NCBI GenBank assembly: GCA_030220185.1
Contig: JASPKZ010003441.1
Coordinates: forward strand, 930,001 to 994,000
Direction: 5' to 3'
Origin: Diploptera punctata
Taxonomy: Eukaryota > Arthropoda > Insecta > Blattodea > Blaberidae
DNA length: 64,000 bases
Below the pieces are notes generated by a model. The model was not told the DNA's origin, searched no databases, and was given only the letters and a program-made list of their open reading frames with translations. Within the stretch, counting starts at the first letter, position 1. Each line of letters starts with the position of its first letter. The position numbers and the translations under genes are program-made. This document shows positions 1 to 64,000 of the stretch, piece by piece.

Positions 1-405
1 GATAAAACCTACAACCTTGCCTTAAACCTTTTGTAATAGTAAATCCCTTTGTTATATGATTTCCAACTTTTATTTTCGAAATAGATCCTTTGTATAATGC
101 TTTTATAGCTTCTACTAATTTTTTTGGTAATGTTGGAATCGTCTAAAGTTTCCCATAACATTTTCTGGGGAATACTATCATATGCTTTGGTTAAATCGAC
201 ACAAAGCAAATGTAAATCTCTGTTAGTTGCTCTTTTTTTTTCTATCATTTGTGTTATGCAAAATATATTATCTGTGCATGACCTACCACTTCTAAAACCA
301 GATTGTTCTTCCATTTCTTTATCCTGGTATTCTATATCAACCATTTTACTTAGTATTTGTCCATATATTCTACTTAATGTACTCGTTACTGATATGCCTT
401 TCAAT
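1..405 (-). mobile_element. LINE reverse-transcriptase fragment
   Basis: The minus frame carries non-LTR RT motifs: GISVTSTLSRIYG, EQSGFRSGRSCTDN and LCVDLTKAYDSIP (RT motif A with the catalytic Asp). It then degenerates into an Ile/Tyr/Lys-rich end at about 10. No motif C (YADD-like) is present, so the element is broken or continues past the left edge. It is a remnant, not a gene. Confidence 0.75.
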
Positions 406-1312
406 GTTGTTTGATTATATTAAGTTAAATAAAAGTAATTGAATGTCTTAAAAATAATTATTTAATATAGGGTCACCCCCATCGCTCCAAGATGTGCACA
501 TTGTGGTTCTAGGGTTAAAGAAAATTCATGTAATAAAGGAGATAAAAAATGTGCATTTGAATCAGTTAGTGGTCAAGAATGCTGGTGTACAGAACTAGAG
601 ACATTGGGTTCAAATCCCAATTCAGACGTATACTTTTCTAATAAATTAATGAGTCATTTTAACATCTTACCTCATATTTCATGTTTTATCAAACACGGTA
701 ACTATAGTTTTCAAATGATCTTGTCATTCATTTTCAACCACCATTCTTCAAATAAAATGTATCAAGTTCTGTAATGTTGTCATTTATCAACACCAGATAG
801 GACAGGGATTGGATCATAAAGTTCCATGTCAGTCTGAATCAGTCAATCATGCTGTCCTCATAGGAACAAGTGCGAGTTGTACAATGGTATGTTGAATTAA
901 AATCCGTTGTTAATTTGCAAAGAATATTTAAGTGAGCTGTTGCAATGTTAACACATACAGTGCAGTTTCTTGACACAGTTGCTTGATGATACAAAATGCA
1001 AAATTCAAATATTTCCCATAATAAATTTTATGTAGAGAGGTGCATAGGCAATTTGAAGTAAAATATCTGGATGCTCCAATTCCAGGTAGATAAACTGTTA
1101 GATGTCTTGTTAACAAACTAAGGACAATAGGGTCACTAAATGCTACAATTTCTAAGCAAAAATGGAGTATTAACAGAAGGAAAGATTGGTGAAATCAATG
1201 TATAATTTGAAAGCTCTCCTAATAAATCTCGTAACACGTGTTTTACAGGAAGTTAATGTTTCAAAAGCATCAGTCTTTACTGCGCCTAAACTTTTAAAAT
1301 TAATATTTTATT
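406..1312. other. Intergenic or intronic sequence, little recognisable
   Basis: I see no gene here. A weak tRNA-like stretch at about 555-630 has a B-box-like GGGTTCAAATCCC but a decayed cloverleaf. The short reading frames on both strands have no recognisable motif. Confidence 0.4.
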
Positions 1313-1757
1313 TTAGGAAGTGATATTTTGAGGTTATTTTAATTAAATTATTTTAGTCTGTTCATTTTACCTCAATATTAATGTTGATTTGTTCTTGAAC
1401 ATGTTTCGATTATATCATAATCATCGTCAGCATCGTGCCCAGATTTATGTTGTACACCCTGGATGTCGATGTTAGCTCCATCCTGTGGTTGGCCAAAGAA
1501 CCTCCAAACAAGGTCACGCTCAGTCGGTATTCCAAAATTCATAACTCTGTTTTTGTTCTTCTGAATATAGATTTTTTCCTAAATAGTCAGCTCTTTTGTA
1601 TTTTCTAACTTAATAATTTAGTGGCCAAATTTATATTACTCGTATGTTTTTCAGACCAAACATGAGCAGCAACTGCAGATTTTTCTATTTCCCCATTTTT
1701 AATATTTGTGTGTTCTTTGGTTCTAATTTTTAGGTTTCTTTTTGTTTTATAATAATA
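1313..1757 (-). mobile_element. PLE family A, 3' fragment
   Basis: Minus-strand remnant of the region after the GIY-YIG domain. It includes AAHVW-like residues, a WE(K)IYIRKN motif, a stretch matching the C-terminus at 4080-4200, then the terminal repeat with a hammerhead motif and AATATTGAGGTAA. It is a near mirror of 3905-4318 on the other strand, making the outer arm of a foldback. The frame is broken by substitutions. Confidence 0.75.
1391..1436 (-). ncRNA. Hammerhead ribozyme-like, PLE family A
   Basis: Minus strand reads CTGACGA, extra T, helix II GATTAT/ATAATC, GAA, palindromic helix III ACATGT, then T at the cleavage position. Core nucleotides are all canonical. Helix I is weak (1-2 bp), so activity may need dimerisation or tertiary contacts. 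Confidence 0.7.
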
Positions 1758-2068
1758 ATAAGAAATGTGCACTCAGGTTGAGCATTAGTGGTGGTTTAGT
1801 CTTTACTGTAGTCTGTAATGGTTTTTGTTCTTTTCGCACATGTTATGATGTGGTATTTCCTACATCTTTGTCCACATAACACACACTTGCATTCTTCGGT
1901 CGGCTCGTGGAATTCCTTGTTTATACATATTTTGTTGTGAAATCCATGTACTGCGAGTCCTGTTGTGACATGTCTCTGGGGGTTGCACTCTCTGGTCCAT
2001 CTGTCGTCTAGCATGGCAGTTGTGGTGTAGAAATCTATGTCTATTTCCTTCTTCTTCCTATTTTGTTT
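1758..2068 (-). other. Insertion with a Cys-rich reading frame of unknown origin
   Basis: About 310 bp that interrupt the PLE. The minus frame 2014-1796 (72 codons) has the cysteine/histidine pattern C-x-C-x2-C-x3-C-x2-YH-x4-C near its C-terminus and an N-terminal LDDRWTRECN. It looks like a zinc-binding tail, reminiscent of transposase C-termini, but I do not recognise the family. TSDs are not clear. Confidence 0.4.
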
Positions 2069-2123
2069 TATATTATATTATTTTTAGTCTGATCATCTTA
2101 CCTCAATATTAATGTTGATTTGT

Positions 2124-2164
2124 TCTTGAACATATTTCAAAACAATTCTGTTTTATCGTCAGCT
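2124..2164 (-). ncRNA. Hammerhead ribozyme-like, PLE family A
   Basis: Minus strand has CTGACGA, T, helix II AAAACA/TGTTTT with loop GAAT, then GAA and helix III ATATGT (one mismatch against the ACATGT palindrome), T at the cleavage site. It forms the left half of a divergent pair. Confidence 0.65.
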
Positions 2165-2179
2165 TTTCCAGACTGAAAG

Positions 2180-2223
2180 AGCTGACGATAAAACAGAATT
2201 GTTTTGAAACATGTTCAAGAACA
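2180..2223 (+). ncRNA. Hammerhead ribozyme-like, PLE family A
   Basis: CTGACGA, T, AAAACA/TGTTTT helix II, GAA, palindromic ACATGT, T. All core positions are canonical. It diverges from the copy at 2124-2164. Confidence 0.72.
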
Positions 2224-2299
2224 AATCAACATTAATATTGAGGTAAGATGATCAGACTAAAAATAATATAATTAAAATAACCTCAAAATATAACTTCCT

Positions 2300-2944
2300 A
2301 AAATTAAATATTATTCTTTTTGTTTTTCCTATATATATATCTTTTCACAACCTGTACATTCAATTTGATATATTCCTGATTTTTTATTTTTATCAGTTTT
2401 TTTAAAATTTTTGTTGGTTTTTATTAGTTTATTTAAACTGTAGTTTTTTTGGTGCTAATTTAATATTAAACTTCTCAAATATCTTTTGGAATTTATTGTG
2501 TGCCCAAGGGTGATAGGTGAATTTCCTATATTTTTTCATAGGTGGTTATTCTTTTTCAAGAGTACTTCTGTTTATCATTTTTTGTTTCTTATACCTTTCT
2601 ATCCTTTTGTGTACCATTTTTTCATCAAACCCGTTTTCTCTTGCTACTATGATTATGTGTTTTTTCTCCTGTTTGAAATCTTCTTTGTTTAAGGGTAAGT
2701 TTACCAATCCATGAGTTAAACTATTAAAAGCTGATAATTTATGTCCAATTGGATTGAACCCTGTTGATTTAATACAATTTTCCATATGAGTTTCTTTCCT
2801 ATGAATCCCAAATTCAGTTTTTGTTTTTTCTTCGTTTCTGAGCAATTTAAGATCCAAAAAGGGTATTTGTTTATTTTCTTCTATTTCTTTTGTAAATTTG
2901 GTGTTTGTACTCTGTAAATTTAACAGTTTTAGGGAATCTTCTAC
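2300..2944 (-). mobile_element. PLE family A, inverted 5'-truncated copy
   Basis: Minus-strand coding remnant of an RT C-terminal part (PFLDLKLLRNE), linker (FNPIGHKL, LVNLPLNKEDF) and start of a GIY-YIG domain (ending at GCEKIYI-like codons near 2330). It mirrors 3290-3870 and joins the + copy head to head near 2944. Confidence 0.8.
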
Positions 2945-3857
2945 ATGTTTTTCTTTTACAATACAAATGTATCATCTGCATTGAAGATATTGAACAACTG
3001 GTTAAATAAAAACAACATAGACAGAGAGATCAGAGAAGACTATTTGAAATTAACTGAGTTATGCATGTTTTTTACATTCAATGGGAGTTTCTATAGACAA
3101 AAATCAGGGCTCTCAATGGGAAACCAATTATCACCTTTCCTGGCAAATTTATTTATGAGCGATTTTGAATGTAAAATCACTAAAGCACATCCCATAATGT
3201 TTAAATTTTGGAGCAGATATGTAGATGACATAATTTGTATTGTAAAAGAAAAACATGTAGAAGATTCCCTAAAACTATTAAATTTACAGAGTACAGACAT
3301 CAAATTTACAAAAGAAATAGAAGAAAATAAACAAATACCTTTTTTGGATCTTAAATTGGTCAGAAACGAAGAAAAAGATAAATTGAATTTGGGATTCATA
3401 GGAAAGAAACTCATATGGAAAATTGTATTAAATCAACAGGGTTCAATCCAATTGGACATAAATTAGCAGCCTTTAATAGTTTAATTCACAGATTGGTAAA
3501 CTTACCCTTAAACGAAGAAGATTTCGAACAGGAGAAAAAACACATAATCAAAGTAGCAAGAGAAAACGGGTTTGATGAAAAAATGGTACTCAAAAGGATA
3601 GAAAAATATAAGAAACAAAAAATTATCAACAAAAGTACTCTTGAAAAAGAAAAGCCACCTATGAAAAAATATAGGAAATTCACATATCACCCTTGGGCAC
3701 ACAATAAATTCCAAAAGATATTTGAGAAGTTTAATATTAAATTAGCACCGAAAAATAACTACAGTTTAAATAAACTAATAAAAACCAACAAAAATGAAAA
3801 AAAAACTGATAAAAATAAAAAATCAGGAATATATCAAATTGAATGTACAGGTTGTGA

Positions 3858-3860
<3 letters not shown>

Positions 3861-3894
<34 letters not shown>

Positions 3895-3899
3895 TATAG
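3861..3899 (+). repeat. (TA)n microsatellite inside the YIG motif
   Basis: A TATATA tract that in other copies is only TATATA/CATAGG (Tyr-Ile-Gly) is here expanded to about 38 bp. It adds about ten Tyr/Ile codons and shifts the frame before KTKRNLK. Confidence 0.9.
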
Positions 3900-4230
3900 G
3901 AAAAACAAAAAGAAACCTAAAAATTAGAACCAGAGAGCACATCAGAAATATTAAAAATGGGGAAATAGAAATATCTGCAGTTGCTGCACATGTTTGGTTT
4001 GAAAAATATAATATAAATTCGGACACTAAATTATTAAGCATAAACATATTAGAAAATACAAAACAGCTGACTATTTAGGAAAAAATCTATATTCGGAAGA
4101 ACAAAAATAGAGTTATGAATTTTGAAATACCGATGGAATGTGATCTTGTTTGGAGGTTCTTTGGCCAACCACAGGATGGAGCTGACATCGAAATCCAGGG
4201 TGTACAACATAAATCTAACCAGTCTGGGCA

Positions 4231-4275
4231 AGATGCTGACGATGATTATGATATAATCGAAACATGTTCAAGAAC
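4231..4275 (+). ncRNA. Hammerhead ribozyme-like, PLE family A
   Basis: GCTGACGA, T, helix II GATTAT/ATAATC, GAA, palindrome ACATGT, T. It is the terminal ribozyme of the + copy and a mirror of 1391-1436. Confidence 0.72.
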
Positions 4276-4331
4276 AAATCAACATTAATATTGAGGTAAG
4301 ATGAACAGACTAAAAATATTTAACTTTCACA

Positions 4332-4490
4332 GGGAAAGAACACTATGAGGTTTAATTTAATAATTAAATTAATGTTTTTATTACCTCACCTCATATCCTT
4401 TTTCTTCTATACTGCAGTTTCGGAGCTTATCTCCATCATCAGTAGCCTCTGGTCGACCGGTAATAAAAACATTAATTTAATTATTAGACT
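4332..4490. mobile_element. PLE family D terminal foldback
   Basis: About 150 bp bounded by TAATTTAATAATTAAAT and its inverse. The inner part is ATGAGGTGAGGTAA on the minus strand plus one hammerhead. There are no coding residues. Confidence 0.65.
4404..4450 (-). ncRNA. Hammerhead ribozyme-like, PLE family D
   Basis: Minus strand has helix I CTA, CTGATGA, T, helix II GGAG/CTCC, GAA, perfect palindrome ACTGCAGT, cleavage nucleotide A, and helix I return TAG. Every canonical core nucleotide is present. Confidence 0.8.
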
Positions 4491-4509
4491 AAAAATAATT
4501 TAATTTTAA

Positions 4510-5102
4510 AATTAAACTGTTAAAGAGTGAGAATCACATTTGAAGAGAAAATTTTTTGTCCAGACCGAGACTCGAACCCGGGACCCTTGGCTTTCTGGGC
4601 CAAGTGCTCTACCAACTGAGCTACTGATGCGAGTTGCGATCTAGATGCAAATTTTTCTCTTATATACATTGTAATTCCTTCGCGCCAAATGCTTGAAACC
4701 TTTGCTTCTATCTTTGCAAATGGCAGCTTCTTAGTTAAGAAGATTATTTTTTGGGAATTTAACACTACTTTATAAAGCCAGTAGGGCTTCTATTGACGTT
4801 TTTATATTATTAATTTAACACTTCTCCCTGAAGGATAAATTATATTTGAAGAGAAAAATTTTCACCCAGACCAAGACTTGAACCCGGGACCCTTGGCTTT
4901 CTGGGCCAAGTGCTCTACCAACAGAGCTACCGAGGTGAGTTGCGATCTAGATGCAAATTTTTCTCTTATATACGTTGTAATTCCCTTGCGCCAAATGCTT
5001 GAAACCTTTGCTTCTATCTTTGCATCTTGGTCTGGGCAAAAATTTTTCTCTTCAAATATAATTTATCCTTCAGGGAGAAGTGTTAAATTAATAATAAAAA
5101 TG
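4510..5102 (-). repeat. tRNA-like repeat array, two units plus inverted end
   Basis: Two units of about 305 bp, each with a tRNA-like sequence read on the minus strand (about 4561-4632 and 4862-4935; T-arm GGTTCGAGTC and D-arm TAGCTCAGTTGG), followed by GCAAATTTTTCTCTTATATA and a conserved tail. From about 5030 the unit flips: the tRNA 3' end and tail return in the + direction. See the arrays at 27733 and 47588. Confidence 0.8.
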
Positions 5103-5579
5103 TCAGTGAGAATCATGCCTAAATTATGGCCTAGACAATTAAAAAAGAGTTGAGGTTTATAATTGGGTTTTACAAAGTATTGTGGATCCTTCTTTAATAA
5201 TTTTTGTGGATGAGGTGTGGTTTTATTTACAATTCACAGAACAATAGGTATTGAAGTACAAAGAATTTCCATTTAATTCAAGAGGTTCCATTGCATGACA
5301 AAAAGATCGGTGTGCTGTTACAGTGAAGCAAATTATTGGCTCCATTTTCTTTGAGGATACAGTAAATGCCTAAAGATATCATACTCTAATATTGCACCAT
5401 TTTTCCAAATGTTATCAGATGATGAGAAACTCCATTGCAATTTCCAACAAGAATCAGCAACAACACACATAACCAATGAATCCATGAACTATTTAAGTGA
5501 CTTTTGGAGAAAGTATTATTTCTCAGAGCTTATGATTGCCATGTTGCCATGACTTTACAATGTGTGTTTTATTTGTGGG
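5103..5579. other. No recognisable feature
   Basis: AT-rich sequence with no open frame of note, no tRNA-like core and no match to the repeat families seen elsewhere in the window. Confidence 0.4.
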
Positions 5580-6012
5580 GAACTCTAAAAAGTAATGTTT
5601 GTAGGAATAATCCTCACAACTCACCTCTTATTTGTAGATTTCTTGAACAGTTTTGATACATTATGTATCATTCTGACTTCTTTCTAACTGTTGGTAAACC
5701 TGTAGGTTGATTTCTGCTCCCTACGTTAGTTGACCAATGACTTCCAAATCAAATTTCTTTCCCAGGGAATTTAAAATATCATGATTTTCTTTTCATTTTG
5801 TGGATGTAAATTTTCTTCCAACTTTTGTGTTCCATAGATTTGTCTACTTCAGTAATTTGGTTTTTGTTTTGATTCTTTGTTTTTCTGATCATGCATGTGC
5901 AGCTATTGCAGATTTTTCTATTTCCCCATTTTTAACATTTCTAAGGTATTAAAGTTGCTTTTTGTTTTTCCTATGTATATTTTTTCACAATCTTTGCTAT
6001 CAATTTGATAAA
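5580..6012 (-). mobile_element. PLE family G fragment
   Basis: The minus strand carries decayed GIY-YIG and C-terminal residues (KNVKNGEIEKSAIAA-like, then WKEN/KINIHK) and the terminal sequence CAAGAAATCTACA. A decayed hammerhead lies at 5641-5690 (helix II GATACA/TGTATC intact, core TCAGAAT, GAA changed to AAA). Confidence 0.65.
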
Positions 6013-6289
6013 TCCCTGAAAATTCTAACTCTCTAGTAATTAAAATAAATGTCATGTGTCACTTCCTTTAAATATTATTAAAAGATGTCAGAAATTTGTG
6101 GTAGCAGATGAACATCACTTATAACAAGGTTAGTACTAGAAAAATTCTTGCGTACATGCTATTAATAGAGAAAGTAGAAGTTCATAGGTAGACATTTCTC
6201 ACAAGCAACACCATGGGCAGGCAGACATGTTCATGCACCTTCCTGGCCTCCACCCATAGGCAAGTTCTCTGTATATGCATGTTCCTGAA

Positions 6290-6500
6290 TCTAAAAATAT
6301 AGCATTTAAATTTTTTCCTTCATTCATTCCTATCTCCCATTTTCCTTCCTCTAATCTATCCTTAACATTGATCTTCTAATCTTTGTATCCATGTAATCTT
6401 TGGTTGATCCTTCTTCTTTCTTCCTTGGGGAGTCTAATAGAACACTTTTAGGTAATCTGTGTTCCAGCATTCTTCTGATATCACCATACAATTCTAATTG
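6290..6500 (-). mobile_element. LINE 3' coding fragment
   Basis: The minus frame encodes LELYGDIRRMLEHRLPKSVL then RKKEEGSTKDYMDTKIRRSM, matching the C-terminal tail (L-x-W-x-G-H-x-x-R-M) typical of RTE-type and related LINEs. It is 5'-truncated. Confidence 0.6.
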
Positions 6501-6559
6501 CCTATATTTAAGGAAGTAAAGAAATAATTTAGAAATAAAATTAACATGAGTCATACATC

Positions 6560-7170
6560 ATCTCACCTCATACATTCCATGATCGCCACAGCACAGATAG
6601 CAGTTTAGAAGGCAATGGTGAAGGCAAAAATTCAACAATCGAAAAGATGGCTGAAGATAGGAACAATAAAGTATACTTAGAAAAAACAAAAACGAATTTG
6701 AACACTCGCACAAAGGAACACTTTAGAAATATTAAAAATGGTGATATTGAAAAATCAGCTATTGCAGCACATAGTTTGTTGGAGAGTCATAAAATTGAAA
6801 AAGAAGTCAAACTTCTAAAATGTTTGGAAAAATCTTTAGAATTGACAGTTTGGGAGAAGATATATATTCAGAATAACAAATTTAGATCCATGAATTTTGT
6901 AATTTCCGATGAACAGGACCTGTTCATCAAATCAACACCAGATGGCAATGTTATAGATGGAGATTCCAACAAAAATCCGGTAGTCGTAATATTGGTTGAA
7001 AATGGGAGGTGTGTTCCTCTTGAAAACTGCAATTCCCGTGTTTAAGAAAACATAAACTATGAGGTAAGATAAGAAATGACTCATTCATTCATTGAAACAA
7101 GAACAACTGTTCCTGAAACCGTGGTCCTTTGCTGTGAAGAATATGGAGTGTGTGAGGTGAGGTGATGTGA
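6560..7170 (+). mobile_element. PLE fragment (C-terminal half, family H)
   Basis: The frame 6647-7045 reads KTKTNLNTRTKEHFRNIKN, EKSAIAAHSLLESHKI, LTVWEKIYIQ, the GIY-YIG C-terminal helix and downstream tail. The terminal sequence AACTATGAGGTAAGAT follows. A decayed ribozyme-like palindrome ACCGTGGT follows GAA near 7110. The left flank carries an inverted terminus (CATCTCACCTCATACA). Confidence 0.7.
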
Positions 7171-7259
7171 TGTATGACTCATTTTAATTCTATTAATCGA
7201 AAGCCTCGTAATGTTAATTCCCATCATAAGTTTTATGAAAAAAATTAATTAGAAATTTG

Positions 7260-7440
7260 AACCTTCATTTTCTTCCTTATTACAGTGTTCCTGAAGTTTT
7301 CCAAACTGGAAAGCCGAGCTGATCTTAAAAAAAATCAATTACCATTGGCAAAAATTTTATTCTACTTTTTTTGATTCAGTTGCCAAGTCTCAGCTACATT
7401 TGTTAATGTAATCCGAACTATTGATCTGTATAAAATATAT
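7260..7440 (-). mobile_element. LINE C-terminal remnant
   Basis: Broken minus frames resemble LTNVAETWQLN and VIDFF segments, comparable to the LTYGAETWQLDKN stretch at 43700-43950. Very decayed. Confidence 0.4.
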
Positions 7441-7734
7441 ATACACCAATTAAATGATCTTTCAAATTTAAATATAAAAATATAGAGGTTCTATTTAAAG
7501 TTTCAAAACTTTTCAGACATAAAATGCAATTAACACTAATTTTAAATTAATAAATAGATAGTGAGTCTTATTTATTAACTTGGTCCTTACAAAAGAGAAG
7601 CTACGGCTCATTATAGATTGATATAGTAAAGATATGTTGTCAAAAAAATGTCATTTTTATTCAACAGCCCTTGTAGGAATAACAGAGGGAAAGAATTCAG
7701 AAGGTCTACCTACCAAAAATGAGGTGGGGAAAAT

Positions 7735-8405
7735 AAATTATATTTGAAGAGGAAAATTTTCGCCTAGACCGAGACTCGAACCCGGGACCCTTGGTTTTCC
7801 GGGCCAAGTGCTCTACCAACTGAGCTACCGAGGCGAGTTATGATCTATATGCAAATTTTTCTCTTATATACATTGTAATTCCCTCACGCCAAAATGCTTG
7901 AAACCATAGCTTCTAACTTTGCAAATGGCGGCTTCTTAGTTAAGAAGACATTTATTGGGAATTTAACACTACTTTATAAAGCCAGTAGGGCTTCTATTGA
8001 CGATTTTATTATTGATTTAACACTTCTCACTGAAAAAAAAAAATTCTCTTCAAATATAATTTATCCTTCAGTGAGAAGTGTTAAATCAATAATAAAATTG
8101 TCAATAGAAGCCCTACTGGCTTTATAAAGTAGTGTTAAATTCCCAATAAATGTCTTCTTAACTAAGAAGCTGCCATTTGCAAAGATAGAAGCTACGGTTT
8201 CAAGCATTTGGCACGAGGGAATTACAACGTACATAAGAGAAAAATTTGCGTCTAGATCGTAACTCACCTCGGTAGCTCAGTTGGTAGAGCACTTCGCCCG
8301 GAAAGCCAAGGGTCCCGGGTTCGAGTCTCGGTCTAGGCAAAAATTTTTCTGTTCAAATATAATTTATCCTCCAGTGAGAAGTGTTAAATCAATAATAAAA
8401 AAGTC
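7735..8405. repeat. tRNA-like repeat foldback
   Basis: One unit in minus orientation (tRNA-like 7762-7834) meets a second unit in plus orientation (tRNA-like 8266-8338) at about 8041. The two form a nearly perfect inverted repeat of about 300 bp per arm. The inner edges are AAGTGTTAAAT sequences. Confidence 0.8.
8266..8338 (+). repeat. tRNA-like sequence (pseudo)
   Basis: 73 nt with D-arm GCTCAGTTGGTAGAGC, T-arm GGTTCGAGTC and a long anticodon hairpin, but mismatches in the acceptor stem and no U33 in a 7-nt loop. An internal Pol III promoter is plausible; a functional tRNA is unlikely. Confidence 0.6.
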
Positions 8406-8409
8406 AGTG

Positions 8410-8505
8410 GGAAAATAATTTTAACTATGATTTGAGGAAAGTGTGGAGAGTATATGTCTGTACAACCATGAACCTCCTGGTTTGATAGTGCCAGTGAGTT
8501 AGTAA
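8410..8505 (+). mobile_element. RTE-like LINE 3' end fragment
   Basis: Matches the last ~95 bp of the LINE at 9640-12773 (the part encoding the V-W-R-x-Y-V and A-M-N-L tail, then GATAGTGCCAGTGAGT). It is severely 5'-truncated, as is typical of target-primed insertion. Confidence 0.75.
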
Positions 8506-8652
8506 CACTATAAGGTCATTTATCAAGTAAATTGAATCTATTATACACACCTTATATTTTGCTCTGTCACCTGGAACATGTTTCAAAGGACATCTCCCCT
8601 ATTTTTGGAAAAAAACTGATAATGTATATACCTCACCTGATATTTTGCTCTC

Positions 8653-8980
8653 TCACCTGGAATATATGGGAGCATGCTAGCATATTGGTTAAGGGAATAT
8701 GCTAAAGGCTGGAAAGTTGGGGGTTCGGGTTAAAGTGCGGGTCAGGATTTTTAAACTGGCCTAAATGATCTGGTAGCACCAAGTCACTGGAGTTGTCTCA
8801 ACCTCTAATAGAAATGAGCACCAGAAGTTTGTTCTGGGAATAAAGGTGACTCATGTAGGATGACAACCTGGCTGACATCTCTTTTTGTTTGTCTAAAAAG
8901 GTGGGAGCCTTAACCTCCTACCACCCTAAGGGCCCTCCAAGACCTGTGTTGGTATCACTTTATTTATATTTCACTTTATT
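8653..8980 (+). mobile_element. SINE A, diverged copy
   Basis: tRNA-like head (TAGCATATTGGTTAAGG, then GGGTTCGGGTTAAAG), then CAGGATTTTTAAACTG, TTGTTCTGGG, and GTGGGAGCCTTAACCTCC as in the better copy at 57356-57662. The copy is old, with many substitutions. Confidence 0.7.
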
Positions 8981-9016
8981 TACTGGAATATGTTTTAAAG
9001 AATATAAACCGACAAG

Positions 9017-9067
9017 GTTTTTGGCTGAAAATGGGAGAGATGTCCTTTGAAACATGTTCCAAGTGAG
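9017..9067 (+). ncRNA. Decayed hammerhead-like motif upstream of CMTR2 exon A
   Basis: Helix I TTGG/CCAA, CTGAAAA (G8 replaced by A, with C3 retained), T, an imperfect helix II, GAA, palindrome ACATGT, T. The unpaired G8A change makes cleavage doubtful. Confidence 0.4.
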
Positions 9068-9127
9068 AGAGCAAAATATGAAATGTGTATACATTTCCGA
9101 TTCAATTTCTTGATTGTTATTTTGTAG

Positions 9128-9228
9128 GGCCTGTAGTTCCTGTGAAAGCAATGTTTCCACATTCGGATATTCCAAAGGACTTCCTAGATCAGCTTTATGA
9201 ATGTGCAACTATATTTAAAAATTATCAG
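9128..9228 (+). CDS. CMTR2: CMTR2 internal exon A (linker after catalytic domain)
   Basis: A 101-bp exon with acceptor TTTTGTAG and donor CAG/GTGAGT. It starts in codon position 2 and ends in phase 0, encoding 33 residues with the stretch AMFPHSDIPKDFL and ending IFKNYQ. This matches, from memory of the family, the human CMTR2 segment with FPHHVIPDSFL and FFHKYQ, just after the FtsJ-type catalytic domain. CMTR2 methylates the ribose 2'-O of the second transcribed nucleotide of capped mRNA. I did not find the preceding exon (end of the catalytic domain) in the first 9 kb, so it is probably outside the window. A decayed PLE terminus with a hammerhead-like motif ends about 60 bp upstream. Confidence 0.85.
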
Positions 9229-9639
9229 GTGAGTTGTTTGAGAAACTAGTATATGAAGATGCCAGGAAAAAGGGAGGCTAAACTCCCGAATAAGGGGCAA
9301 ATACCTATTTGAAATGCGACCTAATAACAATGACGGCTGGAAGTGAAATTTTATGAACATGCTTTCACACAAGCCAATAGAGTAAGACTCATCTTCTTCA
9401 TCTTGTCTTGTGTCCCCATTCCAGGGTCGAGTTTTGGACAAAAGCCTCCATCTATCTAGTTATTTTATGTTTCCTCTTCTAACATTTCCAACAATTCAAC
9501 TCATCTTTTTTTCGACTTTTTGTTAACTTGTTCTTCTAATCTATATCTTGGCCAACCTCTTAATCTCTTCTCTCCTAAAAAGAACTTGGAATGATGTCTA
9601 ACAGAGGCTCCAGTGAAGTTACCTCAATTTGAACTCCTA
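9229..9639. other. Intronic sequence with LINE debris
   Basis: Just downstream of exon A. The minus strand near 9480-9600 has a GERRLRGWPRYR-like stretch resembling a LINE C-terminus. Otherwise nothing is recognised. Confidence 0.35.
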
Positions 9640-12600
9640 TAAGTACCTTGGTCGAAAGAGTGACGATCTTTCACCGTAAAAATACAACCGTCAAGAAATG
9701 CGGACATGGGTTCTACTGGGGTAAAATTTTCCGGAGGTCAAATAGTCCCCCATTCGGTTCTCCGGGCGGGGACTACTTCAGGGAACCCATGCCAAAGGCT
9801 CAAACACAGGGACATGTTCCTAGGAACATGGAATGTTAGGACTTTATACAATAGTGGGGCACTAGAGATATTAACGCGGGAATTGGATAAATCGCCCTTG
9901 GATATAGTCGCTTTACAGGAAGTTAGGTGGCCAGGAGAAGGTAGTCAGGAATCAGGAAGCTTTTCATTATACTATGGGGGTGCAGAAAGACCTGCATTTG
10001 GAACGGGTTTTTTTAGTCAGAAGGAGGATCCTATCCGCTATCCGAGATATTAAGTTTGTTAGTGATAGGATATCATACATAATTCTAAAGGGTAAACGAC
10101 ATGATTTTATAATTGTAAATGTACATGCCCCCACAGAAGATAAAGATGACAAGATCAAGGATGAGTTCTATGAAGAATTAGAATGCTTATTTGATAGCCT
10201 TTCACGATATCATATGAAAATTGTCTTAGGAGATTTTAATGCAAAAGTGGGGCGGGAAGATATATTCAAACCAACAATAGGCAAATTCAGTCTTCATGAA
10301 GATAGTAACGACAACGGGGTTAAGATTAGTCACATTTGCCACATCAAAGAATCTCATTGTTAAGAGCACAACATTTCAGCATAAGGATATTCATAAATAC
10401 ACCTGGACGTCCCCAGATGGAGAAACTCGGAACCAGATAGATCATGTATTAGTGGATAAACGCTGGCACAGTAGCATCATTGATGTTAGATCAGTTAGAG
10501 GGACAGACTGCAATTCAGATCATCATCTGGTCAGGGTGAAAATCAGACAACGGCTATCGCTTATGAGAGGAACAAACGCTAAAGATGATTCTGTAAAATA
10601 TGAATTAAAAAACTTGAAAAATGATGAAATGCGGCAAGAATACCAAATCGAAATTGCTAATAGATTTGAAGTACTGGGATCTTCTGATGACAATGTGGCA
10701 AACGAAGAAGAAACTGATATAAATAAAGAATGGGAGGCTATAAGAGATACTATTAAATTGTCAGCATCAGAAAGCATTGGTTGTTTAAAAAAGAGGCAAA
10801 ACAAGAAATGGTTTGATGAGGAATGTGCCGACATTGTAAAGAAAAGAAAGCTAGCAAAAATGAAATGGTTACACGAGCCAAATGAGGTAAATTTAGAGCA
10901 ATTGGGTAGTGTTAGGCGGGAAACCACCAAGTTACTAAAGAGTAAAAAGAGGGAATATTTGAGAGAGAAGATTAACGATCTTGAAATGAATGCAAAACAT
11001 AGGAACATTAGAGAATTATATCAGGGAATTAGTATAGAGAAGAAGGGGTTTCAGGCTAGAACAAACATAATTCGGAATGAAAAATGGGGATATGATTGCA
11101 GATTCCAAGAGTATATTAAATAGATGGAAAAGTTATTTTAATCAGCTATTAAATGTACATACAGAACAGGACATTGAGGAGGATAAGTTACAGACAGCAG
11201 AAATGCTAGTCGCAGAGCCAAGTGCATTAGAGGTTGAAATGGCAATTGAAAAATTGAAGATGTATAAAGCATCAGGTTCAGATGAGATCCCAGCAGAACT
11301 GATAAAATCAGGGGGAGAAAAATTGATGGACAAGATACGCTGGTTGCTTAGTATGATTTGGGAAAAAGAAGCTCTTCCAGACGAATGGAAGGAATCAATT
11401 ATTGTACCAATTTATAAGAAAGGAGATAAAACTGATTGCAACAACTATAGGGGCATCTCATTACTTTCAACTTCGTACAAATTCTAACAAATATATTAGT
11501 AAGCAGACTTACTCCCTATATTGATGACATTCTAGGAGATCATCAATGTGCATTTAGAAGAAACAGGTCTACAACAGATCAGATTTTTAGTATAAGACAG
11601 ATTTTAGAAAAGAAATGGGAATATAATGGTACTGTGCATCAACTATATGTAGACTTCAAAAAAGCATATGATTCAATTAAGAGGGAGAAGTTATATAGTA
11701 TCCTGCTGGAGTTTGGAATTCCTAAAAAGTTAGTTAGACTTATTCGAATGTGTCTAAATGGCTCAACGAGTAGGGTGCGTGTAGGCAAACAGTTTTCAGA
11801 CACTTTTGAAATCCAGAATGGGTTAAAGCAAGGAGATGCACTATCTCCTCTACTATTTAATTTTGTACTAGAGCATGCCATTAAATCTTTAGAGAATGAG
11901 GAAGGCTTACAACTCAATGGTATTAATAAGCTGTTAGTTTATGCTGATGATGTAGTACTACTGGCCGATAGCGAGGAGATACTGAAGGCCAACACGCACA
12001 CACTATTGAGTAACACTAAGAAATTAGGACTGGAAGTAAATATCAGTAAAACTAAATATATGGTCACACGTAGAAATACATTATATAATGGAAATGGACA
12101 GCTAATGACAAATGAGGGAAATTTTGAGGAATTGGCTGAATTCAAATACCTAGGAACAATAATCACAAATAGGAATGAGATGCACAAAGAAATTAAACAT
12201 AGGCTCAATTCTGGAAATGCATGCTATTATGCATTGCAGAGACTTTTGATGTCCCAACTCCTTTCAAAAAACGTTAAGCTGAAAATATATAAAACTATTG
12301 TTCTACCAGTTATACTACATGGGTGCGAAACATGGACTCTTACTTTAAGGGAGGAAAGGAGATTACGAGTATTTGAGAATAAAGTTCTTAGGAAAATTTT
12401 TGGACCAAAGAGAGATGAACAGACAGGTGAATGGAGAAGACTACATAACAATGAACTACATGGTCTTTATAGGAAGCCAGATATAATAAGAACAGTTAAG
12501 TCCCGTAGACTGCGATGGGCAGGACATGTTGCACGTATGGGGAATGAAAGACGTGCATGGAAACTTCTTGTAGGAAAGCCAGAAGGAAAACGCCCAGTTG

Positions 12601-12773
12601 GTAGACCAAGAATGAGGTGGGAGAACAACATTAACTATGATTTGAGGGAAGTAGATTATACAGGGAATGATTGGAAAACATTAGCTCAGGATAGGGATGT
12701 ATGGAGAGCTTATGTCCGTGCGGCCATGAACCTACGGGTTCGATAGTGCCAGTGAGTAAGTAAGTAAGTAAGT
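9640..12773 (+). mobile_element. RTE-like LINE, nearly full length, multiply frameshifted
   Basis: One ORF broken into frames. Endonuclease start 9706-10053 (GTWNVRTLYNSGALE, LDIVALQEVRWPG). Middle 9974-10363 (VNVHAPTEDKDD, IVLGDFNAKVG). Endonuclease end and connector 10296-11123 (YTWTSPDGETRNQIDHV, CNSDHHLV). RT start 11077-11487 (ASGSDEIPAELIK, PIYKKGDKTDCNNYRGISL). RT core and C-terminus 11634-12746 (VDFKKAYDSI, GLKQGDALSPLLFNF, LVYADDVVLLAD, FKYLG, GRPRMRW, YVRAAMNLRVR). Motif C is YADD. The 3' end has a TAAG repeat (GTAAGTAAGTAAGTA), a typical RTE-type tail. At least four frameshifts make it inactive. Confidence 0.88.
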
Positions 12774-12775
12774 AT

Positions 12776-12980
12776 AGGAAAAATCACTATGAGGTTTAAT
12801 CCAAGATTTAAATTATCTTACCTCATATCAAGTCTTCTAATTGTACCAGTTTCAAAACCTAGGTGGATCCATCTTAGTAATGTTTCAAGTGATGTTATGT
12901 CGTTCAGAGAACTGCTTCTTACTTATTAATTAGAAGACTGGTTTTGAGGTGAGGTATAAAGAATTTTAATTTAAATCGTA
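12776..12980. mobile_element. PLE terminal foldback, decayed
   Basis: ATCACTATGAGGTTTAATCC and an inverted GAGGTGAGGTATAAAG enclose a minus-strand ribozyme remnant near 12838-12890 (core CTAAGAT, lacking G5). Inserted directly behind the LINE tail. Confidence 0.5.
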
Positions 12981-13375
12981 AGTTACCTCAGGCCTGTAAT
13001 GAATAATATTCTGCTTTCAAAGGACAACCAAGCATTGGAAAGAGGTAGTTTAAGAAGACCACTTAGCAAAGATAAAGACTAACACACATTTTCTCCAACT
13101 TATTCATAAAAAGTAAAAATGTTGTTTTGTTATTATCTAATGGAAAGACATGATGATTCACTCCGTAAATGTTCTGGCATTCCAGAATAATTTTGGGAAA
13201 TTTTTCATCTTTTGGAGATGAGGGTCCAATTTTTGGCAAAGAAGTAGATTTTCTTAATTCATTTTGGTGCTCTGATCCTTGCAAATGGTGCAATGTTCAG
13301 GACTGAGATGTTATACCATATTCGGCCTTAGTTTATGTTGTACTGTAAACAAAGTCACAAAAAGTATCCTTCCGC
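12981..13375. other. No recognisable gene
   Basis: Sequence between two PLE remnants. A weak minus frame at 13293-13063 has no motif I know. Confidence 0.35.
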
Positions 13376-13379
13376 AGGC

Positions 13380-15325
13380 ATCTTCTTCCTTCTATCAGTG
13401 GACCGATGAACCTCTGGATCAAATAAAAATTTGCAGGAGTTTTGAAATTCATGAGTTTATCTTTCTTGTTTTTTTTTGGATGTTGATTTTTTCCCAGACT
13501 GTGAGTTCTTTCTGTTTATCTGTGTGTTTGATTAGGTTAGCTTTTGTATCAATTAAATGTTTTTCAGATCAAGCATGGGCTGCTACAGCTGACTTGTCCA
13601 CTTCACCCTTTTTTTTTACATTTCTAAGGTGTTCTTTCAATCTGGTTTTTAAATTTCTTTTTGTTTTTCCTATATAGATTTTGTCGCAATCCTTACATTT
13701 GATCTGATATATTCCTGATTTGTATTCTTCTCCAATTTTTTCATTTTTGTTGGTTTTAATTATTTTGTTTAGGCTGTATTCATTCTTTGGGGCCAAACGA
13801 ATGTTAAACTTATTGAAAATTTTCTGGAACTTGTGGTGTTTTAAAGGATGGTAAGTGAAATTTTTTAATCTTATGTTCTCTTCTGTTTGTTTTTTTAAGT
13901 GTGCTTTCTCATTGATTAGTTTTTGCCTTTTAAACTTATTTATTTTCTTGTGTACCATGTTTTCTTCATAACCATTTTCTATTGCTACTTTAATTATGTA
14001 TTCTTTTTCTTATTCATATTTTTCACGGTTCAGGGGTACATTCACCAATCTCTGTGTTAGACTATTGAATACAGCTTCTTTGTGAGCGAAATGATTGAAT
14101 CCTGATGTCTTAATGTAGTTATCTTTATGTGTGTTCTTTCAGTATATTCCAAATTCTATTTTGTTTTTTTCGTTTCTAGTTAGGGTTAGATCCAAAAATG
14201 AAATTTGTCTGTCAGTTTCAGTTTCCATTGTGAATTTTACAGTTTTGCTCTGAAGGTTCAGGAGTTTTAAGGCATCTTCTATTTGTTTATGGTTTACAAT
14301 AGCTATTATATCGTCAACATATCTGCACCAAAATTTGAAAATTAATGGGTGTCCCTTTGTTATTTTCTGTTCAAAACTATCATGAATAAATTAGCCAGAA
14401 AGGGAGATGGGGGGGGGGGGTTCCCCATGGAAAGTCCAAAATTTTGTTTGTAGTATTTTCCATTATATGTGAAAAACATTTGTTCGATGTACAATTTTGT
14501 CATAATGATGCATTCTTCTATCTTTTCCTTTTCTAAATTATTATTCGTTAACCATTTTTCCAGAATTTCAATGGTGGTTTCTCTTGGGATACTGGGAAAC
14601 AATGAAACTACATCAAAAGAAACTAACCTGTCAGTTGGTTCTAATTCTGTGTTCTTGAAATTCTCTATCAATTCTAATGAATTGTCGATTGAAAGGTTCT
14701 CAAACCCTCCCATATTCTTATATTTGCTACATAACCATCTAGATATCTGGTATGTAGGAGACCCTATGCAGTTGATAATGGGTCTCATTTTGTTTCCTTC
14801 CTTATGTGTTTTTGGGAGGCCATGCATATTAGGGTTTTTAGGGTTGGGAACCTTTAGGTAAAACTTTTTTTGTTTGGTTAGGATTTTGTTTACATTCTTT
14901 AGGGTGTTGTCCACCTCTTTGATGTATTTCAGAAGTGGGTCGGATTTAATTTCGGTGTATTCAGTTGATTCCAAAAGACTGTTCATTCTATTTTTATAAT
15001 CAACAATGTCCATGATTACTACTTGATTTCCTTTGTCAGCTTTTGTGACTATTATATTTTTCTTGTTTATTCCTTTGATGATTTTCATTTTCCCTTTCCC
15101 GTTTTGTTTATAGGAATTTCTTTGATCTCCTCTATTATTTTTATGCATTCATTCCTAATCAAGACCTTCTCTTCCATGTTCATTTCTTCTATGACTATTT
15201 CTATGTCTGCTACGTAATCATCTATATTGTTTGAGAAGTTCACACATGTTTTTAGGCCTTGTTCCAATATTTGCATTTCTTTTGTGCTAAAATTTTGGGA
15301 AGACAAATTTACTACATTATTAATT
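13380..15325 (-). mobile_element. PLE, nearly full length, RT and GIY-YIG
   Basis: Minus strand, N- to C-terminal. N-terminal helix region (15306-15085, LSTKEMQILEQGLKTC). RT 15148-14360 (IVTKADKGNQVVIMD, MHGLPKTHKEGNKMRPIIN, RLVSFDVVSLFPSIP). A poly-G/C tract replaces GNPLSPF. Then a broken frame with YVDDI (about 14320-14300), and a linker. GIY-YIG 13958-13569 (GIYQIKCKDCDKIYIGKTKR, LKEHLRNVK). Several frameshifts and a stop near 14140 inactivate it. It is the best view of the PLE N-terminus on this strand. Confidence 0.88.
14410..14421 (+). repeat. Poly-G tract in the RT catalytic region
   Basis: An uninterrupted run of G residues where other copies encode Asn-Pro-Leu-Ser-Pro. On the coding strand it reads Pro-Pro-Pro-Pro, giving GLSMGNPPPPSPFLANLF in place of GNPLSPFLANLF. 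Confidence 0.85.
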
Positions 15326-15363
15326 ATATTATTTTTAGTCTGGACATCTTACCTCAATATTAA

Positions 15364-16687
15364 CACATTGGTGACCGACAGCTCTGCGTTGCACCCACCG
15401 CTGCTGGACCAGACATTTCTGTCAGTAGGGTGGACTTTTAAATTTTAAACCGCGCTAGCACAGTGTGGCTTTTACATCAATATATTTACAATCAATAACA
15501 GTAATGTATAAGTAAATCTTTATTAGTATTCTCACCAGACCTTCTAGTAGAAATTGAGGGTTTGATAGCGTTGGAAACATTTACCTTTATGTAAAGGCAA
15601 AGTGCAAAAGAGCATACGTAGCGAGTTTCTTTTCTTGTGTTCACTAAAATCGCGGAAAAGTTTTGAGGGTATTTTTTTCTTTCCAATCACAGTTGGTGTT
15701 AATTTATTTTTCTTAATGTCTTAGCCTCCCTGGTGGGTCGTGAGGTGGTCTCCTAGAAGTGGTTTCTTTTCTCTCTGTCTTTCCTCGTTTTCTCTGTCAT
15801 CTGTTCCTAATTTCACGACTGCCAAACAAGAGGCTGTTTCAAGCAAAAAACTTCTGTTTGACATTTTGCTGTTAGGATTTTAAAATTTATAGACCCTGAA
15901 AGCATTAAAGAGTGTACAATTCAGAAGCCACAATACAACGTTCGGCTCCATTTCACTATTTTTTCTAAGGATGGAGTAATATGATAGGTATTGGTCAGCC
16001 CTGTCTACACCCTTACATACTTGTTATATTAAGTATTCAATAGGGCATTTTTACAACTTTACTCCTCCCACTCTCGTGTTGCCTGATGCAATGTGCTAAC
16101 CATTCTTACGTCTCTTTTATCTTTCCATGTTTGTAGCAAAAGGTCCCCCTTACTACAAAAACACTTTCTCCTAGCTTGAGTTTATTTCCTGCTTCCATAA
16201 ATGATTTTGGAAGCCCTCTGTTAATCTTTATTGCTTCAGAAGCTCTCGTCTTTCTTTCGAGCAAATTTTCAGCTATAGCCACACTATTATAATAATTATC
16301 CTGGTGGACATGATGCCACAGATATAAATTCGGCTCCAGAACGCAAAATAGAGTTTCTTTTAATTTTTCCGCTCTGCAAAATATATTTACAGGTTACATA
16401 CGTATCCCGTAATCGCCTAACTACCCGCACTAAAATTCCATATTTCACCAGCCGTCTGTCATAAAATTGTAAACAATTCTGTAAAGTTGGCAATTTCATA
16501 AAAGAGAAGAGAGGGGTACAAATACAACTAAAATTTATTTCACAATGAGAAGAAACAAAATTGAATGCCTCATTCAAAAGCGAAGAGGCAGGGAAGCCAT
16601 AGAAAACGTAAAACGGAAATCTCCGTGACTGGTCGTCTAGTGCTGGCCATTTAAACACGGAGATCTCCGTAGCCCGTCACCAATGTG
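15364..16687 (-). mobile_element. piggyBac-like element, decayed
   Basis: Flanked by TTAA at 15360-15363 and 16688-16691. Ends are inverted repeats: CACATTGGTGACCGAC at the left and CACATTGGTGACGGGC at the right read inward. About 1.32 kb, with only the C-terminal part of a transposase on the minus strand. Confidence 0.82.
15492..16300 (-). pseudogene. piggyBac transposase remnant
   Basis: The minus-strand frames give DNYYNSVAIAENLLERK (the piggyBac D-N-Y-Y-x-S block carrying a catalytic Asp), then GLPKSF, GVDRADQYLSYYSILRK (the G-V-D-x-x-D-Q block of the family), and a Cys-containing tail (RKETRYVCSFALC). Frameshifts and stops separate the blocks, and the N-terminal region is missing. It has no transposase activity of its own. 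Confidence 0.8.
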
Positions 16688-16770
16688 TTAATAGACTAAA
16701 AATAATATAATTAAAATAACCTCAAAATATAACTTCCTAAAATTAAATATTATATTACTATATTATTTCC

Positions 16771-17224
16771 GCATTCTTTTTCTGTTTTATGCTTGTTTGG
16801 GTTTTCCATATAACATTTCTTTGATTTTAAATTTTATTGTTTTGTTTGAGTGATTTTTCTCTTAAATTTGGTTTATTTTGTTAAAAGAATTTTCCTCCAG
16901 ATTGTCCCAATAAAAATTCCCTATAATTTTTGTGATTTTTAAATGTAAGAAATATAATTTAGCGTCTAAATTGCTGATTGTTTCAAAATGTTTCCCTTTC
17001 TCCATTTTTAACATTTTTTTCTCTAAGGTCTTCTGTTGTTCTGGTAGTTTTGTATGTGGTGAAGAATGGGTTCTACATCCAACTCTTTCATAATTTCATC
17101 ATTTCTTTTATGGTCCCACTTTGTATAGCCTGCTGTACGGTGCATAAATCGCATCTCATTTGCTGTCATTCGGCTTTCATATCTTAATACTGGTCTTGCG
17201 AGAACCTTATAAAGCCGTAATCTT
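16771..17224. other. AT-rich sequence, LINE-like traces
   Basis: No gene is recognised. The minus strand near 17040-17220 gives short stretches similar to LINE C-termini (KVLARPVLRYESRMTANEM-like), too decayed to classify. Confidence 0.35.
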
Positions 17225-17311
17225 GTATTTAACTTTTATAGGAATTAATCACTATGAGGTTTAATTTATGGTGAAATTAAATGTTTCTTACCTCTCCTCA
17301 TATAAATTTTC

Positions 17312-17359
17312 TAAGTAGATCGCGATTTCGAGACTACAACGGTCTCATCGTCAGCACTT
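17312..17359 (-). ncRNA. Hammerhead ribozyme-like, PLE family C
   Basis: Helix I AAGTG/TACTT (G-U first pair), CTGACGA, T, helix II GAGAC/GTCTC, GAA, perfect palindrome ATCGCGAT, C at the cleavage site. Core intact. Confidence 0.8.
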
Positions 17360-17452
17360 TCTTGGCGACGGATGTTATGTCAATTGTAAGAAACTCCACC
17401 AACAGAGGGAAGAAGAAGAGTTTCTTCCAATCGACATAACATTCATTGCCAA

Positions 17453-17502
17453 GAAAGTGCTGACGATGAGACCGTTGTGGTCTCAAAATCGCGATCTACT
17501 TA
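17453..17502 (+). ncRNA. Hammerhead-like, PLE family C, G12 mutated
   Basis: Same as 17312-17359 except that GAAAT is AAAAT, replacing the general-base G12 by A. Expected to be impaired. Confidence 0.65.
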
Positions 17503-17644
17503 GAAAATTTATATGAGGAGAGGTAAGAAACATTTAATTTCACCGTAATCTTGTGTTCTTCTGTACTAAAGATGGTTTCATTATACTCTTAATTATTCCT
17601 ATTGTTTTTTGTGAAATTTGTGATTTTCTTTGATATATCATTAA

Positions 17645-18370
17645 TAATCAGGAAAAAGATCAACTCAAATTGAATATAATTTCTGAGGATAAGTGGATAT
17701 CTTATTTCAAACGTCTTTGGACAGAACAATCAGATGATGATGAAATAAATTTATCATTAATTGATGAAAATATAGATCCAAGTTCTTTTGAAGAATTAAT
17801 AACTGTCATCAATCATTGTAAAAACAAAACAACTCCTGGCATTGATAATATTAACAATGAACTAATAAAATATGGCTCTATTCAACTAAAACAACGTATC
17901 TTAGATTTATTGAATATATGCTGGAAGACTGGTCATATCCCAGAAGAATGGAAGATGGCCAAAATATATCCTATTTATAAAAAAAGTAGTGGCAGTCCTC
18001 TTATTACTGTATTGTATGGTAGTGAATTTTGTGTTTTAACTAAAAGAGAAGAGATTATCATAGAAGCAGCTGAAATGAGATTTCTGATAAGTGTGGCTGG
18101 TTACAAACTTCTAGATAAAAGAAGTGAAGACCGAAATGAGCCAAATATTTTTAAACTTTTAAATAAAATAAAAGAATCTAGAAAAAACTGGAAAGAACAT
18201 TTTCAAAGAATGAAAGATGATCGGATTCCAAAAATTATACTTAATTACAAACAAAGAGGAGACAGGAATATTGATAGACCGAAAAAGAGATGGATTCAAC
18301 TTTTTGAATGAGAATCTATGAGACTGGAACAAGCCACATGGGCTTAATCCGTGAATGTTGATGATGATGA
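17645..18370 (+). mobile_element. LINE with internal deletion
   Basis: The single frame 17670-18311 fuses an RT N-terminal part (KTTPGIDNINNELIKYG, PEEWKMAKIYPIYKK) directly to a C-terminal tail (LYGSEFCVLTKREE, GRPKKRW-like DRPKKRWIQLFE). The RT catalytic motifs between them are gone. The 3' end has GATGATGATG. The fused frame remains open for 213 codons. Confidence 0.75.
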
Positions 18371-19252
18371 TTTTTATTTTATGATAATCAAAAGTGCATA
18401 TTGTTTGTGCAGGATTTTTATACTATAAATTTTCAGTTTGTGTTTATGGTTTATTTTACACTGTGTAATACTAGGCCCTAATCTAATTTTTTCGTGAAAA
18501 AAATACTAGATTTACAAGCTCTAAAACCCTATTTGGTTGGATATGAAGAGTTTTATGAGAATATTTTTCAATTGCCTACAATGGAAGCAGAATGCGCTGT
18601 ATAGCGAGTATGTGACGACGAATAGTCATTCCCAGACAAATATGTATCAATGACAATGATATTAAACTCAAGTTCATTTTACTTTTGAAGTCCCTAATGA
18701 AATTAGAATATTACATACAACATTTACAATAGTGATTGTTGTTTGTTTCAGAAACCAGTCAAGTGGAAACTTATTATTTTTTTACATTTGTCAATATAGA
18801 TAATAAAAAGTTTTTTTTATCAGTTTCACAAATGGGATAACTTTCATAGGAAAAAATATCAATTTTCTAAATATAAATTTCAAGTTACTAGGGAGTTTTC
18901 TTTGATTTACTCAAAATCAACAATTTTTCGCTTAACTGGTTTTTGAAATAAACAATTCAATTACTCCGGCTGTATGACGAGAAAATGTGACTTATAGTTT
19001 ATAAAAACTTTCATCCCGAATTATTCAATTTACAAATGGTATGATACTAAAATGCCTTGTAATTTTTTTTTCTTTAGATGTGGTAAATCTGGAGTAGGCC
19101 TACCTTGTTGTGCGAGGTCATTTTTCTTGTTGAAAGGTCTGCTGCTCGTTTGTAAATTATAGTCACATTCATTTTTACAAAATTGACAAATCACATTCAT
19201 CAGCAATTCGTAAAAATGTATTAATAATGCGTTTGAACGAACTCAGTGTCAA
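18371..19252. other. No recognisable feature
   Basis: About 880 bp of AT-rich sequence without repeat signatures seen elsewhere. It may be unique intronic DNA of CMTR2. Confidence 0.4.
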
Positions 19253-19365
19253 TTATATTATTTTTGGTCTGGACATCTTACCTCAATATTAATGTTGATT
19301 TGTTCTTGGACATGTTTCAAAACAATTCTGTTTTATCGTCAGCTTTCCCAGACAGTGTCAATATT
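19253..19365 (-). mobile_element. PLE family A solo terminus
   Basis: One terminal repeat on the minus strand, AATATTGAGGTAAGATGTCC-type end, with one ribozyme motif. Confidence 0.65.
19304..19345 (-). ncRNA. Hammerhead ribozyme-like, PLE family A
   Basis: CTGACGA, T, AAAACA/TGTTTT helix II, GAA, ACATGT, then C. Core intact, helix I weak. Confidence 0.7.
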
Positions 19366-19509
19366 AAATTCAACTGTTGCTTTCCACAAATAATATATAT
19401 ATAGATATTCAATTAAATTAATGTTGGGAAGTAAATATTATGAGGTATAAACATTAAAATTCATCGGACAACATTTAGTTTAAACAACTCACCTCATAGG
19501 ATTCATGCT

Positions 19510-19560
19510 TCCATGATATCGCGGTTTCAAACACAGTCGTGTTCATCTTCAGCCATAACT
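19510..19560 (-). ncRNA. Hammerhead ribozyme-like, PLE family B
   Basis: Helix I TTATGG/TCATGG, CTGAAGA, T, helix II GAACAC/GTGTTT, GAA, helix III ACCGCGAT (one mismatch), A at the cleavage site. Confidence 0.72.
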
Positions 19561-20133
19561 CCGACTGACGAAATTCTTCGGCCGTCAACTGTTCTATTGT
19601 TGCCATCTATGGTTGAATTTATGAACTTCGAAATCAAAGTAATTTCGTTAGGGATATCAAAATTCATTGATCTATCTTTATTTTTCTGAATGTGTATTTT
19701 TTCCCAAACTGTCAATTCCAAAGGCTTCTCTACTTGTTTTAAAAGTTTAGCTTCTCTTCCAGTTTTATGATGTTCTAATAAACTATGTGCAGCAATTGCA
19801 GATTTTTGAATTTCACAATTTTTAATATTTCTGAAATGTATAGCGAATTTGGAAATTCAGACAAAAGAACATTTCAGAATGTTATTAAAAATTGTGAAAT
19901 TGAAAAATCTGCAATTGCTGCACATAGTTTATTAGAACATCATAAAATTGGAAGAGAAGCTAAACTTTTGAAACAAGTAGGGAAGCCTTTGGAATTGACA
20001 GTTTGGGAAAAAATATACATTCAGAAAAATAAAGATTACTTTGATTTCGAAGTTCATAAATTCAACCATAGATGGCAGAACTGAAGATGGCAATAATAGA
20101 ACAGTTGACGGCCGAAGAATTTCGTCAGTCGGA

Positions 20134-20182
20134 GTTATGGCTGAAGATGAACACGACTGTGTTTGAAACTGCGGTATCATGG
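20134..20182 (+). ncRNA. Hammerhead ribozyme-like, PLE family B
   Basis: As 19510-19560 but helix III ACTGCGGT (one mismatch against the ACCGCGGT palindrome). Sense to CMTR2, inside its 15.4-kb intron. Confidence 0.72.
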
Positions 20183-20244
20183 AAGCATGAATCCTATAAG
20201 GTGAGTTGTTTAAACAAAATTTTCTCCGATGAATTTTAATATAT

Positions 20245-20875
20245 ATATGTTCGTAGTAATCCAATTGTTGTTATTCAGTTATACAATATAAATAAAGCTT
20301 CTTAATAACAGGTTGGTATAGCTGACAAAACATACCGCATAATTTTATTTATTTATTTTTTGTATTTTGTAAAAATGTAACTAGCATAAATTAAACATTA
20401 TAAATTAAGAAATGTTATTTTGAAAAATTCTATTATTGAGGAATTGGTGCTTCCCAAATCAGCCAATCATATTTTTTTCATCAGATGTATTCTTATTCGA
20501 GTTGTGACATTAACTGGGTACAGCTAACTAGTATTCAATAAAAAGTCAATGGAATAAGACACAAGCTTCGTCTAGTGGATTATTTTTGGACGTAGCAGGC
20601 ACTGATGCAATTCGCTTGCACGGATTCATTTGTAGCGCAATAGTTGGTGTTGGTGGGGATAACATAGAGGAAACACACTATGTGTTTCTCTGTGGAAAAA
20701 TCGAATGCGATACATGTCTCCTGGCACGGTAGGAATTTTGAATTTTTATGTTTATGCATAATTGATTTGAATGGAATTTGGAAAATATATTTTTTTAAAT
20801 ACAAAATTATTAATATACTAATTAATCAATTGAGTTGGTGTTTACTTGATGAAAATCCATATTTATTAATTAAAT
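20245..20875. other. Mostly unassigned sequence
   Basis: No gene is seen. The last ~55 bp (20822-20875) reappear inverted at about 47280-47335, beside another family-3 PLE, so they are part of that element or a preferred neighbour. Confidence 0.4.
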
Positions 20876-20920
20876 AAAAATAAAATGTAGTTTTATTTGA
20901 TTTTCATATTTATTATATAA

Positions 20921-20966
20921 TTCAGTGACAGCTGTTTCGGTACACTGCACCTTCTTCAGACATGTT
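20921..20966 (-). ncRNA. Hammerhead ribozyme-like, PLE family 3
   Basis: CTGAAGA, extra A, helix II GGTGC/GTACC (one G-U), GAA, perfect palindrome ACAGCTGT, C at the cleavage site. Helix I is only about 2 bp. Confidence 0.7.
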
Positions 20967-22890
20967 AACAAATTATGAATTGTGTTCTAACTGATCTAAG
21001 CAACAATATAACAATATTTATTTAAAGGGGATTCATTCAAATCAAGTTGAGAATTTAACAGTTTGTTACTACTTTTAAATTTATTAATTTCTACAGCCTC
21101 CAAAAGATCTAACTTCTTACCCTTATCACAAACATGTAAAATTTCAAAATTAGGATCGAAACAATGATTAAATTGGAATAGGTGGTTAGCATATTTTGAA
21201 TATTCTAAATTTCTGTTATATGCTCTCATGTGTTCCTTTATCCGAGAGATAAAAGGTCTACCAGTTTGTCCTATATAGACATTGTCACATGTGTCACACT
21301 TCAATTTATATACACCTGATAATTTTTGTTTTTTTATTTTGGTTTTATTGTTTTTTATTATATTTTGTAAAGTTTTATTAGTTTTAAATGCCACATTAAT
21401 GTTCAACTTTTTAAAGTGTTTAGATATTTTATTTGAAAGTGGGCCTATATATGACATTACAACATATTTCTTTATGTTTTCTTTGGGTAAAGGAAAAACT
21501 TTGTTAATTGCTTTTTTGTAATGAACTTTCTTAATTAAATATTCTATAATTTTTAGGATCGTAGTTATTATTAATAGCTAATTGTTTAATAATATTCAAT
21601 TCATTGTTATATTCCAAGGTTGAAAGAGGGATATTTAAAAGTTTATGAATGTAACTATTAAAGGCTGCCATCTTATGAGTATATGGGTGAAGAGAAGAAC
21701 TATGGATAGTGGTATCAGTATGAGGTGGTTTGTGAAAGATACCAAACTCAAACTTATTATCAATGTGTTTTATTGATAAATCCAAGAAATTTATACTATT
21801 ATTTGTTTCTAATTCCATTGTGAAATTAATACTTCTGTGAATGTTATTAATAAAATTTAAAAAGGAATTCAGTTGTCTTTTTGGTTCCTGTGAAGCCTGC
21901 TATGACATCATCTACATAACGATACCAAAATAGAACATTTCTAGCTAATATATTCTTATGTATGGTTTGTTCTAAATTTAAATTGAATTTGATAACAAAT
22001 TGTACATAGCTAAAGATGGTTTGATTATGGGTGATCCGTTGAGCCCTCTTTTGGCAGAGATTTTTATGGAACACATTGATAATAAGTTTGAGTTTGGTAC
22101 CTTTCACAAACCATCTCATACTGATACCACTATCCATAGTTCTTCTCTTCACCCATATACTCATAAGATGGCAGCCTTTAATAGTTACATTCATAAACTT
22201 TTAAATATCCCTCTTTCAACCTTGGAATATAACAATGAATTGAATATTATTAAACAATTAGCTATTAATAATAACTACGATCCTAAAATTATAGAATATT
22301 TAATTAAGAAAGTTCATTACAAAAAAGCAATTAACAAAGTTTTTCCTTTACCCAAAGAAAACATAAAGAAATATGTTGTAATATCATATATAGGCCCACT
22401 TTCAAATAAAATATCTAAACACTTTAAAAAGTTGAACATTAATGTGGCATTTAAAACTAATAAAACTTTACAAAATATAATAAAAAACAATAAAACCAAA
22501 ATAAAAAAAATAAAAATTATCAGGTGTATATAAATTGAAGTGTGGCACATGTGACAATGTCTATATAGGACAAACTGGTAGACCTTTTATCTCTCGGATA
22601 AAGGAACACATGAGAGCATATAACAGAAATTTAGAATATTCAAAATATGCTAACCACCTATTCCAATTTAATCATTGTTTCGATCCTAATTTTGAAATTT
22701 TACATGTTTGTGATAAGGGTAAGAAGTTAGATCTTTTGGAGGCTGTAGAAATTAATAAATTTAAAAGTAGTAACAAACTGTAAAATTCTCTACTTGATTT
22801 GAATGAATCCCCTTTGTTAAATTAAAAAATTTAAATAAATATTGTTGTATTGTTGCTTAGATCAGTTGGAACAGAATTCATAATTTGTTA

Positions 22891-22935
22891 ACATGTCTGA
22901 AGAAGGTACAGTGTACCGAAACAGCTGTCACTGAA
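22891..22935 (+). ncRNA. Hammerhead ribozyme-like, PLE family 3
   Basis: CTGAAGA, A, helix II GGTAC/GTACC with loop AGT, GAA, ACAGCTGT, C. Core intact. Confidence 0.74.
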
Positions 22936-23069
22936 TTATATAATAAATATGAAAATCAAATAAAAACTATGTCTTATTTTTATTTAATTAATACATATAG
23001 TAATTACCCCAGAAGCTGGTGTTGAATGCACACCACTGATATATAAAGGAAAAATACATGTTTGTGCTG

Positions 23070-23155
23070 CTGGCATGACCGAATGACAAAGTTGGAATTG
23101 CGCTAACGTAGAGAGTTAGAGGTCTCGGGTTCAAATCCTGGTTCAGGCATTTAAT
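23070..23155 (+). repeat. tRNA-like sequence
   Basis: TGGCATGACCGAATGAC, then GGGTTCAAATCC and TTCAGGCAT make a weak cloverleaf. Probably a SINE head, followed by a (TA)n tract. Confidence 0.4.
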
Positions 23156-23166
23156 TTTTTCATGCC

Positions 23167-23167
23167 A

Positions 23168-23205
<38 letters not shown>

Positions 23206-23222
23206 CACACACACACACACAA
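23167..23222. repeat. (TA)n/(CA)n microsatellite
   Basis: ATATAT run passing into ACACAC. Confidence 0.9.
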
Positions 23223-23239
23223 TTATTATCAGTATTACA

Positions 23240-24262
23240 GATGTCACTTAATGGGGTTCAAATCCCTTATAGTGACACAGTAAAAAATCTAGGAGTATTT
23301 ATGTATAAACATTTAAATTGAAATAAACAACATTTGCAAAACAATCTTCTCAAATAATACTCATTAAATCGTATAAGAAATTGTTTACCATTTGCTCTAA
23401 GGAAAATGTTAGTAGAATCACTTGCAATGCCCCATTTAGATTATTGTGATACTTTTTTTACTGTCTTACCCAAAGACTTCGTGTTCATAATTCTTGCATA
23501 CATTTTATTTGGGGTATTTGCAGATTTGATCACATTACACCATTCCTGGAACAATTGTCATGGCTTTGTCTACAAGGTCGTAGAACCATTCCCTATCTCT
23601 CCTCTATAAAATATTATACACATCATTACCTTATTATTTATCACACCACTTCACTGGACTCTCTAATACACAATACCCAATCCCTTGAGCACAGTGTCCT
23701 TTATATCCCTCCTCATCACACTACCTATTATTCAAAATCTTTTACAGTATCTCTTCTAGAACATGGAATTCTCTTCCACCCTATGTCAGAGACTGCCAAA
23801 CGTTACCATCTTTCAGAAACAAATTGCAAATAAAATTAATAACAGGAACATCTCACTAATATTACTTTTTTAACTATTAATAATTTGTTTGTTTTTTTTT
23901 TTCATTTGTTAAAAATAGTATTAAGATTTGTCAATATATTTACATAATGCCTTATATAAAAGCGATAGATTATTTCATTATAGTTTATTACTTTCTTTGT
24001 ATTTTTTTTTCATTGTTTTATATACAGTAGATTTGAGCTGTTATTCCTTGTGTATACATTTTTTCATTAGTTTAATTTTATTGTATTATTAGACATTTTT
24101 ATTATTGTTCAGTTTGACAGATAATTGTTTAGTAAGCACTATTATTGTAATTTTTTTGTATTTAAATGTAACATATGTTTGTCCTGGTGAGTGGAAGAGA
24201 AGGCCAGATGGCCTTAACTCCACCAGGCTAAATAAATCTTTATCTAAATAAATCTAAAACTA
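23240..24262 (+). mobile_element. LINE 3' part (CR1/Jockey-like)
   Basis: Broken frames give VKNLGVFM, MPHLDYCDTFF, then the C-terminal HNTQSLEHS, KSFTVSLLEHGILFHP, a pattern known from CR1/Jockey-group RT C-termini (SF-x-V-x-x-x-x-x-W-N-x-L-P). A 3' UTR of about 430 bp follows, ending GGCCTTAACTCCACCAGG and a TAAATAAATC repeat. The same 3' end lies inverted at 38870-39440. Confidence 0.75.
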
Positions 24263-24643
24263 ACAATTAGAAACTTTTTCTTTTATTACAGCCTACAATG
24301 AACATGTGCTTTCAGCTTTTTAAAATGTTTCTCAATAAGAGTGAACAGATTTTTATTATTTACTATTATTTTTTATTCTAAAAATTTTGTCTATTTTCTA
24401 TTAACTATTATCATTTTATATGAAATATGCCTTGCAAATAATTTAAATAAACATAGTATTCAATAAAATAATTGATGTATAACATATTAAAAAATAAATA
24501 AATTGCTAGCTGCTGAATTGAAAATGTAAGATATTGTTTAAATTAACCAGTATCAAGTGAAGCATAATACCAGGGCTTATCTGGAAGAACTTGTGTTTGC
24601 GTCTGTTCTTATTATAATAATATGTAATTGTTTATTTTAACAG

Positions 24644-24808
24644 ACAGATGTAATTGAAACAAATATCCGAGTATATGAAGGTTTTAAAAGGAAAGGAGAA
24701 GATTATATAATCAAGAAGATTAGGCACTTGATACCTGATTACTTCTTAGAAAAATATGAAATGAAGAAGTTGGATCCAGAAGATGAAGTTGTTGGAAAAG
24801 ATAAATTG
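24644..24808 (+). CDS. CMTR2: CMTR2 internal exon B
   Basis: A 165-bp, 55-codon exon in phase 0 at both ends, after the acceptor TTTTAACAG and before the donor TTG/GTGAGT. The translation begins TDVIETNIRVYEGF and contains YFLEKYEMKKL. Human CMTR2, as I recall it, has SENIRLFE and YFMQKFQLKHL at the same spacing after exon A, so the order and reading frame support one gene. An alternative acceptor 4 bp downstream would put a stop in frame and is rejected. The intron before it is 15.4 kb and holds an RTE LINE, several PLEs and a piggyBac. Confidence 0.87.
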
Positions 24809-25825
24809 GTGAGTTAATATTTTCTGTAAATTGTCTGCCATGCTGGCCTGTCTGCTTTCAGCTGTTGTATGGTTAACGTCGCAAAAAAATTTCCATTTAA
24901 TTTCTTATGCCACTGATGCACTAAACACTTAAACACGTTTAAAACATTTTGCAACACTTTTAAACACGTTTTAAACATCTTCAAATGTTGCAACGATCTT
25001 TTTTTTTATATTTATATATTTACGTAAAACATGATCGTTCTACATTCTTCCTTGCTACTTTCTGCTATTTTCCCTCCTCTTCCTATGTTGTTCCAACGTT
25101 GCCACCATCAACAACCTAAAATACTCCAGATGTTGCCAACATCATTTCGTCGTTCCCTGGATTTCATCTACGTTAGAGTAATTGATTTGTGTTACAGTAA
25201 TTGATTTAGGTTTGGTTAGCTTTTAGGTTCCTTGCTTTTTAAATGTGATTTGATACGTAAAATAAATTATCTCTTCATATCTGTTATTCTATGAAAAATT
25301 CAAAATATTGGACGGTTACCACGTAAAATCATAATTTCCACTAGTTCATTTCGTGTTAATTATACATTTTTAGACAAGTTCTGGGAATTTTGTGTCAATG
25401 TTGGTCATACTGATTTCACATACATATACCGCCAACTGCTGGGGATTGCATTTATCTTTCTGGGATTACATGGAGCACTAGCGCATGCGCACTGCGATTC
25501 TATAGAACTTAGAAGAATTTTCTTGCGACGCTAAGTGTAGTATATCCCTGCTTTCTAACATAGTGGGCCTCTTGATACGTGGCAGAGTTGAAAATTTTAA
25601 TTGTAAAATTTTTAATCTTGAGATGAGGAGGGGTGATAGTGTACAATTTTTAATCACTAGATTGTGCACCAGATTCCTGCATTAAATTGCAAATCCTTGT
25701 CTGCAGTACATGCGTTGAGAAGGCATGTGATACTGTTGATAGTTATTGATAAGAGTAGGCTACGTGCTGGCACCAGGTTTCATTATTAACATCATCTCTT
25801 GTACAATCACATAAACTTTTTAAAG
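24809..25825. other. CMTR2 intron, nothing recognised
   Basis: Intron start after exon B. A run of related ACACTTTTAAACACGTTTTAAAC words occurs at 24925-24990. No known repeat family or gene is visible. Confidence 0.4.
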
Positions 25826-26213
25826 AAAAATTATTATTGAATCGAGAACCGAACTGTGGACCTCTGACTCTATATGTCGGTGTGCAGCCCACTAAACTAT
25901 TCCAAACATGGCGCTAATGCCAACATTTCTTTCCACTTATGCAATTCTCTAATGTCTGAATACAGCTCTCTTAACAACGCCATCAGATGATTTCTATTCA
26001 AAGTATTTTTAACAAGAATTTTACATTACTTTGAAGTGATAAAGGTTATTATTTTGATGTCGTATTTAGTTTAACATGTTCCAGTCCTGTACAATTCAAT
26101 TTTTTTAAAAGAATGGCATTAATAGCTCTAGCTATCTGCCTTCAGACGTTAGAGAATCGTGTAAGTGGAAAGAAATGTTGGCATTAGAGTGCTGTGTTTG
26201 GAATGGTTTAGTG

Positions 26214-26976
26214 CAGAGCCGTCCAAACTATGGCCCGCGGGTCACATCCGGCCCACCATGACTTTTCGTATGGCCCGCGTAAGGAACGAAATGAACAAAT
26301 TAATTTTATATTTTTAATTTAGATTTTAAAATGTAACATCTAGTTTGGACATCCCTGTGTGAAATTCATCTCTCTGGAATGTGGATTTGAGGTGTTACCG
26401 CTTCTCTTGACAAAGTAATAGAGATGATTCATCCCTTATTTACTGTTTTCTTCCCCACTCCAAACTTTGAACATTAATTGTTTCGCTTGTTATATTGTCA
26501 ATCAAACAGTAGCCTGTGCACGGACTACTTGTAAAAATAGAGTTAAAGCGAGAAAATACTTTAAAAAAAAACGCAAAGTTGATTCCAAGTGTAGGAAGTT
26601 TAACTAATCCTGGACCAGCAAGTACTTTGTGAAGGAGCATGGAAACAAAGTGTTATGTGTTATTTGTAACGATGTTACTGCAGTTGTGAAAGAATATAAC
26701 ATTAAAAGACATTACCAAACAAAGCATAGCCATTTTGATAAATTTGATGGAGATGAGCGTACTGAAAAAGCGAACGAGCTCCTTTCTAAAGTTACGGCAC
26801 AACAGCAGTTATTAATTCAGGGTGGTGGTGTAAGACAAAAAAATGTTACCGAAGCGAGTTACGAAGTTTGGAAACTAATTGCTGAAAACGGAAAACCATT
26901 TTCTGATGGTGAATTTGTGAAAAAGTGTCTGATTACTGTTGCCAAGCCCGGCCCATTAAAAAGTTTGGGCGGCCTG
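26214..26976 (+). mobile_element. Mini hAT element with BED-finger remnant
   Basis: Inverted ends CAGAGCCGTCCAAACT and CAGGCCGCCCAAACT (right end read inward). 8-bp duplication GTTTAGTG (26206-26213) and GTTTAGTA (26977-26984). 763 bp. The interior has only the N-terminus of a transposase, so it is non-autonomous. Confidence 0.85.
26560..26946 (+). pseudogene. hAT transposase N-terminus (BED zinc finger)
   Basis: The frame reads KRKVDSKCRKFN, a stop, SWTSKYFVKEHGNKVLCVIC, then YNIKRHYQTKH. The C-x2-C...H-x4-H pattern of a BED finger is complete. Then SYEVWKLIAENGKPFSDGEF, and the frame runs into the terminal repeat. It resembles the transposase lineage behind vertebrate GTF2IRD2/ZBED genes. 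The dimerisation and catalytic domains are deleted, so no transposition. Confidence 0.8.
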
Positions 26977-27104
26977 GTTTAGTAGGTCATACACTGATGT
27001 ACAGAGTCAGAGGTCCACAGTTCAATTTCCGGTTTAAATGTTTCAAAAAATAAATTTATCCAGGACTGGAACATGTTAAACTATATATAACATCAAAACA
27101 TAAA

Positions 27105-27178
27105 CATTCACTCTCACTATTAATGATATAACCTCATAATGTTTACTTCCCAATATTAATTTAAATTCACTCTTACGC
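27105..27178 (+). mobile_element. PLE terminus fragment
   Basis: ATAACCTCATAATGTTTACT, then CCCAATATTAATTTAA: the outer end shared by family B and the PLE at 50721-53055. No ribozyme is left. Confidence 0.6.
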
Positions 27179-27464
27179 TCATGTCTGTACAGAATACAAG
27201 AATACATCATTATGTAAAGTGGTCTGCTGAGGTTGTGTATAAATTTTCCACTTTAATGACATCTATCTGCCCAGTGTGGAACCTGAATCACAAAAAACGC
27301 AGTGGGCAGCACATTAGAACATACACAAACACATGTGCACACACACACATACACACATACTTTTTGTATGGATACACGTGTATCCTTATATGAACTGTTG
27401 GGGCTCACAAAAGTTTTCAGCCCATCACATCATTGCACACCCATTTGATCATATGTTGCTAGAT
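27179..27464. other. No recognisable gene; CA-rich tract
   Basis: A short CA microsatellite lies near 27320-27360; otherwise unassigned. Confidence 0.4.
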
Positions 27465-27732
27465 TGGTAATACATGATACCAATGAACAAAGAAAATTAT
27501 GAAAAAGAAAAAGAACACATAATCAACGTAGCCACGAAAAATGGTTTTGCAATAAAAATGATACTCAAAAAAATAAACAAGTTCAAAAGACAAAAATTTA
27601 TTAATCAAAGCACTCTTCTAAAAGTAAAAGAAGATAATGTAAAATTTAGAAAATTCACATATCATCCATTAAAACACCACAAGTTTCAAAAAATTTTTAA
27701 AGATTTCAACATAAGGTTAGCACCCAAAAATG
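27465..27732 (+). mobile_element. PLE linker fragment
   Basis: The frame from 27474 reads MNKENYEKEKEHIINVA, MILKKINKFKRQKFINQ, KFRKFTYHPLKHHKFQKIF, RLAPKN, the linker between RT and GIY-YIG. It is cut sharply at 27732 by the tRNA-like array. Confidence 0.8.
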
Positions 27733-29035
27733 TAGACATACATCTCAATGATGGATAAATCATATTTGAAGAGAAAAATTATACGCTCAGACCGGGACTT
27801 GAACCTGGGACCCTTGGTTCTCTAGACCAAGTGCTCTACCATCTGAGCTACCTGAGCAAGTACCGATCTAAACGCAAATTTTTCTCTATATACTTTGTAA
27901 TTCCTCCCACCAAATGCTATGAAGCCTTTGCTTCTATCTGCAAATGGCGGCTCCTTTATTAAGGAGACATATTTGGGAATTTTACATTACATTATAAATG
28001 CCAGTACGGCTTTTTTCGATGTTTTTATTATTAATTTCATACATCTCAATGATGGATAAATCATATCTGAAGAGAAAAATTATACGCTCAGACTGGGACT
28101 TGAACCCGGGACCCTTGGTTCTCTAGACCAAGTGCTCTACCATCTGAGCTACCTGAGCAAGTACCGATCTAAACGCAAATTTTTCTCTATATACTTTGTA
28201 ATTCCTCCCACCAAATGCTATGAAGCCTTTGCTTCTATCTGCAAATGGCGGCTCCTTTATTAAGGAGACATATTTGGGAATTTTACATTACATTATAAAT
28301 GCCAGTACGGCTTTTTTCGATGTTTTTATTATTGATTTCGTACATCTCAATGATGGATAAATCATATTTGAAGAGAAAAATTATACGCTCAGACCGGGAC
28401 TTGAACCCGGGACCCTTGGTTCTCTAGACCAAGTGCTCTACCAACTGAGCTACCTGAGCAAGTACCGATCTAAACGCAAATCTTTCTCTATATACTTTTG
28501 TAATTCCCATCCACCAAATGCTATGAAGCCATGCTTCTATCTTTGAAAATGGCGGATCCTTTATTCAGAAGACATATTTGGGAATTTTACATTACATTAT
28601 ACATGCCAGTACGGCTTTTGTCCATGTTTTTATTATTGATTTCGTACATCTCAATGATGGATAAATCATATTTGAAGAGAAAAATTATACGGGGTTCAAG
28701 TCCCGGTCTGAGCGTATAATTTTTTCTCTTCAAATATGATTTATCCATCATTGAGATGTACGAAATCAATAATAAAAACATTGGAAAAAGCCGTACTGGC
28801 ATTTATAATGTAATGTATAATTCCCAAATATGTCTCCTTAATAAAGGAGCCGCCATTTGCAAAGATAGAAGCAAAGGCTTCATAGCATTTGGTGGGCAGG
28901 AATTACAAAGTATATAGAGAAAAATTTGCGTTTAGATCGGTACTTGCTCAGGTAGCTCAGATGGTAGAGCACTTGGTCTAGAGAACCAAGGGTCCTGGGT
29001 TCAAGTCCCGGTCTGAGCGTATAATTTTTCTCTTA
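27733..29035. repeat. tRNA-like tandem array (301-bp period) with inverted end
   Basis: Three units in minus orientation with starts at 27741, 28042, 28343 (period 301) and a fourth start at 28647. Each holds a tRNA-like sequence on the minus strand (27785-27857, 28086-28158, 28387-28459). At about 28690 the array inverts and continues with one plus-strand unit to 29035. At the junction only the 3' half of the tRNA is present. Confidence 0.88.
28946..29018 (+). tRNA. tRNA-like cloverleaf, AGA in the anticodon position
   Basis: Acceptor GCTCAGG/TCTGAGC (7 bp, one G-U), D-arm GCTCAGATGGTAGAGC, anticodon loop CTAGAGA (with U33) on a 6-bp stem CTTGGT/ACCAAG, T-arm CTGGG/CCCGG with TTCAAGT loop. 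AGA would read Ser codons, but the long variable arm of tRNA-Ser is missing and the anticodon stem has an extra pair, so I regard it as a tRNA-derived repeat. Confidence 0.4.
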
Positions 29036-29304
29036 AAAAAAAAGACAACTTTGCTGTCTTCACCTTCTGCTCAAGATAATTTTCACAAAGCGGCAACTTC
29101 TTAGAAAATTTGAAGTCGTCAGTTGGCTGGTGGTTAAAAATAACAGGGTATTTTGTGAGGGTTCAGTAGTTTAGCAGAATAAAAGTGTTTGGTTTATGAA
29201 AAGTAAAACTAGGTAGTGTTTTTCAGAAGAAGTTGGAATTGAGACTAGACTCTACGGATTCTTGAATTATACAAATCGTATAAATATAGTCAAAAGAAGG
29301 TATG

Positions 29305-29940
29305 TCCTGTGCCGTAGCCGAGTGGTTAAGGCAGGAAGCCTTGTTGCAGAGCTATGGGAGTTGCACTGGTTCGATTCCCCAAGGGGAAAGACATTTTCTC
29401 ATGGAATTTTGGCCCGTATGTCGACCGGTGCCCAGCCGGCATCGTGAGGCATTTGGATAACTGCAATAAGTAGCGACTCCAGGTTGAGAAAAAGCAGCTA
29501 TAACGGCTGGCGGACCCAACATGTCACCCCTACACTGGCTAGATGGATCATCTAAAAGTAAAGTGATCCCACAACAGACCCGGAGGCCCTTGGGGTAGTA
29601 GGAGGTTAAGGCTCCCACTTTTTCTAGACAATCGGCACTTTATGTCAGCCGAGTTGTCAGCCCTGCGTGACGGCTGCCTTTACCCCCAGAACAAGCGTCT
29701 GGTACTCATTTCCGTTAGAGGCTGAGTCGACCCCAGGGCCATAGTGTCGCCAGAGGGTTTGGGTCAGTTTAAAAATCCTGACCCCAACGGGACTTGAACC
29801 CTCGACCCTCCAGCTTGTAGCTCAGTGCCTTAACCACTACGCTACGGCGTGCCCCCATCTACCTCTGTGAATAACACATGTGGATGTGAGACGAGCAGCT
29901 GGCTGGTAGGCCAAGGGCCTTCTAGACTTGTCATGCTTGG
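29305..29940 (+). mobile_element. SINE B interrupted by SINE A
   Basis: tRNA-like head GCCGTAGCCGAGTGGTTAAG with GGTTCGATTCCCC. The body (GAATTTTGGCCCGTATG, CAATAAGTAGCGACTCCAGG, CACCCCTACACTGGCTAG) breaks at about 29535, resumes at about 29857 (ATCTACCTCTGTGAATAAC) and ends near CTTCTAGACTTGTCATGCTT. The order of parts matches the uninterrupted copy at 61990-62315. Confidence 0.82.
29535..29856 (-). mobile_element. SINE A inserted in SINE B
   Basis: Minus-strand copy: tRNA-like head at 29790-29856 (GCGTAGTGGTTAAGGCACTG on the minus strand), body, and 3' tail AAGTGATCCC near 29557-29570. ATCT on both sides may be part of a short duplication. Confidence 0.82.
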
Positions 29941-30239
29941 AGTTTTTCTTTTTTTTTCAATAGAAGATAAAGTTGCAAAAAAAAAGCCATTAAGACTTTA
30001 AAAAAAGGCAAAATAAAACCCACCATTTTCTGGCCTACAGTGACCCAAAATGAATATATATTATGTTGGGCCTTGTCTTTCAGACATAAAATAAAAAAAG
30101 GATTTATCCTCAACTTCAGAGCCCTAGTCATAACTCTCTTGTGTTGTGCCATCGTAATCAATTTCAATCTCCTGATTCATCCTTTCTTCATACTACCATC
30201 TCATACTATGGTCTTGTAATTAATCAGTTTTAAACTTTC
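29941..30239. other. No recognisable feature
   Basis: Contains A-rich and T-rich runs. Nothing coding is recognised. Confidence 0.35.
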
Positions 30240-30900
30240 TCTTTAGATCTTGTTTTTTTTTTTTTTGCCATATCCTCATCTTTATTATCATCTGATTTTA
30301 TCCAAGGGCAATAAACAAATACTTTTACCCGATAGTGATTGGAGCCATTTTCTGCTCCTCCATATACTCTCACATCTAAAGCTAAAGTTGTTGTAGAAAT
30401 ATGGTGTTTGATTTCACATAATCAATGATAGATTGTTCATGTTTTTGAAGTTGTGTACTTGTGAATATTTTTGTGTTCAAAATATCCATTATTTATCTTC
30501 AAATTGAATTGATCACATAAATTAATCAATCTTTCTCCGATGTCATTCCTTTGCTTTTCTCCATGTCTTCCTACTTTTTGTCATTTTTCTGTCACATTCA
30601 GTTTTAGCATTTAAATCACCTGTTATTATAATCTCCTTCCTTTGTGGAAATTCTCCCAATACATTGCTTAGTAAATTCCAAAATTCATCCTTTCCACTGT
30701 AGATGCATAGAATCCTATTACCATAAATTCTCTACCAAAATGTGTGAAATCCAGTATCATTATTGTTTCATTTATACATTTTTCAATTACTAATGTTGAT
30801 TTTTAATTATTTTATATTAGAGTTGTTATTCCTGCTTCCTTCATTCACTCCACTCCAAAAATGTAAATATTGACTAAGATTTTTGTCTCTGCTGCCCTTT
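30240..30900 (-). mobile_element. LINE endonuclease remnant
   Basis: Broken minus frames give IIITGDLNAKTECD (compare the G-D-F-N-A block of APE-type endonucleases), then NTKIF and IIDYVKSNTIF (compare T-x-N-x-I-D-Y-I). Many stops. Confidence 0.5.
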
Positions 30901-31026
30901 TTTCTTTGTTTCTGATAGTACTACAACATTCATTTTACGTTAATATTTAAAGGAAGTGACACTGTGAGATTTATCTTAATTAATAAATAAAGTTAGATTT
31001 TTACGACTTACCTCATAATTGTAGAT

Positions 31027-31074
31027 GTCTTGATGACTAGTTTTGATACGCTATATTCATATCATTTTCAATTC
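31027..31074 (-). ncRNA. Hammerhead-like, family G, U3-A8 core
   Basis: Core TTGAAAA (U3, A8), T, helix II GATA/TATC, AAA in place of GAA, palindrome ACTAGT, C. G12 is lost, so probably inactive. Confidence 0.5.
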
Positions 31075-31721
31075 CATCCAACTGTTGAATTGGTGATTTT
31101 GTAGGTTGCTTCCTACTCCCTCAGTTGGCTGACTGGTAAACTTCCAAATTAAATCTTTTTCCCCAAGAATTTAAAAATTGATCATTTTCCTTTTAATTTT
31201 TGGTGGATGTGAATCTTCTCCCAAACTGTTAGTTCCTTAGATTTATCTAACTGTTTCTGAAACTTGGCATTTGTTTTGATTCCGTGCAGCTATAGCAGAT
31301 TTTTCTATTTCCCAATTTTTAACATTTCTAAGGTGAAAAGATTAATGAAGGTAACAAATCAGGGATTTATCAAATTGATTGCAAAGATTGTGAAATAATA
31401 TGCATAGGAAGAACAAAAAGGAACTTAAATACAAGATTGAAAGAATACTTAGAAATGTTGAAAATGGGAAATAGTAAAATGAGCAATAGCTGCACATGCA
31501 TGGTCAGAAAAACACAAAATCAAAACAAAGGCCAAATTATGGAAACAGTTAGATAAATCTAAGAAACTCACAGTTTGGGAGAAAATTCACATCCACATAA
31601 ATAAAAGGAAAATCATGAATTTTGAAATTCTGGGAAAAAAAGATTTAATTTGGAAGTTCATCAGTCAGCCAACAGATGGAGCAGGAAACAACCTACAGGA
31701 TCACCAATTCAACAGTTAGAT

Positions 31722-31770
31722 GGAATTTATAATGATACATACGTGGTGTATCAAAACTAGTCTTCAAGAA
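31722..31770 (+). ncRNA. Decayed hammerhead-like, family G
   Basis: Core TTTATAA (G5 lost), T, helix II GATACA/TGTATC intact, AAA for GAA, ACTAGT, C. Inactive by prediction. Confidence 0.45.
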
Positions 31771-31889
31771 ATCTACAATTATGAGGTGAGTCGTAAAAAT
31801 CTAACTCTTTATTAATCTAATTAACATTATTATAATTCTTTTGGAACTATATCTGTTTTATTAATTTAATCCTTGAATTATTTTCCAAT

Positions 31890-32110
31890 TTAACAAAATA
31901 AAATTTATGGATGAATTAGAGAAAATGTTTTTAATATCTCACCTTTTAAAGTTGTACGTTTTCACAATACCGGTTTCAAAAGTATAATTTTACTGAAGAT
32001 GGAAATGAAACTATACTTGTGAAACTGGTATTGTGAAAATGCGCAACTTTATGAGGTGAGATATTAAAAACATTTTCTCCAACCCATTCATAAATTTTGA
32101 TTAAAAATAA
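31890..32110. mobile_element. PLE-type terminal foldback
   Basis: Arms AAAGTTGTACGTTTTCACAA and its imperfect inverse near 32090 enclose one core CTGAAGAT at 31995-32002 and GAAACTGGTA. Helix II is not convincing. Ends have ATGAGGTGAGATATT. Confidence 0.5.
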
Positions 32111-32229
32111 AATTTATTTTGTTAAATGTATATTAAATTAATGTTGGGAAGTAAACATTATGAGGTATAATCATTAAAATTCATCGGAGAACATTTTGTT
32201 TAAACAACTCACCTCATAGGATTCATGCT

Positions 32230-32280
32230 TCCATGATACCGCGGTTTCAAACACAGTCGTGTTCATCTTCAGCCATAACT
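32230..32280 (-). ncRNA. Hammerhead ribozyme, PLE family B, intact
   Basis: Helix I TTATGG/TCATGG, CTGAAGA, T, helix II GAACAC/GTGTTT, GAA, perfect palindrome ACCGCGGT, A. One of the best-preserved copies. Confidence 0.8.
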
Positions 32281-32403
32281 TCGACTGACGAAATTCTTCG
32301 GCCGTCAACTGTTTTATTGTCACATATTGTTGAATATAGATATGGCAGCACTGAAGATGGCAACAATAGAACAGTTGACGGCTGAAGAATTTCGTCAGTC
32401 AGT

Positions 32404-32452
32404 GTTATGGCTGAAGATGAACATGACTATGTTTGAAATTGCGATATCATGG
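32404..32452 (+). ncRNA. Hammerhead ribozyme-like, PLE family B
   Basis: CTGAAGA, T, helix II GAACAT/ATGTTT, GAA, helix III ATTGCGAT (one wobble), A. Sense to CMTR2, about 475 bp upstream of exon C. Confidence 0.72.
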
Positions 32453-32524
32453 AAGCATGAGTCCTATGAGGTGAGTTGTTTAAACAAAATGTTCTCCGAT
32501 GAATTTTATTGTTAAATGTATATT

Positions 32525-32927
32525 TAATATATAATTCCATAAACCAGCAAAAAGGGACCATAAATTTTACTCTGATGATACATTACATAGTTATTGTGTG
32601 ATTAACTATTTCCATTTGTAGATGATAGCTTGAATTACAACTTTGGAATTAGATAACATGACAGTATTTTGCTTTGTAAAAATATGTTGCATAAACAAAT
32701 ATTGCTTGAATTTCAGATCAACATTTATGACTTTTTACCCACTTCCAGTAAATGAGGAATTATTGAATTAAAGTCATATAGAAAAGAACATTTGTTTTGA
32801 TTTATGCCCAAATAGAATTTTTCAGACAAAATTACTAAAAAATGTTATTTTGTAGTTGAAATTGTTATGAAATTGTATGAATGTTTTGCATAAAGTTATA
32901 AGTGCCACTATTTTCATTATTTTTTAG
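32525..32927. other. CMTR2 intron end, no repeat recognised
   Basis: Apparently unique AT-rich intron sequence leading to the exon C acceptor. Confidence 0.4.
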
Positions 32928-33095
32928 AGAAAGACCATGACTCTTAATATGGACCCAAGATCTGAAGAAGGTTCTTTTGATGATCGTCGAAAGAAAGCTG
33001 TGATGGAACCTCTAGAGCTGCTAAAAGTACTGAAGGAGGAACTGTTGAATATAGATATCGACTGGCCTCACAAAGATGTTATTGGAGTGATGAAC
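32928..33095 (+). CDS. CMTR2: CMTR2 internal exon C
   Basis: A 168-bp, 56-codon exon in phase 0, with acceptor TTTTTTAG and donor AAC/GTATGT. It encodes a charged stretch (RKTMTLNMDPRSEEG, then a basic patch) and a predicted helix, LELLKVLKEELLNID, followed by WPHKDVIG. Between-species conservation is weak in this inter-domain region, and I assign the exon by its phase-compatible position between clear CMTR2 exons and its splice signals. It lies between a short PLE foldback (32140-32520) and a tRNA-like foldback. Confidence 0.75.
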
Positions 33096-33369
33096 GTATG
33101 TATTTCTTGTAATTTTATCATGATCATCAGCCAAACAGGTTGTAGGGCCACATCCCTTCATGGGATGCCTAGTTTTTCTTCTGTCTCTAGGTTGGTAATG
33201 CAGGATTGCCTTAGGGCCTGAGTTTTCAAACTTCTGCTGTTCAGGTTCCCCTCAACTGCCAAAATCTAAATGTACTTCCCTGTCAAAAGTGAAACATGTT
33301 AATAAAAAATATATGTCCCTAAAAGAAAGAATATAACTACTATAGGATATGTTTAATTTATTGTAATCA

Positions 33370-33960
33370 AAATGCTTGAACCAGGAATTTAATCTCGAAC
33401 TTTCTGCTTTACGTGCTGTTGCTCTGACCACTGAGCTAATTCAAGCTTCCTTTCTATCTAAGCATAAATCCTCCCTTTACCTTACTCGCTTGGTCCCACA
33501 TCCAATACAATGAATCATCATTCACAAATACACATTGACTTAAAAAAAAACATAAAAATATAAAATTAGATAAAGTGAAAGTACAATAAATTCTAATCTT
33601 AATCCTTCTACATTAAGAAGACATGAAGGGACTCCACATAGCTATAGCATTATTTATTAAATTAATATTAAGAAGCTGAAACTATGATTGAAATAAGTAA
33701 ATTAATATACACAAACTGTTTTATTCAATGGTAAAGAGAAAAAATTTTGCTTGAACCATGAATTGAATTCCAAACCTTCACTTTATGTGCTGATGCTCTG
33801 ACCACTGAGCTAATTCAAGCTTGCTTCTAAAGGGAGGATTTATGCTTGGATGGGAAGGAAGCTTCAATTAGCTCAGTGGTCAGAGTATCAGCATGTAAAG
33901 CTGAAGGTTCGGGGTTCAATTCCCGATTCAAGTAATTTATTTTTTCTTTACCATTGATTA
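33370..33960. repeat. tRNA-like foldback
   Basis: A minus tRNA-like core at about 33385-33460, and an inverted pair (33745-33830 minus, 33865-33940 plus) with TAGCTCAGTGGTCAGAGTAT and GGGGTTCAATTCCC. The pair is separated by about 30 bp containing AGGAGGATTTATGCTT. A different family from the 301-bp array. Confidence 0.65.
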
Positions 33961-34004
33961 CAATAGTTTAGTTGTGTAATTTTGTTTAATGCTCCAGGTT
34001 GCCC

Positions 34005-34370
34005 TTTTGGACATTTCTGGTGTTCTCTCCTGGCATTGGCATAATTGTAACCCACATCTGAGGTTGGGGCGCCTGGAGGGCAGGGTTATGTTGCCCCAAT
34101 GATATGATGGGTGATGATGATGATAGTGGTGCGCCAGGAGAGTCCTTAATCTAAGATGAATATGAATGATGATGATTGCGATGGCGATGGCCATATGATG
34201 TTCGAGGACTGTTTGGGCATTAAAGTTTCCTGGCATTTGTCTTACAGGTGAGGAAAAACCCTGTTAAAAACCTCACCCAGGAAACTGTCCCAACTGCGGA
34301 TCGAACCCAGGCCTGCTTCATGACAAGGCAGCATGCTACCTCGAGACCACAGTGGTGTGTAAATTAATTT
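34005..34370 (-). mobile_element. SINE C
   Basis: Minus copy: tRNA-like head at 34290-34365 (GTGGTCTCGAGGTAGCATG, then GGTTCGATCCGCAG). Body with GGTTTTTCCTCACCTGTAAG, GCATTCATATTC-like and a GATGATGATG tract, to 34005. A second copy lies at 42290-42655. Confidence 0.78.
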
Positions 34371-34383
34371 ACTTATTTCATAA

Positions 34384-35905
34384 TAATCATAAGTAATGCC
34401 ACGAGTGATTTCCAAATTATCGATAAATTCACGACTCATGAAGTGAGGAGTGAATTTATCTAGATAATTTGGAAATCAAGAGTGGCATTTGTTAGGACTA
34501 TTTAACGAATAAAATTAAGCTGTTTACTCACAAATCATTGTTTAACTATAGTTATTTTAAAATATTTATATATTTAATGTAAATGGCAATTTTTGAAAAC
34601 AAATGAGAAACGATTGATACGCTTCATCTGCTTCTTTTGTTCATCACTGCAACCAGATCATATTATTTATTGCCAAAGGAACACAATATTGTAAGAATGC
34701 ACTCTAGTGGAGAAAAAATGAAACACATCAAACTGTATATTAATTCATTTCTGATGTCCTATGACAATTATATTTTTCTGGAATGTTACTTCCTGGGAAA
34801 AAATACATTTAAGAAAGTGCAAACAGTGGTTTCTTTTTAGGTGGTATAATCAATTGTTACAAATGTTTTTATATTAACTCCCGCATGTGCTATTTATTCA
34901 TGCACTATATATACAATCTGGTAGCTGTATTTCTTAAAGAGTCAGTCACTGCAAAGTAATGCTATGACCTATTCAGAATGTTAAAAGGGAGGTGCTTTCT
35001 GTATTATGATAAACTTTAGTTGGTAAATTCTAGGCGAAACATGACTGTGATTGGTTGTAAATAAAAAATCATTGAAATGTGACTCCCATTTGGGGCATGA
35101 GTTAAATAGTCATAAGTAATGCCACGAGTGATTTCCAAATTATCGATAAATTCACGACTCACGAAGTGAGGAGTGAATTTATCTAGATAATTTGGAAATC
35201 AAGAGTGGCATTTGTTAGACTATTTAACGAATAAAATTAGGCTATTTACTCACAAATCATTATTTAAATATAGTTACTTTAAAATATTTATTTATTTAAT
35301 GTAAACGGCGATGTTTGAAAACAAATGAGAAACGTTATGTTTCGTTTCTCCATCCACTGCAACAAGATCATATAATGTTATATATTGCCATCTGGCGTGG
35401 GAAACTTGAAATATCATCGCAATATTATAAGAATGCATCCTAGCGGAGAAAAAATTAAACACATCAAACTGTATATTATAACCAAAATTATAGGTTATTA
35501 ATTCATTTTTAGTAAACAACTCGGTAAAACCATTATTTAAAAACACAATTATAGAACACAGAATTATCAAAAAGAACTCGGTAATATCATTATTTAAAAA
35601 CACAATTATTGAATGCACAATTGTCAAATTTGTTTTTCGTCTATAACTTAATTTGAAGCACAGCCAAATCTTGTTTCTGCGATTTTGAACATTCAAATAT
35701 GGCGGCTTTACTATTCACTCAGTCACTGCAAAATAATGGTCAGACCTGTTCAGAATATTAAAAAGGAGGAGCTTTCTTTAATATGGTAATTATAACACTG
35801 ATAAATATTTCGTGAAACACGACTCTGATTGGTTGTAAAACAGATATCATTGAAACGTGATTGGTCATTGACTCCCATTTGGGGCATGAGTTAAATAGTC
35901 ATAGT
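34384..35905. repeat. ~0.75-kb tandem repeat, unclassified, with foldback head
   Basis: Two direct copies (34384-35112 and 35109-35905) start AGTAATGCCACGAGTGATTT and finish GGGGCATGAGTTAAATAGTC. Each begins with a ~110-bp palindrome (GTGATTTCCAAATTATC against GATAATTTGGAAATCA). No coding region. A transposon or satellite-like unit that I cannot name. Confidence 0.7.
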
Positions 35906-36169
35906 AATAGCTTTAGCTTCTTAATATTATTTTAATATTATTATTTAATATGTTCATTTATTAATTATAAGTGGAAATATGTTGCATTAATACTGGTGTT
36001 GTACATATTTTAGCAAATTACAAAAAAAAATGTAGCTATTGAGGTTGTTCTCATAAAAAGATTATTGAAAACAATTATAAACTTTATCAGTCATCCGGTG
36101 TTTTAGAATTCACTAATGTAAATCTGTTGTAACTGAACAATGGTAATTTTCAAAATTGTTTAATTGGAT
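35906..36169. other. No recognisable feature
   Basis: AT-rich sequence between the tandem repeat and a PLE fragment. Confidence 0.35.
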
Positions 36170-36420
36170 CGAAAATTTTACATCTCACCTTGTAAAAATA
36201 TGACATTTCTCTCCTTACTAATTTCTAAGATCATCATCAGATACACTCCAACTGTTCAAAATTGATTTTTAACACCAGCATTCCTCCTGCCACCTGGTGC
36301 AGGTTTGAACTTCAAGATCAAATCTTACTCGCTGGGAACTTAAAAATTCATGGACTTGTATTTGTTCTTTTGAATTATGTCTTTTCCTACGAGCAAGATT
36401 TTATCTTGAAGTTGATTGAA
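36170..36420 (-). mobile_element. PLE fragment with ribozyme remnant
   Basis: Minus frames resemble the C-terminal KNKYKSMNFKFP and end with a terminus like ACAAGGTGAGATG. Coding part decayed. Confidence 0.55.
36190..36250 (-). ncRNA. Hammerhead-like motif, partly decayed
   Basis: Helix I GTAT/ATAT, CTGATGA, T, then a loose helix II (CTTA/TAAG) and GAAATGTC, where helix III shrinks to one pair. Core good, stems poor. Confidence 0.5.
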
Positions 36421-36484
36421 TTCACATAAGGTGGGAGGAGGAGTATTGGAATCACAAGCAGATGAAGGCTAATTAACAACCATT

Positions 36485-36795
36485 TTGCTTATATTATTTT
36501 TAGTCTGGACATCTTACCTCAATATTAATGTTGATTTGTTCTTGGACATGTTTCAAAACAATTCTGTTTTATCGTCAGCTTTCCCAGACTGGTTTTATTT
36601 ATGTTGCATTATGTTGCACAACCTGGATGTCGATGTCAGACTGGTAGCTCAGTTGGTAGAGCACTTGGCCCGGAAAGCCAAGGGTCCTGGGTTCGAGTCC
36701 CGGTCTAGGCGAAAATTTTTCTCTTCAAATATAATTTAAAAATAATATAATTAAAATAACCTCAAAATATAACTTCCTAAAATTAAATATTAATT
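36485..36795. mobile_element. PLE family A terminus with inserted tRNA-like unit
   Basis: The minus terminus (AATATTGAGGTAAGATGTCC-type) with hammerhead 36538-36585 is broken at about 36637 by a plus tRNA-like sequence (36638-36710, GGTTCGAGTCCCGG, TCTAGGC) and its tail to about 36738. The other part of the terminus, AATAATATAATTAAAATAAC, follows. Confidence 0.7.
36538..36585 (-). ncRNA. Hammerhead ribozyme-like, PLE family A
   Basis: CTGACGA, T, AAAACA/TGTTTT, GAA, ACATGT, C. Core intact. Confidence 0.7.
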
Positions 36796-36984
36796 ACAAC
36801 CATTTCGCATTTGGCATGTGATAGTTTTGTGTGCAGAAATGTTCTAGCACATAAGGATTTTGAATTTTTAAGTGTTTTTTATTTTCATATTTTCACTGAT
36901 TTCTTTTGAGTAGATGTTTTCTTTTAGAATTTCTACTGTGACCACAAGAGTACAATACAGACAAGGAATGGATTATAAGGAAAT

Positions 36985-37450
36985 CATATGTTATTCACTA
37001 TTTAACTCATGCCCCAAATGGGAGTCAATGACCAATCACGTTTCAATGTATTTTGTTTTACAACCAATGAGTCGTGTTTCACCTCTCTCTTTATCAATTT
37101 CTCTTTATCAGCTCCTGCTTTTGTGATAAAAAAGCTCCTCTTTTTTCAATATTCTGAACAGCTCAGAGCGTTATATTTCTCCAACAAATACATTGAATAT
37201 AGCAAATAAAACAGATTCCTTGATTTTACTGAGTTGGTCACTAAAAAAATTAATAAACGAATAACCTATAACGTTATTTATAATATACAGTTTGATGTGT
37301 TTCATTATTTCTCCACTAGAGTGCATTCTTACAATATTATGATCGTATTTAGCAATAAATATGATCAAATTGCAGTGAATATACATAACCTCACATTTCT
37401 GGTTTGTTTTCAAACATCGCCATTTGCATTAAATACATAAATGTTTTAAA
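36985..37450 (-). repeat. Inverted partial copy of the ~0.75-kb repeat
   Basis: ATTTAACTCATGCCCCAAAT through AACATCGCCATTTGCATTAA, reverse complementary to parts of 34600-35110 and 35300-35895. The foldback head is absent. Confidence 0.7.
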
Positions 37451-37479
37451 ATTCTGGTAGCTATGTTAATATTAAGTTA

Positions 37480-38320
37480 TATAGATAGGAAATAACACTA
37501 TGAGGTTTTTTAATATTGTTTATTTTTTATTATTTCACTCACCTCATACTTCATAATTCATAGCAGACCCTGGGTTAATGGATAATGGTTTTCAAGAGAA
37601 GATGATACACAAGAAAATAAATAAATTCAAAGAACAAAAAGTCATCAATGAAAGTACTCTTCAGACAGATAAAAATATAGGTAAAAAATTCAAGAAGTTC
37701 ACATACCATCCTTTGGTATTTGACAAGTTTCAAAAAATTTTCAACAAATTCAACATTAAATTAGCACCGAAAAATGATTACAGCTTAGGTAATTTAATAA
37801 AAACCAACAAAAATGAAAAGATTGAAGACTGCAAAAAATCGGGAATTTATCAAATTAATTGTAAAGATTGTGAAAAGATATACATAGGAAAAACAAAAAG
37901 GAATCTAAATACAGGATTAAAAGAACACCTCAGAAATGTTAAAAATGGAGAAACCGAAAATCTGCAATAGCTGCACATGCCTGGTCAGAAAAACATAGAA
38001 TAGAAACCAAAACAAAATTACTTAAACAATTGGAAAAACCGAAGGAACTCACAATTTGGGAAAAAATTTACATATGCAAGAATGAAAATACAACTATGAA
38101 TTTTGAAATACCCGGTTATAAAGAAAGAGGACTGATTTGCAAAATTCTTCGGTCGGCCACCAGATGGGGCAGAGGTCAGTCTGCAGGATAGATGGCCGTT
38201 GGACGTCAGTTGTGAATGTGACGCAGCATTGAGAATGTCACAAAAGATGTGAAGAAACCCAGGGTCTGCTATGAATTATGAAGTATGAGGTGAGTGAAAA
38301 AATAAACAATATGTTAATAT
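37480..38320 (+). mobile_element. PLE family F, 3' half
   Basis: Frame 37578-37970: NGFQEKMIHKKINKFK, KFTYHPLVFDKFQKIF, KSGIYQINCKDCEKIYIGK, LKEHLRNVKNG. A frameshift near 37960 leads to KSAIAAHAWSEKHRI and LTIWEKIYICKNENT. Terminal ribozyme at 38223-38274, then GTATGAGGTGAGTG. RT is absent. Confidence 0.85.
38223..38274 (+). ncRNA. Hammerhead ribozyme-like, family F, U3-A8 core
   Basis: Helix I AGCA/TGCT, core TTGAGAA (U3 and A8 where C3 and G8 are normal), T, helix II TCACA/TGTGA, GAA, helix III ACCC/GGGT, C. Same core in 54111-54163 and 57214-57265. Confidence 0.62.
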
Positions 38321-38339
38321 TATTCGTTTTTAAACACCT

Positions 38340-38505
38340 TAATGATGGACAAATTATATTTGAAAAGAAAAATATACGCCTAGACTGGGGTTTGAACCCA
38401 GGAGGCCTAGGTTGCTCAGATGGAAGAGCATTGACATAGAAAGTCAAAGGTCCTGGGTTCAAACCCCAGTCTAGGCATATATTTTTCTTTTCAAATATAA
38501 CTGGT
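38340..38505. repeat. tRNA foldback insertion
   Basis: ATATTTGAAAAGAAAAATAT, GCCTAGACTGGGGTTTG in inverse, then a complete plus-strand tRNA-like sequence and its tail. The inverted part covers the tRNA T-arm, acceptor 3' strand and tail only. The same structure sits at 45266-45429. Confidence 0.82.
38405..38476 (+). tRNA. tRNA-like cloverleaf, AGA anticodon position
   Basis: Acceptor GCCTAGG/TCTAGGC (7 bp, one G-U), D-arm GCTCAGATGGAAGAGC, 5-bp anticodon stem TTGAC/GTCAA with 7-nt loop ATAGAAA (U33, AGA), T-stem CTGGG/CCCAG with TTCAAAC loop. The best cloverleaf here. It lacks a Ser-type variable arm, so a functional tRNA is uncertain. Confidence 0.45.
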
Positions 38506-38554
38506 AACTATATTTAAATAATGACTTTTGAGTAAACAGCATAATTTTATTCTT

Positions 38555-38675
38555 TAAACAGTCCTAACAAATGCCACTCTTGATTTCCAAATCCTCTAGA
38601 TAAATCCATTCGTCACTTCGTGAGTCGTGAATTTTATCGATAATTTGGAAATCACTCGTGGCATTACTTATGAAA
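38555..38675 (-). repeat. Foldback head of the ~0.75-kb repeat, inverted solo copy
   Basis: CTAACAAATGCCACTCTTGA through AATTTGGAAATCACTCGTGG and ATTACTTATGA: the palindromic head at 34384 and 35109 in reverse, without the rest of the unit. Confidence 0.7.
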
Positions 38676-38699
38676 ATGTGAAAAATACTCCCCTGTTGA

Positions 38700-38830
38700 C
38701 TAACTACCTCCCTGGCACTATTGAACCCATAGGTTCATGGCCGCAAGGGCATAACCTCTCCACAATCCCATCCTGAGCTATTGTTTTCCAATCATTCCCT
38801 GTAATCATGGTTAATATTATTCTCTCACTA
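38700..38830 (-). mobile_element. RTE-like LINE 3' end fragment
   Basis: Reverse of the LINE tail (GGCACTATTGAACCCATAGG, TTCATGGCCGCAAGGGC, TGAGCTATTGTTTTCCAATC). 5'-truncated. Confidence 0.75.
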
Positions 38831-38869
38831 CTTACTGCACTACTACTTTACGCAAAATTATTTTCCCTT

Positions 38870-39440
38870 GTAAAACACACAATAATAATAATAATATAAT
38901 AATAATACTTTATTTATTCTGGCAGAGTTAAGGCCATAAGGCCCTCTCTTCCACTCAACCAGCACAAATACAAATAAATATTCGACAAATATAGATATAC
39001 ACTATACTAATTATATACAGTTAAAGATACAATAAATGTAGCAATGTAAATGTCATGTACAAACAACATTTTATAGGGTAATAACAATAATGATACGATA
39101 ATAATAATAATAATAATATAAATATGATACATTATACGGGAAACACCAATTAATATACATATCTTACACTGGATAATAATGAAGTTGAGTTTAGAGCAAA
39201 TATAAATTTAGATTTCTTTTAAAAGATGCCAATGTCCGGCAGCCCCTTATTTCTTGTTGTAGGGAATTCCAGTTGCGAGAAGTGGAGATGGTATATGACA
39301 TGAAATAGAGCAGATTTTAGTTTATCAAATAGTTGTGCATTTGTGAACCAAGTAGCTGACAAATGCTTTGTTCTGGGTCTTTGTGCCATCACTTCTTTCA
39401 AAGCCTGTACATCATTCCAATTTAAAAGTTAACAAAAGAA
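38870..39440 (-). mobile_element. LINE 3' part (CR1/Jockey-like)
   Basis: Minus strand: RNWNSLQQEIRGCRTLASFK then a stop (C-terminal W-N-x-L-P block), 3' UTR with GAGTGGAAGAGAGGGCC and GGCCTTAACTCTGCCAG, and an AATA/ATT-rich tail at 38883-38910. Same family as 23240-24262. Confidence 0.75.
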
Positions 39441-39647
39441 AGACATTCTGTAAACCAAAAAAATTGGAATATAAATTTAACTTGCTAAGGAATTTGCTTA
39501 GTTTACGCAGTTCCTGTGTGACTGATTTTTTCTATACTTTCTGAACATCTTCCAGTGCACTTACATATTTCGTAATTAATTATATTTCCATGACATTTAA
39601 AAGCTTTACTTGACATTAAATGTAATGTTATAGTTTGTGTTTTATAG

Positions 39648-40112
39648 TTTCCAGATTGTGTGAACGGTTTTGAAATAAAAATAGGAAAACCTGTGAAGAC
39701 TGTGCAAAGCTCTAAATTCTGCCTGGGAAGACTTCTGAAAACACGAAATGACGTTCGCAAAGTTGCAAGAGGACTTTTAAGCAGAAGTAACAGCAACAGG
39801 AGTGATGCGAGTAGTACAGCTGCTGCTAATAATAATGACAATTTAGCACAAGAAAGTGAATTGTCTCTTATAGTGAGAGACTGGCTAAAAAAAGAGCATG
39901 GAAAATCAGATCTTAAAATTCTGAATTACAAGGAGAAATTATGGACATCTATGGAGACAGGGAATGAAGAAGCAGAATTAAATGCTTTCTGGGATATCAT
40001 GGATGTAATTGATGATATATGGCGAGACCAGAGCCTTCTGCTTCAGGGATATCCCATGCTCACTCAGTTCAACGTCGGCATTGTTTATATGTTGTGTCAT
40101 TTGTTTGAAGAG
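39648..40112 (+). CDS. CMTR2: CMTR2 internal exon D (C-terminal FtsJ-like domain)
   Basis: A 465-bp, 155-codon exon. The acceptor is GTTTTATAG at 39647 (the next AG, at 39654, would create an in-frame stop). The donor is GAG/GTAAGT. The translation starts FPDCVNGFEIKIGKP, carries a Ser/Asn-rich insert (SRSNSNRSD) and an acidic helix, and ends with MLTQFNVGIVYMLCHLFEE. That last motif matches the FtsJ-fold pattern F-x-x-G-L-I/V-Y/F-x-L-x-x-C-F found in the C-terminal, catalytically dead methyltransferase-like domain of CMTR2. Adjacent repeats are absent from the exon itself. Confidence 0.87.
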
Positions 40113-40685
40113 GTAAGTATATTTCTCTTCTTCTTTATTAAGGGCCGCATGCAAATACATTAGTCTCTACTCAAATAACTTCCAATCACTGGTGAGCTGA
40201 CTCACCATGAGCAATTGCTGAGATCGAGTTAACGGCCGACTTACCGGTCATGCATGAAAGTTGACGTTTTCATAATATTGGCAACGAATTACCCAGAATT
40301 CTCAGCGATAAAACCACTTCCGTTATTTTCGTCTGCTATAGAGGAATGCATTTACGCTTGCGTCCCGCAAATAATACTGTATGCAACGACGTCTGTGTCA
40401 TGCAATATTACACCGATTCTCTTGTTCTTCCAGTTGAATTCTTTGGTAGACTCTATCAAATTCCTCTTCTCCACGTATACCAAAAACATGATCGAATTCT
40501 TCAAGGTCCGACATCTTGGATAAAGCTGCAAAGGTTTCAAACTACATCGGTTCCCTTTGGGATTTTCACGATAAGTTTCTATCTTGAGCTATGATCTTAA
40601 GGTACCTCGTCAGGTAGCTTACAATTATTATCGCATGAATAGATTTCTGAGTAAGCAAAATGTATTAGGATAAAACTTTCTCAGC
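40113..40685. other. Intron start, unidentified sequence
   Basis: About 40180-40600 has a less AT-rich composition than its surroundings and short frames on both strands (minus: SDLEEFDHVFGIRGEEEFD-like). I do not recognise it; it could be a transposase remnant. Confidence 0.35.
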
Positions 40686-40689
40686 AGAG

Positions 40690-41392
40690 AACGCCTTTTA
40701 CGGTCTAATGCATTTATAAATTCGACCCTAAGTCTCATCTCTTCATGCGCATTAAATTTCTCTTGCTGGCAATTTCAAAATTCATGATTCTCTCCTTGTT
40801 CTGTATGTAGATTTTTTTTCCATATGGAGAGTTCATATGTGTTTTCTGTTTTAATAGTTTGATGTTTACATCTATTTTATGTTTTTGTGACCAAATGTGA
40901 GCAGCTACTGCAGATTTTTTACTTTTTTTATATTTCTTGTGTGTTCTTTATTTCTAATGGTTAAATTCCATTTTGTTTTCCCTCTGTATATCTTATCACA
41001 ATCTGCACATTTTATTTGATATATTCCTGATTTTTGCCATCGTCAATGTTTTAATTTTTGTTGGTTTTTATTAGATTATTTAGGCTAAAATTATTCTTCG
41101 ATGCTAATCTGGTATTAAATTTTTCAAAAACCTTTTGGGATTTATTGTGTACCCATGGATGATATGTAAATTTCCTGTATTTTGTTTCTTTTGGTTTTTC
41201 TATCTGAAGAGTACTTTCATTTCTCAATTTTTGTTTTGTGTACTTATAATTTTTTTGTATTATTTTCTCTTTAAAAGCATTTTCTTTTGCCACTTCAATT
41301 ATGTATTTTTTTCTCTAATTCATAATTTTCTCTGTTCAGGGGTATATTTACCAGTCTGTGTGCTAGGTTGTATCAGATACGTGTTTTGGGGG
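40690..41392 (-). mobile_element. PLE fragment, C-terminal half (family A-like)
   Basis: Minus frame 41293-41051: KQKLRNESTLQIEK, KYRKFTYHPWVHNKSQKVF, RLASKNNFSLNNLIKTN. Then decayed GIY-YIG and tail (about 41040-40760). No terminal ribozyme is found. Confidence 0.75.
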
Positions 41393-41520
41393 TAAATGTG
41401 GTCATCATGCAGGGCTCTCAACCCAGTTGACATCAAATGTCAATTGTCTAGAAAGTGGAACCTTAACCTCCTTCTACACAAGGGCCTCCTAAGGTCTGTA
41501 GTGGGATCACTTTTATTTTA
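41393..41520 (+). mobile_element. SINE A 3' part
   Basis: GGTCATCATGCAGGGCTCTC, CAACCCAGTTGACAT, ACCTTAACCTCC, GTAGTGGGATCACTTTTA. 5'-truncated. Confidence 0.7.
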
Positions 41521-41829
41521 CATGTACAATGTCGCTTCTTTTTATACAGAAATATGCTGAAGCCATTAATTCAGAAACTAATCAGATTCTCCATAATATA
41601 TCAAAGATACTGAGATAGGAATTTTGCACTATGAACAAAGTAGTTCAAGGTGAGCCCCACCCTCTGATTCTTTTATTACCTTCTTCCGGTTTGACTGTTG
41701 CCATACCTTTTTTAAAAAAGTTTGTTTTCTATTCATATACTTGTTTCTAATGATTGGAAAGTTCACAAAAAACAAATACAATCAATTGCAATTATCAGTA
41801 AATTATGGCTTATTATTTTGTTTTTTTAC
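41521..41829. other. No recognisable feature
   Basis: AT-rich sequence without known repeat marks. Confidence 0.35.
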
Positions 41830-42245
41830 TTAGGTAGAATTTTTTATCACTCACCTCATATTGTTCTTCTTTTTGACTATAAACTAGTTTCGGAACATAG
41901 TTTCTGTTCCATCCTCAGTATCGTCACGACTGTTGTTCTGTCGTCTTGAAGAGTTGTCCTTCGCTCCTTCCACTGGCTGACTGAAAAACCTCAAAACCAG
42001 GTCATTCTCACCAGGAATTTCAAATTTCATCAAATTCTTCTTTTCGCTCCTTTGAATGTAGATCTTTTCCCAAACAGTAAGTTCTTTTGGTTTTTTATTT
42101 GTTTTAATAATTTAGCTTCTTTCTCAATAAGATGTTTTTCAGACCATGCATGGGCAGCCACTGCAGATTTTTCTACTTCCCCTTTCTTGACATTCCTGAG
42201 ATGTTCTTTCACTCTAGTTTTCAAATTTCTCTTATGGCTAAATGC
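41830..42245 (-). mobile_element. PLE family E, C-terminal fragment with terminus
   Basis: Minus frame 42224-42030: KTRVKEHLRNVKKGEVEKSA, AWSEKHLIEKEAKLL, KNLLFGKRSTFK, then the ribozyme and ATATGAGGTGAGTG. Confidence 0.8.
41874..41927 (-). ncRNA. Hammerhead ribozyme, PLE family E, intact
   Basis: Helix I GAC-g-ATA/TAT-a-GTC, CTGAGGA, T, helix II GGAACA/TGTTCC, GAA, perfect palindrome ACTAGT, T at the cleavage position. All stems are supported and the core is canonical apart from the extra T. Confidence 0.85.
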
Positions 42246-42289
42246 TTAAATATGTACAATATTTTTTTTAATGTGATTTTTTTTTCAAA

Positions 42290-42655
42290 TGCCCTAGGTT
42301 GTCTCTTTTGACATTCCTGGTGTTCTCTTCTGACATGACGTACTTGTAACCACTTCTGAGATTGGGGCACCTGGAAGGCCCGATGATATGACGGGTGATG
42401 ATGATGATGATAGTGGTGCGCCAAGAGAGTCCCTAATCCTAAGCTTAATCTAGATTAATATGAATGATGATGATTGCAATGGCCATATGATTTCGGGGAC
42501 CATTTGGGCCTTAAAGTTTTTTCTTGACATTTGTCTTACAGGTGAGGAAAAACCCCGATAAAAACCTCACCCAGAAAAACTGTCCCGACTGGGGATCGTA
42601 CCCAGGCCCGCTGCGTGACAAGGCAGCATGCTACCTCGAGACCACAGCGGTGGAC
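42290..42655 (-). mobile_element. SINE C
   Basis: As 34005-34370: head at 42590-42655 on the minus strand, AAAACCTCACCCAGAAA, a GATGATGATGATG tract, TGGGGCACCTGGAAGG. Confidence 0.78.
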
Positions 42656-43135
42656 TGTGAATATATTGTTGAAATATGAAATTTTTTCTCAAGTACTTTA
42701 GATTTGTCTTTGTCTATAACATAAATATTTGTGGTTCCTGCTTCATTAGTCTTCATAGGTTAGAATATGAAATTTAATATTTTTACTCTCTCTACTTAGC
42801 ACATTAACTTTTGTGATAGGAACATGTTCATTTACATTTCTGCTATAGCCAATTGCCAAATGTACTCTTAGCGACAAAAAGAATGGGCCGACTCTTGATC
42901 TGGAATATTTCAAGTTCTAACACGTGATTCACACTAGTAAACTAATAGCACAGTGGAGCTACAATATGTTTCCCTTCTTCATTTGAAGAACATTCTTTCT
43001 AAACACAACAAGGCAGCGAAAGCGTAGCTCAGTGCTTAGTGGCTTGATTCGTATGCAAGAGGTCACAGGTTCGATTCCCGGTGAGGTTGATTTTTTGTTA
43101 AAATGCTTTCTATTTTATTCTGTATGTCCATTCTT
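42656..43135. other. Mostly unassigned; one tRNA-like stretch
   Basis: At 43022-43090 AGCGTAGCTCAGTGCTTAG and GGTTCGATTCCCGG make a weak tRNA-like sequence. The rest is unrecognised. Confidence 0.4.
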
Positions 43136-43435
43136 AGCGCCATAGCGTAGTGGTTAAGGCACCGAGCTACAAGCCGGAGGGTCGAGGGTTCAAGTCCCGT
43201 TGGGGTCAGGATTTTTAAACTGACCCAATCCCTCTGGCGGCACTATGGCCCTGGGGTCGACTCAGCCTCTAACGGAAATGAGTACCAGACGCTTGTTCTG
43301 GGGGTAAAGGCGGCCATCACGCAGGGCTGACAACCCGACTGACATAAAGTGCCGATTGTCTAGAAAAAAGTGGGAGCCTTAACCTCCTACTACCCCGAGG
43401 GCCTCCGGGCCTGTTGTGGGATCACTTTACTTTTA
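43136..43435 (+). mobile_element. SINE A
   Basis: tRNA-like head GCGCCATAGCGTAGTGGTTA with GGTTCAAGTCCCG, body CAGGATTTTTAAACTGACCC, GGGGTCGACTCAGCCTC, TTGTTCTGGGG, GTGGGAGCCTTAACC, tail GATCACTTTACTTTTATG. Confidence 0.85.
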
Positions 43436-43499
43436 TGTCCATTCTTAAAGAAAAAAAAAGACTATTATTTGGAAGTATTACTATTTTTATTATCAATAT

Positions 43500-44110
43500 T
43501 ATTTATTTATTTACAGTTTAATAAAACATCTTGGTATGTCCAAAGCTTTTTAAATTTTTATCTTCTTTCTCCATTCTTCTCTATCTTCTCATTCCAATTC
43601 TTCTCATACCTCTTCTTACATCATCCATTTAAATCTAGGTGGACCTCTCTTTCCTTTTCCAGGTGGAATCCGTTCCAAAGCTTGTCTGGGTAATGTTTTC
43701 TCTGACATCCTACATATATGACCATACCATTCTAGTTGTCTGTATCTCACAAAATCTAATATTGAATTTTGGACTTTCATTTGTTGTGTGATGATTGTAT
43801 TCCTGATTTTTTTCCAATTTAAAATGTCTAGTTGAGCGTCTGAAACAATCCATTTCAGTAGACATAAGCTTTAAACTCAAATTTTTATCCAACTGCCAAG
43901 TTTCTGCACCGTATGTTAGCGTGCTTCGAATTATGGATTTATACATTTCTAATTTGGTATCTATTCTTATGTTCTTATCTCACAAAACTCCGTTTAACAT
44001 TGTTATTACCAATCTGCCTTTTTGAATTCTATATTTTATGTCATTTTCTTGGGTACATTTTGAGTTAATTTTGACCTCCAGGTAATTAAATTCTTCACAT
44101 CATTTGATAC
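43500..44110 (-). mobile_element. LINE C-terminal part
   Basis: Minus frame 43946-43710: MYKSIIRSTLTYGAETWQLD, EMDCFRRSTRHFKLEKN, then QTTRMVWSYM (compare L-x-W-x-G-H-M). About 43690-43600 continues with RLWNGFHLEKEREVHLDLNG-like residues. 5'-truncated. Confidence 0.7.
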
Positions 44111-44113
44111 ATC

Positions 44114-44114
44114 C

Positions 44115-44150
<36 letters not shown>

Positions 44151-44173
44151 CATCATCATCATCATCATCATCA

Positions 44174-44211
<38 letters not shown>

Positions 44212-44380
44212 CAACATGTTCATCGAGTGGAAGGTCAAACTAATGTTAAGATATCAACCTGCAGGAAGAAGAAGACCAGGACGTCCACTCAAAAGACTTC
44301 TGGATGGTGTTTCTCTTGAGGCCGAAACAGGTCAACAAATGGCCTAAATTCGTGAATGTACTATGATGATGATGATATTA

Positions 44381-44438
<58 letters not shown>

Positions 44439-44445
44439 GTCCATC
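44114..44445. repeat. (ATT)n/(ATC)n microsatellites around a LINE tail
   Basis: ATT and ATC triplet runs at 44116-44211 and 44385-44440 flank about 160 bp that resemble a LINE 3' end (ACCAGGACGTCCACTC, CGTGAATGTACTATGATGAT). The long poly-Ile frame here is only the microsatellite. Confidence 0.8.
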
Positions 44446-44869
44446 ATCTATGGACTATTAATTATGCTGCATTTGACATATATAAACTAAATATTTTAAT
44501 TGAAGGGTGAAACTTTTTCCTCACTAATACATAATTAATAAATAAACTCATAAATATATGAAGCTATATTATATTTTACTACATAAATTTATAGCATTAT
44601 TATTAAAACACAATTAAATTTATACCAGTAGCTAAATAGAGTTATAGAGTTTATGAAGGCAGGAATATTACTTATATAGTGTAAAGTGGACGTAGATTAC
44701 GTGGCAGGAGTTAAATGTTATAGGATATATTTTGCGAAAATACAAGTGAATAAAAAAAATGTCGGAGGATTCAAAACCTGGCTTTCACATACATTTTATC
44801 TGGTTATAAGTAGTTTAACCATCTACTCTACTCGAACGTCGGATACTAGTTGCCTTATTTTTATATAAT
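44446..44869. other. No recognisable feature
   Basis: AT-rich, no coding or repeat signature. Confidence 0.35.
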
Positions 44870-44952
44870 AAATTTGGGAATTTTTAACATTATGAGGTTT
44901 TATTAATAAGAATTAAATGAATCGTGAATTCTTCTTACCTCGTACTTCTATG

Positions 44953-45003
44953 TTTTTTAAACACAGCACTGCAGTATCAGCGACCATTGTTACCATCCTC
45001 AGC
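44953..45003 (-). ncRNA. Decayed hammerhead-like motif
   Basis: Helix I ACAG/CTGT, CTGAGGA, T, irregular helix II, GAT in place of GAA, perfect ACTGCAGT, G at the cleavage position (not allowed). Inactive by prediction. Confidence 0.5.
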
Positions 45004-45265
45004 TGTTTTCACGACACTCAATTTTTTCTTTTGCTGGTAATTATCCAAACTGCCATCTGGTGTTCTTTTGAAGGAATTATTTTCTAAACTGCCATATGGT
45101 GTTCTTTTGAAGGAATCATTTTCTAAACTGCCATCTGTTGTATTTTTGAAGAACTTTGTAATCAAGCTCGGTTCGTCTGGAATCGAAGTTCATGGTTCTA
45201 GTATGGTTTTTTTGGAATATATATATTTTCCCAAACTGTTAAATCTAAAGGTTTGGATAGATGTT

Positions 45266-45429
45266 AATATTATTCATTTTTAAACACCTTAATGATGGAC
45301 AATTTATATTTGAAAAGAAAAATATACGCCTAGACTGGGGTTTAAATGGAAGAGCATTGACATAGAAAGTCAAAGGTCCTGGGTTCAAACCCCAGTCTAG
45401 GCGTATATTTTTCTTTTCAAATATAAAAA
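45266..45429. mobile_element. tRNA foldback insertion with 15-bp duplication
   Basis: Flanked by GTTTGGATAGATGTT at 45251-45265 and 45430-45444. The interior has a ~39-bp perfect inverted repeat (tail plus tRNA 3' part) around a plus tRNA-like sequence that lacks its acceptor 5' strand and most of its D-arm. The duplication indicates retroposition. Confidence 0.85.
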
Positions 45430-46045
45430 GTTTGGATAGATGTTTCAAAAGTTTTGTTTCTTTTCCAATTCTATGATGCTCTAATAAACTATGTGCTGCT
45501 ATAGCTGATTTTTCAATTTCTCCATTCTTTATGTTTCTGAAGTGTTCTTTTTTACGAGTTTCCAAGTTCCTCTTTGTTTTTCCTATTTATATCCTGTTGC
45601 AATCTTTGCAGTCAATTTGATAAATTCCAGATTTTTTGTTGTCTGGGGTGTTAATTTTATTATTAGTTAACAGAAGATTACCCAGGCTGAATTTGTTAAT
45701 TGGAGTCAATGTTATATTAAATTTTCTGAAACTTATTATGAACTTCAGGATGGTAAGTGAATTTCTTGAATTTTACATCTTTCTTGGAATCTTGTTGTAG
45801 GTGTTGTACATGAAATCTTCAGGTTTTAATCATGTGTCACATAAACATGCAATTTTCAATAGTCTATTACACAGATTGATAAATATTCCACTTAATGTAG
45901 AAGATTTTGATAATGAATATAATCATATATTGTACATGTTGCTAAAATAAATGGTTTTGATGAAGACGTAATAAAGAATAAATTAAAGAAATTTAAACAA
46001 CAGAAAAGCTTACAGGAATACACAGGAAAACGTTGTTGAAGAAGA

Positions 46046-46239
46046 TGATCATTTAAGATGTTCCAAAAGCCTGGGCTACATACTGAACCCTGCGGGCAAC
46101 CTCTTGTAATCCTTTTTGTGACCATTGCATCACTTATAGATAATTGTATTTGTCAGTTTGTAAAATAGTTTCTTATGAGAGCATATAAATTTCTGGGACA
46201 ATGTTTTGCTTTCTTTTAATACAATAGATTTATGTAATT
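46046..46239. other. No recognisable feature
   Basis: Short unassigned stretch between two PLE foldbacks. Confidence 0.35.
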
Positions 46240-46296
46240 ATTAATTAAATGAAAATAAAACATAGTTTTATTTGATTTTCATATTTATTATATAAT

Positions 46297-46340
46297 TCAG
46301 TGACAGCTGTTTCGGTACACTGTACCTTCTTCAGACATGT
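46297..46340 (-). ncRNA. Hammerhead ribozyme-like, PLE family 3
   Basis: CTGAAGA, A, GGTACA-GTGTACC helix II, GAA, ACAGCTGT, C. Core intact. Confidence 0.73.
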
Positions 46341-47183
46341 TAACAAATTATTAATTGTGTTCCAACTGATCTAAGCAACAATACAACAATATTTATTTAA
46401 ATTTTTTAATTTAACAAAGGGGATTCATTCAAATCAAGTTGAGAATTTAACAGTTTTTTTACTACTTTTAAATTTATTAATTTCTACAGCCTCCAAAAGA
46501 TCTAACTTCTTACCCTTATCACAAATATGTAAAATTTCAAAATTTGGATCGAAACAATGATTAAATTGGAATAGGTGGTTAGCATATTTTGAATTTTCTA
46601 AATTTCTGTTATATGCTCTCATGTGTTCCTTTATCTGAGAGATAAAAGGTCTACCAGTTTGTTCTATATAGACATTATCACATGTGCCACACTTCAATTT
46701 ATATACACCTGATAATTTTTCTTTTTTTGTTTTGGTTTTGTTTTTTATTATATTTTGTAGAGTTTTATTAGTTTTAAATGCCACATTAATGTTCAACTTT
46801 TTAAAGTGTTTAGATATTTTATTTGAAAGTGGGCCTATGTATGACATTACGACATATTTCTTTATGTTTTCTTTGAGTAAAGGAAAAACTTTGTTAATTG
46901 CTTTTTTGTAATGAACGTTCTTAATTAAACATTTTAAAATGTGCTAACCACCTATTCCAATTTAATAATTTTTTCGATCCAAATTTTGAAATTATACATA
47001 TTTGTGATAAGGGTAAGAAGTTAGATCTTTTGGAGGCTGTAGAAATTAATAAATTTAAAAGTAGTAAAAAACTGTTAAATTCTCAACTTGATTTGAATGA
47101 ATCCCCTTTGTTAAATTAAAAAATTTAAATAAATATTGTTGTATTGTTGCTTTGATCAGTTGGAACACAATTCATAATTTGTT

Positions 47184-47229
47184 AACATGTCTGAAGAAGG
47201 TACAGTGTACCGAAACAGCTGTCACTGAA
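47184..47229 (+). ncRNA. Hammerhead ribozyme-like, PLE family 3, upstream of exon E
   Basis: CTGAAGA, A, helix II GGTAC/GTACC, GAA, ACAGCTGT, C. Sense strand of CMTR2, about 125 bp before the exon E acceptor. Helix I is weak. Confidence 0.73.
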
Positions 47230-47354
47230 TTATATAATAAATATGAAAATCAAATAAAACTACGTTTTATTTTTATTTAATTAATAAATATGGATTTTCA
47301 TCAAGTAAACACCAACTCAATTGATGATTTATGTAATGCTTTTATTTTGAACAG

Positions 47355-47529
47355 GTTGGTTTTGTCAAGCCAAATAAACAAGATTTTGGTATTGTGTTCT
47401 GCCACTTTCGCAAGTGGAATCCCAAGATGAAAAAATTCTTGGATGAAGTGGATACTGTGATACAGAAACTGCAAGATGAAGGTGGAAAGCGAACAGTTCT
47501 TTCATTATTCCCAGTCAATAAATTGTGCG
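47355..47529 (+). CDS. CMTR2: CMTR2 internal exon E (C-terminal FtsJ-like domain)
   Basis: A 175-bp exon with acceptor TTTTGAACAG and donor TGCG/GTAAGT, ending in phase 1. It encodes 58 full codons starting VGFVKPNKQDFGIVFCHF and ending VLSLFPVNKLC. The VGFVKP strand continues the FtsJ-like fold from exon D. The end corresponds to the family pattern V-L-Q-F-V-P-M-E-V-L. A PLE terminus carrying a sense-strand hammerhead (47184-47229) ends about 125 bp upstream of the acceptor, and a tRNA-like tandem array begins about 60 bp downstream of the donor. Confidence 0.87.
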
Positions 47530-47587
47530 GTAAGTTATGCTATATCAATACAAACACAACCATTTTAATGATGTATTTATTATTAAT

Positions 47588-48295
47588 TTAACATTTCTCA
47601 ATGAAAGATAAATTATATTTGAAGAGAAAAATTTTCGCCTAGACCGAGACTCGAACCTGGGACATTTGGCTTGCCGGGCCAAATGCTCTACCAACTGAGC
47701 TACCGAGGCGAGTTACGATCTAGACGCAAATTTTTCTCTTATATACGTTGCAATTCCCTCTCACCAAATGCTTTTGAAACCATTGTTTCTATCTTTGCAA
47801 ATGGTGGCTTCTTAGTTAAGAAGACATTTATTGGGAATTTAACATTACTTTATAAAGCTAGTAAGGCTTCTAATGATGATTTTATTATTAATTTAACATT
47901 TCTCAATGAAAGATAAATTATATTTGAAGAGAAAAATTTTCGCCTAGACCGAGACTCAAACCCGGGACCTTTGGCTTGCCGGGCCAAATGCTCTACCAAC
48001 TGAGCTACCGAGGCGAGTTACGATCTAGATGCAAAATTTTCTCTTATATACGTTGTAATTCCCTCTCATCAAATGCTTTTGAAACCATTGTTTCTATCTT
48101 TGCAAATGGCGGCTTCTTAGTTAAGAAGACATTTATTGGGAATTTAACATTACTTTATAAAGCTAGTAAGGCTTCTAATGATGTTTTTATTATTAATTTA
48201 ACATTTCTCAATGAAAGATAAATTATATTTGAAGCGCCAAAGGTCCCGGGTTCGAGTCTCGGTCTAGGCGAAAATTTTTCTCTTCAAATACAACC
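47588..48295. repeat. tRNA-like tandem array (305-bp period) with inverted end
   Basis: Unit starts at 47591, 47896 and 48201 (period 305). tRNA-like sequences on the minus strand at 47637-47709 and 47942-48014. The third unit inverts after about 35 bp: at about 48235 the sequence continues with the plus-strand 3' half of the tRNA and tail. Confidence 0.88.
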
Positions 48296-48354
48296 ATTTT
48301 AATATTCCAAGGTCTTTCACATCTTCCTGTTCCTATTTCAATATCCTATAGTCA

Positions 48355-48850
48355 TTTTTTTTTGTGGCAGATCAGGCCTATATACCAGCTGCCACATGTG
48401 TTAATCACAGAGGTGGACATTCATCCAGCTAGAGTAGGGGTGACATGATTTAAGCATGTCAGGTACTCCAATCATTACAGTTGGTTTTCTCAACCTAGAA
48501 CTGCTACTTATTGTACTACCAAAGTTCATCATGGTCCTGGGTGTACACAGGTCCCATACCGAGTGAAATTCCTCCTTCATGGGGTCTCCAACCAGTGAAA
48601 GATTCATAGTCATGATGCCTTAAAAAGCTCAGCTACAGTATGGAACAAAGGTAAATCGATCCAACTATAGGCCTTAGGAGGTTCTTCGAGTATTAGAATC
48701 ACCATTCCAGAAAATTGCTACAAGCGAACTCTATGTGATGGCCGTTTTTATCCCCATAGTATATGTCTGATACTCATGTAAGTTGGATGCAGGGTCATAA
48801 TGCCGCTGCAAGGTTTAGTGGTTAACTTGCAAAATCAGACCATTAAGGGA
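48355..48850 (-). mobile_element. Diverged SINE B and SINE A remnants
   Basis: 48355-48600 resembles the SINE B body in reverse (CCACATGTGTTAATCACAGA, TTCTCAACCTAGAACTGC). 48655-48850 resembles SINE A in reverse. Both are old. Confidence 0.55.
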
Positions 48851-49569
48851 GGGAGTAGTTAACCCTGAATATAAAAAAAACTGCTCTAGTGTCAAAAATA
48901 ATTTTTTTTTGCAACTGAATTCTCTATATGCTATTGAAATGAAGCAAGAAACATATTCTCAAAAGATCATTAGAAGTTCTAGTGGCCAGCATATTTGTGT
49001 TATAATGAATCTTGGCATGTAACATTTGATATAATTAATTAGAAATTACCATTAGGAATGGAAACTTACGTGGAATAGAAACTTTGAAAATTGCTCTAAC
49101 GTCTGCAATATTTTTTCTTCACATTGAAACTGGATGCAAACAATTGAATTAACCAAAAAGATAGCTATATTCTATAAACCAACTAAAACAGGCCATAAAT
49201 TTGATTTGATGATGATTTTGCTTAGTATATATATTTTCTGTGCGATTGACTTTGCTATATGTGGCCTTTTCCAAATTTCCTTTTGATTTGTTGTTTTCCA
49301 TAGATCATTGTTTCATATGGTCTATATCCATCATATTCTCAGGTCTGATTCGTAAAAATTGTATTAATTATTAGCAGTATAAAATTTATTGGCTGTATGG
49401 TAAATCCAACTCATAAACAAAAATCTTCAATTATAAATTATATACACTGCTTTATCAGTTAGCAAAGTGTACAATCAAACTCCAATAAATCAAATTTTCT
49501 ATTTCTCGATAATTTTAATTTCCCTGTGGAGGCATATATATTTTAAAATTAATATAAAATTATAGAATA
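48851..49569. other. Intronic sequence, nothing recognised
   Basis: About 720 bp without coding or repeat signature. Confidence 0.4.
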
Positions 49570-50720
49570 TTCACCTGAAAGGTCCGTCTCCTCAACTTAA
49601 TTATCATTTAACTGTAGCGCTTTCGGGACTTGTCCCATCATCGGCAGGATTCAAAAACTGGTGTTTCACTGAAGATCTGGTAGAGGGGGTTGCATGTATT
49701 TGGTTCGTTTTCGTTTATCAGGCTGTCGTTGTGAGCTGCTTTCATGATTTCCATCTCTTCGAGTACATTTATCTTCGCTGGATTATTTTCTCTGTGCATT
49801 ACTGTTAGGGTGTTTTCAATATTTAACATGCGATGTCCTTCATGGATGACGTGTTTTGCATAGCTTGATTTACCTTCTGCATGAATGAAGTCTCGAAAAT
49901 GTTCTTTGAATCTGATGTTAAAACTCCTGTTTGTCCTTCCTATATAAAATTTGTTGCAGTCCTTACATGTCAGTTTATAAACTCCTTTGCTGTTGAAAAT
50001 GTTATTTTCTTCAATGTTATTGTTTATTATGTTGTTTAATTTGTTATTGGTTCTGTATGCTATTTTTACGTTTTTATCGGCTTTCTTTAGTGCATTGGCT
50101 AATTTTGTCGTTTCTTTTCCTGTGTATGTAAGTGTTATCCATGTTTTCTTGTTGTTGTCAGATTCTTTTTCTAGTTTAGTTATGTTGGTTATGTTGTTCT
50201 TCCTTTTTTGTTTTTTTACGAGTTTATCTATGAATTCTTCATTATAGCCATTGGTTTTTTGCCATATACTTAATGTAGTTGAGTTCTTGGATATAATTGT
50301 CTTTGCTTAATGGGAGTTTCAACATTCTACTGACTAAGCTATTAAATGTACTAATTTTCTGTTGAAAAGGGTGTGTAGAATTTTTGTTTATGGCCAGAGC
50401 ATTGTTTGTGGGTTTCCGGTAGATACCGATTTCTAGTTTGTTGTTGTGTAGATTTTTGGTTATAGACAAATCTAAGTAGTTTATGCTGTTGTTAACTTCT
50501 ATTTCTTCGGTGAAAGTGATTTTTTCATGCATGTTGTTTAAGTCTTGTAGTATTTCTTTTTCTTTTCTGTTTTCATTTTCATATATTACTAGTACATCAT
50601 CGACATATCGTGTTATTAGTTTTATGTTGAATTTGTGTATTAGTTCCTCAAAATGTTTATTTTCCAGTTCTTGTAGGAAGATTTCTGCCATTATTCCCGA
50701 TGGGGAGTCCTACATTGATT
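49570..50720 (-). mobile_element. PLE family 4, 3' two-thirds
   Basis: Minus: RT end and linker 50691-50242 (MAEIFLQELENKHFEELIH, RYVDDVLVIYE, NYLDLSITKN, YRKPTNNALAINKN). A frame break follows. GIY-YIG with KGVYKLTCKDCNKFYIGRTN and FKEHFRDF, then HVIHEGHRMLNIENTL to 49638. Ends with the ribozyme 49613-49648 and AGTTGAGGAGACGG. A distinct lineage from A-H and 3, resembling PLEs with a shorter GIY-YIG tail. Confidence 0.85.
49613..49648 (-). ncRNA. Hammerhead-like, PLE family 4, C4 variant
   Basis: Helix I CTG/CAG, core CCGATGA (U4 replaced by C), T, helix II GGGAC/GTCCC with 2-nt loop, GAA, palindrome AGCGCT, A at the cleavage site. Stems are perfect; U4C probably lowers activity. Confidence 0.65.
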
Positions 50721-53055
50721 AAACAATTAGGATTTATTGTTTTCGAAAATTTAATTAAAAATTTTTTCGAATTTTTAAATTATGAAATAAAGAAAAAAGT
50801 TAATAGACAGAAGAAGAAATTCATGAATTTGACTAAAAAATGCAAAATAGACACAAAGAACAGAATTAATTTTGAAGAAGAAGAAGTAAGAAATGATATA
50901 TCTGAAAGTTTCCAAAGTAAAATTACACTGAAGGAAGATAATGTAATTAATCTTTCTAAAGTAGCTTTGAAAAAAGAAGAACTTAGTTTGCTCAATCAAG
51001 GTTTAAAAACTTGTATTCAGATAATGTTGAAGATTTTGTTGCAGATATTGAAATTGCAATGGTTAGTTTAGAAAATGAAGAAAAAACAATCATTCGGAAA
51101 AGAAGTGAAAAAATTTTAGAAGAAATAAAAAACACTCCCAAAAATGTGTTGGCAAATAAAAATATGACCATTTTAAAAAGATAAACAACAAAAATTTAAT
51201 ATTTTCTAAAGCTGATAAGGGGAATAAAATAGTAATTTTAGAAAAATCTGAATATATCAAGAGGATGGAAAATCTTTTAGAATCAAAAGAATATTTGGAA
51301 CTAAAAAAGGATCCCCTACCAAAAACTATAAAAACTTTTGACAAAACTTTAAAAGAAATTGAGCATACAATTCCTGATACAGAAAAATGTAAATTGAAAG
51401 TCCCAAATTCTTCTAATCCTCGAATGTATGGTCTCCCCAAAATTCATAAAATTGGGAATAAAATGAGACCGATAATTAATAATATAGGGTCCCCGTCTTA
51501 TTATTTATCAAAATGGTTAGTACAGAAATTTAAAAGTTTTCCAGAATTTGAAAATAAAAGTATTGAAAATTCTTTACAACTAATTGATGAATTGAATAAC
51601 ATTAGAGTGGTTCATAATGATAGATTTGTGTCTTTCGATGTTGTTTCATTGTTTCCAAATGTTCCAATAAGAAAAATGTTATATTTTTTGGAAAAATGGT
51701 TGAGTTCTTTGGATTTAAATAAGGAAGAAATAGAAGAATACATTAAGCTTACAAAATGTTGTATTGAAAACTCCTATTTTACTTTAACGGTAAATTTTAC
51801 AAACAAGTTTCGGGTTTATCTATGGGAAATCCTCTTTCGCCTTTCTTGGCTAATTTATATATGAGTTACTTCGAGTGCCATATCACCAAGGCTTACCCAT
51901 GGATTTTCAAGAGTTGGTACAGATATGTTGATGATATTTTTTCGATAATAAATTTTAAACATGTTGATGATGCGTTGAAATTACTTAATCTACAAGATGT
52001 ATCAATTAAATTTACCATAGAATCAGAAATTGAAAACAAAATTCCGTTTTTGGATTTATACATAATTAGGAATGAAAAAACTCAAAAATTGAATTTGATA
52101 TATATAGGAAGGGTACACATACTGATAATTATATTAAATCAACAGGTTTCAATCCACTGGCACATAAACATGCAATATTTAATAGTCTCTTATATAGATT
52201 AATAAAGGTCCCATTAAAAGGAGAAAATTTTAAGAAAGAATATGAAAACATCCTAAATATAGCCAGATTAAATGGTTTTAAAAAGGATATAATATCTAAC
52301 AAATTAAAGAAATTCAGAAAGATAAAACAACTTAAAGAATGCTCTACCCTACAAATGGTTAGTAACGAAAAGAAGAATTTCAAGAAAATTACTTACCATC
52401 CAATAGTACATGGGAAATTTAAAAAAATTTGACAAATACAACATTACTTTGGCACCAATAAATAAATTTAGTCTGGAAAAACTTTTAAATACCAATAAAA
52501 AAATCAACATCCCAGACAGTAAGAAATCTGGAATTTATCAAATTAATTGTAATGATTGTAGCAAAGTATACATAGGAAAAACAAAAAGGAATTTAGAAAC
52601 ACGCACTAAAGAACATTTTAGAAATATTAAAAATTGTGAAATTGAAAAATCAGCAATTGCTGCACTAGTTTACTAGAACATCATAAAATTGAAAAAGAAG
52701 CGAAACTTTAAAACAGTTGGATAAACCGTTGGAATTGACAATTTGGGAATTGATATTCATTCAGAAGAATAAATATCGATCTATGAATTTCGATATTCCG
52801 GTGGATAAAAATTTAATTACAAAATTTATAATCCCAACGAAAGATGGCAGCACAAGAGGTGATGTCACTAAAGAAATCAACAATCACGGAATTTCATCAA
52901 TGGACGCCATGACTGATGAAGGACATGATTTTGTCTGAAACCGTCGGTATCAAAGAAGTTTGAAAATGTATGAGGTGAGTCAATTAAAATATGTTCTCCA
53001 TTCATTATTAATAATATAACCTCATAATGTTTACTTCCCGATATTAATTTAAAAA
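50721..53055 (+). mobile_element. PLE, nearly full length (N-terminus, RT, GIY-YIG)
   Basis: N-terminal helical part 50721-51180 (NRINFEEEEVRNDISESF, LSLLNQGLKTC). RT 51265-51864 (MYGLPKIHKIGNKMRPIIN, FVSFDVVSLFPNVP). A frameshift at about 51790 leads to 51822-52202 (MGNPLSPFLANLYM, RYVDDIFSI, IPFLDLYIIRNE). Another frameshift is near 52105. Linker, then GIY-YIG 52410-52676 (GIYQINCNDCSKVYIGK, KEHFRNIKN). A final frame 52717-52938 runs up to the ribozyme. Joined head to head with the unrelated family-4 PLE at about 50720. It gives the most complete domain order in the window. Confidence 0.9.
52907..52953 (+). ncRNA. Hammerhead ribozyme-like, terminus of the 50721-53055 PLE
   Basis: Helix I TGA/TCA, CTGATGA, extra A, helix II GGACA/TGTCT, GAA, helix III ACCG/CGGT with 1-nt loop, A. 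Core intact. Confidence 0.72.
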
Positions 53056-53094
53056 AATCTATTTCTTTAACTGGAATTTAGAGTAGTAATACAT

Positions 53095-53430
53095 GTTCAA
53101 TATCCCACGAGTGGTTAAAGCAAGAAGCCTTGGCACAGAGCTACGGGACGTGCACTGGTTCAAGTCTCCATGGGGGAAGAAATTTTTTCATGTAATTTCA
53201 GCCAGTATGCGACTGATCCCCACCCAGCATCGTGAGGCATTTGGGTAGCTACAATAAGTAGTGGCTCCAGGTTGAGAAGACCAGCTATAATGGCAGGGGG
53301 ACCTAACATGCTTGACCACGTGTCACCCCTACACTGGCTGAATGATGTTGGTGATTAACACATGTGGATGTGAGGCCAGTAACCGGCTGGTAGTCTAGGG
53401 CCTTCCACGCCTGTCCCACCATCGAGAATC
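53095..53430 (+). mobile_element. SINE B
   Basis: Head CACGAGTGGTTAAAGCAAG with GGTTCAAGTCTCC, body CAATAAGTAGTGGCTCCAGG, CACCCCTACACTGGCTG, ACACATGTGGATGTGAGG, end GGCCTTCCACGCCTGTC. Confidence 0.8.
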
Positions 53431-53985
53431 TAAGAATACATGTTCAATAAAAGTGATGAAGTGCTGTTACTTTACCGAGATGTGGTGGGCAGAAATGAAT
53501 CAATGACACTTCAGTACGACACTCCATTATGTCTAAAAAAGGGATGTTCATCCTTAGGAAGTCTATATTCTTCACAAAATTGCAAAAATGTTTTGCATAG
53601 AATATAATATTGTAGTTAAGTCTACTACTGACCAGTGACGTTTACACCATGGAGAATTAGCGAGTTTTGAAATGTTTAAGTGTGTGTGTAAAGTTACAGG
53701 TAAATCAGGAATTGAGAAAGGTGTAAGGAAAAAGAAAACTATGGGGCACAATTTGGCATTCTAGTTAACATGGAGAGCAAAAGACAATGACAGACTTATG
53801 ATTTTATAAGGTAAAATAAATATCTGCATATGAACAATAAAGTGCGGCAGTTTACTAAAATGGAATTGAAGAGTCTAATTTTTAATTATGTAGGATGCCT
53901 GTAGTTACTATACATACTACAGTTATTTATTTATTTATTTTTTTGTAATTTCTATATTTTGAATTTTCATTAACTTAAAATGTTA
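53431..53985. other. Intronic sequence, nothing recognised
   Basis: No reading frame or repeat mark that I can assign. Confidence 0.35.
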
Positions 53986-53989
53986 TATT

Positions 53990-54815
53990 AAATTAATGTT
54001 GGGAAGTAAACATTATGAGGTATTAAGTTATGTAGATAGGAAATAACACTATGAGGTTTTTTAATATTGTTTATTTTTTATTATTTCACTCACCTCATAC
54101 TTCATAATTCATAGCAGACCCTGGGTTTCTTCACATCTTTTGTAACATTCTCAATGCTGCGTCACGTTCACAACTGACGTCCAACAGCCTTCTATCCTGC
54201 AGACTGACCTCCGCGCCATCTGGTGGCCGACCAAAGAATTTCCAAATCAGTCCTCTTTCTTTATAACCGGGTATTTCAAAATTCATAGTTGTATTTTCAT
54301 TCTTGCATATGTAAATTTTTTCCCAAATTGTGAGTTCCTTTGGTTTATCCAATTGTTTAAGTAATTTTGTTTTGGTTTCTATTCTATGTTTTTCTGACCA
54401 GGCATGTGAAGCTATTGCAGATTTTTCAGTTTCTCCATTTTTAACATTTCTGAGATGTTCTTTTAATCTTGTATTTAGATTCCTTTTTGTTTTTCCTATG
54501 TATATCTTTTCACAATCTTTACAATTAATTTGATAAATTCCCGATTTTTTGCAGTCTTCAATCTTTTCATTTTTGTTGGTTTTTATTAAATTACCTAAGC
54601 TGTAATCATTTTTCGGTGCTAATTTAATGTTGAATTTGTTGAAAATTTTTTGAAACTTGTCAAATACCAAAGGATGGTATGTGAACTTCTTGAATTTTTT
54701 GCCTATATTTTTATCTGTCTGAAGAGTACTTTCATTGATGACTTTTTGTTCTTTGAATTTATTTATTTTCTTGTGTATCATCTTCTTTTGAAAACCATTA
54801 TCCTTAGCTGATAAA
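53990..54815 (-). mobile_element. PLE family F, minus arm of foldback
   Basis: One open frame, about 54812-54131: NGFQKKMIHKKINKFKEQ, KFTYHPLVFDKFQKIF, GIYQINCKDCEKIYIGKTKR, LKEHLRNVKNGETEKSA, LTIWEKIYICKNENT. No frameshift in this arm. The first 20 codons of the longer frame (from 54868) come from reading the opposite arm. The ribozyme at 54111-54163 ends it. Confidence 0.87.
54111..54163 (-). ncRNA. Hammerhead ribozyme-like, family F, U3-A8 core
   Basis: Helix I AGCA/TGCT, core TTGAGAA, T, helix II with one change (TTACA/TGTGA), GAA, ACCC/GGGT, C. Confidence 0.6.
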
Positions 54816-55317
54816 AATATAGGCAAAAAATTCAAGAAGTTCACATACCATCCTTTGGTATTTGACAAGTTTCAAAAAATTTTCAACAAATTCAACATTA
54901 AATTAGCACCGAAAAATGATTACAGCTTAGGTAATTTAATAAAAACTAACAAAAATGAAAAGATTGAAGACTGCAAAAAATCGGGAATTTATCAAATTAA
55001 TTGTAAAGATTGTGAAAAGATATACATAGGAAAAACAAAAAGGAATCTAAATACAAGATTAACCTCCTCGGGCCCAAGGTGTTATGTTAAAAAAATTTTA
55101 ATAATTTTTGTGAGTTTTGTAGGCAAAAAAATACAAGATTTACGAAAAAACAATAATTTAGATTTCAGAATGATTTAATACTGTAAAAAGCCATGTAACC
55201 TATAGGTTACATTGGGTCTGAACATTATATTTTTAGATACAAGCTGACATTTCAAATATTCTGTAGAATTATATGTCAAGTTGTATACACTTAAAGGTAG
55301 TTGCACGCAGACTCACA

Positions 55318-55323
55318 CACACT

Positions 55324-55375
<52 letters not shown>

Positions 55376-55378
55376 CAT
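55318..55378. repeat. (CA)n/(TA)n microsatellite in piggyBac
   Basis: CACACA then TATATA run, then ACATACATACG. Confidence 0.9.
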
Positions 55379-55446
55379 ACGTACAGTATAAATTATTCTC
55401 AAATGGAACATTGAACAAATAAACAGAAACATGAAAAAAACTGTAG

Positions 55447-56470
55447 TTACAAATCATGGAAAAGTTTGAAACAATTTCGATTGGCATTCAAACAAAGAAA
55501 CACTTTACATGAGGAGCACATTGTTCTACACTTTGGACTGTCACAACCTGGGAAGCGACGAGAAGTCCGCACATTTTGTGGAATTTCAGGCATGTGTAAA
55601 TTTTGTTTTTTGCATAGACTCTCATGTGGGGGAGAGGAGTAACTGCTTTTCTCTTTTGAGGTAATCCCCCAAAAAACTGTCTCATCCTGATCACCATTGT
55701 CTTCTTCTGAAACTTTGGAGTTCAAAAGTGAATGTGCTACGTCTACTCGAAGATCCATGTAATCTAGCCTATCCTTCTTTGATGTTTTCTGTGATGTTTC
55801 AGCTCTTCTCTGTTCAACCCATGAAGCAGCCATTGCAAAATCTATTAGATGGAAAATCAATTAAACTGTCCACTTCTTAGTGCGTGCTGAAATCCTATAC
55901 ATTGAAATATTCCGATCCAAGAAGTCCTCACCTCCCATGTTTTCATTGTAGGCTTCTACTATCTTAGGCCGGTCAACTAAAATGTATTGCTTTTTTTTTT
56001 GCACCACCTTCTGCATTCACCAACAGGAGCTGTCCCTTCAACAGATGAAGCAAGTGTAACAGGTTTGTTGTCATACCATTTGACAACACAAACTTGGCCA
56101 TCATCTCGTACAACCATATCATGGGCACCTCTTCCTTCCTTCTTCAGTGATGTGTCGGTTTCCAACATATCTAAAGAATCTTGATATAGGATCTATCATT
56201 TCGGTTTCGGGTACATGGTCTGGTAAGGGTGCTGGAGGAAAATATCATTTCTTTTCCATATTCCTTCATATTCTGTAATCTCATTAGAATCTTCTTCACA
56301 TTCAGGATTTTCTTCTTCAGCACTTGCTTCAATCTCTTCAGGTTCCTTGTTAGTATATGGGACATGAACCAAGGAAGTCTCTACCACATCATTATCATCA
56401 GAAAGTTCTGATAAATCAGACACATCAGAATTATCTCCAAAAATCAGGTCTTCAATGTTTCTCCTAATTC
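55447..56470 (-). pseudogene. piggyBac transposase with deleted catalytic core
   Basis: Minus strand. Acidic N-terminus 56423-56196 (SDLSELSDDNDVVE). Then, directly, the C-terminal third 56168-55977 (VVRDDGQVCVVKWYDNKPV, a piggyBac V-x-K-W-x-D-x-K block), IVEAYNENMGGEDFLDR, and 55860-55447 (HLIDFAMAASW, a Cys-rich end CRTMCSSCKVFLCLN, NCFKLFH). A stop after KKWTV and the missing catalytic region make it non-functional. The CRD that binds terminal repeats is still readable. Confidence 0.87.
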
Positions 56471-57213
56471 ACTCCTGTAATAAGAGAAAAACCCATTAGA
56501 AAAGTTGCTATATTTAGAACCCATTGTAACCTATAGGTTACACATTCATAAAAGATGCAATAGATTGATGGGATATGCACATTTAAAATGTATAACCAAT
56601 TTTATAATACACAGTATGTATCAGTAATTAACATGCATTTTTTTCAGAATTTTTAAACATGATAGAATGACTGTAAATAATACTTACTTTCTCTGCGGCG
56701 CGAAAACCTTCCTTTGTTAGTAGCAGCCATTTTCTAATAGCCAGCTGTAGAAAAATATGTTGAAATAATTAATCAAACCAAATACTGAATGCTAGTACAC
56801 TCTCTTGAGAATACTTTGGAGCTATTTGAAATCAACTTCATTGCTCTTAGCCAAAGTTATGAGAGTGGGAACTTGTGTAACCTATAGGTTACATGAGGCC
56901 CGAGGAGGTTAAAAGAACACCTCAGAAATGTTAAAAATGGAGAAACCGAAAAATCTGCAATAGCTGCACATGCCTGGTCAGAAAAACATAGAATATAAAC
57001 CAAAACAAAATTACTTAAACAATTGGAAAAACCGAAGGAACTCAAAATTTGGGAAAAAATTTACATATGCAAGAATGAAAATACAACTATGAATTTTGAA
57101 ATACCCGGTTATAAAGAAAGAGGACTGATTTGGAAATTCTTCGGTCGGCCACCAGATGGCGCGGAGGTCAGTCTGCAGGATAGAAGGCCGTTGGACTTCA
57201 GTTGTGAACGTGA

Positions 57214-57265
57214 CGCAGCATTGAGAATGTCACAAAAGATGTGAAGAAACCCAGGGTCTGCTATG
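57214..57265 (+). ncRNA. Hammerhead ribozyme-like, family F, U3-A8 core
   Basis: Helix I AGCA/TGCT, TTGAGAA, T, helix II TCACA/TGTGA, GAA, ACCC/GGGT, C. Pairs divergently with 54111-54163. Confidence 0.62.
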
Positions 57266-57355
57266 AATTATGAAGTATGAGGTAAGTGAAATAATAAAAA
57301 ATAAACAATATTATGAGGTATAATCATTAAAATTCATCGGAGAACATATTGTTTA

Positions 57356-57662
57356 GGGGGCACGCCGTAGCGTAGTGGTTAAGGCACTGAGCTACAAGCC
57401 GGAGGGTCGAGGGTTCAAGTCCCGTTGGGGTCAGGATTTTTAAACTGACCCAAACCCTCTGGCGGCACTGTGGCCCTGGGGTCGACTCAGCCTCTAACGG
57501 AAATGAGTACCAGACGCTTGTTCTGGGGTAAAGGCGGCCGTCACGCAGGGCTGACAACCCGGCTGACATAAAAGTGCCGATTGTCTAGAAAAAGTGGGAG
57601 CCTTAACCTCCTACTACCCCAAGGGCCTCCGGGTCTGTTGTGGGATCACTTTACTTTACTTT
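57356..57662 (+). mobile_element. SINE A, full copy with 12-bp duplication
   Basis: ACATATTGTTTA at 57344-57355 and 57663-57674. 307 bp: tRNA-like head (GCGTAGTGGTTAAGGCACTG, GGTTCAAGTCCCG), body, tail CACTTTACTTTACTTT. The best copy for defining the family. Confidence 0.9.
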
Positions 57663-57701
57663 ACATATTGTTTAAACAACTCACCTCATAGGATTCATGC
57701 T

Positions 57702-57752
57702 TCCATGATATCGCAATTTCAAACATAGTCATGTTCATCTTTAGCCATAACT
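57702..57752 (-). ncRNA. Hammerhead-like, family B, G5 mutated
   Basis: Core CTAAAGA (G5 changed to A), T, helix II GAACAT/ATGTTT, GAA, ATTGCGAT, A. Loss of G5 should abolish cleavage. Confidence 0.6.
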
Positions 57753-57844
57753 CCGACTGACGAAATTCTTCAGCCGTCAACTATTCTATTGTCGCCATCT
57801 TCAGTGCTGCCATCTATGGTTGAATTTATGAACTTCGAAATCAA

Positions 57845-58042
57845 TTGATTTCGAAGTTCATAAATTCAACCATAGATGGCAGCACTGAAGATGGCGACAA
57901 TAGAATAGTTTTTATTTCGAAGTTCATAAATTCAACCATAGATGGCAGCACTGAAGATGGCGACAATAGAATAGTTTTGATTTCGAAGTTCATAAATTCA
58001 ACCATAGATGGCAGCACTGAAGATGGCGACAATAGAATAGTT
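57845..58042 (+). repeat. 66-bp tandem triplication within PLE C-terminal coding
   Basis: TCGAAGTTCATAAATTCAAC begins at 57851, 57917 and 57983. 66 bp equals 22 codons, so the frame (ISKFINSTIDGSTEDGDNR) is kept through all three. Other family B copies have one. Confidence 0.9.
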
Positions 58043-58069
58043 GACGGCCGAAGAATTTCGTCAGTCGGA

Positions 58070-58119
58070 GTTATGGCTGAAGATGAACATGACTATGTTT
58101 GAAATTGCGATATCATGGA
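58070..58119 (+). ncRNA. Hammerhead ribozyme-like, PLE family B
   Basis: CTGAAGA, T, GAACAT/ATGTTT, GAA, ATTGCGAT, A. Core intact. Confidence 0.72.
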
Positions 58120-58189
58120 AGCATGAATCCTATGAGGTGAGTTGTTTAAACAATATGTTCTCCGATGAATTTTATTGAAATGTTATGTC

Positions 58190-58935
58190 TATCTTAAAAA
58201 AAACACTTTGAACAATTGAAGTCTATATATGACAGAAATAAAAATTTTTTGCCACTGCAACGGTTCTTCGTGACAACGGTTGTGAAAGTATTGAGGATGG
58301 AAATGAATAAGGTCCCAAAAACGGTCTAAGTAGAAGGAGAATATGAGGTGAGGTGATATAATTAATATATATTGTATTATATTGTAAGCCTATGTTTTCC
58401 CTTTACACAGATTTAGGCGCTCTCCCCCTACAGAGAAGAATTTGAACCATACTAATTTAGTTACACTTGTTAGTGAGTCATAAACTCTGTAATCTTCAAG
58501 CAAAGAACTGCAGTTTCAAGAGGTATCTCACTCATCTTCAGCCATTTTTATGACTGTTGAATTTTGGTTATACCTACATTTTCAAAGTGCCATCTGGATC
58601 ATACTAGAGAATCATAAAATTGAAAAGAAGCTATTGAAACAATTGGAAAAACCCTTGGATTTGAAAGTTTGGGAAAAGATATACATTAAAAAGAACTAAT
58701 TTAGATCCATGAATTTTGAAATTCCCAGCCAGTAAGTTCATAAAATCAACATCAGGGGCAGCTTTGAAGATGTAGCTGTAGACCGAAATTGAACAGTTGT
58801 AAAAATGGCTGAAGATGAGAGAGATGCACTTCTATGCCTGAATATCTCGAAGTTTATGAGGTGACATTTTACGACTCACTATTTATTAGTTATTAAATAA
58901 CTCATAGTGTTAATTCCTAAAATGTCAAATTTATT
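58190..58935. mobile_element. PLE remnants with decayed termini
   Basis: 58255-58365: a terminus with GAGGATGGAAATGAATAAGG and ATATGAGGTGAGGTG. 58440-58920: minus terminus then a plus C-terminal piece (EHHKIEKK-like, LEKPLDLKVWEKIYI, NFEIPSQ), ending AAGTTTATGAGGTGAC. Confidence 0.6.
58497..58546 (-). ncRNA. Hammerhead-like motif
   Basis: CTGAAGA, T, irregular helix II, GAA, perfect ACTGCAGT, T. Helix I weak. Confidence 0.5.
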
Positions 58936-59104
58936 ATTACCTCAAATTCCAGTTAAAGAAATGTTTTACACATTTGGAACTTGAAATATCCTTTGACATA
59001 TCAAAAAATTTGAGTAATAGAACTTTGAGTCATGAAAAAAAAAAATATATGTAAAATAAATATACAATACTACCCCAATGATCATAAGGAAGGTGCTGTG
59101 TAAG

Positions 59105-59340
59105 TTAATTGAGACCCATAAACTGTAGATAATCAACTAAAGATTTTAATTCCAGTATGTATTCACGTAGACTTTCACGGCTGGAGTTGCTATGATGATC
59201 TTTATGAAGATTTTCGAGCTGTAGGCCGTGGTCGTGAGGCTTGTAGTTCCCCGACGTTTTGCCAGAGACTGCGTCTGGCATCCTCAAGGGTTGTCTTGAG
59301 ACTCATGTAGATTCGTGTAGATTCCTATGTTATATAAATG
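59105..59340 (-). mobile_element. Repeat with distinct hammerhead-like end
   Basis: Around 59200-59290 the minus strand has GAGGATGCCAGACGC, CTCTGGC, AAAACGTCGGGGAAC. I have seen GAGGATGCC...GGCGAAACGTC-like ends in repeats of many animals. Coding part not recognised. Confidence 0.5.
59249..59290 (-). ncRNA. Hammerhead-like, U3-G8 variant
   Basis: Helix I CCC/GGG, core TTGAGGA, T, helix II GCCAGA/TCTGGC, AAA for GAA, palindrome ACGT, C. Stems are perfect but G12 is changed. Confidence 0.5.
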
Positions 59341-59823
59341 TTTGGCCAAATAGCCATTGTTCAGCATAAATGTAACCGTTTTTTAAGAGGGCACCAATTT
59401 TTTATTTGTAATGGTGGTTACATCACCCACTCACATAAACCCCCAGTATGACACACATGCCATTGGTTAATGGGTCCATCGGACCTTGCCGGGAGGATCT
59501 ATATATTTGAATCCACCAACCATTCTCACAAGCACCATTTGTGGACCATTTCTACGCCATGGCATGTCAGCGTAAGTGTTGAAATAGCATTTCCTCTATT
59601 TCTGATGATGTGGTTATACCGCCATTACTCGGTCCTCATAGCCTCATTTGTAAGAGCAGGTTGCACCACGAGCAGGTTGAGGTTGAGATTTGGATAGGAG
59701 AGGTTATGGAATGCACTTCACTATCCTTTGCAACCCATGTTTGCATGATTGTTTCTGATATACCACAATGCCCATATATCCATGATTGACAAATGTGTTT
59801 TGAGTAATGATTTTTGTTTGCAG
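59341..59823. other. Intron end before exon F, unassigned
   Basis: No recognised gene. Slightly less AT-rich around 59400-59700, where short frames have no known motif. Confidence 0.35.
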
Positions 59824-60002
59824 AAAGGTACAGCGCTACAGACACTTCAGAGAAGGAGAGTAGCGATGCCGAGAATAAATGTGAAGATGGCAGAATGCAC
59901 AAATGTGAAGATAATCTGTTCTACAAGAGTGTGACTGAAGTGAATCACCTTTGTGTAAAGGAACAAGTGTTGGATATCATTCATAATGTTCTGCATCAGT
60001 AA
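59824..60002 (+). CDS. CMTR2: CMTR2 terminal exon F with stop
   Basis: The acceptor TTTGTTTGCAG joins the phase-1 G of exon E to make GAA. The exon encodes an acidic linker (RYSATDTSEKESSDAENK), then LFYKSVTEVNHLCVKEQVL and a final IIHNVLHQ before TAA at 60000-60002. In human CMTR2 the C-terminus similarly has a short helix after FLWDLNAAI, so this is the natural end of the protein. No strong AATAAA lies immediately downstream. Candidate A-rich hexamers occur within about 30 bp of the stop, but I do not assign a poly(A) site. Confidence 0.83.
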
Positions 60003-60539
60003 CCATGTGATATTAAAATATAAGATTATAAAAACAAGTTTCACTCTCCTCAACTTGGATAAAATTTTGAGGCCTCTTTTATAAAAAGTACTACTTTTAG
60101 TTGTTATTTATTAGCAGTGTAAAATTTAATTAATAGAAAGACTCACCTCATAATTGGATGGCATTATGCATCAACTGGCTATGTGCCAATATGTAAGTTT
60201 TGAGAAAAAATATGTTTAAAGTTTAAGTCAATCAATCTTCATCATTTATTGTGGTGCCAAACTAACAATGCTGGATTTTGCAAATAATTTTCCTTGTTTG
60301 ACAGTTATGTATCAACAATCTAAGAGCAGAACATTTAGCGCTTAGTTGCATAATGCAAAATTTAGATTAGCATTTGTGAAGATCTGGTTTCATACCCGTT
60401 TGTTGCAAAACACAGAATCTCTGATAGTACTGATGGCATTCACGCTTTTCTTTAATAATAGAGCTATATTTAAAAATTTTACACAAAAATTGTGCATACA
60501 TTTACTTCATGACCAGATGGCATCAAAATATCAATTTTA
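60003..60539. other. CMTR2 3' UTR and downstream; unassigned
   Basis: Downstream of the stop. A PLE-like end (GACTCACCTCATAATTGG) lies at about 60140-60160. No other feature. Confidence 0.35.
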
Positions 60540-60592
60540 AAAAATGGTGCCTAGCTGATTGATGCATAATATCGTCCAAATGTGGTAATTTC

Positions 60593-60637
60593 TTGAAGAC
60601 TATAGTTTCAATATGCTACATATCATTATCAATTCTT
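60593..60637 (-). ncRNA. Hammerhead ribozyme-like, family G, U3-A8 core
   Basis: Helix I GAA/TTC, core TTGATAA, T, helix II GATATG/CATATT, GAA, palindrome ACTATAGT, C. Confidence 0.65.
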
Positions 60638-60655
60638 TCTAACTAGTAAGTTACA

Positions 60656-60700
60656 AAGAATTGATAATGATACCCACGTATCGAAACTATAGTCTTCAAG
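60656..60700 (+). ncRNA. Hammerhead ribozyme-like, family G, U3-A8 core
   Basis: Helix I GAA/TTC, TTGATAA, T, helix II GATAC/GTATC, GAA, ACTATAGT, C. Best-preserved U3-A8 copy. Confidence 0.7.
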
Positions 60701-61002
60701 AAATCTACAATTATGAGATGAGTTGTTAAAATTCTAACTTTCTATTAAATAAAATGAACCTCATAATGTCATTTCCTTTAAATATTAAGTGTAAAATGTA
60801 CTGGTTACCAATCTGATAAATCCTGTTTCACAAACAGAAACTACACTACTTTTAGCCGTTAGCAATGCCTCCTCTATTCATTGCATTAGTACATGACTCG
60901 TAGCTTTGTTGAATTGTTGTTCTGTAATATTATTCTTTAGCAAAGTTGACAAATTCATCGGAGAACATATTGTTTAAACAACTCACCTCATAGGATTCAT
61001 GC

Positions 61003-61053
61003 TTCCATGATATCGCGATTTCAAACATAGTCATGTTCATCTTCAGCCATAAC
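61003..61053 (-). ncRNA. Hammerhead ribozyme, PLE family B, intact
   Basis: Helix I TTATGG/TCATGG, CTGAAGA, T, GAACAT/ATGTTT, GAA, perfect ATCGCGAT, A. Confidence 0.8.
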
Positions 61054-61102
61054 TCCGACTGACGAAATTCTTCGGCCGTCAACTATTCTATCGTCAGTCG
61101 GA

Positions 61103-61152
61103 GTTATGGCTGAAGATGAACATGACTATGTTTGAAATCGCGATATCATGGA
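61103..61152 (+). ncRNA. Hammerhead ribozyme, PLE family B, intact
   Basis: Identical in core and stems to 61003-61053, on the other strand. Confidence 0.8.
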
Positions 61153-61252
61153 AGCATGAATCCTATGAGGTGAGTTGTTTAAACAATATGTTCTCCGATG
61201 AATTTTAATGATTATACCTCATAATGTTTACTTCCCAACATTAATTTAATAT

Positions 61253-61989
61253 GACAAATTCATTTAAAAAAAATTATTGGCAATTATTTATCGTCAACCA
61301 ACAATTTCATTCAATCTGAATTCTGGCATCACTCCTAACGGGAATTTCCTTATATTAAAGAAAAATTAAAACAACCTAAATTCAAAATGTATCATCACAT
61401 TGTTTTTGCAAGTATCATTTTCTAAACATTTGCTGAATTTTTTTAAGTTAATCAAGTGACATCACACATTGTTACAAGCTATATCAAGTTTTAAAACATG
61501 TTGAAAATAGTCACCCAGTACAAGATATCCTATCCGACCAAAATCCAATAAACACTAGTCATAAATGATGTTTTTATTATTAATTTAACATTTCTCAATG
61601 AAAGATATTACTAGTCATAAAGTTAGTAACGGTCATTTTAGTTAGTGTTTTAAATTAAAAACTGATTAATGTATATGTGAAATATTATTGGTTATATGTT
61701 TGTGCTAACAGAAATGAGACCCAACTAAAAACCTATGTTAAACAAAAAGAACAATGAAGGTTAGTATGATATTTCGGTTTATTAGCTTTTTAAATTTTAA
61801 GAATGATGTGTGCAAATGTGAATTAAACACACATATAATTTTTTACATTCAAACCAGGAGTAGAACCTCGAATCTCACCTCGACTTCTGGTTCAAACATA
61901 ATTTTTCTTTCTATTATAAAACTATATTAATTTCTGAAAACTGTTAATTTAAAATATAACATCAAAATCAAATATAGTTACTTATTGTG
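61253..61989. other. Mostly unassigned; fragment of tRNA array tail
   Basis: 61564-61612 has TTTATTATTAATTTAACATT and TCTCAATGAAAGAT, the junction of the 305-bp unit, without a tRNA. Otherwise nothing is recognised. Confidence 0.4.
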
Positions 61990-62315
61990 AGACTTTTTTT
62001 TCAAGCACGACAGGCCTAGAAGGCCCTAAGCCAACCAGCCGCTGCTGCCTCACATCCACATGTGTCAATCACAGAGGTAGACAATCATCTAGCCAGTGTA
62101 GGGTCTCCCAGCCATTATAGCAGGTCTTCTCAACCTGGAGTCACTACTTATTGTAGCTACTCAAATGCTTCACGATTCTGGGTGGGCACCGGTCCCATAC
62201 GGACCGAAATTACATGAGAAAATTTCTTCCCCCATGAGGACTCGAACCTGTGCAATTCCTGTAGCTCTGCGCCAAGGCTTCTTGCCTTAACCACTTGGCT
62301 ATGGCTCGGGACTAT
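61990..62315 (-). mobile_element. SINE B, full copy
   Basis: Minus strand: head GAGCCATAGCCAAGTGGTTA with GGTTCGAGTCCTC (62310-62230), body with CAATAAGTAGTGACTCCAGG, CCCTACACTGGCTAG, end GGCCTTCTAGGCCTGTCG. Reference copy for the family. Confidence 0.85.
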
Positions 62316-62339
62316 TTTGAGACTATACATTTAAAATTC

Positions 62340-62570
62340 ATTGTTGAATTTTAAAATTTGTACCTGATAAAATAGTTGTCCTCAACTTTATTAACTTTTG
62401 TTGTATAGTGTCGTCACACTATTAAAATCTAGGCCTTTCAAAGAGCATGTTTCATCTTTAGGATGAGAAATCCTGAGGATGAAGCATGCTCTTTGAAAGG
62501 CCTAGATTTTAATAGTGTGATGACATTATACAACAGAAGTTGAGGACAACTATTTTATCAGGTAGGAATT
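62340..62570. mobile_element. Family I terminal foldback
   Basis: Mirror arms (AAATAGTTGTCCTCAACTT and AAGTTGAGGACAACTATTTT) around about 62460. GTTGAGGA replaces the ATGAGGTGAG end of other families; family 4 has a similar end. Confidence 0.75.
62466..62510 (+). ncRNA. Hammerhead ribozyme, family I, intact
   Basis: Helix I AAATC/GATTT, CTGAGGA, T, helix II GAAG/CTTT, GAA, perfect palindrome AGGCCT, A. The mirror copy (about 62415-62460, minus) has CTAAAGA, losing G5. Confidence 0.78.
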
Positions 62571-62634
62571 TTAAAATCTTAGCATTATTGACTGAGGAAG
62601 TGCATGTTACTAATATTGCCATGGTTACAATAAA

Positions 62635-62685
62635 ATATGAAGTATGAGGTGAGTGAAATAATAAAAAATAAACAATACAATAAAA
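62635..62685 (+). mobile_element. PLE family F terminus fragment
   Basis: AAATATGAAGTATGAGGTGA, then GTGAAATAATAAAAAATA: only the outer end; no ribozyme. Confidence 0.6.
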
Positions 62686-62814
62686 TAGTTCACCTTTGAT
62701 CTTTCATTTGAATGAAATTCTTGGTTGACAATTAAATAATTAATTAATATTTATATATTAAATTTGGGAATTTTTAACATTATGAATTATGAGGTTCAAT
62801 TAATAATGATTAAT

Positions 62815-64000
62815 GTGATCTCTTTGTTTCCTAGCATTCCTGTTAACAAATTGCTCGCATTTTTGAGAAAATGGTTATATTCACAAAAATTAAAGGCAGA
62901 AATCATAGAAGAGTATTTAATACTAACTAAAATTTGTATCGATAATAACTTTTTCACATTCAATGGAAAATTTTATAGACAAATTTCAGGATTGGCAATG
63001 GGAAATCCACTTTCTCCATTTTTAGCCAATTTATTTATGGGGTATCTTGAATCACATATCACCAATGCTTATCCTTTGATTTTCAAGTGTTGGTATAGAT
63101 ATGTAGATGATATTATCGCTGTGATTGATAAAAAATACATTCAAGATGCATTGAAATTGCTTAATCTTCAGGATGAGTCAGTGAAATTCACTATTGAAAT
63201 GGAACAAAATAACAAGATTCCTTTTTTAGACTTATACTTAATAAGAAATGAACAACAGCAAAAAATTGAATTTAACATTTACAGAAAAGACACACATACT
63301 GACAACTACATAAAATCTTCAGGTTTTAATCATTTGACACACAAACATGCAATTTTCAATAGTCTATTACACAGATTGTTAAATATTCCACTTAATGTAG
63401 AAGATTTTGACAAGGAATATAATCATATTGTTCATGTTGCTAAAATAAATGGTTTCGATGAAGACATTATAAAGAATAAATTAAAGAAATTCAAACAACA
63501 AAAAAGGTTACAGGAATACACCACCTTACCTCATGGTCCCAAGAAAGATGTAAAATTCAAGAAATTCACTTACCATCCTGAAGTTCATAATAAGTTTCAA
63601 AAAATTTTCAGAAATTTTAATATAACATTAGCTCCAGTTAACAAATTCAGCTTGGGTAATCTGCTGTTAACTAATAATAAATGTAATACCCCAGACAACA
63701 AAAAATCTGGGATTTATCAAATTGATTGCAAAGATTGCAAGAAGATATATATAGGAAAAACAAAAAGGAACTTGGAAACTCGTAAAAAAGAGCACTTCAG
63801 AAACATGAAGAATGGAGAAATTGAAAAATCAGCTATAGCAGCACATAGTTTATTAGAGCATCATAGGATTGAAAAAGAAGCAAAACTTTTAAAACATCTA
63901 TCTAAACCTTTGGATTTAACAGTTTGGGAAAAAATATATATTCAAAAAAACCATAGTAGAACTATGAAGTTTGAGATTCCGGAAGAACCAAGCTTGATTA
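62815..64000 (+). mobile_element. PLE with open frame from RT motif A to GIY-YIG, continues past window
   Basis: An uninterrupted frame of 395 codons. It enters at the end of RT motif A (VISLFPSIPVNK), then ISGLAMGNPLSPFLANLFMG, WYRYVDDIIAVIDK (catalytic Asp pair), IPFLDLYLIRNEQQQK, linker KFKKFTYHPEVHNKFQKIF, GIY-YIG (SGIYQIDCKDCKKIYIGKTK, KKEHFRNMKNGEIEKSAIAA), VWEKIYIQKN. No ATG within a normal N-terminus: the copy is 5'-truncated just upstream, where an AACATTATGAATTATGAGG terminus abuts. The best-preserved coding sequence of any PLE here, so probably a young insertion. Confidence 0.9.

Follow-up and report, generated by a model that had tools for sequence, protein, structure and literature searches.

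The 64-kb stretch of DNA analysed here, referred to as the window, holds 26 stretches of Penelope-like element (PLE) sequence by our own grouping. In an open frame at its right edge, RVT_1 and GIY-YIG domains are joined, and this combination of a reverse transcriptase (RT) with a C-terminal GIY-YIG endonuclease defines the endonuclease-containing PLEs (PMC11167929). The PLE homologs number 227; among the 120 matches listed, all organism-named ones come from insects, and the highest identity among these is to Diploptera punctata (62%, with 47% of the query covered). A terminon, the telomeric giant PLE, was considered and rejected, as an endonuclease domain is present and no telomere-type unit was found among 18 tandem-repeat rows. 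The hammerhead-like motifs (HHRs), grouped into lettered families, and the PLE features of the locus are as follows, in window positions.

1390..1438, minus strand: family A HHR, left arm of pair A (partner 4228-4276, plus)
2121..2223: inverted pair of family B HHRs, 2121-2170 (minus) and 2174-2223 (plus); descriptor and model
4228..4276, plus strand: family A HHR, right arm of pair A, 3' of PLE fragment 2951-4150 (plus)
4402..4450, minus strand: family C HHR, palindrome ACTGCAGT; descriptor and model match (family not in model)
9017..9066, plus strand: family P HHR, core CTGAAAA; model match (family not in model)
12836..12885, minus strand: family Q HHR, core unrecognisable; model match (family not in model)
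13473..17002, minus strand: PLE coding pieces, interrupted for 1.5 kb, jointly spanning residues 4-683 of homolog P0002
17215..17554: insertion D, HHRs 17310-17362 (minus) and 17452-17504 (plus, AAA replacing GAA); 12-bp repeat CCGTAATCTTGT at 17215 and 17543
19301..19350, minus strand: family B HHR; descriptor and model
19391..20248: pair E19, HHRs 19509-19560 (minus) and 20133-20184 (plus); doubtful 12-bp repeat, an AT run not abutting the expected tail end
20919..22937: pair F1, HHRs 20919-20967 (minus) and 22889-22937 (plus), PLE fragments within; 11-of-12 repeat, by eye only
31900..32098: palindrome N, decayed HHR 31985-32038 (plus)
32119..32524: insertion E32, HHRs 32229-32280 (minus) and 32403-32454 (plus); 16-bp direct repeat TTGTTAAATGTATATT
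36537..36586, minus strand: family B HHR; descriptor and model
37462..38322: insertion L37, left arm curtailed, HHR-like motif 38220-38275 (plus), core TTGAGAA, PLE 37584-38113 (plus); 13-bp repeat TATGTTAATATTA
41874..41926, minus strand: family G HHR, palindrome ACTAGT; descriptor and model
44959..45010, minus strand: family H HHR, altered core (GAT, H17 = G); descriptor and model
46227..47337: insertion F2, HHRs 46294-46342 (minus) and 47183-47231 (plus); 12-bp repeat GATTTATGTAAT
49607..49652, minus strand: family I HHR, core CCGATGA, palindrome AGCGCT; descriptor and model match (family not in model)
52905..52957, plus strand: family M HHR, 3' of PLE pieces 50925-52818 (plus)
54012..57321: insertion L54, HHR-like motifs at about 54110-54170 (minus) and about 57215-57270 (plus), core TTGAGAA; 12-bp repeat ATTATGAGGTAT (exact), empty site demonstrated
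57701..58120: pair E57, HHRs 57701-57752 (minus, CTAAAGA) and 58069-58120 (plus); no repeat found
58498..58844: pair J, HHRs 58498-58549 (minus) and 58801-58844 (plus, decayed); no repeat found
60590..60702: pair R, HHR-like motifs 60590-60640 (minus) and 60653-60702 (plus), core TTGATAA, palindrome ACTATAGT
60947..61263: insertion E61, HHRs 61003-61054 (minus) and 61102-61153 (plus); 12-bp repeat TGACAAATTCAT, the left copy having 8 nt in common with the element end
62422..62512: pair K, HHRs 62422-62460 (minus) and 62465-62512 (plus), palindrome AGGCCT
62740..63999, plus strand: PLE reverse transcriptase and GIY-YIG open frame, continuing past the window end

A descriptor scan of the window recovered 26 HHR-like motifs, 20 of them having CTGANGA and GAA intact; 40 dinucleotide shuffles gave 0.525 matches on average (maximum 2) and no perfect core. 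This descriptor replaced an earlier scan with a stricter closing rule, which gave 7 matches, including AATT or ATAT palindromes that arise by chance. The descriptor matches at 691 and 9347 (both minus), which have one mismatch each and are absent from the covariance model list, were dropped. The covariance model built here found 40 matches in the window at E ≤ 10 and 31 at E ≤ 0.0051, of which 9 are the model's own training sequences and 8 fall in families or branches outside it. Families C, I and K were excluded from the model because multiple alignments misaligned K and I, or C. The final list of 37 copies in 17 families, decayed copies included, consists of these 31 matches, pair R (E = 0.11 and 0.15) and four copies found by homology (the left arm of K and three L copies), and omits seven model matches with E of 0.13 to 8.7 as well as a decayed G-like copy at 58273 (plus). 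The division into families is our own, and kinship exists among A/B, E/M and C/G/N. A first-pass annotation of the sequence had counted more than 30 hammerhead-like motifs in at least ten families, and both figures are borne out; all nine helix III palindromes that it listed are present, and a motif occupies each of the three sites it named (41874-41926, minus; 32229-32280, minus; 62465-62512, plus). The Infernal-type search it proposed succeeded with the custom model and failed with the Rfam hammerhead models, which gave no match in the window among 17 at gathering score, all tRNA, or 60 at E ≤ 10; those below gathering score were mostly miRNA families far beneath their cut-offs.

The perfect cores combine CUGANGA and GAA with A15.1-U16.1, as in hammerheads. 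Exactly one extra nucleotide lies between A9 and helix II in 20/20 strict matches, with none at 0, 2 or 3, and when the helix III requirement was removed, offset 1 gave 24 core matches and offsets 0 and 3 gave 3 each. Since the canonical junction without an insert occurs in none of the strict matches, the motif is a variant and not a canonical hammerhead. CUGANGA and GAA had at first been ascribed to every motif; this holds for the 20 perfect cores and not for 6 of the 17 families (H, I, L, P, Q and R), where the core or GAA is altered in every copy, nor for single copies in the left arm of E57, in D (17452) and in the left arm of K.

Covariation of the stems between families, which the first-pass annotation had also asserted, is evident across 9 sequences from 8 families: 88.9% of the cells are paired versus 64.3% after shuffling, and 28 cells are double-changed versus 10.5 (0 of 500 shuffles in both cases). 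Two other measures are weaker, namely pairs with a double change (9 versus 6.6; 24 of 500 shuffles) and pair types (20 versus 15.2; 12 of 500). Because helices II and III are built into the descriptor, the independent tests are the families outside the model and helix I, on which the strict scan placed no requirement. Across 11 families, 33 of the 44 helix I positions are paired, compared with 22.1 on permutation (0 of 20000). All three helices are kept by covariation, helix I weakly in A, B and F, where it has merely 1-2 bp, and the descriptor, the covariance model and covariation agree in supporting the hammerhead-type fold proposed earlier. An ATG overlaps the core in 13 families, and a splice-donor-like site, GAG|GTRA, often overlaps the HHR. 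Only in E and H, two of the 13, does the frame from this ATG reach the donor-like site without a stop, and a coding start at the core ATG in all families was rejected; closure of the frame in most families makes a coding role doubtful for most of them, and coding therefore cannot account for the conservation. This overlap, the constant extra nucleotide and the inverted-pair architecture described below were absent from the first-pass annotation.

As had been claimed, the motifs are located at PLE ends. The HHRs at 4228 and 52905 sit past PLE 3' ends, with RT and GIY-YIG elements around, and pair A encloses two inverted PLE fragments; together with the inverted arms, this agrees with the HHRs expected in the terminal repeats, direct or inverted, of endonuclease-containing PLEs. 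Judged by their position, the motifs are part of the pseudo-LTR of many PLE copies in an insect-type genome. The density that had been called striking is spread over numerous PLE insertions instead of forming a single array, and many of these insertions have two inverted copies. By sequence, the motifs are PLE-type variant hammerheads with type I topology, a very short, palindromic and loopless helix III, and one insert between A9 and helix II, and we consider it very probable that they are PLE hammerhead variants in inverted pairs.

Minimal type I hammerheads of PLEs were reportedly described by Cervera and de la Pena in 2014 and by Lunse, Weinberg and Breaker in 2017, and one of the two is said to describe core insertions. 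The viroid CChMVd has an extra A after A9 in its hammerhead core. According to the relevant passages of PMC7761336, PMC6155905 and PMC6466107, PLE hammerheads lie in the pseudo-LTR, have hardly any helix III and may cleave as dimers; the motifs described here share the location and the very short helix III and differ in numbering 17 families, by our grouping, in 64 kb, and in the extra nucleotide of the strict matches. They are thus further members of an already published class. In a passage of PMC11014351, an extra core nucleotide in a viroid hammerhead is said to cause weak activity; the window's motifs resemble it in the single insert and differ in its identity, which is U in most families and A in F and M.

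Within 3.5 kb, neighbours of the same family are head-to-head inverted (minus/plus) in 13 of 14 cases and direct in none, and the ribozymes and 3' tails of the inverted pairs point outward. This arrangement led us to reject retrozymes, which a section of PMC7761336 describes as non-coding units delimited by HHRs in direct tandem, at a spacing of a few hundred bp. Direct repeats of at least 12 bp flank the outer edges of 9/14 pairs (chance 0.0025 each), three of the nine (K, N and E19) being doubtful; among the pairs scored, no such repeat was found for E57, J and R, the best for R being 6 bp. At L54, the joined flanks give 73 nt identical to an E tail across the join, an empty site that, together with these repeats, indicates target site duplication. 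By eye, each of the 10 scorable pairs has one long and one short tail; five further pairs were not scorable.

We assign a probability of roughly 0.5 to the reading that an inverted pair is a single insertion by two-sided target-primed reverse transcription, counter to the published self-priming idea. The PLE protein would nick both target strands approximately 12 bp apart, and one RNA would be reverse-transcribed from each target 3' end, with two RNA molecules per insertion. Starting at the distal site on one strand would produce the long tail and starting at the proximal site on the other the short tail; a head-to-head join of the two truncated cDNAs would follow. The expected footprint would be head-to-head copies with some 12 bp of duplicated target, a long and a short tail and sometimes arms of mixed subfamily. 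In the RNA, we infer cleavage after H17, as published for other PLEs, probably weak and occurring in a palindrome dimer or with help from the PLE protein. Two-sided priming finds support in PAc, the Poseidon PLE of Anolis carolinensis, whose protein cleaves and extends both strands and whose optional tail is bounded by two RT start sites (PMC11167929); no start-site difference between the two strands was seen in that study, which counts against a mechanism with two start sites. PAc resembles the elements in the window in joining RT and GIY-YIG and in the overlap of HHR and ORF start, with C3 and G8 before the ATG and stem II from the ATG. It differs in being described as tandem (PMC11167929), whereas inverted pairs are found here, and in most window families a stop closes the ATG frame. 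Inverted pairs are the genomic footprint we would expect of two-strand extension.

Self-priming by fold-back on one PLE template, as put forward by Arkhipova and colleagues in 2013, is possible but clearly less probable. Sections of PMC3846280 describe, for the endonuclease-containing Penelope of Adineta vaga, head-to-head inverted pLTRs with target duplications of 8-10 bp, or none in some copies, and a 31-bp tail that one of the inverted pLTRs may carry. The pairs described here share the inverted pLTRs, the target duplications and the tail optionally on one arm; the preference expressed in those sections is for self-priming on an antisense template, whereas the window favours two templates and two target strands. 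Self-priming would suit the pairs that could be homotypic, which may be most of them, and arms with 99-100% identity (E61, 100% over 115; E57, 98.9% over 182), and an inverted repeat at 54463-54715 and 54810-55062 is 100% identical. However, one template should give the same subfamily and tail end in both arms, and the tails are discordant in all scorable pairs. The arms of R differ, by eye, by compensatory helix II changes, and pair E32 seems to join arms of two subfamilies, which are 91.9% identical to each other and each nearer another locus (96.6% and 96.0%), but the AU test on 144 columns narrowly fails to reject a clade of the two arms (p = 0.051), and at two sites, by eye, the right arm matches the left and not E57/E61. 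No claim of mixed arms is made for F1/F2, where the sites disagree with one another and some fall on tail boundaries, for L54, whose arms have 8 and 7 private differences, or for E19, whose arms the best tree separates, as it does those of E32, yet AU p = 0.093. An origin in two independent insertion events, or in inversion or recombination that later took place between adjacent copies, is unlikely: nested PLE insertions and repeats abound, with 241 inverted-repeat pairs in the window that reach 40 nt or more, but the nearly uniform minus/plus orientation, the single direct repeat flanking several pairs as a unit and the empty site argue against it.

It is improbable that the motifs are hammerhead lookalikes, made up of palindromes and conserved 5' sequence of PLEs, and not ribozymes. 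Such a reading would explain the lack of an Rfam hammerhead and the spread of families with changed cores, and in vitro the published PLE protein can insert an RNA whose HHR is dead (PMC11167929). Against it, families with unlike stems keep pairing through double changes, and the invariant part is the hammerhead core.

The ribozymes add many families to the published class, and the inverted pairs weigh more. The Discussion of PMC3846280, in the part drawn on here, leaves the origin of head-to-head inverted PLE copies open, and the 2024 in vitro study reports both-strand extension, its main text being without discussion of inverted genomic copies (PMC11167929). If true, two-sided priming would replace the self-priming model, and its signature (a repeat flanking the unit, a long and a short tail, perhaps mixed arms) would reduce the matter to straightforward counting across the genome of any PLE-rich animal.

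In two families, L and R, U3-A8 replaces C3-G8, possibly a natural compensatory version of the hammerhead core.

Judged from sequence, the hammerhead-like ribozyme motifs (HHRs) in the window are real and of an already known kind. Minimal hammerheads in the pseudo-LTRs (pLTRs) of Penelope-like elements (PLEs) and their dimeric cleavage are described in sections of PMC7761336, PMC6155905, PMC6466107 and PMC6431247, in line with the first-pass annotation, which called PLE hammerheads established. Both strands were scanned with a descriptor (CTGANGA, helix II, GAA and a palindromic A...T helix III) tolerating one core mismatch, which gave 26 matches, 20 of them with a perfect core, compared with a mean of 0.525 and no perfect core in 40 dinucleotide shuffles. 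A covariance model built from nine sequences of eight families, whose E-values are rough, gave 31 matches at E ≤ 0.0051, nine of which are its own sequences. Eight others (4402, 52905, 9017, 49607, 58801, 31985, 62465 and 12836) lie outside the families or branches used, with the caveat that J has a decayed copy at 58801 and that the motif at 52905 is a relative of E. To the 31 model matches we add three L copies, the K arm on the left and both members of pair R (E 0.11 and 0.15), and we exclude seven other covariance-model matches; the resulting list holds 37 HHR copies in 17 families (lettered A–R without O, our own grouping). The earlier claim of more than 30 motifs in at least ten families thus stands; the nine palindromes it named are present, as is the motif at each of three sites proposed for assay. 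An Rfam search of the window returned no hammerhead even at E ≤ 10.

The predicted fold was assessed on the nine model sequences. Of the cells, 88.9% paired against 64.3% after shuffling, and 28 cells were double-changed against 10.5, values reached by 0 of 500 shuffles in each case; these two measures bear out the covariation between families noted earlier. Two further covariation measures were weaker (24 and 12 of 500 shuffles), and sliding the partner by 1–3 columns reduced pairing to 29–50%. Helix I, not a requirement of the strict scan, pairs at 33 of 44 positions versus 22.1 when permuted (0 of 20000), and is only 1–2 bp long in families A, B and F.

The window codes for RT and GIY-YIG at 62740-63999, the domain pair that defines canonical PLEs (PMC11167929), and the homologs of this product with a named organism are insect proteins among the matches listed. 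PLE pieces form 26 stretches by our grouping, many mutually inverted. The reported location of the HHRs at PLE ends was recovered: M lies after the 3' end of the PLE pieces at 50925-52818, and between the HHRs of pair A are two inverted 5'-truncated PLE fragments with their 3' ends toward the respective HHRs.

What the analysis adds to the known PLE ribozymes is an insertion signature, which merits a genome-wide count. Same-family neighbours within 3.5 kb are arranged minus then plus in 13 of 14 cases, a head-to-head layout that places each HHR and its tail on the outside; the lone exception involves neighbours from two separate E pairs. For 14 pairs, and separately for R, we measured the longest direct repeat shared by the outer edges. 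Repeats of at least 12 bp were found at 9 of the 14 (0.0025 at random window positions). Those of K and N are doubtful because their arms are self-similar, and that of E19 because it consists of an AT run lying a few bases past the expected tail end, leaving D, E32, L37, F2, L54 and E61 (two-digit numbers approximate the position in kb). F1 has an 11-of-12 repeat seen by eye but missed by the measure, A and B have repeats of 11 and 9 bp, and no repeat was found at the outer edges of E57, J or, separately, R. When the L54 flanks are joined so that a single 12-bp repeat copy is left, a stretch of 73 nt spanning the junction matches the E61 tail exactly.

The tails come in two lengths, and their ends recur among E, F and L loci and also between A and B. 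By eye, one long and one short tail occur in 10 of 10 scorable pairs (A, B, D, E19, F1, E32, L37, F2, L54 and E61), with a probability of at most about 0.001 if tails were chosen independently; the comparison covered 13 pairs, of which E57, K and N could not be scored, nor could J and R. The short-tail ends of D, E61, L37 and L54 have a few bases in common with the flanking repeat by eye (about 8 in E61), looking as if a target end had annealed to the template.

Pair E32 appears to be mixed. Its left arm shares 96.6% identity with a copy at 19452-19600, and its right arm 96.0% with one at 58029-58177, compared with 91.9% between the arms, which show one compensatory change in helix II, C-G to U-A. 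The arms fall into separate groups of the tree (support 90/87), although their union was not quite rejected by the AU test (p 0.051, 144 columns) and, by eye, the right arm agrees with the left at two sites against E57 and E61. Compensatory changes also distinguish the R arms by eye. The B arms look homotypic because they share sites against other B copies; the L54 and F arms gave no clear answer.

Part of PMC3846280 describes inverted pLTRs arranged head to head, with duplicated target sites and one arm bearing a tail, and self-priming is the explanation preferred there. Self-priming fits our data less well than reverse transcription of two RNAs, each primed at one of two nicks about 12 bp apart, because the tail discordance is regular, direct repeats flank several pairs as a unit and E32 appears mixed. 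We infer that the PLE would nick the two target strands, that one RNA would be primed at each nick, and that the two products would be joined into an inverted pair. In PMC11167929, a PLE protein cleaves and extends both target strands, and its reverse transcription starts internally, at two sites that bound the optional tail, with no start-site difference reported between strands; the HHR of that element overlaps its start codon and cleaved only when the protein was present, and HHR mutants are reported still to insert. Within the limited literature searched, we found no paper on Penelope head-to-head copies and target-primed reverse transcription, and only papers pointing elsewhere on Penelope-like inversion and twin priming.

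In all 20 strict-scan matches a single extra nucleotide is inserted between A9 and helix II, with none at offsets 0, 2 or 3; without the helix III requirement, offsets 0, 1, 2 and 3 gave 3, 24, 0 and 3 matches. The inserted nucleotide is A in F and M, whereas most families have U. A viroid hammerhead likewise carries one extra core nucleotide, as described in part of PMC11014351. The sequence G8-A9-U-G10.1, or the variant with A8, forms an ATG in 13 of the 17 families, with the frame open as far as GAGGTRA only in E and H; this splice-donor-like site is present in 12 of 17. Splicing, and translation from the core ATG, may be suggested by these motifs. In tails of several families, TGAGGTRA is followed within about 20–45 nt by ACCTCA (13 pattern matches, including overlapping ones); a stem closing over the putative splice donor could therefore form in the tail.

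Examples of such tails from the pattern search
61166-61221, plus strand
32161-32216, minus strand
52971-53024, plus strand

In families L (38220, plus; 54110, minus; 57215, plus) and R (60590, minus; 60653, plus), the core reads TTGANAA, with U3 and A8 for C3 and G8, which would preserve the 3-8 pair; at 9017 (plus), G8 alone is changed to A. Either may reflect decay or a variant that still functions, and no paper on hammerhead ribozyme C3-G8 was found within the limited literature searched.

The window also contains many tRNA-like sequences, probably tRNA-derived repeats, with 17 Rfam matches and 15 found by ARAGORN (11 of 15 with serine anticodons). The reverse transcriptase listed below is not that of a PLE and is presumably LINE-type; its upstream open frame (10281-11120) had no Pfam match.

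Other features of the window
10281-12746, plus strand, non-PLE reverse transcriptase, with RVT_1 in 11451-12743
27739-28691, 47566-48234 and single sites, tRNA-like sequences, in part arrayed as tandem units of about 300 bp
45040-45151, 39-bp unit repeated 2.9 times, adjoining HHR H and close to the tRNA-like insert of a PLE fragment
57845-58042, three copies of a 66-bp unit in the middle of inverted pair E57
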